The position numbers and the translations under genes are program-made. A stretch of DNA of 49,361 bases from a virus. Shown in pieces: positions 1-49,361 of the stretch; the first letter of the stretch is position 1; each line of letters starts with the position of its first letter. Where the stretch lies: IMG/VR virus record IMGVR_UViG_3300025430_000036, positions 1 through 49,361 of that record; one strand, 5' to 3'. The notes under the pieces are model-generated. The model was not told where the DNA came from. It did no database searches and worked only from the letters and a program-made list of their open reading frames with translations.

Positions 1-21
1 TGTAGAAGTTTTCAGTTACTT

Positions 22-1494
22 TTACGAGCATACTTTTACATTATATAATTTCTCAAAACGATCTGCGTCCGCACGGTCATTGACCATTGGTTCGCCTTTG
101 ATATTAAGACTTGTGTTTAGCAACATTGGACAACCTGTTACTACATACCATTTTTCTAGGAGTTCTCTAATTCCTGTGCCATCTTGCGGTACTGTCTGTA
201 TACGACTAGTGCCGTCATGGTGAACGATAGCAGGAAATAAGTCAGGATTCCTACAATGACCGATGACTTGCATATACCTAGTATCAACGAAACCACTAGG
301 CAAATGAAAATACTCGTTGACATGCTCCTCCAGAATGACTGGCGCAAATGGTCTAAATTCTTGTCTACGTTTAATTGCATTTACTCGATCCTTTATGTCG
401 GGTCCGCGAGGATCGGCGAGGAGACTTCTATTTCCAAGTGCTCTTGGTCCAAATTCTGCTCTTCCGGAAGCAACTCCAACGATTTTATCTGATAATAAAC
501 TATCGAGGATGGCATTGACAGGGTACGGTCCGCTGATTTCTGTACCAAGGAATGCGTTTTTGAACTCAATTGGGCCGCCGTAGGCAAGGGCAGCCGCACC
601 AAGGCTAGAACCAGCATCGCCAGGATTAGGCATAATCCAAATTTTTTCAAAATATTCACCAAGATTTCTATTAGCTAAACAATTAAGGGCAACACCGCCC
701 ATGTAACACAAATTAGTGCTCCACCCAAAGTCTTTTGCGCGGCGCATAACATTATATATCAAATTTTCACATAAAGCCTGGGCCGAACTGGCAATATCTT
801 CAATATCGTAATGCTCTCGCCAGTCCCAGCTTACGCCAGTGTGTAAGTTTTCTTTAAAAGTAAGATCCCACTCATTTTCCACCAACTGCATCTTCATTAG
901 TGTACTTGCTTGCTGGCTACCATAAGCGGCCATGCCCATAGTAATGTACTCATCTTCCATGGGCTTTAACCCAATTTCTTGAGTCATTGCTGTATAAAAT
1001 AAACCTATGCTATGTGGATACTTTTGTCCCCATAAGCGTTTGTATCTAGCTTGCCCGTCAACATATTCTGCTCCCCAGATACTAATGGTATCCCATTCCC
1101 CAATAGCATCAATAATCACTACAGTAGCTCGATCAAACGGGCTAGTTTGAAATCCTGCCGCCGCATGGCTTAAATGATGGTTGTGTGTACTAACCGGCAA
1201 TTTACCAAAGAAACCATGTAGTTGGTTTTTTAATATACTCTTTGTAGATAGCTTGTTCCATTCAACACTTTGGCCGCTATACAATTGACGTAACTGTTTC
1301 TTCCAGGGCGTTTCATAATATGCGACATGATCAATCGTGTATTGACCTAGCTCTGCAATCATATCAATATGTATATTAGGGTCGTTCTTAATCTTGCTAT
1401 AACGCTCTGCGTGTCCAGCATATACAATCTCACCGTTGTTGATTACTGTGGCGGCGGCATCATGGAAGCCAGCCGAGATTCCCAATATGTTCAT
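22..1494 (-). CDS. NodU/CmcH-type O-carbamoyltransferase
   Basis: This protein (490 aa) should transfer a carbamoyl group from carbamoyl phosphate, by way of carbamoyl-AMP, to a hydroxyl of a sugar or similar acceptor. The N-terminal TsaD/Kae1-like domain opens with GISAGFHDAAA (residues 5-15). It has the metal-binding HNHHLSH (104-110), IDAIGEW (128-134) and MGGVALN (265-271). The YrdC-like C-terminal domain shows GRAEFGPRALGNRS (344-357), RPFAP (381-385) and NTSLN (460-464). The first Met is the right start, because the conserved motif begins four residues later, so the 35-base overlap with the upstream gene is real. It is shorter than the roughly 550-600 residues usual in the family, and the C-terminus stops soon after the NTSLN block. 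It is the last gene of the 22 kb cassette visible here. The family call is firm; the acceptor is unknown. Confidence 0.93.
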   Translation of the reverse strand: MNILGISAGFHDAAATVINNGEIVYAGHAERYSKIKNDPNIHIDMIAELGQYTIDHVAYYETPWKKQLRQLYSGQSVEWNKLSTKSILKNQLHGFFGKLPVSTHNHHLSHAAAGFQTSPFDRATVVIIDAIGEWDTISIWGAEYVDGQARYKRLWGQKYPHSIGLFYTAMTQEIGLKPMEDEYITMGMAAYGSQQASTLMKMQLVENEWDLTFKENLHTGVSWDWREHYDIEDIASSAQALCENLIYNVMRRAKDFGWSTNLCYMGGVALNCLANRNLGEYFEKIWIMPNPGDAGSSLGAAALAYGGPIEFKNAFLGTEISGPYPVNAILDSLLSDKIVGVASGRAEFGPRALGNRSLLADPRGPDIKDRVNAIKRRQEFRPFAPVILEEHVNEYFHLPSGFVDTRYMQVIGHCRNPDLFPAIVHHDGTSRIQTVPQDGTGIRELLEKWYVVTGCPMLLNTSLNIKGEPMVNDRADADRFEKLYNVKVCS

Positions 1495-2116
1495 ATAATT
1501 TGTCTGCTACATTTTTGTGACCAGCATCAAGGAAATGGCCGCCAGGGCCCTTTTTGCATCCGTTTGTCCATTCTGACATACCTGCTCGAGGCCAACCTAA
1601 AAACTGTTTATCATTGATTAATTTATTGTAGTGTTTATATTTAGAGCCAAATGTAGTTTTGTAGTATTCATTTCCTACTGTGGCTATCATAATATATCTA
1701 ACTGCTTGATTTTCTAAGAAGCTCTGCACAAATATAATATCTTGCAAATACTTAGCGTACAAATATTCGCTATTTTGGTGAAGTGTAATGTACTGCCTAA
1801 GTTCATCGCGCCAAGGCCAGTTTTGTCGAAATACCAATCGAGGCTGACTACCGGGCCAAACGCTAAAGTTCCCGCCGTCGTCACTAAATTCCATTCGTCC
1901 GGGACTGGACCAGCCAATTACAACTAAATCGGGTTTTTCGTTGGTGGCAAAGTAATTAAGTAATTGTCTTGCCATTCCGGTATTATTATTTGCCGGTTCG
2001 CCAAGATTAACTAGATCGTATGTGAGGGAATTAGCTAATAGCTGTGGCCAAGAGTTAGCTCTATCCTCTAGCTCTTCGCCAAAGGTAAAGCTATCGCCTA
2101 TTGTCAGTAATTTCAT
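1460..2116 (-). CDS. SGNH/GDSL hydrolase-like protein
   Basis: A 218-residue protein with an intact block I, GDSFTFGEEL (Gly7-Asp8-Ser9, Ser9 as likely nucleophile). Block III fits LGEPANNNTG near residues 57-66, and a C-terminal DAGH (197-200) fits the catalytic Asp-His pair. SGNH proteins cleave or transfer ester groups such as acetyl on sugars and lipids. There is no signal peptide, so it probably acts in the cytoplasm. It overlaps the carbamoyltransferase start by 35 bases, and a 69-base gap separates it from the upstream gene. It is one of seven SGNH-like proteins in the cassette and one of three with an unaltered GDS. Substrate and direction (esterase or acyltransferase) cannot be read from sequence. 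Confidence 0.8.
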   Translation of the reverse strand: MKLLTIGDSFTFGEELEDRANSWPQLLANSLTYDLVNLGEPANNNTGMARQLLNYFATNEKPDLVVIGWSSPGRMEFSDDGGNFSVWPGSQPRLVFRQNWPWRDELRQYITLHQNSEYLYAKYLQDIIFVQSFLENQAVRYIMIATVGNEYYKTTFGSKYKHYNKLINDKQFLGWPRAGMSEWTNGCKKGPGGHFLDAGHKNVADKLYEHIGNLGWLP

Positions 2117-2185
2117 TTGTATATAAACGGATCTCTTTTGCGTAGTTCTTTTAACTTACGACGATAGTTTATTTCTAATTTAATT

Positions 2186-2740
2186 CTATTGTATAGATGT
2201 TTTAACCAATTCATTGATGGTGTCTTTCATTAATTGTGCAGCATCATAGTGCGCTTGTTCTAGGGGGTGATTTTCTGGACCTACATCATATTTATTCTCT
2301 ACTGCCCACTGGTAAAAACCTCTTGGTTCAGTTGTATTCCATGATTCTGTAGCTAGAGGAAACATAAACCATTTAGAGTAATCCAATTTACCAGTAATTA
2401 TGCAATTATCAGCACAGGTAAACATATAGGGAATACGTTTACTTTCTAATAATTCTTGTAGTCTACGGATATGATGATCGCTGTTGACATCATTGTCTCT
2501 AGTAGCCCATGTCCAACACACAACAACAAATATGTCCTTAACATCAATAGTTTGATTAATGTATGCAATCATTGTACTGGCTATTTCTTTATTACCAATG
2601 CCAGGGTATGCACAACATACGTAATCGTCGGCTAGTAGTGCGGGGAAAGTACTACGGCTAAAACCGTAAGGGCCTCCGTGCGGACTATCTGCTAGCTCAC
2701 TGCCCCAGATAAAGCTATCACCCCCGGCTACTATAATCAT
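2186..2740 (-). CDS. Short SGNH hydrolase-like protein
   Basis: At 184 residues this is the smallest SGNH-like protein here. GDSFIWGSEL at residues 7-16 supplies the Ser nucleophile (Ser9). YPGIGNKEIAS (about 59-69) fits the Gly/Asn oxyanion region. The C-terminal block is ENHPLEQAH, with His158 and His164, and has no clear Asp three residues before a His, so the catalytic pair may be altered. VVCWTWATRD (about 91-100) resembles the VIMW strand of its paralogues. The start overlaps the end of the 376-residue gene upstream by 23 bases. Function is inferred only from the fold signature and context. Confidence 0.65.
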   Translation of the reverse strand: MIIVAGGDSFIWGSELADSPHGGPYGFSRSTFPALLADDYVCCAYPGIGNKEIASTMIAYINQTIDVKDIFVVVCWTWATRDNDVNSDHHIRRLQELLESKRIPYMFTCADNCIITGKLDYSKWFMFPLATESWNTTEPRGFYQWAVENKYDVGPENHPLEQAHYDAAQLMKDTINELVKTSIQ

Positions 2741-3848
2741 ATCCAGGCTTCATCATGTCTATCTGCATTTGCTTGTAGTTCATATCGTTCCAGCAAAAGT
2801 CGTATGTGCGGCTCACATCACCGATTTCAATACGGTATATATCTAAATGATTTTTAAGTATTGCCCAAACATTCTCAGGATAGTTATTACCAAAAGAGCC
2901 ATCTAAATCAATTTGTCCCAGGGGCAAATATCCAAGGCTTAAGTTAGGATCGTTACGATCACGATTGTTTTGTTCTAGCCAACGATAAAAGCCTTCTAGT
3001 TCTTCGGTATGCCACGGACAATCTTTACCGCCCATAACAACATCTCTGCCCCACTCTACATCAAACTCACCACTATAATATTTTAGTTCGTTAATAGCTT
3101 CACATACAGTCGCAGTTAAATCAGGGGCATGTTCATCACGATAGACTTCAAATAGTGTTTTACCTATCTGTGTCCAATGCATATACACTCCGCCAAACAC
3201 ACGATCGTACCCGTTGGTAATAAAGCCTTGGCGATGCTCAGGGTTTAAGTCATAGCGTTGTGCTTGTAGGAATGTAGTAATTTGGCTAGGACGAATAAAC
3301 TGCGGAGTGCTTGCGTACTTACGTTGACTTAGACATAAGTTTTCCATTTCGTGACATAAGTTGTTTAGTTGACGTATGGCATATTTTGTTTCGTAGTCAG
3401 CTAGTTTATAGTACTCACTTAAACCCCAAACAGTTCCTTGTAAGCGTTCAAAGTGATTGTGTAGGATATTCATTACACTATGTTTAAGCCCAAGTCCTAG
3501 GTTACTTTCGTCCCAGCCTATAGGATATTCGTCTCCAAAGCGTACGGTGTCTGGTGTAAAGTATTCTTCAATTACATATGGCTTAGACCAAATGCCTTTA
3601 CGATTAAACAAGTTGATTGTATAGATAGCTTCGTTAAGTTCTCTACACAAGTAAGACAAGTTACGTGCTGTGTGCGGAAAGCCCATAAAGCAGAAATTCT
3701 TTTCTACTAGGTTTCCTGTTTGTAGTAATCCCTTTAATGCTGATACCCAATCTTGAGCCAGTAAGGTATCGTTTGGAACGATAGTATAGTCTACTAAGTC
3801 ATTCTTATCTAACGGGTTTCGTAATACTACTTTAATTGATTGAGTCAT
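2718..3848 (-). CDS. Conserved protein of unknown function in the cassette
   Basis: A soluble 376-residue protein that I do not recognise. It has no signal peptide, membrane segment or nucleotide-binding loop. It is rich in aromatic and acidic residues, with a His-bearing helical stretch near residues 120-135 (SVMNILHNHFERLQG) and a patch GDEYPIGWDESNLG just before it. A Cys-Pro-Trp-His (near 277) and scattered Cys and His residues could bind metal, but no known pattern fits. It overlaps the N-twitch radical SAM gene upstream by 17 bases and the short SGNH gene downstream by 23 bases, so it is likely co-translated with both. It may be a partner or substrate carrier for the radical SAM enzyme; that is a guess from position. 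Confidence 0.6.
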   Translation of the reverse strand: MTQSIKVVLRNPLDKNDLVDYTIVPNDTLLAQDWVSALKGLLQTGNLVEKNFCFMGFPHTARNLSYLCRELNEAIYTINLFNRKGIWSKPYVIEEYFTPDTVRFGDEYPIGWDESNLGLGLKHSVMNILHNHFERLQGTVWGLSEYYKLADYETKYAIRQLNNLCHEMENLCLSQRKYASTPQFIRPSQITTFLQAQRYDLNPEHRQGFITNGYDRVFGGVYMHWTQIGKTLFEVYRDEHAPDLTATVCEAINELKYYSGEFDVEWGRDVVMGGKDCPWHTEELEGFYRWLEQNNRDRNDPNLSLGYLPLGQIDLDGSFGNNYPENVWAILKNHLDIYRIEIGDVSRTYDFCWNDMNYKQMQIDMMKPGYDYSSRG

Positions 3849-5124
3849 ACCATTCTAGTGCTTGGGGTCGTAAAGACATAATGTCTCTAAAAGTATACAC
3901 GTCTTTTCGGATTTTTTCAAGTTCTAATACACGATGTTTGCCCTTACGTAGTCCAGCTTCCCATTCATTGGGCCACTGTTCCCGGAACGTAGGTCTAGAT
4001 TTAAGTTGGACCATTATGTCACGTAGTGCGCTGCTTTCTAAAGTAGCAATTATTTCGTCTACCCAAGGATGTAGTATTTCCCTAGGTAGTGCTAACGGTG
4101 ACATAATGATATCCGGGCTAAAACTAAAAACTACTTTGGCTAATACATCTACTCCGAGTTCTTTGGCAAGCGTTTGTATCTTGTTAACTTCAAAGAGTCC
4201 TGGTGTAGTAAGAGTGAAGTCCATACGCATTTGGCGGCGGTGATTACTGAACTCAACTCCCTTGCGGAAGTTCTCAAGCCACTGATTAAAATCAAGACCT
4301 GATCTAATATACTCTCCAATTCTGCCCGTGCCATCGATGCTTGCGCAGATTTGCCAGTCACGTAGCCCAGATAAAATATCCCTGTACAGATTGATACCGC
4401 GATAATTGACGCGACTAAGATTTGTGTTATACCTAGCGTAAACATTTTTTCCATCTCCAAGTTCTACGATACGCTTCATGTAACGCCAATGCTGTTCGTA
4501 CATTAAAGGTTCGCCTCCCACCCAATACACCTCTTCCACACGGTGCTCCTCAACAGCAGTAGCAAACTCTTGCTCCACCTGGGTGTCTTGAAACTTTTCT
4601 ATTTCTACCTCGACTTCAGGGCGCATCCAATTATTCTTTGGATTTGCGAAGTCGATCATTCCGTGTTGTTTTTGTTCGCTTTCCCAAGCACTAGACAACA
4701 TGTCGCCGCACATGCGGCATTTAAAATTACAGAGATTACTAAATCTGTAATCCCACGAAACTGGTTTCATTGTCGTGTAGCCTGTCACATCAGTATGTTC
4801 CATAGCTTGTAAATACTTATGCCCAAACAAACTGTTAAAATAACTACGGTAAACGTCTGTGTTTAATAGTTTATCGTTGCATACTTCGCACTCGGGTAAA
4901 GTTTCTCCTGCCATCATACGTCTGCGTACACTTTTCATATGTTCGCTATTCCAGTGTTCGTCCAGGGTAATAGGAATGTACTTGCCTGTGCCCGACTTAG
5001 TATCTATGTACTGCTCAAAGTTTTGCGCAGGTTCGCGTGACGCACAACACATACGTCGCTCAGTCTGAGGACTTAGGTAAGTGTGTACCCACGGGGCAAG
5101 ACATAGTGTTTCAGGTTTGGTCAT
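3832..5124 (-). CDS. Radical SAM protein with N-terminal twitch domain (copy 1)
   Basis: A 430-residue enzyme. The [4Fe-4S]/S-adenosylmethionine core is CNFKCRMC (Cys132, Cys136, Cys139), followed by the SAM-binding glycine motif GGEP (203-206). In front of the core is a SPASM-like half domain, normally C-terminal in SPASM enzymes: LCLAPWVHTYLSP with Cys8, the pair Cys26-Cys27, a helix typified by WNSEHMKSVRRRMMAGE, and Cys79-x2-Cys82. This matches the family known as N-terminal-twitch radical SAM proteins, found in phages and bacterial glycan loci. The twitch Cys residues probably hold an auxiliary Fe-S cluster. It overlaps the upstream SGNH gene by 14 bases. Class is certain; the reaction is unknown. 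Confidence 0.92.
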   Translation of the reverse strand: MTKPETLCLAPWVHTYLSPQTERRMCCASREPAQNFEQYIDTKSGTGKYIPITLDEHWNSEHMKSVRRRMMAGETLPECEVCNDKLLNTDVYRSYFNSLFGHKYLQAMEHTDVTGYTTMKPVSWDYRFSNLCNFKCRMCGDMLSSAWESEQKQHGMIDFANPKNNWMRPEVEVEIEKFQDTQVEQEFATAVEEHRVEEVYWVGGEPLMYEQHWRYMKRIVELGDGKNVYARYNTNLSRVNYRGINLYRDILSGLRDWQICASIDGTGRIGEYIRSGLDFNQWLENFRKGVEFSNHRRQMRMDFTLTTPGLFEVNKIQTLAKELGVDVLAKVVFSFSPDIIMSPLALPREILHPWVDEIIATLESSALRDIMVQLKSRPTFREQWPNEWEAGLRKGKHRVLELEKIRKDVYTFRDIMSLRPQALEWYDSIN

Positions 5125-5782
5125 TAATTAACTTATAGTAATAGTCGGCTATTTCTTCGTGGACCATATGATCTGTAATATGATAATACGGGCGATGTAC
5201 TAGTGTTTTATCAACGTAGTCCCACAAACATATTTCGCTACGATATTCCCGATATGATTCAAAATAGTCTTGTTTGACTTCGCCGTATTTTGGATGTTCA
5301 AATCCGCCTTGATCAAATGTAAACGGAATACCACTTGTTACTAATTTAGATAGCGTACCTTCGATGATTAACTCATTTTGGTGTACAGCAATATCTAAAT
5401 CAAAAAACTCATTGTGGTATAATTTTAACAGAGATAACTGTGTTTCGTCAAATACAGTAGTTTCATTTAAACTTGTTACAGAATAGCTTGTTACATTTTT
5501 AACAGGATCTGGATTGGTAATGTCAACGTAACGATCTAATAGATTATCAACGGTGTTGTCTTTAGTTAGTGGCACGTCTTTACGTATACTTGATGTTGCT
5601 AGATATATTATGTAATCCGCACCTTGCTCTATAGCACGTTGTACTTGTAACGCTATTTGAAAATTGCTTGCAGCCACACTACACAAATTTGTAACAGGAA
5701 CACGTTTAGCTAAACGGTCTGCCCAAGACAATCCGTGCTCAGGGTCACTAAATCCAAAACTATCTCCACAAATGTATATCAT
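5111..5782 (-). CDS. SGNH hydrolase-like protein
   Basis: A 223-residue protein that begins with MIYICGDSFGFSDPEHG; Ser8 is the expected nucleophile. SVAASNFQIALQVQRAI (about 37-53) corresponds to the block with Gly/Asn oxyanion residues, but the usual Gly is replaced. YIIYLATSS (58-66) is the next strand, where paralogues have VIMW. The C-terminal DHMVHEEIADYYYKL (Asp204, His205, His208) is the likely Asp-His element. It overlaps the GT10-like gene upstream by 4 bases (ATGA) and the radical SAM gene downstream by 14, which suggests coupled translation. The SGNH fold is likely; catalysis is less sure because blocks II and III are poorly kept. Confidence 0.68.
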   Translation of the reverse strand: MIYICGDSFGFSDPEHGLSWADRLAKRVPVTNLCSVAASNFQIALQVQRAIEQGADYIIYLATSSIRKDVPLTKDNTVDNLLDRYVDITNPDPVKNVTSYSVTSLNETTVFDETQLSLLKLYHNEFFDLDIAVHQNELIIEGTLSKLVTSGIPFTFDQGGFEHPKYGEVKQDYFESYREYRSEICLWDYVDKTLVHRPYYHITDHMVHEEIADYYYKLINDQT

Positions 5783-6714
5783 TTTGTAAACTCAAGTAAT
5801 GGCTTTATAATTTCATCGTTGAACATTTTTACTAATAATTCGTTATTATAAAAGTGATTACGGTTGTGTTCTAACTTTTCTTTTGTTACAGAATCTGTGA
5901 ATAATTTCCCACGTTTAAAATCCACGTACATCTGATCAAGTTGTCCAACAATAGCATTTAATCTATCTATGTTATTAAACATAGTGTCGTAGCTTTCATC
6001 AATAATGTGACCAAATGTTTCAAACCCTGCTGTGTGTAAGTACTTTAATGTTTCTGGACTTCCCCATACCACAAATGGATGTTGAAATGCGATCGGTTTA
6101 AATGTTTTTTCAGATATAAATGTAGGATAACGTGTACTGGCTTCTGAAACTAAACTAAATGTAGTTGATGTAAACCAAGCAGGATTTATGTATCGTTGCT
6201 CCACATCACCATCAATTATTTTATCGTTGGGTAACATAATTCCCTTTGATGTATAACTATACAAGGAGTCTGCTAAGTATGGTTCTACTTGTTTTAATAT
6301 TTCATCTCTATGCGGTCTAGTTAAACGCATAGTTGACAAAAAGAACTTATCCTGTGTACTAGTAATTTTAATTTTATCGTAGCCTAGTGCAATATACCAA
6401 AGTGCTTCGTTAAACCAAATCCAGTTTGCAGATTTTAGTGTTAGTATTTGATCTGTTGCTTGACTAGTAACAGTAATATCGTTGTCCCACATATATTCTA
6501 CAACAATTTTAAACCCTTGATTGATGTAGCGGTTAACCCAGTTATCTGTTTTATATTCCATACAAGGAACTACAATTATATCAGTTGCGGGATCGTATGT
6601 TTGAGCAAAGTCAATTGGTGCCCTAACAAAATACTCGTCAAACAGTTTCTCAAGATGGGCGGCGCTCCTAATAGTACTGTAACGCTCAGGATGGTATAAT
6701 AATCTTTTACGCAT
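5779..6714 (-). CDS. GT10-like glycosyltransferase family protein (EKT motif), copy 1
   Basis: This protein (311 aa) has FSLVSEAS (186-193) followed by SEKTFKPIAFQHPFVVWGS (201-219), then a conserved LHTAGFETFGHIIDESYD tail. The S/T-E-K-T-x-K/R-P element followed by a 'G/hP-hhxxG' strand resembles the donor-binding motif of GT10 alpha-1,3-fucosyltransferases (FEN...TEKL...G..PVV.G). Three paralogues in this window share it, with otherwise divergent N-termini. The N-terminal half has Rossmann-like strands (DIIVVP, KIVVEYMWD). It overlaps the neighbours by 8 and 4 bases. It is likely a GT-B transferase using a nucleotide sugar in the cytoplasm, but the donor is not deducible and a non-catalytic homologue cannot be excluded. 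Confidence 0.55.
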   Translation of the reverse strand: MRKRLLYHPERYSTIRSAAHLEKLFDEYFVRAPIDFAQTYDPATDIIVVPCMEYKTDNWVNRYINQGFKIVVEYMWDNDITVTSQATDQILTLKSANWIWFNEALWYIALGYDKIKITSTQDKFFLSTMRLTRPHRDEILKQVEPYLADSLYSYTSKGIMLPNDKIIDGDVEQRYINPAWFTSTTFSLVSEASTRYPTFISEKTFKPIAFQHPFVVWGSPETLKYLHTAGFETFGHIIDESYDTMFNNIDRLNAIVGQLDQMYVDFKRGKLFTDSVTKEKLEHNRNHFYNNELLVKMFNDEIIKPLLEFTK

Positions 6715-7921
6715 ATCCCATTGCTCTAGCTATCTCAGGATGCGTGTCCATAAAGTTTTGTCGACGATGTTCGTCTGTGCGTTTCATTTTAAATAAGAAC
6801 TCTTGACCATCACTACCTGTACCATTTTCGATAAACTTGATTACGCTATCAATTTCTTCGTGGTAAGCCACGTCCTTCCAGAACGTAGTCTTAAGTTTGT
6901 TTAATACTAGTTCCTGTGCTGCTGGAGTCATTTTCTGTATGCTCATATGATCTGGACTGTGCATCATATTAAAGTATACTGTACCAAATGGTTTAGTATC
7001 TGCCCACGCAAGTAGTTCATCTAAATAATAAACATTCTGTATGTTAATAGTAAAGCATAGTTGTGTAGTAATGTTTGGATAAAACAATCTGGCATTGTCG
7101 TGTACGCTGTCAATAATAGTATTTGCCAATTCCCACTCTGCTCCATATCGTTCGTATTCAAAACGATCGCCTACATTGTCAATACTAAATGCAATATCAA
7201 CACGACCAAAGTGTTCCCATAGTGCAAAGTATTCTGTGGGCAGTTGTGTGGCATTAGTATTATAGTGTATGTCAATATTCTTACTGTAACCTTGCTCTAC
7301 TGCGTATTCTAGTAGTTGGAAATGTTCCTGAATCATCCAAGGCTCGCCACCAGTAAACTCGAAGTACTTAATGTTAGGTAACAATGCTTTCATATTGTCC
7401 CAGAATGTTTCTGTTTTACGTGGCCAGGCGCCCGACTTCAACCAGGTATATGCAATATGCTCTTTCTTGTTAAAATCCTTAGGCATATAAGCAAGTTCTT
7501 CTTCGGCCCATTTACTACTAGACCACGACCCACAGATACGACATTTAAGGTTACAGATGTTGCCTAGTTTTAAATCAACAAACCATAATTGATCAGGATC
7601 ATCGTTTTCCCAATCCACTTGTTGATATAGTTCTTTTAATCTTACTTGACTATGTATACGCTTACTATCGCGGCCTGCGTCTTCTTCTTCCCAACAACGA
7701 CTACATGTCGCAGGCTTTTCTCCGTTACGAAATTGTTGTCGCAAGTTTTGCATATACTTACTATGATATGCTACTTCTATATTAGTTTCATTTAAATCGT
7801 ACTTCTTGCCAGCTTCGTCGGTGATTTCTTCGTGTGCCATACAGCAAGGACGAGTTGTACCCATTGGACTAGTTTCAATACTAACCCACGGCAACATACA
7901 AATAGTTTTTGGCAAGGTCAT
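6707..7921 (-). CDS. Radical SAM protein with N-terminal twitch domain (copy 2)
   Basis: A 404-residue enzyme with the cluster motif CNLKCRIC (Cys123, Cys127, Cys130) and TGGEP (190-194) for SAM binding. The N-terminal twitch region starts at ICMLPWVSIETSPMGTTRPCC (Cys8, Cys26, Cys27), followed by YHSKYMQNLRQQFRNGEKP and Cys73-x2-Cys76. The layout is nearly superimposable on the copy at 3832-5124. The strand after the core (FEFTGGEPWMIQEHFQLLEY) is the most conserved part among the five N-twitch copies. It overlaps the 439-residue paralogue upstream by 4 bases, making a tandem pair of radical SAM genes. It is a true radical SAM enzyme; the substrate is unknown. Confidence 0.92.
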   Translation of the reverse strand: MTLPKTICMLPWVSIETSPMGTTRPCCMAHEEITDEAGKKYDLNETNIEVAYHSKYMQNLRQQFRNGEKPATCSRCWEEEDAGRDSKRIHSQVRLKELYQQVDWENDDPDQLWFVDLKLGNICNLKCRICGSWSSSKWAEEELAYMPKDFNKKEHIAYTWLKSGAWPRKTETFWDNMKALLPNIKYFEFTGGEPWMIQEHFQLLEYAVEQGYSKNIDIHYNTNATQLPTEYFALWEHFGRVDIAFSIDNVGDRFEYERYGAEWELANTIIDSVHDNARLFYPNITTQLCFTINIQNVYYLDELLAWADTKPFGTVYFNMMHSPDHMSIQKMTPAAQELVLNKLKTTFWKDVAYHEEIDSVIKFIENGTGSDGQEFLFKMKRTDEHRRQNFMDTHPEIARAMGYA

Positions 7922-9237
7922 ACTAAATCCTTAAATTCTGGAAATGTTGTCCAAAAGTTTTCGCTACGCACTTCATCTAATTTGTTAATTTCTTCTACAA
8001 AGCGTGGCCAATGTTCTGTGGCACTATTTGCTGTTAAGAAAGTCAACGCACTCTGGAAACCATTTGTAGCACGTTTGAGTTTGTCTTGTGGCTCTAACCA
8101 AGCAATATGCCGTTCGTATGCGGGTATGATTACTGCTTGTTTAAACCACTCGGGGAATATATCGCAACGATACCATTCTGGACTTTGGCAAATATTTACA
8201 TTAAAGTCTTGTGCTTTGATTAAGCCCAGCTCTACCCACTCTCTGTGGAAGTCTAGTACATGCAGAATATTCATTGCGCTAACAGTAGCACTAACATAAA
8301 AATCTACGTGTGGCACTTCTGCCATCATACGGCGACGATTGTCTACTGCCTGTGCCCAATCTGTACCTCGGCGCATTAGCTCCGCCCTAGCTCCACTGGC
8401 ATCCAAACTAGCACCTACACTGACTGTTTTAAACTTTTTCCAGTAATCAAATACGTGTTTGTCCTTATAACGTAGTTCGCTAAAGTTTGTATTGTATTGA
8501 ATACGCACATCGGTCTTGTCTAGTTCTTCTAATTTTTCTAATAGGAAATAATGTTCTTTCATGATCAGTGGCTCGCCACCGGCAAAGTACACTTGCTCTA
8601 GATGCGGCACATGCGGCATCATCTGTGCGATCATGTCATCTTCGTCGCCTGTAGTGTATTCCACTCGTGCCATGTCGCGACCAAGAACATCGGGTACACG
8701 CTTGTATAACTTAACATGATCGTTGTACCAGTTACTGCTGAAAATAGGACCGCAGGAACGGCAGCTGAAATTGCAGAGATTGCTAAAACGAACGTCCCAA
8801 TAACGAATTTTGAATTCCGGATTTGTGCCATCTTCATGAGTTTTTTCCACTTCCTTAATATGATGTCCGTAGTTACGATTGCTGTCGTTACGCATACTAA
8901 AGAATCCCATCTTCTCTTGTTCGTAACACTTAGTACACTCTACGCAACTCTTGCCTTCGAGCATGTTCTTACGCATAGTTTTATACTTGTCTTGATTCCA
9001 AACTTCTTCCATTGTATGCTGACGAAGGTCGCCCACCGGATGCCAGTAGTCACTTAAACAGCAAGGGTAAGCACGTCCGTCTGGGAAGGCATGCATGTGC
9101 ATCCAAGGTAACATACAAAACGTTTTGCTTTTCATTAATAGATCGGCTTCGTGTTCTGTTAAATCTTTAACGTCAATGAAGTACGGGGCACGAGCCATGT
9201 AATCATATCCGTTATCGTAAAAATCCTTAACCGGCAT
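7918..9237 (-). CDS. Radical SAM protein with N-terminal twitch domain (copy 3)
   Basis: A 439-residue enzyme with core CNFSCRSC (Cys155, Cys159, Cys162) and AGGEP (219-223). Its N-terminal twitch is the most SPASM-like of the set. It reads CMLPWMHMHAFPDGRAYPCC (41-60), then VGDLRQHTMEEVWNQDKYK and a Cys98-x2-Cys101-x2-Cys104 cluster, matching the 'pdG..ypCC...G.l....l.eiW' pattern of SPASM domains. A 35-residue N-terminal extension precedes it. A shorter start is possible at Met35, directly before the conserved block, but the 11-base overlap with the upstream gene agrees with the start given. The reaction is unknown; peptide or carbohydrate substrates are both known for SPASM-type enzymes. 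Confidence 0.93.
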   Translation of the reverse strand: MPVKDFYDNGYDYMARAPYFIDVKDLTEHEADLLMKSKTFCMLPWMHMHAFPDGRAYPCCLSDYWHPVGDLRQHTMEEVWNQDKYKTMRKNMLEGKSCVECTKCYEQEKMGFFSMRNDSNRNYGHHIKEVEKTHEDGTNPEFKIRYWDVRFSNLCNFSCRSCGPIFSSNWYNDHVKLYKRVPDVLGRDMARVEYTTGDEDDMIAQMMPHVPHLEQVYFAGGEPLIMKEHYFLLEKLEELDKTDVRIQYNTNFSELRYKDKHVFDYWKKFKTVSVGASLDASGARAELMRRGTDWAQAVDNRRRMMAEVPHVDFYVSATVSAMNILHVLDFHREWVELGLIKAQDFNVNICQSPEWYRCDIFPEWFKQAVIIPAYERHIAWLEPQDKLKRATNGFQSALTFLTANSATEHWPRFVEEINKLDEVRSENFWTTFPEFKDLV

Positions 9238-10306
9238 CGGTTACTCCTAATTTATTAAAATACTCTGACCACCTGGGTATATCAGCTCTAGTGTTAAATG
9301 CCCAATACTGTAGTCGTTTAAAATTGTTTTCTAGCCTAGGCTTTAACTTTTCTTTTAATGCTACTAGTTCTTCTACAGGCATAGTACAAATCTTTTCAAC
9401 TTGATCCGCTATAAGTTGTATACGTTTTATAGGATCTTCTTCAGTATCATATATTGTATGGTCGATAACGTCGTCAAACATATCAAACCCAAACTCTCTA
9501 GTACATTGTACAGTATAACGTGATCCTACTATAATAGGTATTTGTCCTAATATAAATGCTTTATATGTTTTTTCAGATAGTGTAGGCAATGTTTGAAATT
9601 CAAACGGGGGTGTTTCTAGATAGTGTTCTTCGTATGAGCTTTCTGTTACTACAGCAAACAAAGCACCTGCTATATCATTGTTATTGATTTCATACCCCTG
9701 CTCTAAACTTACCGGACCATCTAAATACATAGGTAATCGATTGTAGTATCTATCTGCTACTGCTAACGATTTATCGTGCTTAACCATTGATTGGAATCTT
9801 TCAACTGTTAAGCCAGCGCCGTAAGATATTTTACCAAACTTATCTAATTCTCTATCAAGTAATTGCTCCACGATTGCATATCGTTGCCATCTAGGGTATC
9901 TGTTTAAACATACATAATGGTGTGTCGGGGTCACTGTTGTAAATGTATCGCCCGACATATCCAATGTTATTCCCACATGAGGAACTATTGTACCTATGTA
10001 ATTAATAGAAGTCTCTGGATCGTATAAACAGCCTGTATACGTTGTTATATGATTGGCTATTACTTTAGATTCGTTAATAAGACGATCTAATAGTATATCA
10101 AATTGCCTATGCGAATGTCCTTCTCCTGTTTGTATAATAACAAACAAATTACTCTTATCTAACTCAGCTAGCTCGCCGTAGGGCAATTCTTCTCCTGCTA
10201 GTGGATCTATAATATAAACCACAGGCGGCTGTGTAAATTTAATATGCTTGAGCATATCAATTGTTCCGTATGGGGGAGTGTGAAACCCGTAATGCTTAAC
10301 AATCAT
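9227..10306 (-). CDS. GT10-like glycosyltransferase family protein (EKT motif), copy 2
   Basis: A 359-residue protein with the family signature LSEKTYKAFILGQIPIIVG near residues 242-260, preceded by ALFAVVTESSYEE and followed by REFGFDMFDDVIDHTIYD. The 'ALFAVVTESS ... SEKTYKAFILGQIPIIVGS' arrangement is the closest of the four copies to GT10-like and related GT-B C-terminal domains. The N-terminal half carries Rossmann-like strands (VVYIIDPLAGEELP, LFVIIQTGEGHS). The central CLNRYPRWQRYAIVEQLLDR resembles the 'NR..r.HR..l...L' region common in such phage transferases. It overlaps the radical SAM gene upstream by 4 bases and the one downstream by 11. It is a predicted cytoplasmic sugar transferase of unknown donor and acceptor. 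Confidence 0.6.
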   Translation of the reverse strand: MIVKHYGFHTPPYGTIDMLKHIKFTQPPVVYIIDPLAGEELPYGELAELDKSNLFVIIQTGEGHSHRQFDILLDRLINESKVIANHITTYTGCLYDPETSINYIGTIVPHVGITLDMSGDTFTTVTPTHHYVCLNRYPRWQRYAIVEQLLDRELDKFGKISYGAGLTVERFQSMVKHDKSLAVADRYYNRLPMYLDGPVSLEQGYEINNNDIAGALFAVVTESSYEEHYLETPPFEFQTLPTLSEKTYKAFILGQIPIIVGSRYTVQCTREFGFDMFDDVIDHTIYDTEEDPIKRIQLIADQVEKICTMPVEELVALKEKLKPRLENNFKRLQYWAFNTRADIPRWSEYFNKLGVTDAG

Positions 10307-11652
10307 AAACTATTATACCAACTAGCTAACGCAGGAAATGTTTCAGTAAAGTTCTTACCACGGCGTTGATCGTATTGCTGATAAAACTGACGAAAGTCTT
10401 GTTGTAATACTGATTGTTCAGCAGCGCCCATATGTGGAGTTTTAACTACGTCAAGATAATCAATTAAACGCTGTACTTGATTACGTTCCATTTGATGTAA
10501 CACAGGATCGTCTCGATTGGCTTCTAACCAATTGTACATGCGGATTTTGTAGTGTGTTCGTAATACGTCTGGGAGTACCAATGGACTTTGAAAACTTGGA
10601 AAGCGTAAAATATTTAGCGTAAATGTAGGATAGTCTTTGCCGTACTTGCGTTTCCAGCTCATAACTGTGTCTAAGAAACTATCTAAACTATCTAAACACA
10701 ATGCGTTAATAGTACACATCATATGGAAACCTTCAATGTTTCCATTGGTTAACACGCGGTCCACATTGTCCGTCCACGTATCCCATACCAGCCCATCGCG
10801 AATGTATTCTGCCTGTGCGCCCATTGCTTCGTTGCTAGTATAAAGATGAAAATGTTTAATGCTTTTTGTTGCTTCTATTAATCCGTCAATTAAACTATCC
10901 TTTGCACCTAAGTTGCTATTCATAGCAAAGCGCATGTCGGTATCGTTTGATTTAAACCAGTCTAATAGTTTCCAGGTATCCCCAGACATCAATGGCTCGC
11001 CTCCAGTTAGTCGAAGTTCTTGTAAAGACTTGTGGAGGTCGCTTTCCCACCATTTAAAGAATGCTTCAACGTAAGGATTAACCTCACCAAACTTATATAA
11101 CTGACTGCTTCCATGACTATGAGTAAAATGATTCCTGCCGTCTGAAGTGAGGCCGGTAAAAGGTCCATTGGTGTCAATATCTTTAACCCAAGTGCTACTA
11201 AAAGCAGGGTTACAGTAACTACACCCAAAATTGCATGTGCGATCAAAAGCAATTTCAAGCGTTCGTAAATCCACATCGTTGCTGGCTGGCTGAGCATAGG
11301 CTTCTTCTAATTCCTTATCTGTATATATAACTGTTTTGTAAACGCGATCACTAATGTTGTCACGTCCTATATCTTCTATCTTCCAGCAATATTCGCAACC
11401 GGCTGGTCGTTCTCCCTGTTGCATTTGTTCACGCTCTTGTTTTTTCTTTGGCGTGTTATGTAATGCTTTAGGGTTTGCTTCAACATCTGCTACACTAACT
11501 TGATGTGGCAACGGATGGTGGCAACTGGTAGTTTGGCCTGAACCTAACCAGATAGTTGCGTTGTACCATTTTGCTCCGCAGAAACTCTCTGACTTGATGT
11601 CAATGACCCTGCGCTTGTATTCTAAATCTGACTCGTTATTCTGTCTCGGCAT
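10303..11652 (-). CDS. Radical SAM protein with variant N-terminal twitch (copy 4)
   Basis: A 449-residue enzyme with core CNFGCSYC (Cys140, Cys144, Cys147) and TGGEP (216-220). The N-terminal auxiliary region is a variant: the Cys-Cys pair of copies 1-3 is replaced by SCHHP (Cys44, His45, His46), flanked by Cys25 and Cys86-x2-Cys89. Between them lies ALHNTPKKKQEREQMQQGE, shared with copy 5 at 12327-13715. Copies 4 and 5 thus form a subfamily whose auxiliary cluster may use fewer Cys ligands or a His. It overlaps the SGNH gene upstream by 17 bases and the GT10-like gene downstream by 4. Radical SAM membership is certain; the substrate is unknown. Confidence 0.92.
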   Translation of the reverse strand: MPRQNNESDLEYKRRVIDIKSESFCGAKWYNATIWLGSGQTTSCHHPLPHQVSVADVEANPKALHNTPKKKQEREQMQQGERPAGCEYCWKIEDIGRDNISDRVYKTVIYTDKELEEAYAQPASNDVDLRTLEIAFDRTCNFGCSYCNPAFSSTWVKDIDTNGPFTGLTSDGRNHFTHSHGSSQLYKFGEVNPYVEAFFKWWESDLHKSLQELRLTGGEPLMSGDTWKLLDWFKSNDTDMRFAMNSNLGAKDSLIDGLIEATKSIKHFHLYTSNEAMGAQAEYIRDGLVWDTWTDNVDRVLTNGNIEGFHMMCTINALCLDSLDSFLDTVMSWKRKYGKDYPTFTLNILRFPSFQSPLVLPDVLRTHYKIRMYNWLEANRDDPVLHQMERNQVQRLIDYLDVVKTPHMGAAEQSVLQQDFRQFYQQYDQRRGKNFTETFPALASWYNSL

Positions 11653-12358
11653 TTATAAACTTTATTAAATTGTCAGCCCATATTTGGTTAGCTTCTACAC
11701 CAGGATGAAATCCATCGCCGTTATAGGAATTAATTTCTCTAGCAATTTCGTTAATATTCCCATCTAAACAAATATTGTTTAAATCAAGCATTGCAAATAA
11801 CTCTTTGTTTGTTTTTAATGTTTCTAGATAATCCATGTAAAAAGAAAATACATACGGTATGTTTAATTGTTTTAATACTGATTGTAATGTAATCATATAC
11901 ATTAAACTATCTTGTACTTCTATTTTAAATCCACGATACTTGATGTATTCGCAAAATCTAGTACGTTTTAAAAAAGGATTGTCCAGTGCAACAAATACCC
12001 AATTTTTTTCAATTAAGTCTTGATCGTTTACAGGGTAAATGATTTTATCTTTCCAATCGTTTTCGCCAGACTGGTTGCGACTGTTTACTGCGTCATTAAA
12101 AATTTCAATGTTATCTACTTGTATATCATTGCGTTGTAGTCCTGACCACATTATAAAAACATAATCATACTGTCGCTTGCTTAATTCTCGTATGGTACTG
12201 TCGTGTATGTAACGATTACCTGAAGCCGAAACTGCTAAATTTATTAAATTACAATCTAATTTTTTTTGCAACGGGTACGGCCAGCCAACTGGTCCGCAAC
12301 TAAAACTGCATCCATTGGTTAATATATTATTGATTTTGGGCATAATATTTACACTCAT
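11636..12358 (-). CDS. SGNH-like protein of the NDQD subfamily (copy 1, GCS)
   Basis: A 240-residue protein with block I NGCSFSCGPVGWPYPL (Gly16-Cys17-Ser18). The Asp of GDS is Cys, but the Ser remains. SASGNRYIHDSTIREL (about 44-59) gives the Gly-Asn oxyanion block. NDWKDKIIYPVNDQDLIEKNW is a signature shared with the two genes at 17421 and 18140. GDGFHPG (214-220) supplies Asp215 and His218. Met1 and Met6 are both possible starts; Met1 overlaps the upstream gene by 32 bases and Met6 by 17. It lies between two radical SAM genes of the same subfamily. It is probably an ester hydrolase or acyltransferase acting on the same product. Confidence 0.7.
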   Translation of the reverse strand: MSVNIMPKINNILTNGCSFSCGPVGWPYPLQKKLDCNLINLAVSASGNRYIHDSTIRELSKRQYDYVFIMWSGLQRNDIQVDNIEIFNDAVNSRNQSGENDWKDKIIYPVNDQDLIEKNWVFVALDNPFLKRTRFCEYIKYRGFKIEVQDSLMYMITLQSVLKQLNIPYVFSFYMDYLETLKTNKELFAMLDLNNICLDGNINEIAREINSYNGDGFHPGVEANQIWADNLIKFINAETE

Positions 12359-13715
12359 TCCAAAACTCTCTCATCTCCGGAAAGGTTGTTAAAAAGTCAG
12401 TCTTGCGACGTTTATCGTGCTCGTTAAAGAAACGATAAAAATCTGCACGTTGCAGTTTAACATAGTTTGGATCTAAATTGCGACCTTCTTTCATCCAATC
12501 TATATCGCGACGCATACGTTGTACTTCATAGTCTTTAAAGCCCTGAAATGGTTTATCGGGCGTTTCTAAATTGAGTTCCATCCAATCAGCTACACGTTCT
12601 AATACTGAAACATATACTTCCGGAAGTATTTGTAAACTTTGCCAAGTGGGTGTACGCAGTAATGGGGTATCAAACCAGACACGTTGATAGGTTGTGCTGT
12701 GCGTACGACGTAGGCTTAGTATATAATCTAATTGTCTTTGTATACCTAACACACTTAGATTATTCATTGTAATAATAAAAGTTAAACTGTTGCGGTATGG
12801 AATATCTGTTAAGAAGCGTTCAACGTAGTCAACTACTCTATTTGTATTAAGTCCGTGTCTAATATACTCAGCGTGTGCTGGAATGCCGGAATCTAAACTA
12901 ACATATTGCATGAAATGTTCTATGTTTGTGTTACATAGTTGTTTAACATACTCAAGATACTTTTTAAATAGTGCATCTTCGACGCTAAAGTTACTGGTTA
13001 CATTTAAGTGTAGCTCAGGATTGGGCAAGGCTAATACGTAGTCAAACACTTTATATGTATTCTTATCCATTAAGGGTTCTCCGCCAGTCATACGGAAATG
13101 TTTTAAGTGTGGGTAAAGAGTTGGCCACCATTCCCAGAATGCATCTACATAAGGATTAGTATCACGAACGGGGATAGGACGATTGCGCCCAGTAAAGTGG
13201 CTAGGATCATTGTGTATAGTGCTTGTTGGATAGCCTCCCCAACGGTCCACTTCTTGTTGCCACGTTGAGCTAAATTGCGGGCTACAATAACTACAAGAGA
13301 GATTACAAGCATGATTAAAATTAACTTCGACATAACTAGGAATGACATTGTTTTCTTCTCCTGTAGAGTTTTTAATTACTTCATATTCTTCTGCTGCCCA
13401 CTTCTCCCCCGAACGATAATGACGATCACTTAATTGTCCATGTGCTTCTATGTTCCAGCAATAGCTACACTCGCTGGGCTTTTCATTTTTAAGCATAATA
13501 ACACGTTGCTGTTTCTTGTGCTCAGTATTATGTAATGCCCCAGGATTGTCTTTGAGTACACTAGCATCAATTTCGTGTAGAGGAGGATGGTAGCAACTGT
13601 TGTTAAGCCCTGTAGGTAAATGTAGACTTACTTGCTTCCATTTAGCCAAGCAGAGTGCAGGACCTAGGTTGTCCTTCATCCATTCTGCACTGGCCATAAA
13701 ATCTGATTTACTCAT
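12327..13715 (-). CDS. Radical SAM protein with variant N-terminal twitch (copy 5)
   Basis: A 462-residue enzyme with core CNLSCSYC (Cys137, Cys141, Cys144) and TGGEP (210-214). The variant twitch region has Cys22, SCYHP (Cys41, His43), ALHNTEHKKQQRVIMLKNE and Cys83-x2-Cys86. It is clearly paralogous to copy 4 at 10303-11652, including a shared VDAFWEWW segment ahead of the GGEP strand. A separate C-terminal region (about 380-450) is rich in Arg and Trp and holds no Cys cluster. Its start shares one base with the stop of the upstream gene. Copies 4 and 5 flank an SGNH gene, so the block may have arisen by duplication. Reaction unknown. Confidence 0.92.
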   Translation of the reverse strand: MSKSDFMASAEWMKDNLGPALCLAKWKQVSLHLPTGLNNSCYHPPLHEIDASVLKDNPGALHNTEHKKQQRVIMLKNEKPSECSYCWNIEAHGQLSDRHYRSGEKWAAEEYEVIKNSTGEENNVIPSYVEVNFNHACNLSCSYCSPQFSSTWQQEVDRWGGYPTSTIHNDPSHFTGRNRPIPVRDTNPYVDAFWEWWPTLYPHLKHFRMTGGEPLMDKNTYKVFDYVLALPNPELHLNVTSNFSVEDALFKKYLEYVKQLCNTNIEHFMQYVSLDSGIPAHAEYIRHGLNTNRVVDYVERFLTDIPYRNSLTFIITMNNLSVLGIQRQLDYILSLRRTHSTTYQRVWFDTPLLRTPTWQSLQILPEVYVSVLERVADWMELNLETPDKPFQGFKDYEVQRMRRDIDWMKEGRNLDPNYVKLQRADFYRFFNEHDKRRKTDFLTTFPEMREFWNECKYYAQNQ

Positions 13716-14599
13716 TAGAATCTCTGTGGTCTGTTTTCTCTATTAAAATAATTATAGTAGTCTTTATCGTTTATTATTAAATCTGTTACAGTCTCTGCCC
13801 ACTCCCGAGATTCGTGGCTAATTACAATATCAGGTAATACCTTATCAATATACTCTACGTGTTCTGTAGGCAGAGGATGAGAATCTGTTCTGTACAATAA
13901 ACGATTGCTAAAATTATGATTTTCATTTATTTCTGTTACTACATTCTTGGGAGTGTTTGAAAAGTCTTGCTCAGCAAACTTGTTCCAAGTTGGCCAATCA
14001 GAACCGCGCTTAACTTCATACTCAGTTTGTAACTTTTTAAGATTGCGGTATCCTACCCGACTAAACCAATTGCAATTAAAAATTATTTCATATACGCTAG
14101 GCTTAATTATAGCGAATTCCTCAGCATACAATTTAGTTATTTTACGATCAATGCTGAAAAGTTTAAAAATATTATCATCGGGCATATTAAACGGAACAGA
14201 ACTAAGAAAATAATACTGACACCCAGTGGCATCTAGTATAGACTTAGCAGCCGATACAAACGCAGAATCTCTAATTAGGTAACCAGTCGGGTCTGCATAT
14301 TTGTCTACAAATGTATTGTCGTATAAATCCTGTTTGTATATACTACCCGGAGTTAACCATTCGCCCTTGACATATCTATCTTCTCTACCAATGCTAGTCC
14401 ACATAACTATTACTGTGTCGTGTTTGTTTATAGCATTGCGCTTATTACACTCTATTAGACTATTAAAGATGAAACTGTTGCCGGCGCCCTCTCTACCCCA
14501 ATTTTCAAATGTTTTGTATTGCCGCCCTAAAATATTAGCCCAGGTGGGCCATCTGTTTTCAGTAAAGCTACATCCAAATGTAAAGAGTCGATTTGTCAT
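13715..14599 (-). CDS. SGNH-like protein (GCS variant)
   Basis: A 294-residue protein with block I FGCSFTENRWPTW (Gly9-Cys10-Ser11), NWGREGAGNSFIFNSLI (about 33-49) as the Gly/Asn oxyanion block, and TVIVMWTSIGRED as the following strand. The C-terminal TDSHPLPTEH (238-247) carries the Asp239 and His241/His247 element. It is larger than the other SGNH proteins because of an insertion between residues 100 and 230. It overlaps the radical SAM gene upstream by 4 bases (ATGA) and the one downstream by one base. It is a predicted esterase or acyltransferase; the lost Asp next to the nucleophile makes classical activity less certain. Confidence 0.68.
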   Translation of the reverse strand: MTNRLFTFGCSFTENRWPTWANILGRQYKTFENWGREGAGNSFIFNSLIECNKRNAINKHDTVIVMWTSIGREDRYVKGEWLTPGSIYKQDLYDNTFVDKYADPTGYLIRDSAFVSAAKSILDATGCQYYFLSSVPFNMPDDNIFKLFSIDRKITKLYAEEFAIIKPSVYEIIFNCNWFSRVGYRNLKKLQTEYEVKRGSDWPTWNKFAEQDFSNTPKNVVTEINENHNFSNRLLYRTDSHPLPTEHVEYIDKVLPDIVISHESREWAETVTDLIINDKDYYNYFNRENRPQRF

Positions 14600-15432
14600 T
14601 TTGTAATTACATTATTATAATGTAAAACAATGCTTTCGTCATCCTTTGCGGTTGGACACATCGTACATACCCGATGTGGCTTACCATAATTGTTTAAAAA
14701 TGCTTCTAGTTCAGCATCAGTACTAGTGGGAGTAACATACTTGCCTTTGTATGGATCCCATGCAGGATCAGTATTACCAAAACGGTTTAATGTTTGCTCT
14801 AACCCACCTAGTGTACTACACTTATACAGCCTTCCATTAAACATAAGTGGACATTTCTGTTGCATACAGATTTCAAATGACTCTACAGGATTAGACTCAA
14901 ACGGCATCATGTTTGGATAATCGTTTTTATAATACTTAATAAATGTTAGTGGACGATTTACTTGAAATCGCAAGCCGTTTGTAGTTTTATAACGATAGAT
15001 GCCAAACTCGTAAACAGGTTCCCACTTATACATAGAAAATATTTTACGAATAACTGCTTCTACACGCTCGCTGTGTTGATGTACTGTAATTTTGAATACA
15101 AAGTTACCTACTTCGTGCGCTGTTTCTAATACGTCTAAATGTTTGTCTAATAGTTCGCCGTTAGTACTAAAGCGTATAGGGCTGTTAGGTAACAACTCAC
15201 GAAGTCCACGTATCCATTGTTTAAGTTCAGGATTGATTAACGGTTCGCCGCCCATAATACCAAAGTCTTCAATGTCTACACGATCTAGCCACGACTCTAT
15301 TTCGGCCTTACCCTTAGCCCACGGAACATATCCTGTATGTTTTAAATCTGCATAGTTACTACAGCCAAGGCAACTTAGATTACAAAACTGTGTAACCATC
15401 ATTTCCACAAACGGCAATTGAAATTTACTCAC
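14596..15432 (-). CDS. Radical SAM protein with C-terminal twitch-like domain
   Basis: This compact 278-residue enzyme differs from the five N-twitch copies. Its core CNLSCLGC (Cys17, Cys21, Cys24) is right at the N-terminus. MGGEP follows at 60-64, and the auxiliary Cys set is C-terminal: Cys189, Cys194, Cys205 and Cys256-x2-Cys259. The segment CPLMFNGRLYKCSTLGG has the 'G.lykC' feel of a normal SPASM/twitch domain. The 37-residue distance from Cys24 to GGEP is short. It overlaps the GT10-like gene upstream by 8 bases and the SGNH gene downstream by 4. Its place between the sugar-transferase part and the radical SAM part of the cassette suggests action on a sugar-containing intermediate, which is inference. 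Confidence 0.9.
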   Translation of the reverse strand: MSKFQLPFVEMMVTQFCNLSCLGCSNYADLKHTGYVPWAKGKAEIESWLDRVDIEDFGIMGGEPLINPELKQWIRGLRELLPNSPIRFSTNGELLDKHLDVLETAHEVGNFVFKITVHQHSERVEAVIRKIFSMYKWEPVYEFGIYRYKTTNGLRFQVNRPLTFIKYYKNDYPNMMPFESNPVESFEICMQQKCPLMFNGRLYKCSTLGGLEQTLNRFGNTDPAWDPYKGKYVTPTSTDAELEAFLNNYGKPHRVCTMCPTAKDDESIVLHYNNVITK

Positions 15433-16465
15433 TAAATGTTTCCTTAATTTTAGAATATGTTAAAGACATAAACACCGCATAATTATGATCTAATATGTCT
15501 TGCATCTCTGCTAACTTCTCTACTAGTTGTTTGGGTGTCCATTGACTAATCTGCTCTAACAACTTTTCTATTTCGTGTATTCTATGATGCATACCATATT
15601 CATCGTAGCCTTCGTCCCATATATTGTTAAATGTACGAAATCCCAAGCGACGTAGGTTAGCAAGATGATTGCGACCTGCCATAGATATAAACGGGCGACG
15701 TGCTATAATAGGGCGCCAAGTCTTTTCTGTGGCAAAACATAAATTACCACGAACAAATGTTTCATGTACTACATCAACAAATATATCCGTATAGTATTTT
15801 AAAATATTAAGATTAGCTGGCAACTGTATTGGATAGTAATCCGATTGCTTAATATTTACAGGGCAAGTCTTAATAAACTCAATGTCCTCGGGAATAATGT
15901 GTGGACAAGTTTTTAAAAATTCTATTACTTCTGGCAGTATATCACAACGATGTTTGACTAGATCTTCTAGGCCCACAAAGTCTACCATGTCATCGTGTTT
16001 GGTAATATAGTTACTGTTTAGTCCAGAATTAAATGTTTGAAATAGTTTATCATTATACTTAGTACGCAGTATAGTACCAATCCAAACTCTGTTCCAATTA
16101 CTTTTACCTATAAAGTGCCCAAAGTGTTTTGTTGGTGTTCGTCCTGTGTCAACGGGGTTTTGTTTAACCCAATCTTGTATAATAGGAACTTCGTACCAGG
16201 CTCGTGGGTCTTTGGTTATCTTGTACTCAGGATGACGTTCTGCCATGTTACCGGTGTTGATAGTAATCATTGACTTAGGATATCCTGTTTCGGCACAAAA
16301 TGCATCTAAGTGGCGGTACACGCCATTTCCTTCGCAACATGATCCTTCAGGAGTAACATTAAGCGTAGTAGGTTCATTATTAACAAAACAACGATATAGG
16401 TGGATAGCAAGTAAATCCTTGCGCCAAAACTTATTGTCGTTAATTCCTAATTTATATGTTGTCAT
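15425..16465 (-). CDS. GT10-like family protein (EKT motif), copy 3
   Basis: A 346-residue protein with ATEKTWRPIIARRPFISMAG near residues 243-262, followed by LRRLGFRTFNNIWDEGYDEYG, the same pattern as copies 1, 2 and 4. The N-terminus has TPEGSCCEGNGVYRHLDAF (about 38-56). That 'EG.C.E..G.Y..LD.F' pattern is shared only with the adjacent copy 4, so the two are a tandem duplication with a common acceptor-side domain. HFIGKSNWNRVWIGTIL (about 111-127) resembles the start of a nucleotide-sugar transferase Rossmann unit. It overlaps copy 4 by 4 bases and the radical SAM gene by 8. The transferase call rests on motif resemblance alone. Confidence 0.52.
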   Translation of the reverse strand: MTTYKLGINDNKFWRKDLLAIHLYRCFVNNEPTTLNVTPEGSCCEGNGVYRHLDAFCAETGYPKSMITINTGNMAERHPEYKITKDPRAWYEVPIIQDWVKQNPVDTGRTPTKHFGHFIGKSNWNRVWIGTILRTKYNDKLFQTFNSGLNSNYITKHDDMVDFVGLEDLVKHRCDILPEVIEFLKTCPHIIPEDIEFIKTCPVNIKQSDYYPIQLPANLNILKYYTDIFVDVVHETFVRGNLCFATEKTWRPIIARRPFISMAGRNHLANLRRLGFRTFNNIWDEGYDEYGMHHRIHEIEKLLEQISQWTPKQLVEKLAEMQDILDHNYAVFMSLTYSKIKETFSE

Positions 16466-17424
16466 TCTACGTAAGTAACTTGTTTATTAAATTTACCACT
16501 TTTTAGTAACTCGTAATTGTGGTCTAGTATGGGTTGCATACGTTGATACATGTCTTGCAATTCATTAACCGACTTCTTAGACAACGAATGTATTAGGTTT
16601 AGTATTGCTATGTACTTTTCCTTGGGATTTAATCCATCGTAATCTTCAGGCCAGAACTCATGAAATGTTTCAAAGCCCATTTGTCTTAGATATATTAAAA
16701 AGTTCTGCGACGCCATCATAATAAAAGGTTTCTTCAACAGCATAGGTCGTATTGCTTTTTCTGTAGGACTAAATGTTCTACCTAATGTAAATGTTTCTGA
16801 TACTACGTCAATTAAAAAGTCTGGGTAGTATTGTCCCAATTGATCTGTAAATGTCTTTGTGCCTTGCCCAATACGATAAGTGCTTGTTTCTTCCAATAAT
16901 GCAGGGAAGTCGTCAAGCCGTTCCATAAAGTCTTTAAACGATTGCGGGTGCATTTTAAATATTGGTTCTATTTCAAATGTTGTACGCATATCTTCGTTGT
17001 GCGGATCGTATCTAAAGTTTAAGGATGTCTTATCTTTGTGATGTTTATTAAGATGCCCAGCTAGGCCAATCCTGCTCCATGTAGCCCTATTATAAAGTGC
17101 GCCAAATACGTGTTTGCCATTCCAATGGTGCAATGGTGTATAATCTGAGTCTGCAGGGAAAGTTACATACTGATATACTGCATCTGTTACAATTCTAATA
17201 CGATACTTATCCGTTGGGCTTTCTTCTACTGCGTTATGGGTTGATATAGTAACATCTTTAAAAGAGAAGTGGTCTAATATTTTATATAATCCTAGATTTT
17301 CTAAGCAAGGCCCTTCTCTGACTTCTAATACAATCCAACGGTCTTGATTTACTACCAAGAATTTAATTAAATCGTCGCGATTCCATATCACAGTATCATT
17401 GGCATCGATTATAAACTTGTTCAT
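16462..17424 (-). CDS. GT10-like family protein (EKT motif), copy 4
   Basis: A 320-residue protein with SPTEKAIRPMLLKKPFIMMAS near residues 215-235 and YLRQMGFETFHEFWPEDYDG after it. It differs from copy 3 in having EKA instead of EKT. The N-terminal VREGPCLENLGLYKILDHF (about 35-53) matches the equivalent element of copy 3. FPADSDYTPLHHWNGKHVFG fills the middle of the N-terminal half. It follows two tandem SGNH genes and overlaps them and copy 3 by 4 bases on each side. It is likely a cytoplasmic glycosyltransferase, or a regulatory paralogue of one if the Thr to Ala change matters. Confidence 0.52.
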   Translation of the reverse strand: MNKFIIDANDTVIWNRDDLIKFLVVNQDRWIVLEVREGPCLENLGLYKILDHFSFKDVTISTHNAVEESPTDKYRIRIVTDAVYQYVTFPADSDYTPLHHWNGKHVFGALYNRATWSRIGLAGHLNKHHKDKTSLNFRYDPHNEDMRTTFEIEPIFKMHPQSFKDFMERLDDFPALLEETSTYRIGQGTKTFTDQLGQYYPDFLIDVVSETFTLGRTFSPTEKAIRPMLLKKPFIMMASQNFLIYLRQMGFETFHEFWPEDYDGLNPKEKYIAILNLIHSLSKKSVNELQDMYQRMQPILDHNYELLKSGKFNKQVTYVE

Positions 17425-18143
17425 ACTAATTGTCTTTCGACTAAAAATTTATAAAAGCTGTCGGCATATATTTTATGTACATAAGGTAGTGGATGCCCTG
17501 TATCGTTTACACCGCCGTTGCCATCTATACTGTTTTCTCTAGCTACTGTTAGTATTGGTGTCCCATCATAAAAATTGTTCCAATCTATTAGTTTATACAA
17601 ATTATTGTAACGGTCAAACTTAGTAAATGGTCTTATTGTTTTAAAGACATAAGGTATGTTTAGTTGTTTAAGTGTGTTTTGTAAAGATATCATTTTTATT
17701 AAACTAGCAAACATGTGTTCGTTGGCTGTTGTAATTTTATAATATTCTTTAAACACACGACCAATGCTATCATCTAATTGTTCGTTAATATATCCACAGC
17801 CAAAGATCCAATTCTTTTGTACATAATCTTGATCATTAACAGGAATAATTACTTTACCCTTCCAATCATTTTGTTTTGCTTGAAACTCTGACGTATACGT
17901 ACTGTCTCTAAATTTAGCGATATCGTGTACTCTAAAGTCTAAACGATTAACATACGCCCATTGTATAATTACAAGATCGTAAGGTCTTTCGCCAAGTTCC
18001 GACACAGTGGATTCATGCAAGTACGTATTACCCGAGCCAGCTTGTGCTAAGTTTACTATTTGCGTTCCAAGTTTTTCTTCAATGTAATATGGCCAGGTTT
18101 CTGGTCCACGACTAATAGAAGTTCCGTTAACTAGTATTCTCAT
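17421..18143 (-). CDS. SGNH-like protein of the NDQD subfamily (copy 2, GTS)
   Basis: A 240-residue protein with block I NGTSISRGPETWPYY (Gly7-Thr8-Ser9), AGSGNTYLHESTVSELGER (about 35-53), DLVIIQWAYVNRLD, and the subfamily signature NDWKGKVIIPVNDQDYVQKNW near residues 93-113. The C-terminal NDTGHPLPYVH (about 213-223) holds Asp214 and His217. It is highly similar along its length to the next gene upstream (18140-18847), so this is a tandem duplicate. It overlaps that gene by 4 bases and the GT10-like gene downstream by 4. The fold is likely SGNH; the signature is of unknown meaning and may bind the substrate. Confidence 0.7.
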   Translation of the reverse strand: MRILVNGTSISRGPETWPYYIEEKLGTQIVNLAQAGSGNTYLHESTVSELGERPYDLVIIQWAYVNRLDFRVHDIAKFRDSTYTSEFQAKQNDWKGKVIIPVNDQDYVQKNWIFGCGYINEQLDDSIGRVFKEYYKITTANEHMFASLIKMISLQNTLKQLNIPYVFKTIRPFTKFDRYNNLYKLIDWNNFYDGTPILTVARENSIDGNGGVNDTGHPLPYVHKIYADSFYKFLVERQLV

Positions 18144-18847
18144 ATAATATTGTGTTGTTGTATATACTCAATTATATTTTTTGCATAGTACTTGTGTGCA
18201 TTCTGATCTGGATGGACTCCGTCTGATTCGACCCAGTTGTTTTCTTTACATATTGCTTGCAGGTCAACTTCGTATATACGATCCCTATCAAGTAAATTAT
18301 ATAGGTGATCAAATCTTAGAAATTGTCTGAACTGCCTAGCAAATGTAAACAAATAAGGCTGATTAATACTTTTTAAAAATCCTTGCAGAGCAATTACTTT
18401 GATTAGATTAGAATAAAATTGTTGTCCACGTGAGGTATTCGAGTAGTAACCGTCAAATGCTGCACGTAAGTTTACATCTGGATCATTGTTGAGGTATCCG
18501 CAACCAAATATCCAATCCTTCTCTACATAGTCTTGATCATTGGTTGGGAATATAACTTTTTCTTTCCAATCATTCATTTTAGCTTGGTGTACAGAATTAT
18601 AGATAGTATTACTAAACGGCTTAACATTTTTAACTTTAAAATCAACGCGATCAAACGGTGACCACATTACTATAACAAGATCATAGTTACGCTGACCAAG
18701 TTCGGCAATAGTTGTTTCTTGTATGTACGTATTGCCAGCAGCAGCCAAGGATAAATTGACCAGTTCTGCTCCATAGGCATCTTGCACTAAGTATGGCCAC
18801 GATCCAGGCCCACGACTAAAACTACTACCGTTAACTAGTATATTCAT
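18140..18847 (-). CDS. SGNH-like protein of the NDQD subfamily (copy 3, GSS)
   Basis: A 235-residue tandem paralogue of the preceding entry, with NGSSFSRGPGSWPYL (Gly7-Ser8-Ser9), AAAGNTYIQETTIAELGQR, DLVIVMWSPFDRVD and NDWKEKVIFPTNDQDYVEKDW. WIFGCGYLNND follows, as WIFGCGYINE does in copy 2. The C-terminal SDGVHPDQNAH carries Asp209 and His212. The DGxHP element is the usual catalytic Asp-His block of SGNH proteins, so this is the best active-site candidate in the subfamily despite the GSS in block I. It overlaps both neighbours by 4 bases. Confidence 0.72.
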   Translation of the reverse strand: MNILVNGSSFSRGPGSWPYLVQDAYGAELVNLSLAAAGNTYIQETTIAELGQRNYDLVIVMWSPFDRVDFKVKNVKPFSNTIYNSVHQAKMNDWKEKVIFPTNDQDYVEKDWIFGCGYLNNDPDVNLRAAFDGYYSNTSRGQQFYSNLIKVIALQGFLKSINQPYLFTFARQFRQFLRFDHLYNLLDRDRIYEVDLQAICKENNWVESDGVHPDQNAHKYYAKNIIEYIQQHNII

Positions 18848-19740
18848 TCTCGTGCCATTGGCCCTAAGTTTTTGTATTGACTTTTGTAGTGATGTTTAAA
18901 GAAACGACTTTCCTCTACATCCATGTCTACAATAGGCAAACCCAGGCGTGTGCGTAATGTATCTCCTACACTACGACATTGATCTGGGCCATCTTGTTCA
19001 AACGATTTCCATAACATAGCAAGTGTATCAAAGTCTTGTACTTGCTTGTAATCCCATCCTTCTAACATCATCATGTACGTGCCAAGTCTAGCACCGTATA
19101 TAGCCCAGAAGCCGTTGTCTGCATCTGCGCCAACGCTTTGCCATATACACAAATGATCGTAGTTACGGCTGTGTACACGCTTTTCAAATTCTTCTAGAGA
19201 TATTTTTGCGCCGCGATCAAGTGCCATCTTAACACCTTCGCGGAATCCTGCTCTCCATGCCTGGAACGGAGTTGCATTAGGATATGTTGTACTGTAACAA
19301 TCATTCATTGCCCAGTAGTTGGGATAAAAACAAAACTCTACATCATTTTCTGCTGTGCCATCGCTGGCTTCGTGTGTACGCATGTTGTGGACAAAATCTT
19401 TTGTCCAACAACTCATACCACCGTTGCCATACATTAATCCATTAACAGCGTTACGAGCCCGCCAACGAAAAACACAATCGCGGTTAGTATCGTCAAGGGC
19501 CAGTTGTAGGTTAAAGAAAGTAGGCTCTGGAATGTTATCTCCATCAATAAGAATAAAGCGGTCAGTGCCGCTAGCTTCCGCGGCGGCTTTGTGTGCAGCA
19601 TCTGATCCCTTAACTCCATCCACGCGACGGGCCCAGGGAACCATATTTTGTATATGGATCCAATTTTGTTCTTTATTTGGTTCATCATATGTTAAGTAGA
19701 TGCAGTCCAAATCTGCAACGTCAATTATTTCGGTGGCCAT
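18844..19740 (-). CDS. GT-A-like glycosyltransferase (DGDN motif)
   Basis: A 298-residue protein with a GT-A-type nucleotide-sugar site. It starts with LDCIYLTYDEPNKEQNW (11-27), continues through PWARRVDGVKGSDAAHKAAAE (35-55) and reaches FILIDGDNIPEP (62-73), in which Asp66-x-Asp68 would bind the metal and diphosphate. GNGGMSCWTKDF (105-116) and HLCIWQSVGADADNG are further conserved-looking blocks. This type of protein is common in T4-like phages of aquatic bacteria, where its target is unknown. It overlaps the small gene upstream by 20 bases and the SGNH gene downstream by 4. Glycosyltransferase is the best call; the sugar is unknown. Confidence 0.68.
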   Translation of the reverse strand: MATEIIDVADLDCIYLTYDEPNKEQNWIHIQNMVPWARRVDGVKGSDAAHKAAAEASGTDRFILIDGDNIPEPTFFNLQLALDDTNRDCVFRWRARNAVNGLMYGNGGMSCWTKDFVHNMRTHEASDGTAENDVEFCFYPNYWAMNDCYSTTYPNATPFQAWRAGFREGVKMALDRGAKISLEEFEKRVHSRNYDHLCIWQSVGADADNGFWAIYGARLGTYMMMLEGWDYKQVQDFDTLAMLWKSFEQDGPDQCRSVGDTLRTRLGLPIVDMDVEESRFFKHHYKSQYKNLGPMARE

Positions 19741-20098
19741 AGTATTCTGTGTTGTTATAAGTTTCGCCAGGTTCTATTAGTAGCCCTGCGTGATTTTTTA
19801 CTACCAAAAATCCTGTATCAGATTTTATTAATTGTACACGATACCCTGCATCAGTGTCAATCCGTTTAAGTTTGCCGTTGACTACAGAATAGTGAAAGTA
19901 TGTATCATATTCTTCTTTGGTTACAACCAAATACGGATAGTCGTATGCAGTATCATTAACAATCATTGTGCCTAGAACTATGTCGCCTTGCTCGTTATAA
20001 TACAATCTGTATTCAATTGTAGCAGGAACGCCCAGGTCTGTTAAACGTTCAACTTCTGCCCACCAGGCATCAATTTCTTCTTGATTCATAGTATTCAA
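19721..20098 (-). CDS. Small protein of unknown function
   Basis: A 125-residue protein with a predicted beta-rich centre (IEYRLYYNEQGDIVLGTMI, YPYLVVTKEEYDTYFHYSV, GYRVQLIKSDTGFLVVKN) and an acidic N-terminal helix (QEEIDAWWAEVERL). There is no signal peptide, metal site or catalytic motif. It overlaps the GT8-like gene upstream by 29 bases and the GT-A-like gene downstream by 20, so it is probably translated with both. I do not recognise a family. A small accessory or scaffold protein for the neighbouring transferases is possible but unproven. Met1 and Met3 are both possible starts. Confidence 0.6.
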   Translation of the reverse strand: MNTMNQEEIDAWWAEVERLTDLGVPATIEYRLYYNEQGDIVLGTMIVNDTAYDYPYLVVTKEEYDTYFHYSVVNGKLKRIDTDAGYRVQLIKSDTGFLVVKNHAGLLIEPGETYNNTEYYGHRNN

Positions 20099-20921
20099 TT
20101 AACTCGTTTGTAGCGTATGTCTTATCGTGATAGTGTACTGGCGCATATTGATTTAAGTTATTAATACGTATAACATCGCCGTCGCGCTCGTGTACGACTG
20201 TATCCAACCAACTACGTGCATCGCTCCATCCATTGAAGCCAGACTTCATGTGTACAAAATTAACAAAGTCCATACTTGGCATAGTTACTGTTTCTTCACC
20301 AACCATTAATGCCGCTAGTGCGTATAGTACATCTGTGCTAGGCTCATCTTCAAAACACTTTTTAAGTCCTTTGCTTACAGTTTCCCACTCGTACTGTAAA
20401 TATTGTGCGGCTTGAAAAAATCCTGCTGCCTCTTGACTAAATCTAAAATACATTAGGCCGTTATATACGTCTGGTAAGTTGTTGGCATCAAACAGTTCTC
20501 TATATTTGCGTACAGTACTGTTAAGTCCGTTGAAGCTCTTAGCACCTGTGCTTAAACAAACATTCTTTAATCTAAATGCAGTCCACCAATGGTCAATTGA
20601 CCTTGTAAACAATAGGTCCGACTCTAACTTAATAGTTTCTTTAAACGGTGTAAGACGAAAGACTTGCCACTCGTTAGCAAACTTTCTAGTATTGGTAGGA
20701 TCATTATAATCAACGGGCAGATCAATAATATAATCAAAAACATCACGATGGCGTTCATTTACCAACTCCTTTGTTTGGGCATCAACAATTACCGCATACC
20801 GGTTATTCTTTTGCGTTGCCTTAATGTTAAGCGCCTGCAAGTAAGCAAGCTCCAGATAATTAACTGCTTCTGTATTTTGAGCGAAAGTCACAAAGCCTTG
20901 CTGTTCTTTATGTTGGCTCAC
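20070..20921 (-). CDS. GT8-like glycosyltransferase (ESD variant)
   Basis: A 283-residue protein with a GT8-like beginning, GFVTFAQNTEAVNYLELAY (9-27), and a Rossmann strand YAVIVDAQTK (42-51). KLESDLLFTRSIDHWW (98-113) follows, in which Glu100-Ser-Asp102 takes the place of the usual DxD. The C-terminal part is long and has FNGWSDARSW followed by VHYHDKTYATNELIEYY. It is paralogous to the next gene upstream, whose DSD falls at the same residues, 100-102. It overlaps both neighbours, by 14 and 29 bases. The change of the first metal ligand from Asp to Glu is conservative, so activity is plausible; donor unknown. Confidence 0.65.
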   Translation of the reverse strand: MSQHKEQQGFVTFAQNTEAVNYLELAYLQALNIKATQKNNRYAVIVDAQTKELVNERHRDVFDYIIDLPVDYNDPTNTRKFANEWQVFRLTPFKETIKLESDLLFTRSIDHWWTAFRLKNVCLSTGAKSFNGLNSTVRKYRELFDANNLPDVYNGLMYFRFSQEAAGFFQAAQYLQYEWETVSKGLKKCFEDEPSTDVLYALAALMVGEETVTMPSMDFVNFVHMKSGFNGWSDARSWLDTVVHERDGDVIRINNLNQYAPVHYHDKTYATNELIEYYESRRN

Positions 20922-21723
20922 AGATGGCCTCCACTACTTGTTCAAAGTCTCTGCTGAGTAGATAATCTTTATCCATTACATGTATATTTTGATATGGTAT
21001 TACAGTAGCTTCGTTGTTGTAATAGATTTGTACAAAATTGTCTGTAAGCATTATACGCTCAATCTTTTGATCCACAGTAAGCATACGCCATGGAATGCCT
21101 TGACCTTCGTTTAAGGTGTAACCACTAAGGATACAGTTAGCAATAGCGAAAGCATAGTCGTTTCTGTAATTTCCTTCTCGTATGTTATACAAGGCTCGAT
21201 AGTATCTATAGTTTCGTTGTATTCGTCCAATGAGGTTAAAAAATAATTTTGCACGTTCTGTTTTTCTAAAAAGTACTACAGTTGCCCATACATAGGGCAA
21301 ACTTGTTTCTCCCATAACCTCATAGCTGTAGTTTTCAAGGTTACGATTGTGATGCATTAGTTTATAATCAAATTCAGTTTTAAATAATGTTAATAAACTG
21401 TCATCTAATACAAGATAGTCTGAATCTAATAGAATTGTTTCTTCATATGGACTAAGATCGTATGCTAAGTAACGACCAAAGTTGCGCCAGGTGACTTGTA
21501 CGTCGTTTACATTTCTAAAATTGCCATCTGTGTTATCAATACGAATCACATTGTCGTAATTAAATTTAGGATTAGACACAAAATCTGTAATTAATGTTAC
21601 AGGCAATTTTAAATTGTGTTTAATTAATCGGCTAACACGATCTGCAATTTCTACATAGTCAACACCTGTGTTAAATGCAAATAACACTACGCCTCTAGAT
21701 TTTACGGAGTCGTTTAAGTTCAT
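20908..21723 (-). CDS. GT8-like glycosyltransferase (DSD)
   Basis: A 271-residue protein: GVVLFAFNTGVDYVEIADRV (11-30), PVTLITDFVS (41-50), then ETILLDSDYLVLDDSLL (95-111) with the DxD metal site Asp100-Ser-Asp102. MGETSLPYVWATVVLFRKT (about 143-161) and the C-terminal IHVMDKDYLLSRDFEQV, with its His-x2-Asp-Lys, are compatible with GT-A family members that use a C-terminal His. It is the second gene of the cassette. The start overlaps the 106-residue gene upstream by 29 bases. Product: probable cytoplasmic glycosyltransferase, sugar unknown. Confidence 0.68.
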   Translation of the reverse strand: MNLNDSVKSRGVVLFAFNTGVDYVEIADRVSRLIKHNLKLPVTLITDFVSNPKFNYDNVIRIDNTDGNFRNVNDVQVTWRNFGRYLAYDLSPYEETILLDSDYLVLDDSLLTLFKTEFDYKLMHHNRNLENYSYEVMGETSLPYVWATVVLFRKTERAKLFFNLIGRIQRNYRYYRALYNIREGNYRNDYAFAIANCILSGYTLNEGQGIPWRMLTVDQKIERIMLTDNFVQIYYNNEATVIPYQNIHVMDKDYLLSRDFEQVVEAICEPT

Positions 21724-22015
21724 TATGTTCTTGATGCCAACGGTTCATTACTTTTTGATATTGTTCATTGCACAACTTTGTAAACTCTATAGGGTTCACG
21801 ATATGTATTGGGTTGTGATACACATCTTCTAAATAAAAATTTTCATTTAATGTTTGCAAATTAGCAAACATGATCATTTCCGGAGTAACTTTAAACAATC
21901 CGCCATTGTATGGGACGTGAAGATCTGTTTGGATTTTTTCACGCAAAATGGTTTTATTAACTTGATAATCGGTTGCCCGTTTGATTTCGGTTGTAAGTTT
22001 TTCGAGTTCGCTCAT
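21695..22015 (-). CDS. Small conserved-looking phage protein, first gene of the cassette
   Basis: A 106-residue protein with no recognised domain. A helical N-terminus (LEKLTTEIKRATDYQVNKTI) leads to VPYNGGLFKVTPEMIMFANL and YLEDVYHNPIHI, then a basic C-terminal helix with NRWHQEHNELKRLRKI. The compact mix of helix and short strands suggests a small DNA- or protein-binding accessory protein, without proof. It directly follows the promoter and terminator complex at 22026-22069. The ATG lies about 19 bases after the predicted transcription start and has no clear Shine-Dalgarno sequence in the TTTTATTTTATA leader, so translation may be leader-poor. It overlaps the next gene by 29 bases. Confidence 0.6.
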   Translation of the reverse strand: MSELEKLTTEIKRATDYQVNKTILREKIQTDLHVPYNGGLFKVTPEMIMFANLQTLNENFYLEDVYHNPIHIVNPIEFTKLCNEQYQKVMNRWHQEHNELKRLRKI

Positions 22016-22025
22016 TATAAAATAA

Positions 22026-22058
22026 AAGGTGTAGATAGTTATTATACTATACTACACC
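22026..22058 (-). terminator. Rho-independent terminator of the tail-fibre operon
   Basis: A hairpin whose outer stem is the complementary pair GGTGTAG/CTACACC and whose inner stem is atagt/actat, separated by a one-base bulge, with a six-base loop. On the minus strand it is followed at once by TTTTATTTTAT. It lies 24 bases beyond the stop of the last fibre gene (22082) and 10 bases ahead of the first cassette gene. It is the only intrinsic-terminator-like structure I see in the window, and it marks the boundary between tail and cassette transcription units. Confidence 0.7.
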
Positions 22059-22069
22059 CCTTAGGTCAA
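22041..22069 (-). promoter_or_regulatory. Sigma70-type promoter for the radical SAM/glycan cassette
   Basis: On the minus strand TTGACC (bases 22069-22064) and a perfect TATAAT (22046-22041) are separated by exactly 17 bases. This is close to the consensus of the host housekeeping sigma factor. The predicted start of transcription is near 22034, about 19 bases before the first cassette gene. The -10 lies in the loop of the terminator hairpin, so transcripts starting here cannot form the full hairpin. This implies expression by unmodified host RNA polymerase, that is early in infection, unlike the tail genes. It is predicted by sequence only. Confidence 0.62.
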
Positions 22070-22081
22070 CCTAACTGAGTA

Positions 22082-23059
22082 TTAAGCTACTGTTACTGTG
22101 CCCCAACTTGAAGTTAAGTTAGTTGATTCCGGATAAACTACATCAATGCGGTGTGGAACTGTAATGTTAATACTATCTTCTGTTGTAGTATTAACCGTTG
22201 GTGCTGTACCAACACCACCCCATGCCGGAGGAGCAGAATAAGTTGATTGTGTGTCAGAGTATAATGTTAATACAAATGTGATTACAGTACCTTTGTCGCC
22301 ATTGGCGCCGATTGTGCCATTTGACTGTACTGTTAATTGGATATAGTCGCCTGTGTACGGGCTTGTTGTACTTGTAAGTTTTGTTAAAGTTTGAGCACCG
22401 GTAGTTAATTGATAATATCCAACGTTAGTTATGTTAACTGTTGCAGTACCACCAGTACCGCTGCGTCCACCGCCCGATCCTTGACGGAAAGCAGGATAAC
22501 TAACAAAGTTTGTATTTACTAGTGTGCATAAATCGCTACCGCGAGTTGTTGCGCCACCGTTTGTTGCTGTACCGCAAACAAAGTTTAATTGTCCGCCGCA
22601 ATTAAAGAAATAACGTGCAGCATCTGCACTAGCAAATGTAGCCGTGCGTGTCGCTGTAAATGTTTGAGCAGCTGTTGTATTAGAGCATGTAAAATTCGGA
22701 CTAACTGTAGTACCTGTGGTAGTCGAACCCTGCGTTGCAAAGTTCACACGGTTATTATATGCGGTATTAACGTTTGTAGCTAATGTACTTAAATAGTTAA
22801 TTTGATTTCCAGATACAATAGAAGAACTAATACCAGAGCCAGAACCACTTTGGTGTGTTATTACGCTGTTTAAAGTTCCAATTAACTGAGACCACTGAGC
22901 AGCAGTAACTAATCCGGATTGGCTAACTGTAGGTATTGCTGTTTGGCCATAGCCTGCATTACCTGTACCAACGTTCCAAACTGTGTTTAACTGATTTGAT
23001 CCATTAATAAAACTATTGTAATCTGCGGCTGAAATTATACCGCCTTGTGAGTATCCCAT
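22082..23059 (-). CDS. Tail-fibre-associated structural protein
   Basis: A 325-residue protein, rich in Thr, Gly, Ser and Asn. It starts with GYSQGGIISAADYNSFINGSNQLNTVW and ends in a beta-rich part (YIQLTVQSNGTIGANGDKG, DSINITVPHRIDVVYPE). ARYFFNCGGQLNFVCG (about 148-163) is a pattern I associate with phage structural proteins. No signal peptide or catalytic motif is present. It is the last gene of the tail operon, ahead of the terminator. An ATAAATA motif lies 24 bases before its start, with AGGA as a Shine-Dalgarno-like site. The exact role, fibre tip, adhesin or baseplate decoration, is not determined. Confidence 0.65.
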   Translation of the reverse strand: MGYSQGGIISAADYNSFINGSNQLNTVWNVGTGNAGYGQTAIPTVSQSGLVTAAQWSQLIGTLNSVITHQSGSGSGISSSIVSGNQINYLSTLATNVNTAYNNRVNFATQGSTTTGTTVSPNFTCSNTTAAQTFTATRTATFASADAARYFFNCGGQLNFVCGTATNGGATTRGSDLCTLVNTNFVSYPAFRQGSGGGRSGTGGTATVNITNVGYYQLTTGAQTLTKLTSTTSPYTGDYIQLTVQSNGTIGANGDKGTVITFVLTLYSDTQSTYSAPPAWGGVGTAPTVNTTTEDSINITVPHRIDVVYPESTNLTSSWGTVTVA

Positions 23060-23083
23060 GTTTCTTTATTCCTAGTAGTAAGA

Positions 23084-23090
23084 TATTTAT
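23084..23090 (-). promoter_or_regulatory. Late-promoter-like ATAAATA motif
   Basis: ATAAATA 24 bases upstream of the 325-residue structural gene at 22082-23059 matches the late-promoter core of T4-like phages (TATAAATA). The TAA stop of the preceding fibre gene is embedded in it. There is no -35 element, as expected for late promoters. Confidence 0.5.
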
Positions 23091-24874
23091 CTTAGTTTTG
23101 CTTTGAGCTCTTTGATTTCTTCGCTCAATTCTGCAATAGCAGCAAATGCTAACGCACTTAGCTTGGCATAGTCAACCGCTAGGCTACCGTCCTCACGAGT
23201 ACGACTTGCTAATGGGAAGCTAGCTTTAACTTTTTGTGCTATTACCCCAAAATCTGCTTTTTGTACAAAGTAGCCATCAACCCCGCCTTTAGACTCAACA
23301 TAGGCATCAGTCCAATCAAATAGATCGCCACCAATTGCTAATACTGTTGCTAGTGCATTTGGAATAGGGCGAACATTTTCTTTAAACTTAATGTCAGATG
23401 ATGCAAATGCAATAACGTTATCTGATGCACGAATTTGTCCAGTAGTTGCGCCACTAGCACTACCAATATTCATACTACCAAATGTTACTGCTGATGTAGT
23501 TGCAATGCTTTGCGGTAAACTTAATGTTACTGAGCCAGTGGCACCACTAACAATAACTTGGTTTGCTGTGCCACTAAGACCAGAAACCGTTGAACCTGGA
23601 TTATAGGTACTGCCAAGTGGAACAAATGTACTACCAATTGTAATGCCCTGATTAATCAATGCACTATTTGGTATATTGTTAAAGTTTGTACCGCGCAATG
23701 TTGGGCTAGAGTTAATAGCGACGTTTTGGTTAATAAACGAGGTACCTGTTATAGTTAGTGTATACGAGCCATTATTAACACCTGTACCTCCAAGTGCTGG
23801 CGGTACGACGCCACTTGATAATGTAGCAAGAGGTAAACCGTTTAACGTACCTGTGCCAACTAAATTGGTTGTTCCAGTAAATGTTGTTGTGCCGTTAGTT
23901 TGTAAATTAACAACGTTGCCTAGGCCAGTAATGTTAGGCTGACTTGGTGTGTTAATAGTTCCGTTGAATCCGCCAGTTGTAGTAACTGTACTTGCAGAAA
24001 TACCATTAGTTACACTTATTGTACCAGCAGTAATGCCCGGGGCAGATATGTAACCAGCTACGTTACCACTTAGTGTTCCAACAAAGCTACCAGCTGTTAT
24101 GGTACCTGAGGTATTAACGGCTGTAGCATTAAGATTTGTTGCATTGATAGAACCATCACTAGTACGTTCTACAATCGTGCCGCCTAGTGCAGCTTGTTCT
24201 TGTGTTCCAATTTTCCAATTAACTGATGGAGAAGCATTAAAATTAAGACCTGGCTTAACTAAAGAAAAGCCAGTAATCTGAGTTGTTGTAAATGGTAAAT
24301 CGCCGGAGAACATTGCACCAACGGTGTTATTAACTTTAACTTGCAATACTTGGTGTCCACCACCTGATGTATCGTATATCTTAGTTGATGTAATAACTGT
24401 ACCGGCGAACTCTGGTGGCAACGCACCAATTGTTTTCCAACCATCTCCGTCACCGCTTGTTGGATTTCCTGTCCATACTTTAAGTGCATTAGTGTCTGAT
24501 ACAAACCATAAGTCACCTCCCTTGGAACTAGTATCTCCCGGAGGGGCATTTAGTGTGCTAACTGTTGCACCTGTATTAATTTTCCAACCTGGGAAATCTT
24601 GTCCGCCAGTTACTGTACCAGTATATGTACGTAAAATATTGTTTGAAGAGTCCCACCACAACTGTCCAACTAACGGATAATTAGTCGGGGTACTTCCAGA
24701 AAAATTTTCTAGTAATCTAATAAAGTTTTCGTTTAACGCAGTACCGTAGTCGGGTGTGTTTTGACCGATTAAATTTAAGTCTGTAGACGTACTATCAATT
24801 ACAGTAGGTGATAATCCAGTACCGCTTGATGGTATTGGGTCACCGTTTCGTTTTTTAAGTTGATAATTGGCCAT
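23087..24874 (-). CDS. Tail fibre with S74 intramolecular chaperone
   Basis: A 595-residue fibre. The N-terminal about 220 residues (GDPIPSSGTGLSP, YGTALNENFIRLLENFS, LVGQLWWDSSNN) are shared with the fibres at 24912-26858 and 28095-29699 and probably bind the virion. A repetitive Gly/Thr/Asn shaft follows (VVPPALGGTGVNNGSYTLT). From about residue 490 SSDIKFKENVRPI opens a peptidase S74-type domain, with LFDWTDAYVESKGG and a C-terminal alpha helix ending LKAKLR. In endosialidases and related fibres such domains trimerise the fibre and then cut themselves off at a conserved Ser, here the Ser-Asp near 491. An ATAAATA motif lies just upstream. Confidence 0.87.
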   Translation of the reverse strand: MANYQLKKRNGDPIPSSGTGLSPTVIDSTSTDLNLIGQNTPDYGTALNENFIRLLENFSGSTPTNYPLVGQLWWDSSNNILRTYTGTVTGGQDFPGWKINTGATVSTLNAPPGDTSSKGGDLWFVSDTNALKVWTGNPTSGDGDGWKTIGALPPEFAGTVITSTKIYDTSGGGHQVLQVKVNNTVGAMFSGDLPFTTTQITGFSLVKPGLNFNASPSVNWKIGTQEQAALGGTIVERTSDGSINATNLNATAVNTSGTITAGSFVGTLSGNVAGYISAPGITAGTISVTNGISASTVTTTGGFNGTINTPSQPNITGLGNVVNLQTNGTTTFTGTTNLVGTGTLNGLPLATLSSGVVPPALGGTGVNNGSYTLTITGTSFINQNVAINSSPTLRGTNFNNIPNSALINQGITIGSTFVPLGSTYNPGSTVSGLSGTANQVIVSGATGSVTLSLPQSIATTSAVTFGSMNIGSASGATTGQIRASDNVIAFASSDIKFKENVRPIPNALATVLAIGGDLFDWTDAYVESKGGVDGYFVQKADFGVIAQKVKASFPLASRTREDGSLAVDYAKLSALAFAAIAELSEEIKELKAKLR

Positions 24875-24897
24875 GTTAACTCTTTATGTATTCTATA

Positions 24898-24904
24898 TAT
24901 TTAT
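24898..24904 (-). promoter_or_regulatory. Late-promoter-like ATAAATA motif
   Basis: ATAAATATATA lies 23 bases before the start of the S74-type tail fibre, between that gene and the stop at 24912. AAAGAG between motif and ATG is a plausible ribosome-binding site. It fits the T4-like late-promoter core with no -35. Confidence 0.55.
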
Positions 24905-24911
24905 CCACTTT

Positions 24912-26858
24912 TTAGCTTGTCTTTTGTATATAACATAAAGCATAAAAAGGTGGGCGATTTTCGTGTGGCTGTCCGCCGCCTGTACTGGTTGTACTACCCG
25001 ATATTGTTACGCTATGGGCGTGTGTTGTGGAATCTGCAATACTTACAGAAATCCCTGTTAAGCTAGTTGACGTGCTTTTTTGGCTGTCATCGTAGTTCAT
25101 TTCGTACCATGGGCCTGTCCAGCCGCCTGCTGCACGGTATCCAATTGTGTGTGAGTGCCCAGGATCGTATACTGATGCTGAGTGATTATGTTGCCCGCCT
25201 GCTGTTGTACTAAATGTTCCAGTTTGTGTATGTGCATGAGATGGAATCATTGTGCTGTCAATTGTTACAGAGTTTGCACCGCCTGTTGCTCCTACTGCAT
25301 AACCGCCAGTAGCACTTGCACCAACAATAAATTGCCCGCGTAAATCTGGTGTTCCGCCAGATCCATCGCATAATTGCCATCCTGCAGGGATAGCAGATGC
25401 TAGTCCGCCCCACATAATAATTGCACCAGTTGGGATAACCGAGTGTACAAATGCAGTAGTTGCCACTGTTGTAGACTTATCAGTTAACGCTTTAGTAGTT
25501 GCTGTAGCATTTACTAAACTTGGATTAGTTAAAGTATTGTTTACGCCAACGGTATTTGATATGTTACCACCAGTTACCAATGCGTTGCTTGTAACTAAAT
25601 TGCTTACCTGTGCTGTTGTGGCTGTTAGTGTTGCTAAACCTGTTGCTGATCCGCCGGTGATTACAGCATTACCAGAACTAAAGTTAGTAGCTTGTACAGT
25701 ACTAGCATTTATTGTAGCTATACCGGCAAGAGATCCGCCGGTGATTACAGCATTACCAGAACTAAAGTTGGTTGCCTGTGCAGTTGTTGAAGTTAATCCC
25801 AACAATGTTGCAGAGGTTGCTGATATTGCTGATATTCCTGTCAACGAGCCGCCTGTAATTAGTGCGTTACCAGAACTAAAGTTAGTAGTTTGTAAACTGC
25901 TAGCAGTAGATAATGAAATACCAGTGATAGATCCACCAGTGATTACAGCATTACCAGAACTAAAGTTGGTTGCTAACGCTGTAGTTGTTGTTAAGTTTGT
26001 TATACCTGTTATACTTCCGCCAGTGATTTGAGCATTGGCTGTAGTAAGATTAACAATGGCGCCATTTGTTGATGTAACATTACCTGTTAAGGTGCCAACT
26101 AATGTTGTAGCAACAACGTTTCCGGTTACGTTACCGACTACGTTACCAGTTAATGTTCCGCGTAGTGTAGTAGCATTAACGTTACCAGTTAGGTCTCCTG
26201 TTACAGATCCTGTTACAGATCCAATTATGCTGGCATTAATTACCGGGTTAGCTATAGAATTATTAAATGTAATACCGGCATAAATTGTTGGAAACCCGCT
26301 TTCAAATCCAACAGGGTTAAATTGCGATCCACTAATAGTAGCATACGTTGTATCGCCGTATTGTAATTTAAGAACGTTGTGTATGTTGGTAGAACCATCT
26401 GTTAAACTAACAGGAATAGCACCGCTGATGCCTTGTCCCGATGTATATGTTGGGCCTATTAATTTAAATCCATCTGCGCCATATGTGTCGTAGATATACA
26501 GTTGTCCAGTAGTCTGTTTATACCAAAAATCTCCAACTTTAGGAACTGCTACAGTATCGACGCCGGGCTGTAGTGTAGAATTTGTAATACCAGATACTGG
26601 TTGCCAACCCGAAGTTCCTGTGTAAACTTTAAGTGTTTGTGTGCTTTTGTCAAACCAAAGCTGACCCTGTAATAATCTATTAGGGGGTTGTACAGTATGA
26701 GCGAAATTCTCTAGTAAATGTATTAAATTTTCATTTAATGCATCGCCGTAACCCACGTAATTAGGGCCAGGGAGGCTTATACTAGTGGTATTATCTATAG
26801 TTCCGTCTAGAATTGGAATCGATACACTACCGTCCCTTGATGTTATTGTATATGACAT
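24912..26858 (-). CDS. Tail fibre with C-terminal collar domain
   Basis: A 648-residue fibre. The N-terminal part has YGDALNENLIHLLENFA and LLQGQLWFDKSTQTLKVYTG, the shared virion-anchoring domain. The middle holds two repeat classes. First are GNV-type repeats (LTGNVVGNVTGNVVATTLVG), near residues 210-260. Then come four or five 'TNFSSGNAVITGGSITGI' repeats. From about 476 GAIIMWGGLASAIPAGWQLCDGS starts a tail-collar domain of the T4 gp12 kind, followed by PDLRGQFIVGA, a His-rich region with several HSH and HAH elements, and the end HENRPPFYALCYIQK. Such C-termini in gp12 bind metal through His pairs and recognise lipopolysaccharide. It is likely a receptor-binding fibre. Confidence 0.88.
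   Translation of the reverse strand: MSYTITSRDGSVSIPILDGTIDNTTSISLPGPNYVGYGDALNENLIHLLENFAHTVQPPNRLLQGQLWFDKSTQTLKVYTGTSGWQPVSGITNSTLQPGVDTVAVPKVGDFWYKQTTGQLYIYDTYGADGFKLIGPTYTSGQGISGAIPVSLTDGSTNIHNVLKLQYGDTTYATISGSQFNPVGFESGFPTIYAGITFNNSIANPVINASIIGSVTGSVTGDLTGNVNATTLRGTLTGNVVGNVTGNVVATTLVGTLTGNVTSTNGAIVNLTTANAQITGGSITGITNLTTTTALATNFSSGNAVITGGSITGISLSTASSLQTTNFSSGNALITGGSLTGISAISATSATLLGLTSTTAQATNFSSGNAVITGGSLAGIATINASTVQATNFSSGNAVITGGSATGLATLTATTAQVSNLVTSNALVTGGNISNTVGVNNTLTNPSLVNATATTKALTDKSTTVATTAFVHSVIPTGAIIMWGGLASAIPAGWQLCDGSGGTPDLRGQFIVGASATGGYAVGATGGANSVTIDSTMIPSHAHTQTGTFSTTAGGQHNHSASVYDPGHSHTIGYRAAGGWTGPWYEMNYDDSQKSTSTSLTGISVSIADSTTHAHSVTISGSTTSTGGGQPHENRPPFYALCYIQKTS
25651..25970 (-). 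repeat. Near-identical direct repeats inside the collar fibre
   Basis: Four copies of a roughly 35-40 base unit, centred on GATTACAGCATTACCAGAACT read on the plus strand, lie near 25651-25690, 25736-25775, 25849-25885 and 25933-25970, spaced by about 85-115 bases. The third copy diverges (TAATTAGTGCGTTACC). They encode the 'TNFSSGNAVITGGS' unit. A related, weaker copy lies near 26018. Confidence 0.85.
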
Positions 26859-26878
26859 ATTACGTTCTCTTTATAGTA

Positions 26879-26885
26879 TACTTAT
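26879..26885 (-). promoter_or_regulatory. Variant late-promoter-like motif ATAAGTA
   Basis: AGATAAGTATAC lies 20 bases before the start of the collar-domain fibre, with AAAGAG between it and the ATG. It has the same position and spacing as ATAAATA in front of the neighbouring genes, but with A to G at the fifth base, so it is a likely weaker or variant late promoter. Confidence 0.4.
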
Positions 26886-26891
26886 CTAAAA

Positions 26892-28091
26892 TTACCAATT
26901 AATTGTTACTACGCCGGTTGCACCAGCGCCACCTGACCAGTTTAATGGGCCGTGGTAATTCCATGCACTTGCACCTGATCCACCCGCACCTGGGCCTTGC
27001 CCAGGGTTACCATTAGCATTATTAAGTGGGGGAGTTTGACCTCCCTGTCCAAACGGTGTGCTTCCTCCTGCTCCGCCATATTGATCGCTTTCGCCACCGT
27101 TTGATGAGCCGGGGTTTCCGGGGTTACCTGTAGGGCCGCCCGGAGCTCCGCCACTACCGCCACCATTGGTATATCCGCCACCACCGCCGCCACCGCCGGT
27201 TAATAAAATAGATCCGTGTGATCCAGAAATAACAGTATCTCCGCCACTAGAACCTCCCGGGGCGCCATATGTTCTTCCTACAAATGGGGCTCCAGAGCCT
27301 CCATTTCCTACACTTATTTGTACAGTTTCGCCTGGGGTAACAGTTAATGCTTGTCCTTGCGTAAATCCGCCGGAGCCACCGCCTCCGCCTCCGCCTCCGG
27401 CTTCTACTTCATTGGAACCGCCGCCACCGCCGCCTCCGGCTGCTGCATCGATTAATATGCTATGCACACCCGGCGGTACTATCCACCCATATGAGCCCGG
27501 CGAACTAAATGTAATTGACCCGGAATCCGGAAAAAACTTCTTCCATACTCCATCGCGTTTAACGAATCCCTTGGTAACATTATTCCAAGATCCACTTTGA
27601 TTCACAGTTGGATTTACAACTTCTGTCCAGACCCCACTACGTTTAACATACATACCATTGGTTCTCGGCGATGTAATTGGAACAGCAGGTGGGGGTGGGG
27701 GTGGTACAGAATTTACACGAGTATTCCAAATCATAGTACCAGCACTAGTATAAAGTGCAGCAGCTACACTACCCGGATTTCCATATGCTGGGTCACCGTC
27801 GTTGAGCCCTAGTACATCAATTGTAATAGCACCCGGGGATAGACTAGTAGTATAATCATTGTAATATGACCAATCATCGTTACTACCAATTGTTTCTCCG
27901 TTTATTTTTACTACAACATGATTATCCCCAGAGCATCTTAATGTATATGTATCTGCAGATGCAATGTTCACGTAATAGGTTATTGTTATCCACTGGTTAG
28001 TAGGATCTACTAAATCCGAATTAGGCCAAACTCCATATGCGTTTAAAAAACTATTATATGTAGCCCAAGTTGATGGATAAAATACGGCCAT
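26892..28091 (-). CDS. Polyglycine-rich adhesin (possible fibre tip)
   Basis: A 399-residue protein in three parts. Residues about 1-125 look like a lectin- or PA14-like beta-sandwich (YTLRCSGDNHVVVKINGETIG). A Pro-rich hinge (PPPPPPAVP, about 130-138) leads to two short repeats (GMYVKRSGVWTEV, GFVKRDGVWKKFFPDSG). A polyglycine region of about 170 residues follows, with runs such as GGGGGGG and GGSGGAPGGPTG. This composition resembles the stacked polyglycine-helix distal domains of gp38-like adhesins in T4-like phages, which bind outer-membrane proteins. It ends with GATGVVTINW. It lies between two fibres, as gp38-type proteins often do. Confidence 0.68.
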   Translation of the reverse strand: MAVFYPSTWATYNSFLNAYGVWPNSDLVDPTNQWITITYYVNIASADTYTLRCSGDNHVVVKINGETIGSNDDWSYYNDYTTSLSPGAITIDVLGLNDGDPAYGNPGSVAAALYTSAGTMIWNTRVNSVPPPPPPAVPITSPRTNGMYVKRSGVWTEVVNPTVNQSGSWNNVTKGFVKRDGVWKKFFPDSGSITFSSPGSYGWIVPPGVHSILIDAAAGGGGGGGSNEVEAGGGGGGGGSGGFTQGQALTVTPGETVQISVGNGGSGAPFVGRTYGAPGGSSGGDTVISGSHGSILLTGGGGGGGGYTNGGGSGGAPGGPTGNPGNPGSSNGGESDQYGGAGGSTPFGQGGQTPPLNNANGNPGQGPGAGGSGASAWNYHGPLNWSGGAGATGVVTINW

Positions 28092-28094
28092 CTG

Positions 28095-29699
28095 TTATCC
28101 TACCTGGAACCAAAAGTCGCCATCGTTACCGCCACTCGGTGGCCCACTAGAAACAGTATAGTTAAATTTTTGAGCTGTAATTGCTTGTGTGACAAAACCT
28201 GTTGTAGCAATTCTAGTACTGTTATCGCCCGCAGACGGTGTAGCTGCGGTTGCCACGCCTGTAAAGGACGGAGCATCAATTGGTGCTAGAGTAGATACTG
28301 CTGAGCTAATTGCATTATTACGATTGGTTACTTCTATTGCTACTTTATTAGTGTAGTCATTTATTAATGCAGTTGCTTCTCTATCTACGTATTCTGTTGT
28401 TGCTAGAGTTGTGCTATTATCGTGTAATGCTGGAGTTGGTGCACTTGGCGTGCCAGTAAAGGTTGGACTACTAATTGAAGCAAGTGACGGCAACTGACCA
28501 TTAATAGTATTAATAGATCCTTGCTGTGTGCTTATGTTTGATACCATTGTTGCAAGTTGGTTATTAACTGATACTGCTAACGTATCAATTGCAGAATTAA
28601 GAGTATTCTCTGCAGAAGTTATACTAGTTGATAGCTCAAGTTCAACAGTTGCAATGTTTGATGCCAATGTTGCGCTAACTGCATTTAATGCCGACGTTAA
28701 GGTCGCTACATTTGCTGCCAGGTTAACATTTGCTCTAGTTTCAACACCATCAACATACCCTTTTGTGGCTATGCCTAAGTTAGTAGTCGGGTTACCGTAT
28801 ACTGTGGCCAGGCCCGTTGTACCACTAACCGATAATGGAGAAATATTACCAGCTAAGGTAGTGTTTACATAAAACTGGAATCCGCCATCTAATGCTTTAT
28901 TTTGTAATACTAAAGATTTGTTACCAAACGAAATATTAGCGTTAGTTAAAATAACATTACCTATAACAGAAACATCACTTGCAAATGTGGTGCTAATGTC
29001 AGAACGTGCTATAGCGTTAGCGTATACGCCGCCAACAGTAACACTATTAGTTGTTGTGCCGTTTAATTGTACATTGCCTGCTAAGTTAACACCGGGTTGA
29101 ACTGTAGAGAAGGCAGTTGCGCTTGGGAACAGTGATACATTAGGAGTAAATGGGGTATCATAACTAGTAATAGATACAAGATGATTATTAGTGTATGTAT
29201 TAACTACTGTGTGACTATTGCCAGTTGTATCAACAATAGTTTCAACCACTGAACCGCTTTTACCTTGTCCTGCGGTATATCCTGGGCCAATAATTTCCCA
29301 TGCTGTTCCATTGTAGATTTTAAACTGTTGGTTAATTGTATCAAACCATTGGTCACCTGTTTTATAAACTGTAGGAGCAGAGGGAGATGCAGTTTGCTCA
29401 CTTGCAGGAATGAAATCTGTTCCGTTGTAAATCATTAAACGCTGATTGCCAGAATCCCACCATAGTTGCCCAGGTACTGCAAGAAACCCGCTATTAGCAC
29501 TTACGCCAGGTTCTTGTGCGCTGGCAAAATTCTCTAGTAGGCGTACAAAGTTTTCGTTTTGTATTTCGCCCCAAGATCTGTTATCACCGCTGGTAAAGTT
29601 TTGTCCAATTAAAGTTAAACCGTAATTGTCGTTTGTTGTACCTGGTATTATTGTTGTTAGTACATCACCGTTGGTGTTATTAATAATATAACTTGACAT
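28095..29699 (-). CDS. Tail fibre with shared N-terminal domain
   Basis: A 534-residue fibre. The N-terminus has the same design as two other fibres in the window: LIGQNFTSGDNRSWGEIQNENF, RLLENFASAQ, VPGQLWWDSGNQRLMIYNG, then a GDQWFDTINQQ repeat and WEIIGPGYTAGQGKSG. A long helical stretch (about 320-400, heptad-like: LNAVSATLASNIATVELELS) is probably a trimeric coiled coil. Two 'PSFTG..SAPTPALHDNSTTLATTEYV' type repeats follow. The C-terminus is short (PPSGGNDGDFWFQVG) and lacks a chaperone or collar domain. The gp38-like gene follows after three bases. Confidence 0.83.
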   Translation of the reverse strand: MSSYIINNTNGDVLTTIIPGTTNDNYGLTLIGQNFTSGDNRSWGEIQNENFVRLLENFASAQEPGVSANSGFLAVPGQLWWDSGNQRLMIYNGTDFIPASEQTASPSAPTVYKTGDQWFDTINQQFKIYNGTAWEIIGPGYTAGQGKSGSVVETIVDTTGNSHTVVNTYTNNHLVSITSYDTPFTPNVSLFPSATAFSTVQPGVNLAGNVQLNGTTTNSVTVGGVYANAIARSDISTTFASDVSVIGNVILTNANISFGNKSLVLQNKALDGGFQFYVNTTLAGNISPLSVSGTTGLATVYGNPTTNLGIATKGYVDGVETRANVNLAANVATLTSALNAVSATLASNIATVELELSTSITSAENTLNSAIDTLAVSVNNQLATMVSNISTQQGSINTINGQLPSLASISSPTFTGTPSAPTPALHDNSTTLATTEYVDREATALINDYTNKVAIEVTNRNNAISSAVSTLAPIDAPSFTGVATAATPSAGDNSTRIATTGFVTQAITAQKFNYTVSSGPPSGGNDGDFWFQVG

Positions 29700-29703
29700 A
29701 GTG

Positions 29704-30402
29704 TTATCCGATCGAACTTAAATTAGTCAATGTTTGAATACGCACAGTATAGTCGATTTGAATTAAACGGTTTAATGATTTTTGTACAGGGTGGAACACA
29801 ACGTGAGTTAACAATAAACCCGTTGAAGTTAAACCACTTGTTCCATCCAATGAGCGACCGCATAGGCCTAGTTCGTCAAACACGTATTCGCTGTTTAAAT
29901 TTTGGCTGTTGTCAGAATACGATTGACCAGAAGGCTCGCCGTAGTCCAATAAGCAACTAACTAAAATGTCTGTATAAATTGTACCAGGAATATGGGTTAC
30001 AGTCATTTTGTTATTAACAGGGTCTAAGTTAGCAATACTAGTATCGTCAACAATTTTAGAGTATGTAGGATTATATAAGTTACTGTTTAAGCCTGTTGTG
30101 TTAGTAGGCAAGTATGTGATAATGCCAGTTGGGTCTACGCTAGTACCGCCGTTACCAAATGTCATTTCGTAAATAAAACTGCCTTCGCTGGCATTTTTAT
30201 TAGCTACTGTACGAGCTAGTGCATAACTAAAATTCTCGTAGTGGATAGCATTAGACTTATCAATGTAAACTTCGCCAGATTCTGGATCAAAGATCTTAAT
30301 ATGTCCTCTTAGATAAACTCCAGAATTCTCATCTGGTTGTTGTTTTTGTGTATTTTCCACTGCGTTTTCCTCTAAATTTTGTTTGTTATCAGTATTTATC
30401 AT
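29704..30402 (-). CDS. Virion structural protein following the giant gene
   Basis: A 232-residue protein with a disordered Asn/Gln/Glu N-terminus of about 27 residues, then a folded part with VYLRGHIKIFDPESGEVYID (about 29-48) and FIYEMTFGNGGTSVDPTGI. The second half is beta-rich and ends QIDYTVRIQTLTN. It resembles tail proteins found beside baseplate genes in T4-like aquatic phages, but I cannot name it. Its ATG overlaps the TGA of the giant gene (ATGA), which suggests translational coupling. Position corresponds to that of T4 gp11 or gp10, without visible sequence similarity. Confidence 0.6.
   Translation of the reverse strand: MINTDNKQNLEENAVENTQKQQPDENSGVYLRGHIKIFDPESGEVYIDKSNAIHYENFSYALARTVANKNASEGSFIYEMTFGNGGTSVDPTGIITYLPTNTTGLNSNLYNPTYSKIVDDTSIANLDPVNNKMTVTHIPGTIYTDILVSCLLDYGEPSGQSYSDNSQNLNSEYVFDELGLCGRSLDGTSGLTSTGLLLTHVVFHPVQKSLNRLIQIDYTVRIQTLTNLSSIG
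30393..30399 (-). promoter_or_regulatory. ATAAATA motif inside the start of the 232-residue gene
   Basis: The sequence ATGATAAATACTG contains the start codon of the 232-residue structural gene and, right after it, the same ATAAATACT string that precedes gp6 and gp25. A transcript starting from it would lack the annotated ATG, so either it serves genes further downstream or it is a chance coding overlap (Ile-Asn-Thr codons). Confidence 0.3.
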
Positions 30403-33400
30403 GGTGTATATCCAGGTTGAGCTTTCAAGAACATTGCTTGAATTGTGTTGCTAGTAGTAATGGTAGCAGTGATATTAGATGTCCATACATTACTTTGTGT
30501 CACTATATATTGTTGTTGTTCAAAATTCGTTGTAGACGAAAGTACTACATTTCCATTAGCTTGTACTGTACCAAGTACAGTTGCGTAGAATATATTAGCG
30601 CCAGTATCAACTCCGTTGACACTGATAGTAGAACCAGTGGTTGTTGCAATATTACCTGTAACATTTATAACTGCAATATTGGCTAAGTCACATGTTGTAA
30701 CACCACTTAGTACTCTTGCATTTGCTGACCCCGATGTAATATAGTCTCCAATATTTGCAACAATATTAGCATTGGCACGTAATTTCCATGATACGTTTGC
30801 TGTAACTGTTAATGTTACAGGGCTAGTACCAATATTGGCAAAATATGTGTCTGTACCAGTAATATGTTGATCTATACTTGCATCAACTACACGAGTGTTA
30901 GCCAAATGACGCAGGCCGCTTGTACCAGCAAATACATAACTTAAATTAGAACTAATGCTAACAAATCCAGAATCTGTTCCAGCTCTGATGTAAGTTACAT
31001 TAGATTGTATGTCACTAAATGACTGGCTGTATACATTTCCTGTTGTTTGATAAACATTGCCAACGTGATAGATATAAGATCCTGTGTTTACAACTAGATT
31101 TGATTGCCATTGTGTGTTCCATGCATATACATTGCCTGTGCTAATATATGTGTTACCTTGGTATGAAATATATGTGCCGACAGGTCTTGCTGTATTAGTT
31201 GTCCATGGGTGAATAGTTAAATTATTTGGTGCTGTGCCATCTACTCCGCGACGTAATTGTCCAAGAATATTTGTATTAGTACCAATTAACTTAACATTTG
31301 CCTTAATGCTGTTAAATCCAGAATTGTTTCCGCTATACAAGAAAGTAACATTACCAATAATATCGCTGAAGTGTGGTGCTGCAACATTACCGTTTGTTAT
31401 GTAACTATTACCATTGTAGTATACGTTAGAATTAATAGCGTATGCTGTATTAGGAATCCATGCAATGTTTGGAGCAAATACATTTCCAGTAGTTAGATAG
31501 ATATTACCGTTAAATGAGGTTAGCTCACTATTGCCAATGTAGGCATTGCTAGCAATCCACGGCTTAACTGTTTCGTGTGAAAAGTTTCTCCAATAGGTAA
31601 TTTTTTCACCATTAACAAATACTACACCAGGATGCACGTATGTTAAATCTGGAGACGGAAGAACTGTTGCATCAGCAACATACATAAACTCATCCGTAAT
31701 AAAGAAATCAGAAGTTAATGTTGTGGTTGCGGCATTGCTAATTCTATGAGAGGTTACGTTGCCTTGGCTTAGATTAGAATAGAAATTTCTAAACGCATAA
31801 TCGCTTTCAAATACTCGCATATCTAGTGTGTCAAACATACGACCAGGAATCATTTCCTCTGGAGCATGACTACTGTAGGTATCTACGTATGCACCACCAT
31901 CAATGTTAATGTCAGTTGATCTGATTCCCAATGAAGTATCGGTGTATGCACTAGAAATAATACTATCTGCTTTGTTACCAATATAGCGTGTAGAGTTAAC
32001 GTCGGCATACTCAATTATAGCACGTGATGTATTGATGTTAGCTAACAATGGTGCAAACGCTACGTTTGCACTAGAGCCAGATGAGTATACGTTGCCTGTT
32101 GTTAGATAAACTGTTCCGTTGTGGCTAATCAAACTATCAACAGCAACGATTAGATTTGGTGTAAATTTAGTATATGTATTGCTATCAATTGTTACACCAG
32201 GATAGACATCGCCATCATCTAGTAGACTAAAGTCAATGTTACCATTGAATGCAACAATACGATCGTTTGCATTTGTAAACTCTGCAGGGTTAACTACAGT
32301 TAAGTTAGCCAATGGCGGGAATACTAAATTGGTTGCAGTATAATTGGTGTATACGTTTGCAGCAGCATTAGCCAATTTGTACAATGTATTGTCAAGATTA
32401 ATAATGGTATTTGCCGCAATGACTTGTCCCTCATATACATCAGACCACTGCTGGAATATATTGTTGCTTGCCAATCCTGTGTTTGCAGAAATATTGGCAT
32501 TGTGTCCAGTATAAGTAACACGGTCAAATTTAACAGTAGTCTTAACGCTACGAATAACATTGTGTCCGTGGAAACCATCTAACGAAACATTAGATTTAGT
32601 CCATACATTGCGTAATACCGCACGAACTTTAGCGCCAGTTGTACTTGCACCATTGATTGTAATGGTTGGAGTTGATGTGTAATTAGAACCCGAAGAAATA
32701 ACTTCAATGCTTGACAATGCACCGTTGCTACTAAAGATATGTGCAATAGCATTAGCACCTGTACCGCCGCCGCCAGTAATAATAACATCTGGTGGAGTTA
32801 CATATCCTTTTCCTGGATTCTCAATTCTGAAGTCAACGATCTTGTAAGTGTAATTGTTTTTCCAATTTTCATACAAGGTGCTGTTTAACAATGCAGCATC
32901 GTATGGTTGTTCACCATTTGGACTACGATATACTCCTAGTGCAGAATCCCAGTAACTAGGTAAATCAAAGTCTGTGATGTCGCCACCAAAGGTATCGTTC
33001 TTTTGATAGTCAATAATAAACTCACGAACTACTGTACGATAAGGTTTAACTTCATTGATGTAGTCTAAGTAGAAGCTTTGGTTATCCGGAATGTAGCTTG
33101 GGAAATGCTCTAACTTACGAATGTTTTGTAGTGCGCTAATGAAGCTGGTTTTAAATACCCAATCAATATTCTTTTGTTCTGTTAAGATATACTTAACCAT
33201 AGTAAAGAATACATCGTTGTAGTCCATTGCTAAGTCATCAATGAAAACTTCATTTTGCATTGACGTTAAAATTTGACGTAGCTCTCTACCCGGAATATCA
33301 ATAATACTCTTAGCTGTACCAGTACCGGTGCCTGCATTAGTTGCGGTAATTAGATCGCCTACTTGATAAGTAACACCAGTAGTACCTGCAATGTCATTCC

Positions 33401-36400
33401 ATTGTAGTTGTGTTGTATTACCAAGATCTGTAATAATATATTCTACTCCAGAAATAAACAATCCAGCTGATATAATAGATCCGGGTGTACCTGATAAGAT
33501 TTGTACTGTGCCGCTTTCAATTCCCACTAAATTAAGAGTAGATAAATTGTCAACATAGTATATTGCAAATTTGCCAGCGCCGGTGTCCATAACCTTAATA
33601 TAGGTGTTTGGTGTTAGCACTAGCTTGCCTAAATCAAGTGCAGTTTGTACAGAGATATTAATTGTAGTAGTTGGGTCAAAAGAGCTATCGTACCAATCTG
33701 CATATTTCCAATATAGATTTGTTTTGTAGCTTTGCAATTCTACTAGGTTATACGTATTTTCACCTGCAGAATTAACACCGGCAAATTGATAAATTGCCCA
33801 TTTGCCAGAATTTGTGCTGTCGGTCTTGACCAAAATCTTAGTTGTACCAGCAGTCATGCTACTGGCGTTAACATAGGCTAGTTTATCATACGTGTCTACA
33901 GGGAAATCGTATTTTCCGGATGCTAAACTAGGAGCAGCTTGCTCGCTGTTTAATGTAGTTAATACTTTGCGACTAACGACAGGATATGTTATTAACTTAG
34001 CATTTACAATATCAAAATAGTTAGTTAATGCCAATGAGCGATCCATAATCATAGTTTGACGTTGCAATGGATCTGCATTGATACCATACCGTTGGCTCAT
34101 TGGTAAAGTTGGGTCTGGTACGGGGTATGTTACTTTAACAAAATCTGTAGAAGTGTAGTAGTCGTTAACAATTAAACCAGACAAGCTATCAATTAATTTA
34201 CTTAATATAGCTGTAGGTATTTGACTACTTGGATTGCCTTCTTGTACTAATGCATATTCGCTGTGTACTAGACTTGTATTAGGTGTTTGTTGACCAAGTT
34301 GAAGAACACTACTTTGTCCAACTAATAAATTATTAACATTGTGTAAGGATACAGTATCATCGCGTAGGATTGAAACATATGGTATGCCTTGTGCTTGCGG
34401 ATTTTCAATCATGCTGGTAATACTAATTACACTATTATTCTTATTAGCACTAGCACTAACTTGATCTCTGTTACTTACCCAGAAATAGTATTTCAATTTT
34501 ACATTGCCACTTTGGTCTACGTAACCGTATGTGCTATACGCAGAATCATCTTGATGTAACGGTGTACCTGCTCCAACTTTGGCAACAAACTCGCTTGGCA
34601 ATACTGGGCTTTCTACCCACTCATAAACATCAATACTGCTTCCTGGGAATTGTTTGCCCCAATTAGTTAGTCTGTAATTTAAGTCGTCTTGTTCATAGTC
34701 CACAAAGCGTACTGTGTCAAGGTTCCACCAGATGTGACCAACTTGTGCTGGACCCCAATGTAAGTCTGTATACACAGAACCTGTACCTTGATTATACATA
34801 GCAGGATCGCTAACACGCTGATAGTCAATGTCTTGCCCGGCAACATTTAACACTTTGCCTTTAATTGGGTCAACATAATCTAGGGCGGCCAACATATTAT
34901 TGTTAGACTTGTTGTAGATAAATGTACGGCTAATGCTTTCTACATCAACGTTAGGTTGTTGCTGTCTTGTCAAATTCCATGCTATATCTTGTATGCTATT
35001 ATTAAATGCGTATGCTTCTCCGCTGTTGGCGTTGTAGCCAGGGCTACCAACTAACACTACGTTTCTTGTTGCATCAATTACAGCACCAAACTGATCGCCG
35101 GCATGTACTTCAATATGTGGGCCAGTTTCAAGTTCTTGTACAAATGCGTAAATTCCAAGATCTGCAGAATCAGACTGTTTAACTAGTGGCTCAAACATAT
35201 AAACAGAACCACTGTTTGCTATAGAGTCAATAAACCATGTTGATCCAGCATCTAACATAAATGTGCCGCTGTCAAATGTTGTAGTTTCTTCTGCAGCACT
35301 ACCTTGTCCGTATACTGCTAATACTCGAGCATCTGCACTTACACTAATAGTCTTACCAAATGCGCCAGTTTCGTTGTGCGGATGAGTAATGTTTGCTTGG
35401 TGTGTGTATGTGCTACCAGTTAATACATAACGTTCTACTAATCCATTTTGTAATCCAGAGAATGTAGATCCTGGGCTACCAATGAACAAGTTTTGACCGG
35501 TGCTATCTGTGTCTAGGCTTGTACCAAAGTTATTAACGCCACTGGTGTAGCTACTTACAATTAATTTTGGCGTAGATGAAATTACACCGTTAGATACTGT
35601 ATAGTAATTAACATAGCCTGCTCCAATTGGGGCGCCAACAAACAATTTAGAACCGTCTGGTGTGACCTTGATGCTGGTACCAAAAGCGCCAGTATTGGAT
35701 GTTGTGCTTGATAGTGTGTATGTAGAATAATTTGTTGTCTTATACAAACTAACTGTATTATTGCCACCAACAAATATATTGCCACCTGATGTCATACTAA
35801 TACTAGTTACACCAGGGAAAGAAATATTAGCTACAGGGGTAAGCACACCGTTGTTGTGATTAAACACGTGTACTAAATTCTGTGAACCAATCGCTACAAT
35901 ATTACCCTGGCTTTCAATTACTGATCCAAAATTTGCAAAAGTATTTGATAGCGTAACTCCAGCAGTGGCAGTATTAGAAAATACTTGTACTTGTTTACGT
36001 CCAGGGTTACCAACATAGTAATACTGTCCTGTTGAGCTAACACGTACTGCACTACCAAAATAGTCACCAGCAGTGGCTACGTTAGCAGATACGTTTGCTG
36101 AGTTAGTGCTAACCCAAGGCTTATTAAATGTGTAAACACCCCAACCATAACTGGCTGTAGCATTGTTTACCCAAACACGATCATTTTCCAACCAACCGTT
36201 TGGCGGTGTTATGTTAGGAATATCTGTTACATAATCTGTTTTAGCAGATTTAAGTGCGTACACTTGTCCTGTGGAACCGATCACGCCTGCTCTAATTAAA
36301 TCTTTGATGTTATGAGTAATTGTTACTGTTATTGCTGTTGCATTAGCAATATCAACAACTTCGTAAATGCCATCAAATCTAGAATCAAATCCTTTTAATA

Positions 36401-39400
36401 CTAGCGAATCGTTCTTTTTAAATGAATGTGCATTGTTAAACTTAATTTGTGCATAGGAGTCAAGCGTGTAAATTAAATCTGTTGCGTATAGATTTGTTTC
36501 AGTTACACGGAATATGTTCCACTGTGCTGTCGAGTCCTTAGCTACCCAAATTTTATTGCCGGCGCCAACATCAATTGATGTATTGAACGTGTTAATATCA
36601 AAAATTGTGTAATCAACATCATTTAAGTTTACATAACCGGCAGTAGGCAAGTCTGACATATAAGCGTCGCTGGTGCGATTACTGTATAGGCTTGTGCTAG
36701 TACTAGAAATATTACTTGCATTATAAACATTTGACAATGTTAAATTAACAATAGGAAGTGCGTTGCTATATGTATCAGTTAACGTAAATGCTACAGGGTT
36801 TGTGGTAAACACGCCCTGATCTAAAATAAATTCTTTGTAGGTGTTTGTATCTATGCCGCCATATGAGCCAACTTTAAATGCCCATTCTTCATAGATGCTG
36901 ACGTTACCGTTAACGTTATTGAAATTAGCTTTAGTCAACGCATTAATAGAGTTAACGCTACCTTTTTCTTTAATGTAGCCTTGATAAAACTTAGTTTGTG
37001 TCGGAATACTAATGCCCAAGTCTGTTAAGAACTGACGTTGACGGAAACCAATTAAACCAGCTGAGTATGCTTGGAACTGTTCGTTGTCCAATGGCTTGTC
37101 AATATCGTAGATACGATCAAAGGTTTGTGCCTGCTGGCCAAAGCTAGGTAACAATCCAGTTTTAATTGCATCTAAGTTAACTTGTGTCCACTTAGTTGGA
37201 TCGAACGTTGCGCTGGCTGTAATATTTTGGCTCGCTGTATAATAAAAATTATTGTAAACAACAATATCACCAGTTTTGTAGTCAGTACCAGATTGCCATG
37301 ATACAAATGTTGGATCGTTATAAATGTAGCCAGGAGCACTTAATGCACCTGTCCATGCGCCAGTCTTAGCACCTGCAAGTTTTAAACGACTTTGACGAGT
37401 ACCTTGGCTTGGAACATATAAGATGTCGCCAAACTCAGACACGTTGTCAAAAATCATTGTGTGTTCGTGTTGTACTAAATGTAGTCTTGCATAGCAAACT
37501 GTAGATCCATTTAATGTTCTTAATAAGAACTTGTTACCATCTACAGCATTTTCAGTTCTTAGAATGTCAAAGCCATTACTCTTGATTGGAATAAAGTTTT
37601 GATCTAGTACTTTGCTACCAGTTAACGAATTAGAAATTTCATCAACAATGCTTGATACTGTACTTAAAGCGATTTGTGTAGCAGTTGGATTTAGTACAAT
37701 AATAGTACCAGCAGTCCATCCTTGCTGATGCCAATAAATTAATTCTTGTACACTTAATGTCCAGTTGCGTGTTTGATTTAAATCTTGATCAAATTGATTA
37801 AAGGTAAATCCTTGTGCTACTAAGTGGCGTTCGTAACTGATTAGGAAATCAGCTACTTGTTGTACACTACTAAATTCTGTACCGTAAGGTATTACTTGTT
37901 CTACGCCTGTGGTTGTTTGATACAATTTAACTGTTGTACCGTTTAATGTAATTTCTTGATTGTTGTTATTAGCAACACTCGGTAGTATAGTAAAGAACGG
38001 ATGTGTTGGGTCGTATCCAGATACTGCATACCCTGTATTGGTTTTTTCAACGATTACCGCGCTGTATACTGCGCTACCCACAGGAACCGATTTAGTCAAG
38101 TAGATATTATAGTTAGAGTCTGGCACAACGACTGATGCATTAGTAGAGCCAGGACTAGTTTGTTCAGCAAACACAGTAATTAAGTTTTTATCAGTGAAAC
38201 CTCCAACTTTGTAATTTAATTGTATATTTAAATTGCTAAAATATTCTGTTAGTTTAGCTACTGGGTCAATGCCAACGTTTTTAATAGAGTCGCCGATCCA
38301 GTTAATATATCCGCTGGTGCGTTGTACTGTCCCGGATGTAGCATCACCATTAACAGCCAATACACCCGGAGTAATCTTTTGATTGCCGCTAGTTAGATAC
38401 TGGTTAGTGCTTGTATTTCTAGTAAAGCGAGAAATATCAACAGCAGTACTAAAATATTTTGCTGGTTTGCATAGGGCAATAACCATTTGTAAACTAAACG
38501 GATAGTCGCTACTACGACGCCATGCAGATTCTGCCGGTCCAATTTCTCCTGCTGCAAAATTATTGCCAGCAGTAGTTTGATCGTATTGCGATACCAATGG
38601 GATAGCATCCGGAGACAATAGATCACCAGAACTGTTAACTGGGATAAAGGATGTTAGTCCTGGACGAACAAAGCGAGGATCAATATATGCAGATGATGCA
38701 CTACCTGCCCAAATATATCCGGCTTCTAAATCTTCCCAGAGCAATTTATTACCGCTGGTGTATGGACCTGTGCTGTAACGTGTGGCCCACCAAGTTGGCT
38801 CACTACTAAATCCTAACATTTTCCAAGGTGTTAAGTTTGGAGTATCTGTGTCAAACCAGTAGTTATAAATGGCACGCCATGAACCTTGTAAATTGCTTTG
38901 ATCAACAACATCTTTAAATTTACTGTAGTTCCATGTCCAAGAGTTATTAACATCAAACTGAGTATTTGATGTATAATCTATATTGTTACTTCCAGACCAA
39001 GCATAAAAGCCTTGGCTTAGTATTTCGTTATATTCTGCTGAAGTATATCCAGTATCTCTAAAACGTCCCGGGATAATACTGTATAGATTAATTTCATTTT
39101 TACTGTAATCTGCTTTAATGTTATTGTAAATACGCTTTTCTAATTCCAACAGGTAGTTGTCGCGGAAGTCCCCAAACACAGGAGTAATAGAGCCGTCATG
39201 TCCTTGTATAACATCAATTGGTGTTTGGAAAGTATTATCTCTATAGATGCGCGGAGTAAACTTAGGATACAGTCCTAACTTACTAGGTGTTTCTGGAATA
39301 TAGTTACCATCTGTATCGGAGTAATCTCTAATGGTAATTGTTGTACCGTTAGCAACATCATCTGCGGTAAACTGATTAGTAAATGTAATAGATGGACTTA

Positions 39401-42400
39401 CCAAACTAAATGTAAAGTCTACACCAACTGTTTGTTGTACACCATTGACGTATACTAACACCGCGCGATTACTTAATTGTGTGTTATCAAAAATACTTGA
39501 AATTTCATACTTAGTCTGGCGAGCATTTAATACTGTATATGTGATAGTATCAAACTGGCTACCCTGTGGAACCATGTCTGAGTAGTACCAAGGAAAATTA
39601 CCATTTTTAACAATATTAATATTTTGTAAAATAGCATCTACGCCAGCAGCTGGATTATTATAATCTAATCCTGTTTGTGTTGAGCACAAACTTAAAAATT
39701 TATTTTTAAATGCAATGTATTCTTTTTTAGCTAGTTGTAAGCCATTAACAAAGTTAACCAACGGATCAGTTAAGAATGTCATTGCATAAATTGCAGGGCT
39801 TGTGTGCTGTACTAGTGTACCTCCACGTGCTTTTAAATAATTGTCCTGCAACGGAATTGCACCAATTGGGCTATTTGTTGTATTTTCAATTAATTTATTG
39901 TAGTGTGTACGTAGTTGTCCTAGTGTAATACTAGAAAAGTTTTCGTTTAACGGATTTAAGTCTAGATTCTTTGGTACTTCGTAATAGCCAAGATTACTAG
40001 CAGTATTACTATAAACCAATACGTCAATTTTGTCTCCAACAGCCGGCATTGTTTCTAATACGATTGCATAGTAAACACCAACTGCAACTAAGTTATAGTC
40101 TGTTCCAGATTTTGCTAAAGTGTTATTAATATATACTTTAGTGTGCGGTATTAATGTTTCTGTTACAGGTAATACGTCTACTTGTACATAGGCTTTCTGT
40201 ACGCCATCAACTGGAATTACATACCCGTCAAAGAATTTAGTAAAGATTTGGTACTGTGCTGTTTCTTCTAAATTTTTAACCCAAGAATTTAATTTAACGG
40301 CTGTTTCAAAATCTTGATTTTTAATAAGATAGCCAGTATTACAATTTTTAGTTACTGTTTTTTGATTTACAATATACTTAAATGTATCTGTATCATAGTA
40401 ATTTGCAAATACAATATCACCAATGTTATTAAAGTTTTGATACTTTAATTTAAGATTTGTTAACACCGCATCATTATTGCCGGTTCCGGTTGCATAGCCA
40501 AAGAATGCTGTTCCCTGGAAATCGTTACCGGGATATACTGTTTCATTGCTAAATTGATAACCGTTTCCGTCAACCAAATCAAATTTTGGAGACTGATTAA
40601 TATGTTGCTTTGCCTGGCAAAGGGCCCATACTATTGTACCGTCTGATGTAATATTGTATGTATAAGCGCCAACGGTGTTTGGACTGTTAACTGAGTATTT
40701 GGTTCCTGCTAGTACTAAAATGTTTTCGCCGTGCAGTATAGGATCGTCAACCGTTTCGACTAAACGTAAGAAATTGCCGCCTGTGAACTTTTCAATATTA
40801 ACTTGATAAATTTTATTTCTAATGCTAATGTCGTAATCGTTTGCAAATACAACGCGATCGTCATGCTGTAATTGGCGGCCGTTTAGGCGCATCCATGCAG
40901 TTCCAGTGCCAGAACCTACACCAGTTGCAGTAAATACTGTTCCACGCAGTCTTGATGTAGCACCAATTGCTAACCAATCTGTGTAGCTTAGATCTAATGT
41001 ATTACTAGTGCCAGGATCCTCAATTACATATTCTCTACCAACAATAAAGTGTCCGGCTTGTTTAGCAAAACCTTCATAGTCGTTGAATGCGTCAGTAACA
41101 AAGTCTGTGCTGTCAATACCCCAAATTAATGTAATAGGATCTTTAGCACGACGTCCATACTCAAATAATTGCAGGTTTGCTTCAAATTCAATGATTGGTC
41201 GACGAGCTGGGGTGTTTGGACCAAAGTCTGCTGTTTTATTATTGTACACCGCGGTAGCGTTAATAACATCTTTATGGAACCAACGATTATATCTAGTCCA
41301 AGGATTACGATCTGCACTACCACGATTAATAGTAATGTAGTCTGGGTCAATGTCAATGTCTGCGGTTCTAACGTCAAGGCCGCCTGTGGAGTTTATATCA
41401 GTTGCTGTAATATTTCCAATTTCTGGAACTATTAGAGCATCAACCGGGATTAATGTAATGCTTGTGCCTACACCTTCAACATAGTATTCGTTACGATAAA
41501 TGTAACCAACAGAAGTAATTGGATTCCAGTCTCCTACTAATGTTGTTCCAGCATAGGCCAAATTGTTTGCTGTAACTGATGCGCCAAGAGCAACAACGGC
41601 ATCGTTCCATTTGTTTGCTTCAGTATATTCTGTTCCATAATAATCAATTGGTGTTACTAAATGATCAAACTTAACTTTTAACCCATTGGTAAACACCAAG
41701 CCATTGGGACTAGTATACTCTGCCTGCCCAATGATGTCATTGGTTACATCTATTGTAGATGTTGCATTGTCAACTAGTTTAATTTTGCCAACAAAGTCTG
41801 GGTTAGCGGCATCTTGATAATACAGATAATCGCTGACCGCAGTAATGCGAGGCACTAATGCAAATTGTAGTTTATTGTTTACCCAAAATTCTTTAGAAGC
41901 ATAAGTTCTGCCAGACCCTACGAAAACTTTTTCTTGTTTAATAACTTGCAGACTTGGTGCAAGTTGCATAATATAATCGCCAGTGTTAGTAGAAACTAAA
42001 TTAACAGTCCAAACAGATGTGCGATCAGCAGTTCCAATTACTTCGCCCGGGCGGATACTTGCACGATCTAAACTAGTATATGCTGATGGTACTGCTGGTG
42101 TAGTCCATGTTGCTGTTGCTTGATTGTTATTAACAAATACAATAGTTTTACTTTGTAACTGTGTATTAATCCCGTCTAAACCGCCTGGAAACTCTGTTAA
42201 AAAATCACTTAATAATCTGTTTTGTATGTCAGCATAATTAAAGTCTACTGCGGCATTAACTGTTGATGCAATTGGCATCGCTACATAAAAATCTTGTGCA
42301 GTATTTGTTGGAACTTGGAAAGTTATAGTTCCAACGTCCACACCGTTGTTTGTAACACCATATACGTCGCGAGTACTTACTGTAGAAATATTTGGGTCCA

Positions 42401-43022
42401 TGCCTTCGGTACCTGGATCGGTCTGTATCCAAAATTTAAAGCCAGGTTGATTGAGTTGGAATGTATATGTGCCACCACGTGCCAGTGCTAGTGGAGCATT
42501 TGGCAATAGGCCACGACCGGTAAAATTGTATCCACCGACAGCAGTATTTCTTGTTACTGTATAGTCTGCAGAGTAAGGAACATTTGTAGTCAATGCTACA
42601 GCATCGGGACCATTGGGTAGCCAATAGTAATTGTAATAGTTTACAAATTTGTCGTAATCAAAATGCCCATCGTAGTTATACGTCTCCGATGCAAACAATC
42701 TATTATGGTTTTGTGTTTTACCACCGTAGTAGTCAATACTGTCTAATAGATCAATATATCCGGCTGTAAACTCAATGTTTTTATTACCGTTAGTAACAAC
42801 AACACCAGGTTCTAATTGGTAATGCTGGCGCTGTTTTGTAAAGTCAGGTACATAGTTGTCAGTTAATTTATATGTAGGTGTAAATGTTTTACCAATATAA
42901 CCATTAACCGGCTGATTAACAGAGTCCGTTGCTAAATGATCTAGTGTTGCCCCCAGGAAGCGTTGGTTCGTTGAAGTTTGAAATACCTGTGGTAAAAAAT
43001 TAATAGTATTAACTAATGCCAT
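30399..43022 (-). CDS. Giant virion (baseplate-associated) structural protein, 4207 aa
   Basis: This single open frame fills 12.6 kb directly after gp6, where T4 has genes 7 to 10. The N-terminus contains YDGHFDYDKFVNYYNYYWLP. Residues about 1896-1944 look like a carbohydrate-binding type 5/12 module (W...YKTGDIVVYNNFYYTA...W). At about 2319-2661 are FG-GAP-like repeats (GAFGTSIKVTPDGSKLFVGAP, NNFGTSLDTDSTGQNLFIGSP). Residues about 3225-3365 are helical. GKGYVTPPDVIITGGGGTGA is near 3400. Tandem 'GNxYxTTGNV' repeats run from about 3637 to 3995. No catalytic or signal motif was seen. It is probably a giant peripheral baseplate or fibre protein. Translation is coupled to gp6 by a TAATG overlap. 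Confidence 0.82.
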   Translation of the reverse strand: MALVNTINFLPQVFQTSTNQRFLGATLDHLATDSVNQPVNGYIGKTFTPTYKLTDNYVPDFTKQRQHYQLEPGVVVTNGNKNIEFTAGYIDLLDSIDYYGGKTQNHNRLFASETYNYDGHFDYDKFVNYYNYYWLPNGPDAVALTTNVPYSADYTVTRNTAVGGYNFTGRGLLPNAPLALARGGTYTFQLNQPGFKFWIQTDPGTEGMDPNISTVSTRDVYGVTNNGVDVGTITFQVPTNTAQDFYVAMPIASTVNAAVDFNYADIQNRLLSDFLTEFPGGLDGINTQLQSKTIVFVNNNQATATWTTPAVPSAYTSLDRASIRPGEVIGTADRTSVWTVNLVSTNTGDYIMQLAPSLQVIKQEKVFVGSGRTYASKEFWVNNKLQFALVPRITAVSDYLYYQDAANPDFVGKIKLVDNATSTIDVTNDIIGQAEYTSPNGLVFTNGLKVKFDHLVTPIDYYGTEYTEANKWNDAVVALGASVTANNLAYAGTTLVGDWNPITSVGYIYRNEYYVEGVGTSITLIPVDALIVPEIGNITATDINSTGGLDVRTADIDIDPDYITINRGSADRNPWTRYNRWFHKDVINATAVYNNKTADFGPNTPARRPIIEFEANLQLFEYGRRAKDPITLIWGIDSTDFVTDAFNDYEGFAKQAGHFIVGREYVIEDPGTSNTLDLSYTDWLAIGATSRLRGTVFTATGVGSGTGTAWMRLNGRQLQHDDRVVFANDYDISIRNKIYQVNIEKFTGGNFLRLVETVDDPILHGENILVLAGTKYSVNSPNTVGAYTYNITSDGTIVWALCQAKQHINQSPKFDLVDGNGYQFSNETVYPGNDFQGTAFFGYATGTGNNDAVLTNLKLKYQNFNNIGDIVFANYYDTDTFKYIVNQKTVTKNCNTGYLIKNQDFETAVKLNSWVKNLEETAQYQIFTKFFDGYVIPVDGVQKAYVQVDVLPVTETLIPHTKVYINNTLAKSGTDYNLVAVGVYYAIVLETMPAVGDKIDVLVYSNTASNLGYYEVPKNLDLNPLNENFSSITLGQLRTHYNKLIENTTNSPIGAIPLQDNYLKARGGTLVQHTSPAIYAMTFLTDPLVNFVNGLQLAKKEYIAFKNKFLSLCSTQTGLDYNNPAAGVDAILQNINIVKNGNFPWYYSDMVPQGSQFDTITYTVLNARQTKYEISSIFDNTQLSNRAVLVYVNGVQQTVGVDFTFSLVSPSITFTNQFTADDVANGTTITIRDYSDTDGNYIPETPSKLGLYPKFTPRIYRDNTFQTPIDVIQGHDGSITPVFGDFRDNYLLELEKRIYNNIKADYSKNEINLYSIIPGRFRDTGYTSAEYNEILSQGFYAWSGSNNIDYTSNTQFDVNNSWTWNYSKFKDVVDQSNLQGSWRAIYNYWFDTDTPNLTPWKMLGFSSEPTWWATRYSTGPYTSGNKLLWEDLEAGYIWAGSASSAYIDPRFVRPGLTSFIPVNSSGDLLSPDAIPLVSQYDQTTAGNNFAAGEIGPAESAWRRSSDYPFSLQMVIALCKPAKYFSTAVDISRFTRNTSTNQYLTSGNQKITPGVLAVNGDATSGTVQRTSGYINWIGDSIKNVGIDPVAKLTEYFSNLNIQLNYKVGGFTDKNLITVFAEQTSPGSTNASVVVPDSNYNIYLTKSVPVGSAVYSAVIVEKTNTGYAVSGYDPTHPFFTILPSVANNNNQEITLNGTTVKLYQTTTGVEQVIPYGTEFSSVQQVADFLISYERHLVAQGFTFNQFDQDLNQTRNWTLSVQELIYWHQQGWTAGTIIVLNPTATQIALSTVSSIVDEISNSLTGSKVLDQNFIPIKSNGFDILRTENAVDGNKFLLRTLNGSTVCYARLHLVQHEHTMIFDNVSEFGDILYVPSQGTRQSRLKLAGAKTGAWTGALSAPGYIYNDPTFVSWQSGTDYKTGDIVVYNNFYYTASQNITASATFDPTKWTQVNLDAIKTGLLPSFGQQAQTFDRIYDIDKPLDNEQFQAYSAGLIGFRQRQFLTDLGISIPTQTKFYQGYIKEKGSVNSINALTKANFNNVNGNVSIYEEWAFKVGSYGGIDTNTYKEFILDQGVFTTNPVAFTLTDTYSNALPIVNLTLSNVYNASNISSTSTSLYSNRTSDAYMSDLPTAGYVNLNDVDYTIFDINTFNTSIDVGAGNKIWVAKDSTAQWNIFRVTETNLYATDLIYTLDSYAQIKFNNAHSFKKNDSLVLKGFDSRFDGIYEVVDIANATAITVTITHNIKDLIRAGVIGSTGQVYALKSAKTDYVTDIPNITPPNGWLENDRVWVNNATASYGWGVYTFNKPWVSTNSANVSANVATAGDYFGSAVRVSSTGQYYYVGNPGRKQVQVFSNTATAGVTLSNTFANFGSVIESQGNIVAIGSQNLVHVFNHNNGVLTPVANISFPGVTSISMTSGGNIFVGGNNTVSLYKTTNYSTYTLSSTTSNTGAFGTSIKVTPDGSKLFVGAPIGAGYVNYYTVSNGVISSTPKLIVSSYTSGVNNFGTSLDTDSTGQNLFIGSPGSTFSGLQNGLVERYVLTGSTYTHQANITHPHNETGAFGKTISVSADARVLAVYGQGSAAEETTTFDSGTFMLDAGSTWFIDSIANSGSVYMFEPLVKQSDSADLGIYAFVQELETGPHIEVHAGDQFGAVIDATRNVVLVGSPGYNANSGEAYAFNNSIQDIAWNLTRQQQPNVDVESISRTFIYNKSNNNMLAALDYVDPIKGKVLNVAGQDIDYQRVSDPAMYNQGTGSVYTDLHWGPAQVGHIWWNLDTVRFVDYEQDDLNYRLTNWGKQFPGSSIDVYEWVESPVLPSEFVAKVGAGTPLHQDDSAYSTYGYVDQSGNVKLKYYFWVSNRDQVSASANKNNSVISITSMIENPQAQGIPYVSILRDDTVSLHNVNNLLVGQSSVLQLGQQTPNTSLVHSEYALVQEGNPSSQIPTAILSKLIDSLSGLIVNDYYTSTDFVKVTYPVPDPTLPMSQRYGINADPLQRQTMIMDRSLALTNYFDIVNAKLITYPVVSRKVLTTLNSEQAAPSLASGKYDFPVDTYDKLAYVNASSMTAGTTKILVKTDSTNSGKWAIYQFAGVNSAGENTYNLVELQSYKTNLYWKYADWYDSSFDPTTTINISVQTALDLGKLVLTPNTYIKVMDTGAGKFAIYYVDNLSTLNLVGIESGTVQILSGTPGSIISAGLFISGVEYIITDLGNTTQLQWNDIAGTTGVTYQVGDLITATNAGTGTGTAKSIIDIPGRELRQILTSMQNEVFIDDLAMDYNDVFFTMVKYILTEQKNIDWVFKTSFISALQNIRKLEHFPSYIPDNQSFYLDYINEVKPYRTVVREFIIDYQKNDTFGGDITDFDLPSYWDSALGVYRSPNGEQPYDAALLNSTLYENWKNNYTYKIVDFRIENPGKGYVTPPDVIITGGGGTGANAIAHIFSSNGALSSIEVISSGSNYTSTPTITINGASTTGAKVRAVLRNVWTKSNVSLDGFHGHNVIRSVKTTVKFDRVTYTGHNANISANTGLASNNIFQQWSDVYEGQVIAANTIINLDNTLYKLANAAANVYTNYTATNLVFPPLANLTVVNPAEFTNANDRIVAFNGNIDFSLLDDGDVYPGVTIDSNTYTKFTPNLIVAVDSLISHNGTVYLTTGNVYSSGSSANVAFAPLLANINTSRAIIEYADVNSTRYIGNKADSIISSAYTDTSLGIRSTDINIDGGAYVDTYSSHAPEEMIPGRMFDTLDMRVFESDYAFRNFYSNLSQGNVTSHRISNAATTTLTSDFFITDEFMYVADATVLPSPDLTYVHPGVVFVNGEKITYWRNFSHETVKPWIASNAYIGNSELTSFNGNIYLTTGNVFAPNIAWIPNTAYAINSNVYYNGNSYITNGNVAAPHFSDIIGNVTFLYSGNNSGFNSIKANVKLIGTNTNILGQLRRGVDGTAPNNLTIHPWTTNTARPVGTYISYQGNTYISTGNVYAWNTQWQSNLVVNTGSYIYHVGNVYQTTGNVYSQSFSDIQSNVTYIRAGTDSGFVSISSNLSYVFAGTSGLRHLANTRVVDASIDQHITGTDTYFANIGTSPVTLTVTANVSWKLRANANIVANIGDYITSGSANARVLSGVTTCDLANIAVINVTGNIATTTGSTISVNGVDTGANIFYATVLGTVQANGNVVLSSTTNFEQQQYIVTQSNVWTSNITATITTSNTIQAMFLKAQPGYTP
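31035..32130 (-). repeat. Coding repeats 'GNxYxTTGNV' in the giant protein
   Basis: At least five diverged copies of a W/P-x-N-x-x-Y-x-x-G-x-x-x-Y-x-G-N-x-Y-x-T-T-G-N-V-Y/F unit occur near residues 3637, 3837, 3874, 3960 and 3990 of the 4207-residue protein. The spacing of aromatic residues resembles small carbohydrate-binding modules. Confidence 0.7.
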
Positions 43023-46000
43023 TATTGTGTGCTTCCAAAGGTTACTCCGCTAATTTTTAATTGAGCTGCTGTTGCTGCTGACACTATGTCAACGTCATTG
43101 ACTGTTGCGGCTGATGTAATGATCTCCCACGGTTCGGCATTAATTTGGAAATACTTACCAAAGAAATTGTCGCCGCCTGTGCCAGCTGGTATGATCAATA
43201 CGCTGGAAATGTTTGGTGCTAATGTTGTATGCAGGTATGCTGCTAACTCTGAGAAATAAAATGTATCACCAAAGTCCCAGTTGTTAACATCAAAGTAAGC
43301 GTTAATTGCACTGATAACCTGTGTCTTAACTTCGTTGTCGGTTATACCGGCAGCAGGATTCTTAATAACTTGGAAACGTGCTTGTACTGATGGGTCCGCT
43401 TTCTGTCCAAACAATGGTTTAAATTTAGCAGGATTGTAAACAATCGTATCACTAACTGCTTTAAAGTTTGTTAATGTATTGTAGTCAATCTCTAAACTAC
43501 TTGATGTAGGAGGATTTGGCTGTGTGATAGTTCCAGTCAGATCTCGTAACCAATTGATGTAACTGTTAGTGTATGCCGCTGTTAATACATATAAGTCAAT
43601 GATGTTTACCGGAGTAGGATCAATACGGCTACGGCTTGGAACATTGTGCTTGTATTGGAAGTACAAGTCTGGGCGACTAGGGCCATTGGCCACTAACGAA
43701 TACAAGTCAGGATTATCCGGAACACCTACCATTTGTACAGTGGATGATCCAACTATTACATTGGATGTATCAATGTAACCATCATCTCTATTAACAGTAT
43801 TATAAATTTGCCATGTTACATCAGAATCCATTGGGGTTCCTGTATCTCCTGGCTTGCCGCTGATCTTTAAAATCTTAATAGTATCATTTACGTTAGTACT
43901 TGTTACAGAATTATATACTCGTGTTGTTGGATCAAAGTAAAACTTAGTATTTTGTAAGCTACCAAATGTATAAGTTTGTGTTTTATAGTTGATTGTATAC
44001 AGGCCTTGGTCGTAACTAAACTTTAATACCCAACCGTTGTCACCATCTAATAGAGTTTTCCATACTTGGTTTGCCCAATCGTATGTTAAACCAAATGTAG
44101 ACTTAGCTTTAATTTGATTAATTAAACTAGTGATTACATCAGATGTTAATGTAGTCTTGTAAGGTGGAATGATTGCGTTGGCGCCAGTTAAGCTAGCGTC
44201 AGTTAAGATAGCACCATTAGGAACAACTGTACCAAATGTAATATGTGTATCACTGGTACCAACTGTATTGGCAGCTGTGCTAGTTACTGTTGCATACATA
44301 GTAGTTTCGCTACTCGGTACATAAAATTGTAAACTTGCGCTTGCGGCCACATACTTTAATGGAGCATTAACTGTAGTGCCTACAGCTTGTGTATTGTTGT
44401 TCCACATTAAGTAACCGGTACTTGTGCTAGTAGAATAGTTAGTTTGCTTAAATGTTACGTTAGAATCAAAACTATCATAACGAGTTGTTGCATTAGCATA
44501 ATATAAATTTTTTAATTCTATAGAATCTATAAGTGGAATTACTTTATTGTAAATTGCGTTATAGATGTCATTGGTAGTTAGGAAGTCAAACGTCGTTGGC
44601 TTGGTACTAGTAGATGATCTGATTACGCCGTCATCACCAAAAATGTTTGTAGAGCTGTAGCTACCTGTTGGGTCGATCGCATCTAAGTATAAGCTAACGC
44701 CGGAACTTGTACGGTTAACTGCTTTAATTTTTTGGATGCTGGTAAATGATGTCTGTGGGAAGATATTATAGTCTTCGCCGGTGATCATACGATTTTGTGT
44801 ATAGTACTGTTGCGGAGCCGCAGATTTGATGCTATCTAAACTAGGTGCTGCATTAGCATTAGTAATAGTGTATTTTAAACTTGCTGTAACAGTTAATGTT
44901 TCAACGGTATTGTTTTTGCTGATGTACGTTAATCCAATGCTGACACTTGCCATATCGTCTGGAGTAATGCTGTAGGTAATACCGTTACCAGTACGATATA
45001 AAAAGTTAAATGTTCCTTGTGGAATATTAGAGAAAGAACCGTCACCAAACACCAAATCAACTTGGTCATTGTTACGAGTATTAATCTGATATAAATTCTT
45101 ATCTGTTAAGTTATTAAAAATAACATTGATACCAGGGAGTGCAGGAACCTGACTCCATAGTGTTTGTGGATTGTTAGAAACATCTAACGAATACAGCCAC
45201 TGATCAGAATTAGTAATGTTGTTAGTTGCAACTGTTACATAGTTGTTTGGAATACTGTTATTAATAGTAAACTGCGTGGTGTTTAAACTTCCCTGTTTAA
45301 AAAATACAAAGAAGCCAGTATTATTGCTACCGTTGCCGTTGTTGTCAATGCGGTATAGTAAATTAAACTGTCCTGTCTTAGTTGGGTCGTTTTCGTAAAT
45401 GTATGATTGGTTTACTGTAGTTGCGCTTACTGCTTCAAACGAAACAGGGTTACCTTGGATGTTAACATTGAAAGGCGCAACTGGTAACGTATTTGTGTTT
45501 AGTGCAACTGTGTATTCGTCAGTTTGAATACCATTGATTTTTTGACTATTGCCTGGCTTACCAAAGCTCTCGCTGGATACCAAAGTCGCATTAAAGATAG
45601 TAGTAAATTGTTCTAGCCAGTTATCGTTAGTGATGTCATTCCAATATACTGTTGCATTAGATAAATTAATACCAGAACTGTCTAGTACGTTTTCGGTTGT
45701 TTTAATGCTGTCAATTTTTAGCAAGCCAGACGCTGCATTTGTACGTCCTGGATTGTAGGCTAACATACGTGCTAGCTTTAGAATACTGTCACGGCGCTGT
45801 GCTGTATCAATGAAGTTTTCGCGAGCATTTAAGTCTGTGCGGAATGCCAGGCTTTGACCCAAGAAAGCGATCATGTCAATTAATGCAATGTATTCGCTAG
45901 ATTCCAGGAAGTCGTTAAACGTTTCTGGATAGTATGTCTTAATATAATTAATCATACTATTACGCAGAGTTTCAAAGTCGTAACTAGTGAAGTCAGCGTT

Positions 46001-46072
46001 AGTGAAGGTCTGGTAGATCTTTGTCCAGTCCTGTTGTACTAAAAGATTTGTTTGACGTGTGCTTTGGGCCAT
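43022..46072 (-). CDS. gp6: T4-like baseplate wedge protein gp6
   Basis: A 1016-residue homologue of T4 gp6, the protein that joins baseplate wedges to each other and to the central hub and transmits the sheath-contraction signal. The hallmark N-terminal region is present: DFETLRNSMINYIKTYYPE (about 32-50), SSEYIALIDMIAFLGQSLAF (about 59-78) and DLNARENFIDTAQRRDSILKL (about 80-100). The C-terminal half includes GDTFYFSELAAYLHTTL, part of the gpJ-like core found in gp6 homologues. It is much longer than T4 gp6 (about 660 residues), like the versions in cyanophages. The late-type motif at 46093-46099 precedes it and a TAATG overlap links it to the giant gene. Confidence 0.94.
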   Translation of the reverse strand: MAQSTRQTNLLVQQDWTKIYQTFTNADFTSYDFETLRNSMINYIKTYYPETFNDFLESSEYIALIDMIAFLGQSLAFRTDLNARENFIDTAQRRDSILKLARMLAYNPGRTNAASGLLKIDSIKTTENVLDSSGINLSNATVYWNDITNDNWLEQFTTIFNATLVSSESFGKPGNSQKINGIQTDEYTVALNTNTLPVAPFNVNIQGNPVSFEAVSATTVNQSYIYENDPTKTGQFNLLYRIDNNGNGSNNTGFFVFFKQGSLNTTQFTINNSIPNNYVTVATNNITNSDQWLYSLDVSNNPQTLWSQVPALPGINVIFNNLTDKNLYQINTRNNDQVDLVFGDGSFSNIPQGTFNFLYRTGNGITYSITPDDMASVSIGLTYISKNNTVETLTVTASLKYTITNANAAPSLDSIKSAAPQQYYTQNRMITGEDYNIFPQTSFTSIQKIKAVNRTSSGVSLYLDAIDPTGSYSSTNIFGDDGVIRSSTSTKPTTFDFLTTNDIYNAIYNKVIPLIDSIELKNLYYANATTRYDSFDSNVTFKQTNYSTSTSTGYLMWNNNTQAVGTTVNAPLKYVAASASLQFYVPSSETTMYATVTSTAANTVGTSDTHITFGTVVPNGAILTDASLTGANAIIPPYKTTLTSDVITSLINQIKAKSTFGLTYDWANQVWKTLLDGDNGWVLKFSYDQGLYTINYKTQTYTFGSLQNTKFYFDPTTRVYNSVTSTNVNDTIKILKISGKPGDTGTPMDSDVTWQIYNTVNRDDGYIDTSNVIVGSSTVQMVGVPDNPDLYSLVANGPSRPDLYFQYKHNVPSRSRIDPTPVNIIDLYVLTAAYTNSYINWLRDLTGTITQPNPPTSSSLEIDYNTLTNFKAVSDTIVYNPAKFKPLFGQKADPSVQARFQVIKNPAAGITDNEVKTQVISAINAYFDVNNWDFGDTFYFSELAAYLHTTLAPNISSVLIIPAGTGGDNFFGKYFQINAEPWEIITSAATVNDVDIVSAATAAQLKISGVTFGSTQ

Positions 46073-46092
46073 ATTAATTTACCTGTATCAAG

Positions 46093-46099
46093 TATTTAT
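46093..46099 (-). promoter_or_regulatory. Late-promoter-like ATAAATA motif for gp6
   Basis: TGATAAATACTTG lies 20 bases before the gp6 ATG in the only real gap between gp25 and gp6. It shares ATAAATACT with the motif ahead of gp25. A weak AGG Shine-Dalgarno-like site lies between motif and start. Confidence 0.55.
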
Positions 46100-46120
46100 C
46101 AGGTATAATTATATGGTCAG

Positions 46121-46495
46121 TTAATTAGCGGTTAATTTCTTGGAGTTTGCGTCGAAGTTTAGGGATAGTGTTTCGGTCTGGTCTGACGAAACGTATCCTA
46201 ATGTGATTTGGATTAGTAGTCCATTGTTTTGCTGTGTTACTGCTACTTGCCCAACACGAAGACGTGGATCATAGCTGACAATTTTGGTTACATCTGCTTG
46301 TATTGCCTGCTGAGTATCTTCGTTAAGTGGCTCAAATAACATATCCCAGATAATGGTACCAAACGTAGGTTGCATTAGCTTCTGACCTTTGCGGATATTG
46401 AAGTAATTGATTAAGTCTTGTTTAGCTAATTCGTAGTCCGTTAGGGTATACTTTTTAGCATTTTGTTTGGTAGTAAATCCGCGATATGTTGTCAT
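46121..46495 (-). CDS. gp25: Baseplate wedge protein gp25
   Basis: A 124-residue protein of the gp25/gpW-like baseplate family. Its central part has the family core: LINYFNIRKGQKLMQPTFG (about 29-47) and IIWDMLFEPLNEDTQQAI, ending in the beta-rich DPRLRVGQVAVTQQNNGLLIQITLGY. In contractile tails this small protein starts sheath assembly and forms the inner core of the wedge with gp6 and gp53. The full usual length (about 130 residues) is present. It lies between the lysozyme-like gene and gp6. Confidence 0.95.
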   Translation of the reverse strand: MTTYRGFTTKQNAKKYTLTDYELAKQDLINYFNIRKGQKLMQPTFGTIIWDMLFEPLNEDTQQAIQADVTKIVSYDPRLRVGQVAVTQQNNGLLIQITLGYVSSDQTETLSLNFDANSKKLTAN

Positions 46496-46502
46496 AGTTT
46501 AG

Positions 46503-46509
46503 TATTTAT
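46503..46509 (-). promoter_or_regulatory. Late-promoter-like ATAAATA motif ahead of gp25
   Basis: CAATAAATACTAAACTATG: the motif lies 7 bases before the gp25 ATG, and the TAA stop of the preceding gene falls inside it. Close spacing means a transcript from here would have almost no leader. It shares ATAAATACT with the gp6 motif. Confidence 0.42.
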
Positions 46510-47168
46510 TGACTTAAAATGGTCACTGCATAACGCCCGCTGTTAAATGCTTGTGCGCCATTGCCTACATTATAATACCGCCAAGCGTATGCGCCCGACC
46601 CACTGGATAGTGTATACTTAGGCTTTGTGCCTGGACCTAATATCCACCCTACATAAATCATTCCAGCTACTATGTCAGCAGTATCTTCTAGTAGTATTGC
46701 ATCAACAGCCAGTAAGTTATTGTATAAATCATGTATAATTTGATCAGCTAACTGCTCTTGACTGATTGTACTAGATATGAACTCGGACAAATTTGTTACA
46801 TTATGCAAGTAGTTTGATAACGAAGTGGTATTCTTTCGATGTGTGGTTTGTTGCCAACAACTTTGATAATTAACACACGCTGTTCCGTATTGATCGTTTG
46901 ATCCAGCCGCAAGTAAACCATATCGTTCTAGTGTCTTAGTAGAAAACTGATATCTGCCCAACCGATTATCTGTGCCGACTAAACTGTAGTCCCATCCACT
47001 TAGATCATACGCAATTTGTGCTTGTAAATTTCTAACTTCTGTTGCAGATAGTTGATTAACATTTGACCAATCGCTAGGAATAGTAGGCGCATCGGGGCGA
47101 CCCAGCCAGCTAACTGGTAATGGGTTATCAATTGCTATTCCGCTAGCGGCCTGTATTCCTGTTGTCAT
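46506..47168 (-). CDS. Lysozyme-fold-like structural protein
   Basis: A 220-residue protein with SGWDYSLVGTDNRLGRYQFSTKTLERYGLL (56-85) and a later AGMIYVGWILGPG (about 169-181). Similar pairs (…G.YQF…L…G… plus 'AGMLYxAHLxGxG') occur in peptidoglycan hydrolases of aquatic T4-like phages. The Glu usually placed before the YQF element in such enzymes is not obvious (the nearest candidate is Glu44), so it may be inactive or use another residue. It follows gp5, which lacks the lysozyme domain of its T4 counterpart, and the TAATG overlap suggests coupled expression. It may supply tail-associated wall degradation. Confidence 0.5.
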   Translation of the reverse strand: MTTGIQAASGIAIDNPLPVSWLGRPDAPTIPSDWSNVNQLSATEVRNLQAQIAYDLSGWDYSLVGTDNRLGRYQFSTKTLERYGLLAAGSNDQYGTACVNYQSCWQQTTHRKNTTSLSNYLHNVTNLSEFISSTISQEQLADQIIHDLYNNLLAVDAILLEDTADIVAGMIYVGWILGPGTKPKYTLSSGSGAYAWRYYNVGNGAQAFNSGRYAVTILSQ

Positions 47169-48775
47169 TAAATGCTTTCTGTTGCTGCTTTAGCAGCTTC
47201 TGCGTTTGCATCAAGTGCAGCCTGGAACGTGTCTGGGGAACTTTCCATTACTGCTCCGCCAATGCCTACTCCCAAGCCTGTTAATGCCGCTGTTAAACTT
47301 GTTGATGCTTGTGCTCGCTTCCACGGCTCGTGTGCAGGTACTACACCACAAGTAGTTAATATAACATCACCGCCAGCTACCCAGCCTTTACCTTTAACAA
47401 ATAGTGTGTCTGGTAATACTTTAGGTATAGGTGGGATTACAGGAATAATAATGCTTGGCAAATCTGGGTATGGACTTGGTCCTAGTGGGTTTAACTGTAG
47501 CATAGGACCTTGTATTACAACCGATCCGCCAGATCCCACTGTGGTTATTCCTTTGCTTGCCAATGTTGCTTTACCAATTGCTTTTAGATTTAATAATCCG
47601 CCAGCAGTTACACTAACAGCACCCATTGAACTTAGGCCAAGAGTCATGTTACTCTTTAACGACATTTGCATCAATGCTTGAGCACTGATAGTGCCTGTAC
47701 TCTTTAAGCTCAATGCCGCTAGTGGACTGTTCTTAGAACCAAATGCAGTAATACTAATATTTGGTGCACACATACTAATACCAGCATCAGAGTGCATGTT
47801 AATGGCGCCCGAGCTACGCATGTTAATGCCTGCGGCAGCATATACGTTAATAGTGCCGTCTGGACTAAACTCCATCCATTGTGCGCCTGTGGCGCTGGCA
47901 ATGTACAATACCTTTTCTGTATCGTTCATTAAGATTTGATGTCCGCTACTGGTACGCAATCTAATTAATTGATCTGTGCCATCTTCTGCACCGTCATCCA
48001 TAACAAACTGATGTCCGCCCTGACGATATATAACACCTTCTTTAAGTCCGGGAATTTGATCTGCGTTAGTTGCTTTGCGACCCGGAGTACTAATACCGTA
48101 TACGTTACTTGGGGTTTCACGCATACTACTAGAACTAATGGCACCTCGTATAGGATCTCTATCTAAGCCTTGTACAATTAGCTTTGATGTTTGCACATCG
48201 TGTGCCCAGCGTGGGGATTTTACTAAGCCATCAGAGCTAAATGATCCAGGATTTTTAGTATTATATTCTGTTACAGGAACTACGCTGTCACTGCCTAAGA
48301 ATGGAGCAACCGAAGGTGATACCTGTGTATCAGAGCTACCACCAATATCGCGGCCCATACCAGGAACCATGTGATGATTTGGGCTGTCGTAAACACAAGC
48401 AAACCAGTAACCGCGACTGCGATCACCATTGATAAAAGTTACTAATACTTTACAGCCAATGTCGGGCGGAACCATCCACATGCCATAACTTTGTCCGCTA
48501 GTAGCCGACGAGTCTGGCAATGCTTGCTGACCTGTGCCAAATGTAGTTCCGTAAAACGGACTAGCATAACTTACTTTAAGTTGATTTTTATCATCGGGAA
48601 ATGCGCCACCGGTGTCTACTAGTGTTACTTCCAATTGGCCCATGCGAGTGCCAGGCACGTGTGCCACTACTATTGCTTCAAATGGCCCAGAGCTAGCAGC
48701 ATTACCAGATTTTTTAGCATTTACAACTGACGTCGGATCTGGTCCTGTACGTATGCTTTGATTACTTTCACCCAT
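47168..48775 (-). CDS. gp5: Baseplate central spike gp5-like protein without lysozyme domain
   Basis: A 535-residue homologue of the gp5/VgrG spike, the needle that pierces the host outer membrane. The N-terminal OB-fold shows FEAIVVAHVPGTRMGQLEVTLVD (about 32-54) and IGCKVLVTFINGDRSRGYWFACVYD (about 104-128). A central part has HQFVMDDGAEDGTDQLIRLRTSSGHQILMND. The beta-helix of short strands follows (WMEFSPDGTINVYAAAGINM, INMHSDAGISM). The T4 lysozyme insert is missing. The C-terminal region contains a Pro/Ile-rich segment (IIIPVIPPIPKVLPD), a Gly-Gly metal/PAAR-like stretch and an Ala-rich helix. The start at 48775 follows a 12-base gap. Confidence 0.86.
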   Translation of the reverse strand: MGESNQSIRTGPDPTSVVNAKKSGNAASSGPFEAIVVAHVPGTRMGQLEVTLVDTGGAFPDDKNQLKVSYASPFYGTTFGTGQQALPDSSATSGQSYGMWMVPPDIGCKVLVTFINGDRSRGYWFACVYDSPNHHMVPGMGRDIGGSSDTQVSPSVAPFLGSDSVVPVTEYNTKNPGSFSSDGLVKSPRWAHDVQTSKLIVQGLDRDPIRGAISSSSMRETPSNVYGISTPGRKATNADQIPGLKEGVIYRQGGHQFVMDDGAEDGTDQLIRLRTSSGHQILMNDTEKVLYIASATGAQWMEFSPDGTINVYAAAGINMRSSGAINMHSDAGISMCAPNISITAFGSKNSPLAALSLKSTGTISAQALMQMSLKSNMTLGLSSMGAVSVTAGGLLNLKAIGKATLASKGITTVGSGGSVVIQGPMLQLNPLGPSPYPDLPSIIIPVIPPIPKVLPDTLFVKGKGWVAGGDVILTTCGVVPAHEPWKRAQASTSLTAALTGLGVGIGGAVMESSPDTFQAALDANAEAAKAATESI

Positions 48776-48787
48776 TTAATTGATTTC

Positions 48788-49361
48788 CTATGTTCTTCCC
48801 GGAGTTACAGTTTGTGATGTGCCGTTACCAACAATAGCATTAGTTCCTGTTTCTGCAATAGCTTTGTCTTGTACGTTTCCAACTGCTCCTCGTTGTGCAG
48901 CTTTAGTAGAAGAGAAAAATTCTATATAGTCAGTATTGATATATCTGGCTAGGTGTAACACTTGCTCAAATTTACCAGCATTAAATGTGCTTTCTACTCT
49001 TGTAATTGTATATGCGCCACTAAACAAACTAGTCATTGTATTTGGTGCAGGAAATGCTAAGCCGTTATTATAATAGTCAGTGTCAATATCAATTGGAGTA
49101 TTAATTATTAATTGTACAACCAATTCAGCATTGTCCATACGCAGATGGCCATATTTTTTAACAAAATCAAATTGACTAATCCGAGAGTTATACGATGTAC
49201 TCTTAGTTGGACTTGGTACGTACAACCAATCGTCTTGTTTAAGTAAAGTAGGGTCGCCTACTATAGTTAGCTTAACTGCTACCATGTCTCCATTGACACC
49301 GCTGTATGCCGATTTGAGTACGTCTGCTGCAACTTGAGCAGCAGGACGTGTACCATTTAAC
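48788..49361 (-). CDS. Tail/baseplate structural protein, C-terminal part (cut by window end)
   Basis: The frame stays open upstream of the Met at 49285 and runs off the window (…AAQVAADVLKSAYSGVNGDM…), so at least 191 residues of a longer gene are present and that Met is probably internal. KLTIVGDPTLLKQDDWLYVPSP and SGAYTITRVESTFNAGKFEQVLHL are typical of phage hub or tail-tube-end proteins, where a 'GDP' strand and a 'Y.I..V...F..G.F.Q.L' strand recur. No catalytic motif is seen. It precedes gp5 by 12 bases, so a baseplate or hub role is likely. Exact identity (gp53, gp48 or other) is not settled. Confidence 0.6.
   Translation of the reverse strand, partial: LNGTRPAAQVAADVLKSAYSGVNGDMVAVKLTIVGDPTLLKQDDWLYVPSPTKSTSYNSRISQFDFVKKYGHLRMDNAELVVQLIINTPIDIDTDYYNNGLAFPAPNTMTSLFSGAYTITRVESTFNAGKFEQVLHLARYINTDYIEFFSSTKAAQRGAVGNVQDKAIAETGTNAIVGNGTSQTVTPGRT

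Follow-up and report, generated by a model that had tools for sequence, protein, structure and literature searches.

A linked island of five N-terminal-twitch radical SAM enzymes beside the tail-fibre genes of uncultured phages, with a probable role in a glycan-directed pathway

The host-recognition hypervariable region of pelagimyophages lies in the tail-fibre area and holds many glycosyltransferases, with radical SAM cassettes in some genomes (PMC7029224). A jumbo cyanophage cluster that combines carbamoyltransferases with glycosyltransferases has been read as a surface-polysaccharide or metabolite pathway (PMC7824862), and moraphages, which are uncultured aquatic jumbo phages, encode four core putative glycosyltransferases (PMC12619734). 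As cited in the latter paper, phage-encoded glycosyltransferases of mycobacteriophages decorate capsid or tail proteins (Freeman 2023). Phage islands with glycosyltransferases are already known; a conserved, fixed row of five radical SAM enzymes is one that we have not found described.

The window is a stretch of 49,361 nt from a virus (IMG/VR record IMGVR_UViG_3300025430_000036), and its positions 22–22015 form an island of 24 minus-strand open reading frames (Table 1) encoding six radical SAM, seven SGNH-like, four GT10-like and three GT-A-like proteins and one NodU/TobZ-type carbamoyltransferase. Neighbouring genes overlap by 1–35 nt at 22 of the 23 junctions, the sole exception being a 69-nt gap (2186 versus 2116); overlaps of 14–35 nt hinge on the choice of the first start codon, and the numerous 4-nt overlaps are robust. 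The gene number, overlaps and enzyme counts reported by a first-pass annotation were thus all re-found. That annotation left three conserved proteins unnamed: an orphan (2718–3848) and two small proteins (19721–20098 and 21695–22015). No membrane segments were found in the cassette proteins, and repeats within the cassette amount to short, chance-like pairs.

Table 1. Features of the island and the adjoining tail genes (positions in the window)
Feature	Position	Strand	Evidence or remark
NodU/TobZ-type O-carbamoyltransferase, core	22..1494	-	Pfam Carbam_trans_N + _C; TobZ/GdmN PDB matches; 74/80 loci
SG7, SGNH-like, frequent core partner	1460..2116	-	DUF6071 28.9 bits (cut-off 27); Ser/Asn/His invariant
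SG6, SGNH-like	2186..2740	-	SGNH alignment; adjoins X in many loci
X, conserved, apparently phage-only fold	2718..3848	-	79/80 loci; AF2 pLDDT 88.7
R5, N-terminal-twitch radical SAM, core	3832..5124	-	NF033640 292.6 bits; all 7 cluster Cys invariant
SG5, SGNH-like, cargo	5111..5782	-	SGNH alignment; rare in other loci
EKT protein, GT10-like GT-B glycosyltransferase, cargo, R4/R5 site	5779..6714	-	AF2 pLDDT 89.6; PDB fold 2nzw
R4, N-terminal-twitch radical SAM, core	6707..7921	-	NF033640 344.3 bits
R3, N-terminal-twitch radical SAM, core	7918..9237	-	NF033640 398.5 bits; N-terminal SPASM
EKT protein, GT10-like, cargo	9227..10306	-	EKT family alignment
R2, N-terminal-twitch radical SAM, core	10303..11652	-	NF033640 310.9 bits; own clade, support 1.0
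SG4, SGNH-like, cargo	11636..12358	-	SGNH alignment
R1, N-terminal-twitch radical SAM, core	12327..13715	-	NF033640 300.4 bits; own clade, support 1.0
SG3, SGNH-like, cargo	13715..14599	-	SGNH alignment
R0, short radical SAM without N-terminal twitch, cargo	14596..15432	-	PF04055 54 bits; NF033640 34.4 bits
EKT protein, GT10-like, cargo	15425..16465	-	EKT alignment; five close relatives, each at same cassette position
EKT protein, GT10-like, cargo	16462..17424	-	Paralogue of 15425..16465; 30% identity, full length
SG2, SGNH-like, cargo	17421..18143	-	43% identity to SG1; SGNH alignment
SG1, SGNH-like, cargo	18140..18847	-	SGNH alignment
GTc, putative GT-A glycosyltransferase, core	18844..19740	-	Invariant DGDN motif; R1 + R2 downstream in 49/53 loci
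b, small conserved protein	19721..20098	-	42/53 GTc-anchored loci
GTa2, GT8/glycogenin-like putative glycosyltransferase, core	20070..20921	-	Weak glycogenin profile match, E=0.04; 53/53 loci
GTa1, putative GT-A glycosyltransferase with DxD, core	20908..21723	-	D100/D102 invariant; 51/53 loci
a, small conserved protein, first gene of island	21695..22015	-	49/53 GTc-anchored loci
Sigma-70-type promoter TTGACC-17-TATAAT, before gene a	22041..22069	-	Overlaps inverted repeat 22028-22058, then T-rich run
fib, conserved S/T-rich tail-fibre-like protein	22082..23059	-	Just upstream; 52/53 GTc loci
Tail-fibre module: S74 chaperone, collar-like, Gly-rich, shared N-terminal domains	23087..30402	-	Syntenic in long phage regions
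Contractile-tail genes: 4207-aa conserved protein, baseplate wedge, gp25, hub/base proteins	30399..49360	-	

The first-pass annotation had also proposed a single translation-coupled operon, which is plausible, and the island has a promoter of its own. Across 12–31 kb of the window, promoter-like sites are no commoner than in shuffled sequence, and it is only the comparison across 81 relatives that makes the gene-a promoter convincing: the junction scores at least 9/12 in 60 of them (9.4 expected) and at least 10/12 in 40 (1.5 expected). A hairpin recurs at the same junction (median z −2.9). The fibre genes have no promoter of this kind.

The gene set had been proposed to be one linked unit, as opposed to genes carried singly and scattered in related phages, and phage loci retrieved with R5, NodU or GTc as anchor bear this linkage out. 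About 80 loci on uncultured phage contigs (R5-anchored search) share the order fib-a-GTa1-GTa2-b-GTc-R1-R2-R3-R4-R5-X-SGNH-NodU; R2–R5 and X are present in 53–55 of 60 NodU-anchored loci; and the GTc-anchored search recovered fib in 52, GTa1 in 51, GTa2 in 53 and R1 with R2 in 49 of 53 loci. Distance correlations for GTc are unreliable, a second GTc copy having been picked in some records. Conservation of order across many contigs rules out chance clustering, and scattered carriage is rejected for the core genes, although extra N_Twi_rSAM copies do occur outside the island in large phage records (6–15 copies each in all). Rather than 24 equal members, the island comprises an ancient fixed core (R1–R5, X, NodU and the GT-A-like proteins) and swappable cargo, in which GT10-like, SGNH and other decorating proteins are exchanged between phages at fixed sites; other loci have, for example, an Stf0 sulphotransferase and a B12-radical SAM protein among their cargo.

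The carriers form one clade of phages with contractile tails, uncultured and for the most part jumbo, and almost nothing similar was found in isolated phages. Five contigs from marine MAGs (L088–L091 and L097) were considered as cellular carriers and rejected: they show the phage gene order, with fibre genes where the contig reaches, and so appear to be phage contigs that were sorted into MAG bins. Baseplate/tail-fibre genes lie upstream of the island in every region checked, as far as the fetched regions reach, a synteny that common descent within a single phage clade may explain.

R1–R5 pass the curated 170-bit cut-off of the NCBIfam N_Twi_rSAM model (NF033640), which R0 fails. The CxxxCxxC motif and four N-terminal auxiliary-cluster cysteines are kept in 100% of the 62–76 orthologues of each paralogue, and in a tree of R1–R5 each paralogue has a separate group, to which a phage contributes, in essence, a single member; in 11 phage loci, R3 and R4 make up one fused protein. 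Orthologues of R1, R2 and R5 lie on Bdellovibrionota-like chromosomes, in one Bacteriovoracaceae contig by obgE and GT2, and in seven of nine bacterial genomes that have the family, GT2 genes were read by eye no more than about 10 kb from N_Twi_rSAM genes. On a further bacterial contig (L103), a radical SAM row adjoins an NDP-sugar epimerase and a GTc relative. We know of no N_Twi_rSAM enzyme with an established reaction, so it is solely the company of these genes that suggests sugars as the substrates of R1–R5; for SPASM/twitch enzymes in general, peptides are often the substrate.

The glycosyltransferase assignments differ in their basis. For GTa1 and GTc, conserved acidic DxD-like motifs are the sole evidence, no database relative proving the activity, and searches of PDB sequences with GTc, GTa1, EKT, R5 and X profiles returned nothing reliable. 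The four EKT proteins align as one family. The best PDB fold for the modelled member is 2nzw, an alpha-1,3-fucosyltransferase of GT10 (E=1.3e-5, probability 1.00, with a TM of only 0.46 and 10% identity), and in the family alignment the candidate residues for a GT10 donor-site E..EK motif are E191 and K203, both invariant, and E202, nearly so. Because the EKT proteins tested match nothing in Pfam or NCBIfam, GT10 models included, these predicted enzymes are filed as GT10-like and not as GT10. NodU exceeds the cut-offs of both Pfam carbamoyltransferase domains (130 and 160 bits) and has antibiotic carbamoyltransferases as its closest PDB matches; its score against nodulation NodU (NF041651, 139.4 bits) is far under the equivalog cut-off of 1000, making it a superfamily member and not nodulation NodU. 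Only SG7 among the seven SGNH-like proteins exceeds a Pfam cut-off (GDSL families or DUF6071), the other six being sub-threshold or matchless, but G7, S9, N45 and H194, including the block-I serine and block-V histidine, are invariant in 22 aligned sequences that include all seven. Protein X has no Pfam or PDB relative, and its AF2 model matches no PDB fold at E≤0.001. The model has nine viral fold matches, and an Atu_ph07 protein matches X by predicted structure; no sequence relatives of X were found in Vibrio K566, Atu_ph07 or C48C1.

Beyond the window's end, 46 of 53 loci in relatives of the island carry a convergent DegT aminotransferase and NDP-sugar 4,6-dehydratase some 5 kb past NodU, and PF01370 is present in all 23 large phage records. 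Together with the GT10-like fold of the EKT protein, these neighbors argue that the genes probably serve one glycan-directed pathway; the polymer proposed in the first-pass annotation is unproven, a short oligosaccharide being as likely a product. From the genes, their intact motifs, order and linkage, the promoter and the neighbouring sugar genes, we infer a possible series of reactions and an acceptor. The dehydratase and aminotransferase would supply an NDP-4-amino-4,6-dideoxy-type sugar; GTa1, glycogenin-like GTa2 and GTc would begin a chain on the acceptor; and exchangeable GT10-like enzymes would add phage-specific sugars. R1–R5, which would not be interchangeable, might then perform radical reactions on the sugars one after another (epimerization, dehydrogenation or deoxygenation), R3 and R4 working as a pair, and SGNH proteins would add or remove acyl groups while NodU added carbamoyl groups. 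Cargo exchange would alter the outer decoration and leave the radical core unchanged. The acceptor would most likely be the S/T-rich tail-fibre proteins of the phage itself, whose genes lie directly upstream.

The main reading, to which we assign a probability of about one half, is that of a cytoplasmic pathway building and radically editing a carbamoylated, probably acylated glycan, likeliest on the phage's own tail fibres. The host surface, the virion and DNA had all been named as targets in the first-pass annotation. A virion protein as acceptor falls a little short of even odds and the host envelope is a less probable though serious candidate, tail fibres being slightly favoured over it; anything else is rather unlikely. 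On the host side, soluble enzymes at the inner membrane face would extend and edit O-antigen or capsule units while these are lipid-linked, and export by a host flippase would mask receptors and block superinfection. This is a tentative possibility, to which the sigma-70-type promoter lends weight in suggesting reading by unmodified host polymerase: as the fibre genes differ in this respect, the island may be read early, and envelope remodelling would then fit as well as or better than virion decoration. The dehydratase and DegT are, moreover, typical O-antigen sugar genes, and a change of surface polysaccharide is favoured for the pelagimyophage and jumbo cyanophage clusters (PMC7029224, PMC7824862). 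Yet no initiating sugar transferase, Wzx-type flippase or GtrA (PF04138) was found in the 23 large phage records, where controls were positive, and the cassette is without membrane proteins, so that export would depend on host machinery. Nor does the island resemble Gtr-type O-antigen conversion, GtrA being missing from those records and a membrane glycosyltransferase from the cassette.

Modification of protein is improbable as the role of R1–R5, which would in that case epimerize, cross-link or alter residues of the tail fibres, or of small proteins a and b, before glycosyltransferases and the carbamoyltransferase decorated them. The SPASM domain is found most often in peptide-modifying radical enzymes, R3 has one at its N terminus, and the fibre genes and small conserved genes a and b adjoin the cassette; family scans of the window's open reading frames of at least 80 aa, however, recognized neither a RiPP leader-binding domain nor a precursor-like peptide, and the radical SAM row of contig L103 keeps sugar-gene company. 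That the product is a diffusible small molecule made during infection, such as an aminoglycoside-like saccharide or antibiotic, is very unlikely. Aminoglycoside-type pathways likewise use NodU/TobZ, DegT, dehydratase and twitch radical SAM enzymes, and the PDB matches of NodU point the same way, but no self-resistance or exporter gene was seen in the cassette, and its fixed site by the tail fibres and diverse GT10-like/SGNH cargo suit a variable surface glycan better. In other phages, glycosyltransferases and carbamoyltransferases can decorate hydroxymethylated bases, which would make phage DNA a conceivable target; we consider it by far the least probable. By NCBIfam, the PF00303 protein beside the island is a true thymidylate synthase (364 bits against a cut-off of 327), such nearby PF00303 proteins being thymidylate synthases, PF00303 is absent from 10 of the 23 large records, no base hydroxymethylase that could open DNA hypermodification was found, and the island is placed with tail genes.

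In its fullest and more doubtful form, the glycan-directed reading would make R1–R5 a five-enzyme N_Twi_rSAM assembly line acting chemically on the finished glycan, so that tail fibres, or else the infected cell, would bear sugars with carbamoyl and acyl groups of kinds that ordinary sugar-nucleotide pathways do not make; phages would exchange the outer decoration through GT10-like and SGNH swaps. If true, this would give N_Twi_rSAM enzymes a first assigned function and add a type of sugar chemistry new to viruses. A subfamily not yet assigned a function is here tied to a testable pathway, for which the core/cargo split offers a natural variant series for matching gene to decoration, and the island provides a concrete case for why so many aquatic phages have sugar genes near their tail fibres. 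The spread of the five-enzyme row is put at hundreds of uncultured aquatic phages, the loci counted being about 80. New here are the island promoter behind a hairpin, the sugar genes past the window, the R3–R4 fusion and the R1, R2 and R5 orthologues on Bdellovibrionota-like chromosomes.

To our knowledge, mycobacteriophage glycosylation involves no radical enzymes and no carbamoylation or acylation genes; it is a model for the acceptor favoured here, the tail fibres. The pelagimyophage region is variable, with radical SAM genes as additions (PMC7029224), whereas the island fixes five ordered paralogues with NodU and X; deposited Pelagibacter phages were matched by NodU only. Radical SAM enzymes go unmentioned for the jumbo cyanophage cluster (PMC7824862), whose NodU is only about 26–37% similar to that of the island, and radical enzymes and a carbamoyltransferase go unmentioned for moraphages, compared here by description (PMC12619734). 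Vibrio phages K566/K567 are the only isolated phages with clustered relatives of the island's radical SAM proteins (about 24% identity), beside a PagP gene; X, NodU and the island's glycosyltransferases were not found in them. The N_Twi_rSAM arrays of Bdellovibrionota differ from the island in that NodU, X and EKT proteins were not seen in the stretches examined, but like it they are rows of the same radical SAM subfamily, which suggests that Bdellovibrionota-like bacteria are a cellular reservoir for these enzymes.

The overlaps between the 24 genes of the island and the enzyme counts reported in the first-pass annotation were both confirmed, the long overlaps hinging on the start codon chosen. 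The window is a record of 49,361 bases from an uncultured virus, and its main genes all lie on the minus strand. The stretch from 49 kb to 22 kb codes for a contractile-tail baseplate (gp25, wedge and hub-like proteins), for a protein of 4,207 aa and for six that resemble fibres, and the island lies downstream of these tail and fibre genes. This order, baseplate to 4,207-aa protein to fibres to island, is held in six long phage regions as far as the fetched stretches extend, and the wedge protein shares ~34–36% identity with that of isolated jumbo phages, for example CBB, RaK2, PA5oct and SCTP-2. The 4,207-aa protein is conserved; its one match, to CBM5/12, was weak.

With R5, one of five radical SAM paralogues (R1–R5), as the query against viral contigs, the search yielded at least 599 stretches, each encoding a relative, of which the best 80 (71–90% identity) were analysed. 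Nearly all 80 loci show a single order: the S/T-rich fibre-like gene fib, small conserved gene a, GT-A-like genes GTa1 and GTa2, small conserved gene b, GT-A-like gene GTc, R1, R2, R3, R4, R5, the conserved gene X, two SGNH genes and the carbamoyltransferase gene NodU. By best-hit assignment, and despite contig ends, R1 was present in 71/80, R2 in 75/80, R3 in 69/80, R4 in 78/80, X in 79/80 and NodU in 74/80; some of the R3 genes missing from this count are fused to R4 as one protein of 841–852 aa, a fusion present in 11 phage loci, a number of which share a contig. Independent anchors gave the same arrangement (60 NodU and 53 GTc loci).

Features of the window and of related stretches
Feature	Source	Position	Strand	Remark
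Overlapping promoter and inverted repeat (GGTGTAG...CTACACC), then T-rich run	window	22028-22069	minus	before gene a
X	window	2718-3848	minus	
EKT protein rare elsewhere	window	9227-10306	minus	GT10-like
4,207-aa protein	window	30399-43022	minus	between baseplate and fibres
R3–R4 natural fusion	L021, L022, L024, L027, L041, L043, L055, L209			
Separate radical SAM cluster, Vibrio phage K566	L007	14705-33347		PagP-like gene in between
N_Twi_rSAM row	L093	6672-20609		bacterial

In the interval from the first radical SAM gene to NodU, the 80 loci together contain 400 radical SAM, 115 SGNH, 37 EKT (GT10-like), 70 X and 41 unclassified genes, with an Stf0 sulphotransferase and a radical SAM protein of the B12-binding type as further kinds of cargo; SG1, SG2, SG3 and SG5 (SGNH-like), the short radical SAM protein R0 and one EKT protein of the window are rare in other loci. 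R1–R5 are N_Twi_rSAM members (radical SAM with an N-terminal twitch domain) of only 21–33% pairwise identity, and each forms its own group in the tree (support 1.0 for R1 and R2, weaker at 0.44–0.61 for R3, R4 and R5), and the cluster-binding cysteines of their orthologues are all invariant. Common ancestry of one phage clade accounts for part of this linkage, so that linkage alone is no proof of one pathway; further weight comes from the cargo swapped within a fixed core, from the R3–R4 fusion and from the intact motifs. Extra N_Twi_rSAM genes lie far from the island in the records of the large relatives L050, L053, L058 and L083 (up to 15 in total per record).

All seven SGNH candidates retain the invariant Ser, Asn and His. 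A confident model of one of the four EKT proteins has a GT10 fucosyltransferase as its best solved relative; the EKT proteins matched no GT10 sequence model. GTa2 weakly resembles glycogenin, and NodU is a TobZ-type carbamoyltransferase, the nodulation NodU proper having been rejected. The confident model of X (pLDDT 88.7) matched no solved structure, its nine matches being solely predicted viral proteins; an X-like fold spans about half of the 768-aa uncultured-phage protein BFVD A0A6J5T9P3. Reactions for R1–R5 can be proposed by inference only.

Outside the clade, isolated phages offer very little: the radical SAM proteins have relatives in two Vibrio jumbo phages (~24% identity) and in a fragment of a single-cell marine virus, and GTc has none. 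Vibrio phage K566 carries its own separate radical SAM gene cluster. NodU relatives are found in cyanophages and pelagiphages (~26–37%) and, at up to 46%, in a single-cell marine virus that also has radical SAM relatives. Among bacteria, N_Twi_rSAM arrays lie on Bdellovibrionota-like chromosomes, with matches above cut-off in 18/59 genomes sampled from one such phylum versus 0/14 control genomes; a Bacteriovoracaceae contig (L093) has R1/R2/R5 orthologues (45–57%) near obgE, and on an unassigned bacterial contig (L094) orthologues of R2 and R5 lie near ETF-QO. Up to 33 matches occur per bacterial genome, mostly in Bdellovibrionota-like MAGs and often in many-gene rows (L093, L101, L103, L105). 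The phage gene order also appears on L088, L089, L090, L091 and L097, from MAGs named Pelagibacter, Rickettsiales, Betaproteobacteria, Pacearchaeota and Verrucomicrobia; these contigs probably belong to phages and ended up in bacterial or archaeal bins.

The best reading of the island is a glycan pathway (probability about 0.75), because NDP-sugar genes, GT-like proteins, a carbamoyltransferase and SGNH proteins keep company. Beyond NodU in relatives, past the point where the window ends and on the opposite strand, lie genes for a DegT aminotransferase and an NDP-sugar 4,6-dehydratase, both present in 46/53 NodU loci with sufficient sequence (DegT at a median distance of 5 kb), and in many relatives also thymidylate synthase. 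Hydropathy revealed no membrane segment among the cassette proteins, and none of 23 large records encodes an initiating sugar transferase, Wzx-type flippase or GtrA, an absence that is suggestive only, as these records may be incomplete.

In the gap that separates fib from gene a, sigma-70-type promoter scores reach at least 9/12 in 60/81 cases (9.4 expected) and at least 10/12 in 40/81 (1.5 expected), compared with 20/91 and 4/91 in gaps before fib, and the gap folds strongly (median z −2.9). In the window, terminator and promoter appear merged; L210 and L215 are among the relatives with a similar arrangement. The island thus seems to be transcribed as a unit of its own, preceded by a hairpin, and its late expression alongside the fibres cannot be taken for granted. 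As acceptor of the glycan, the virion is tentatively preferred, given the island's position, the solubility of the enzymes and the lack of export genes; the host envelope, a possible but slightly less probable acceptor, is favoured by the separate sigma-70-type promoter and by the way similar clusters have been read in the literature (PMC7029224, PMC7824862).
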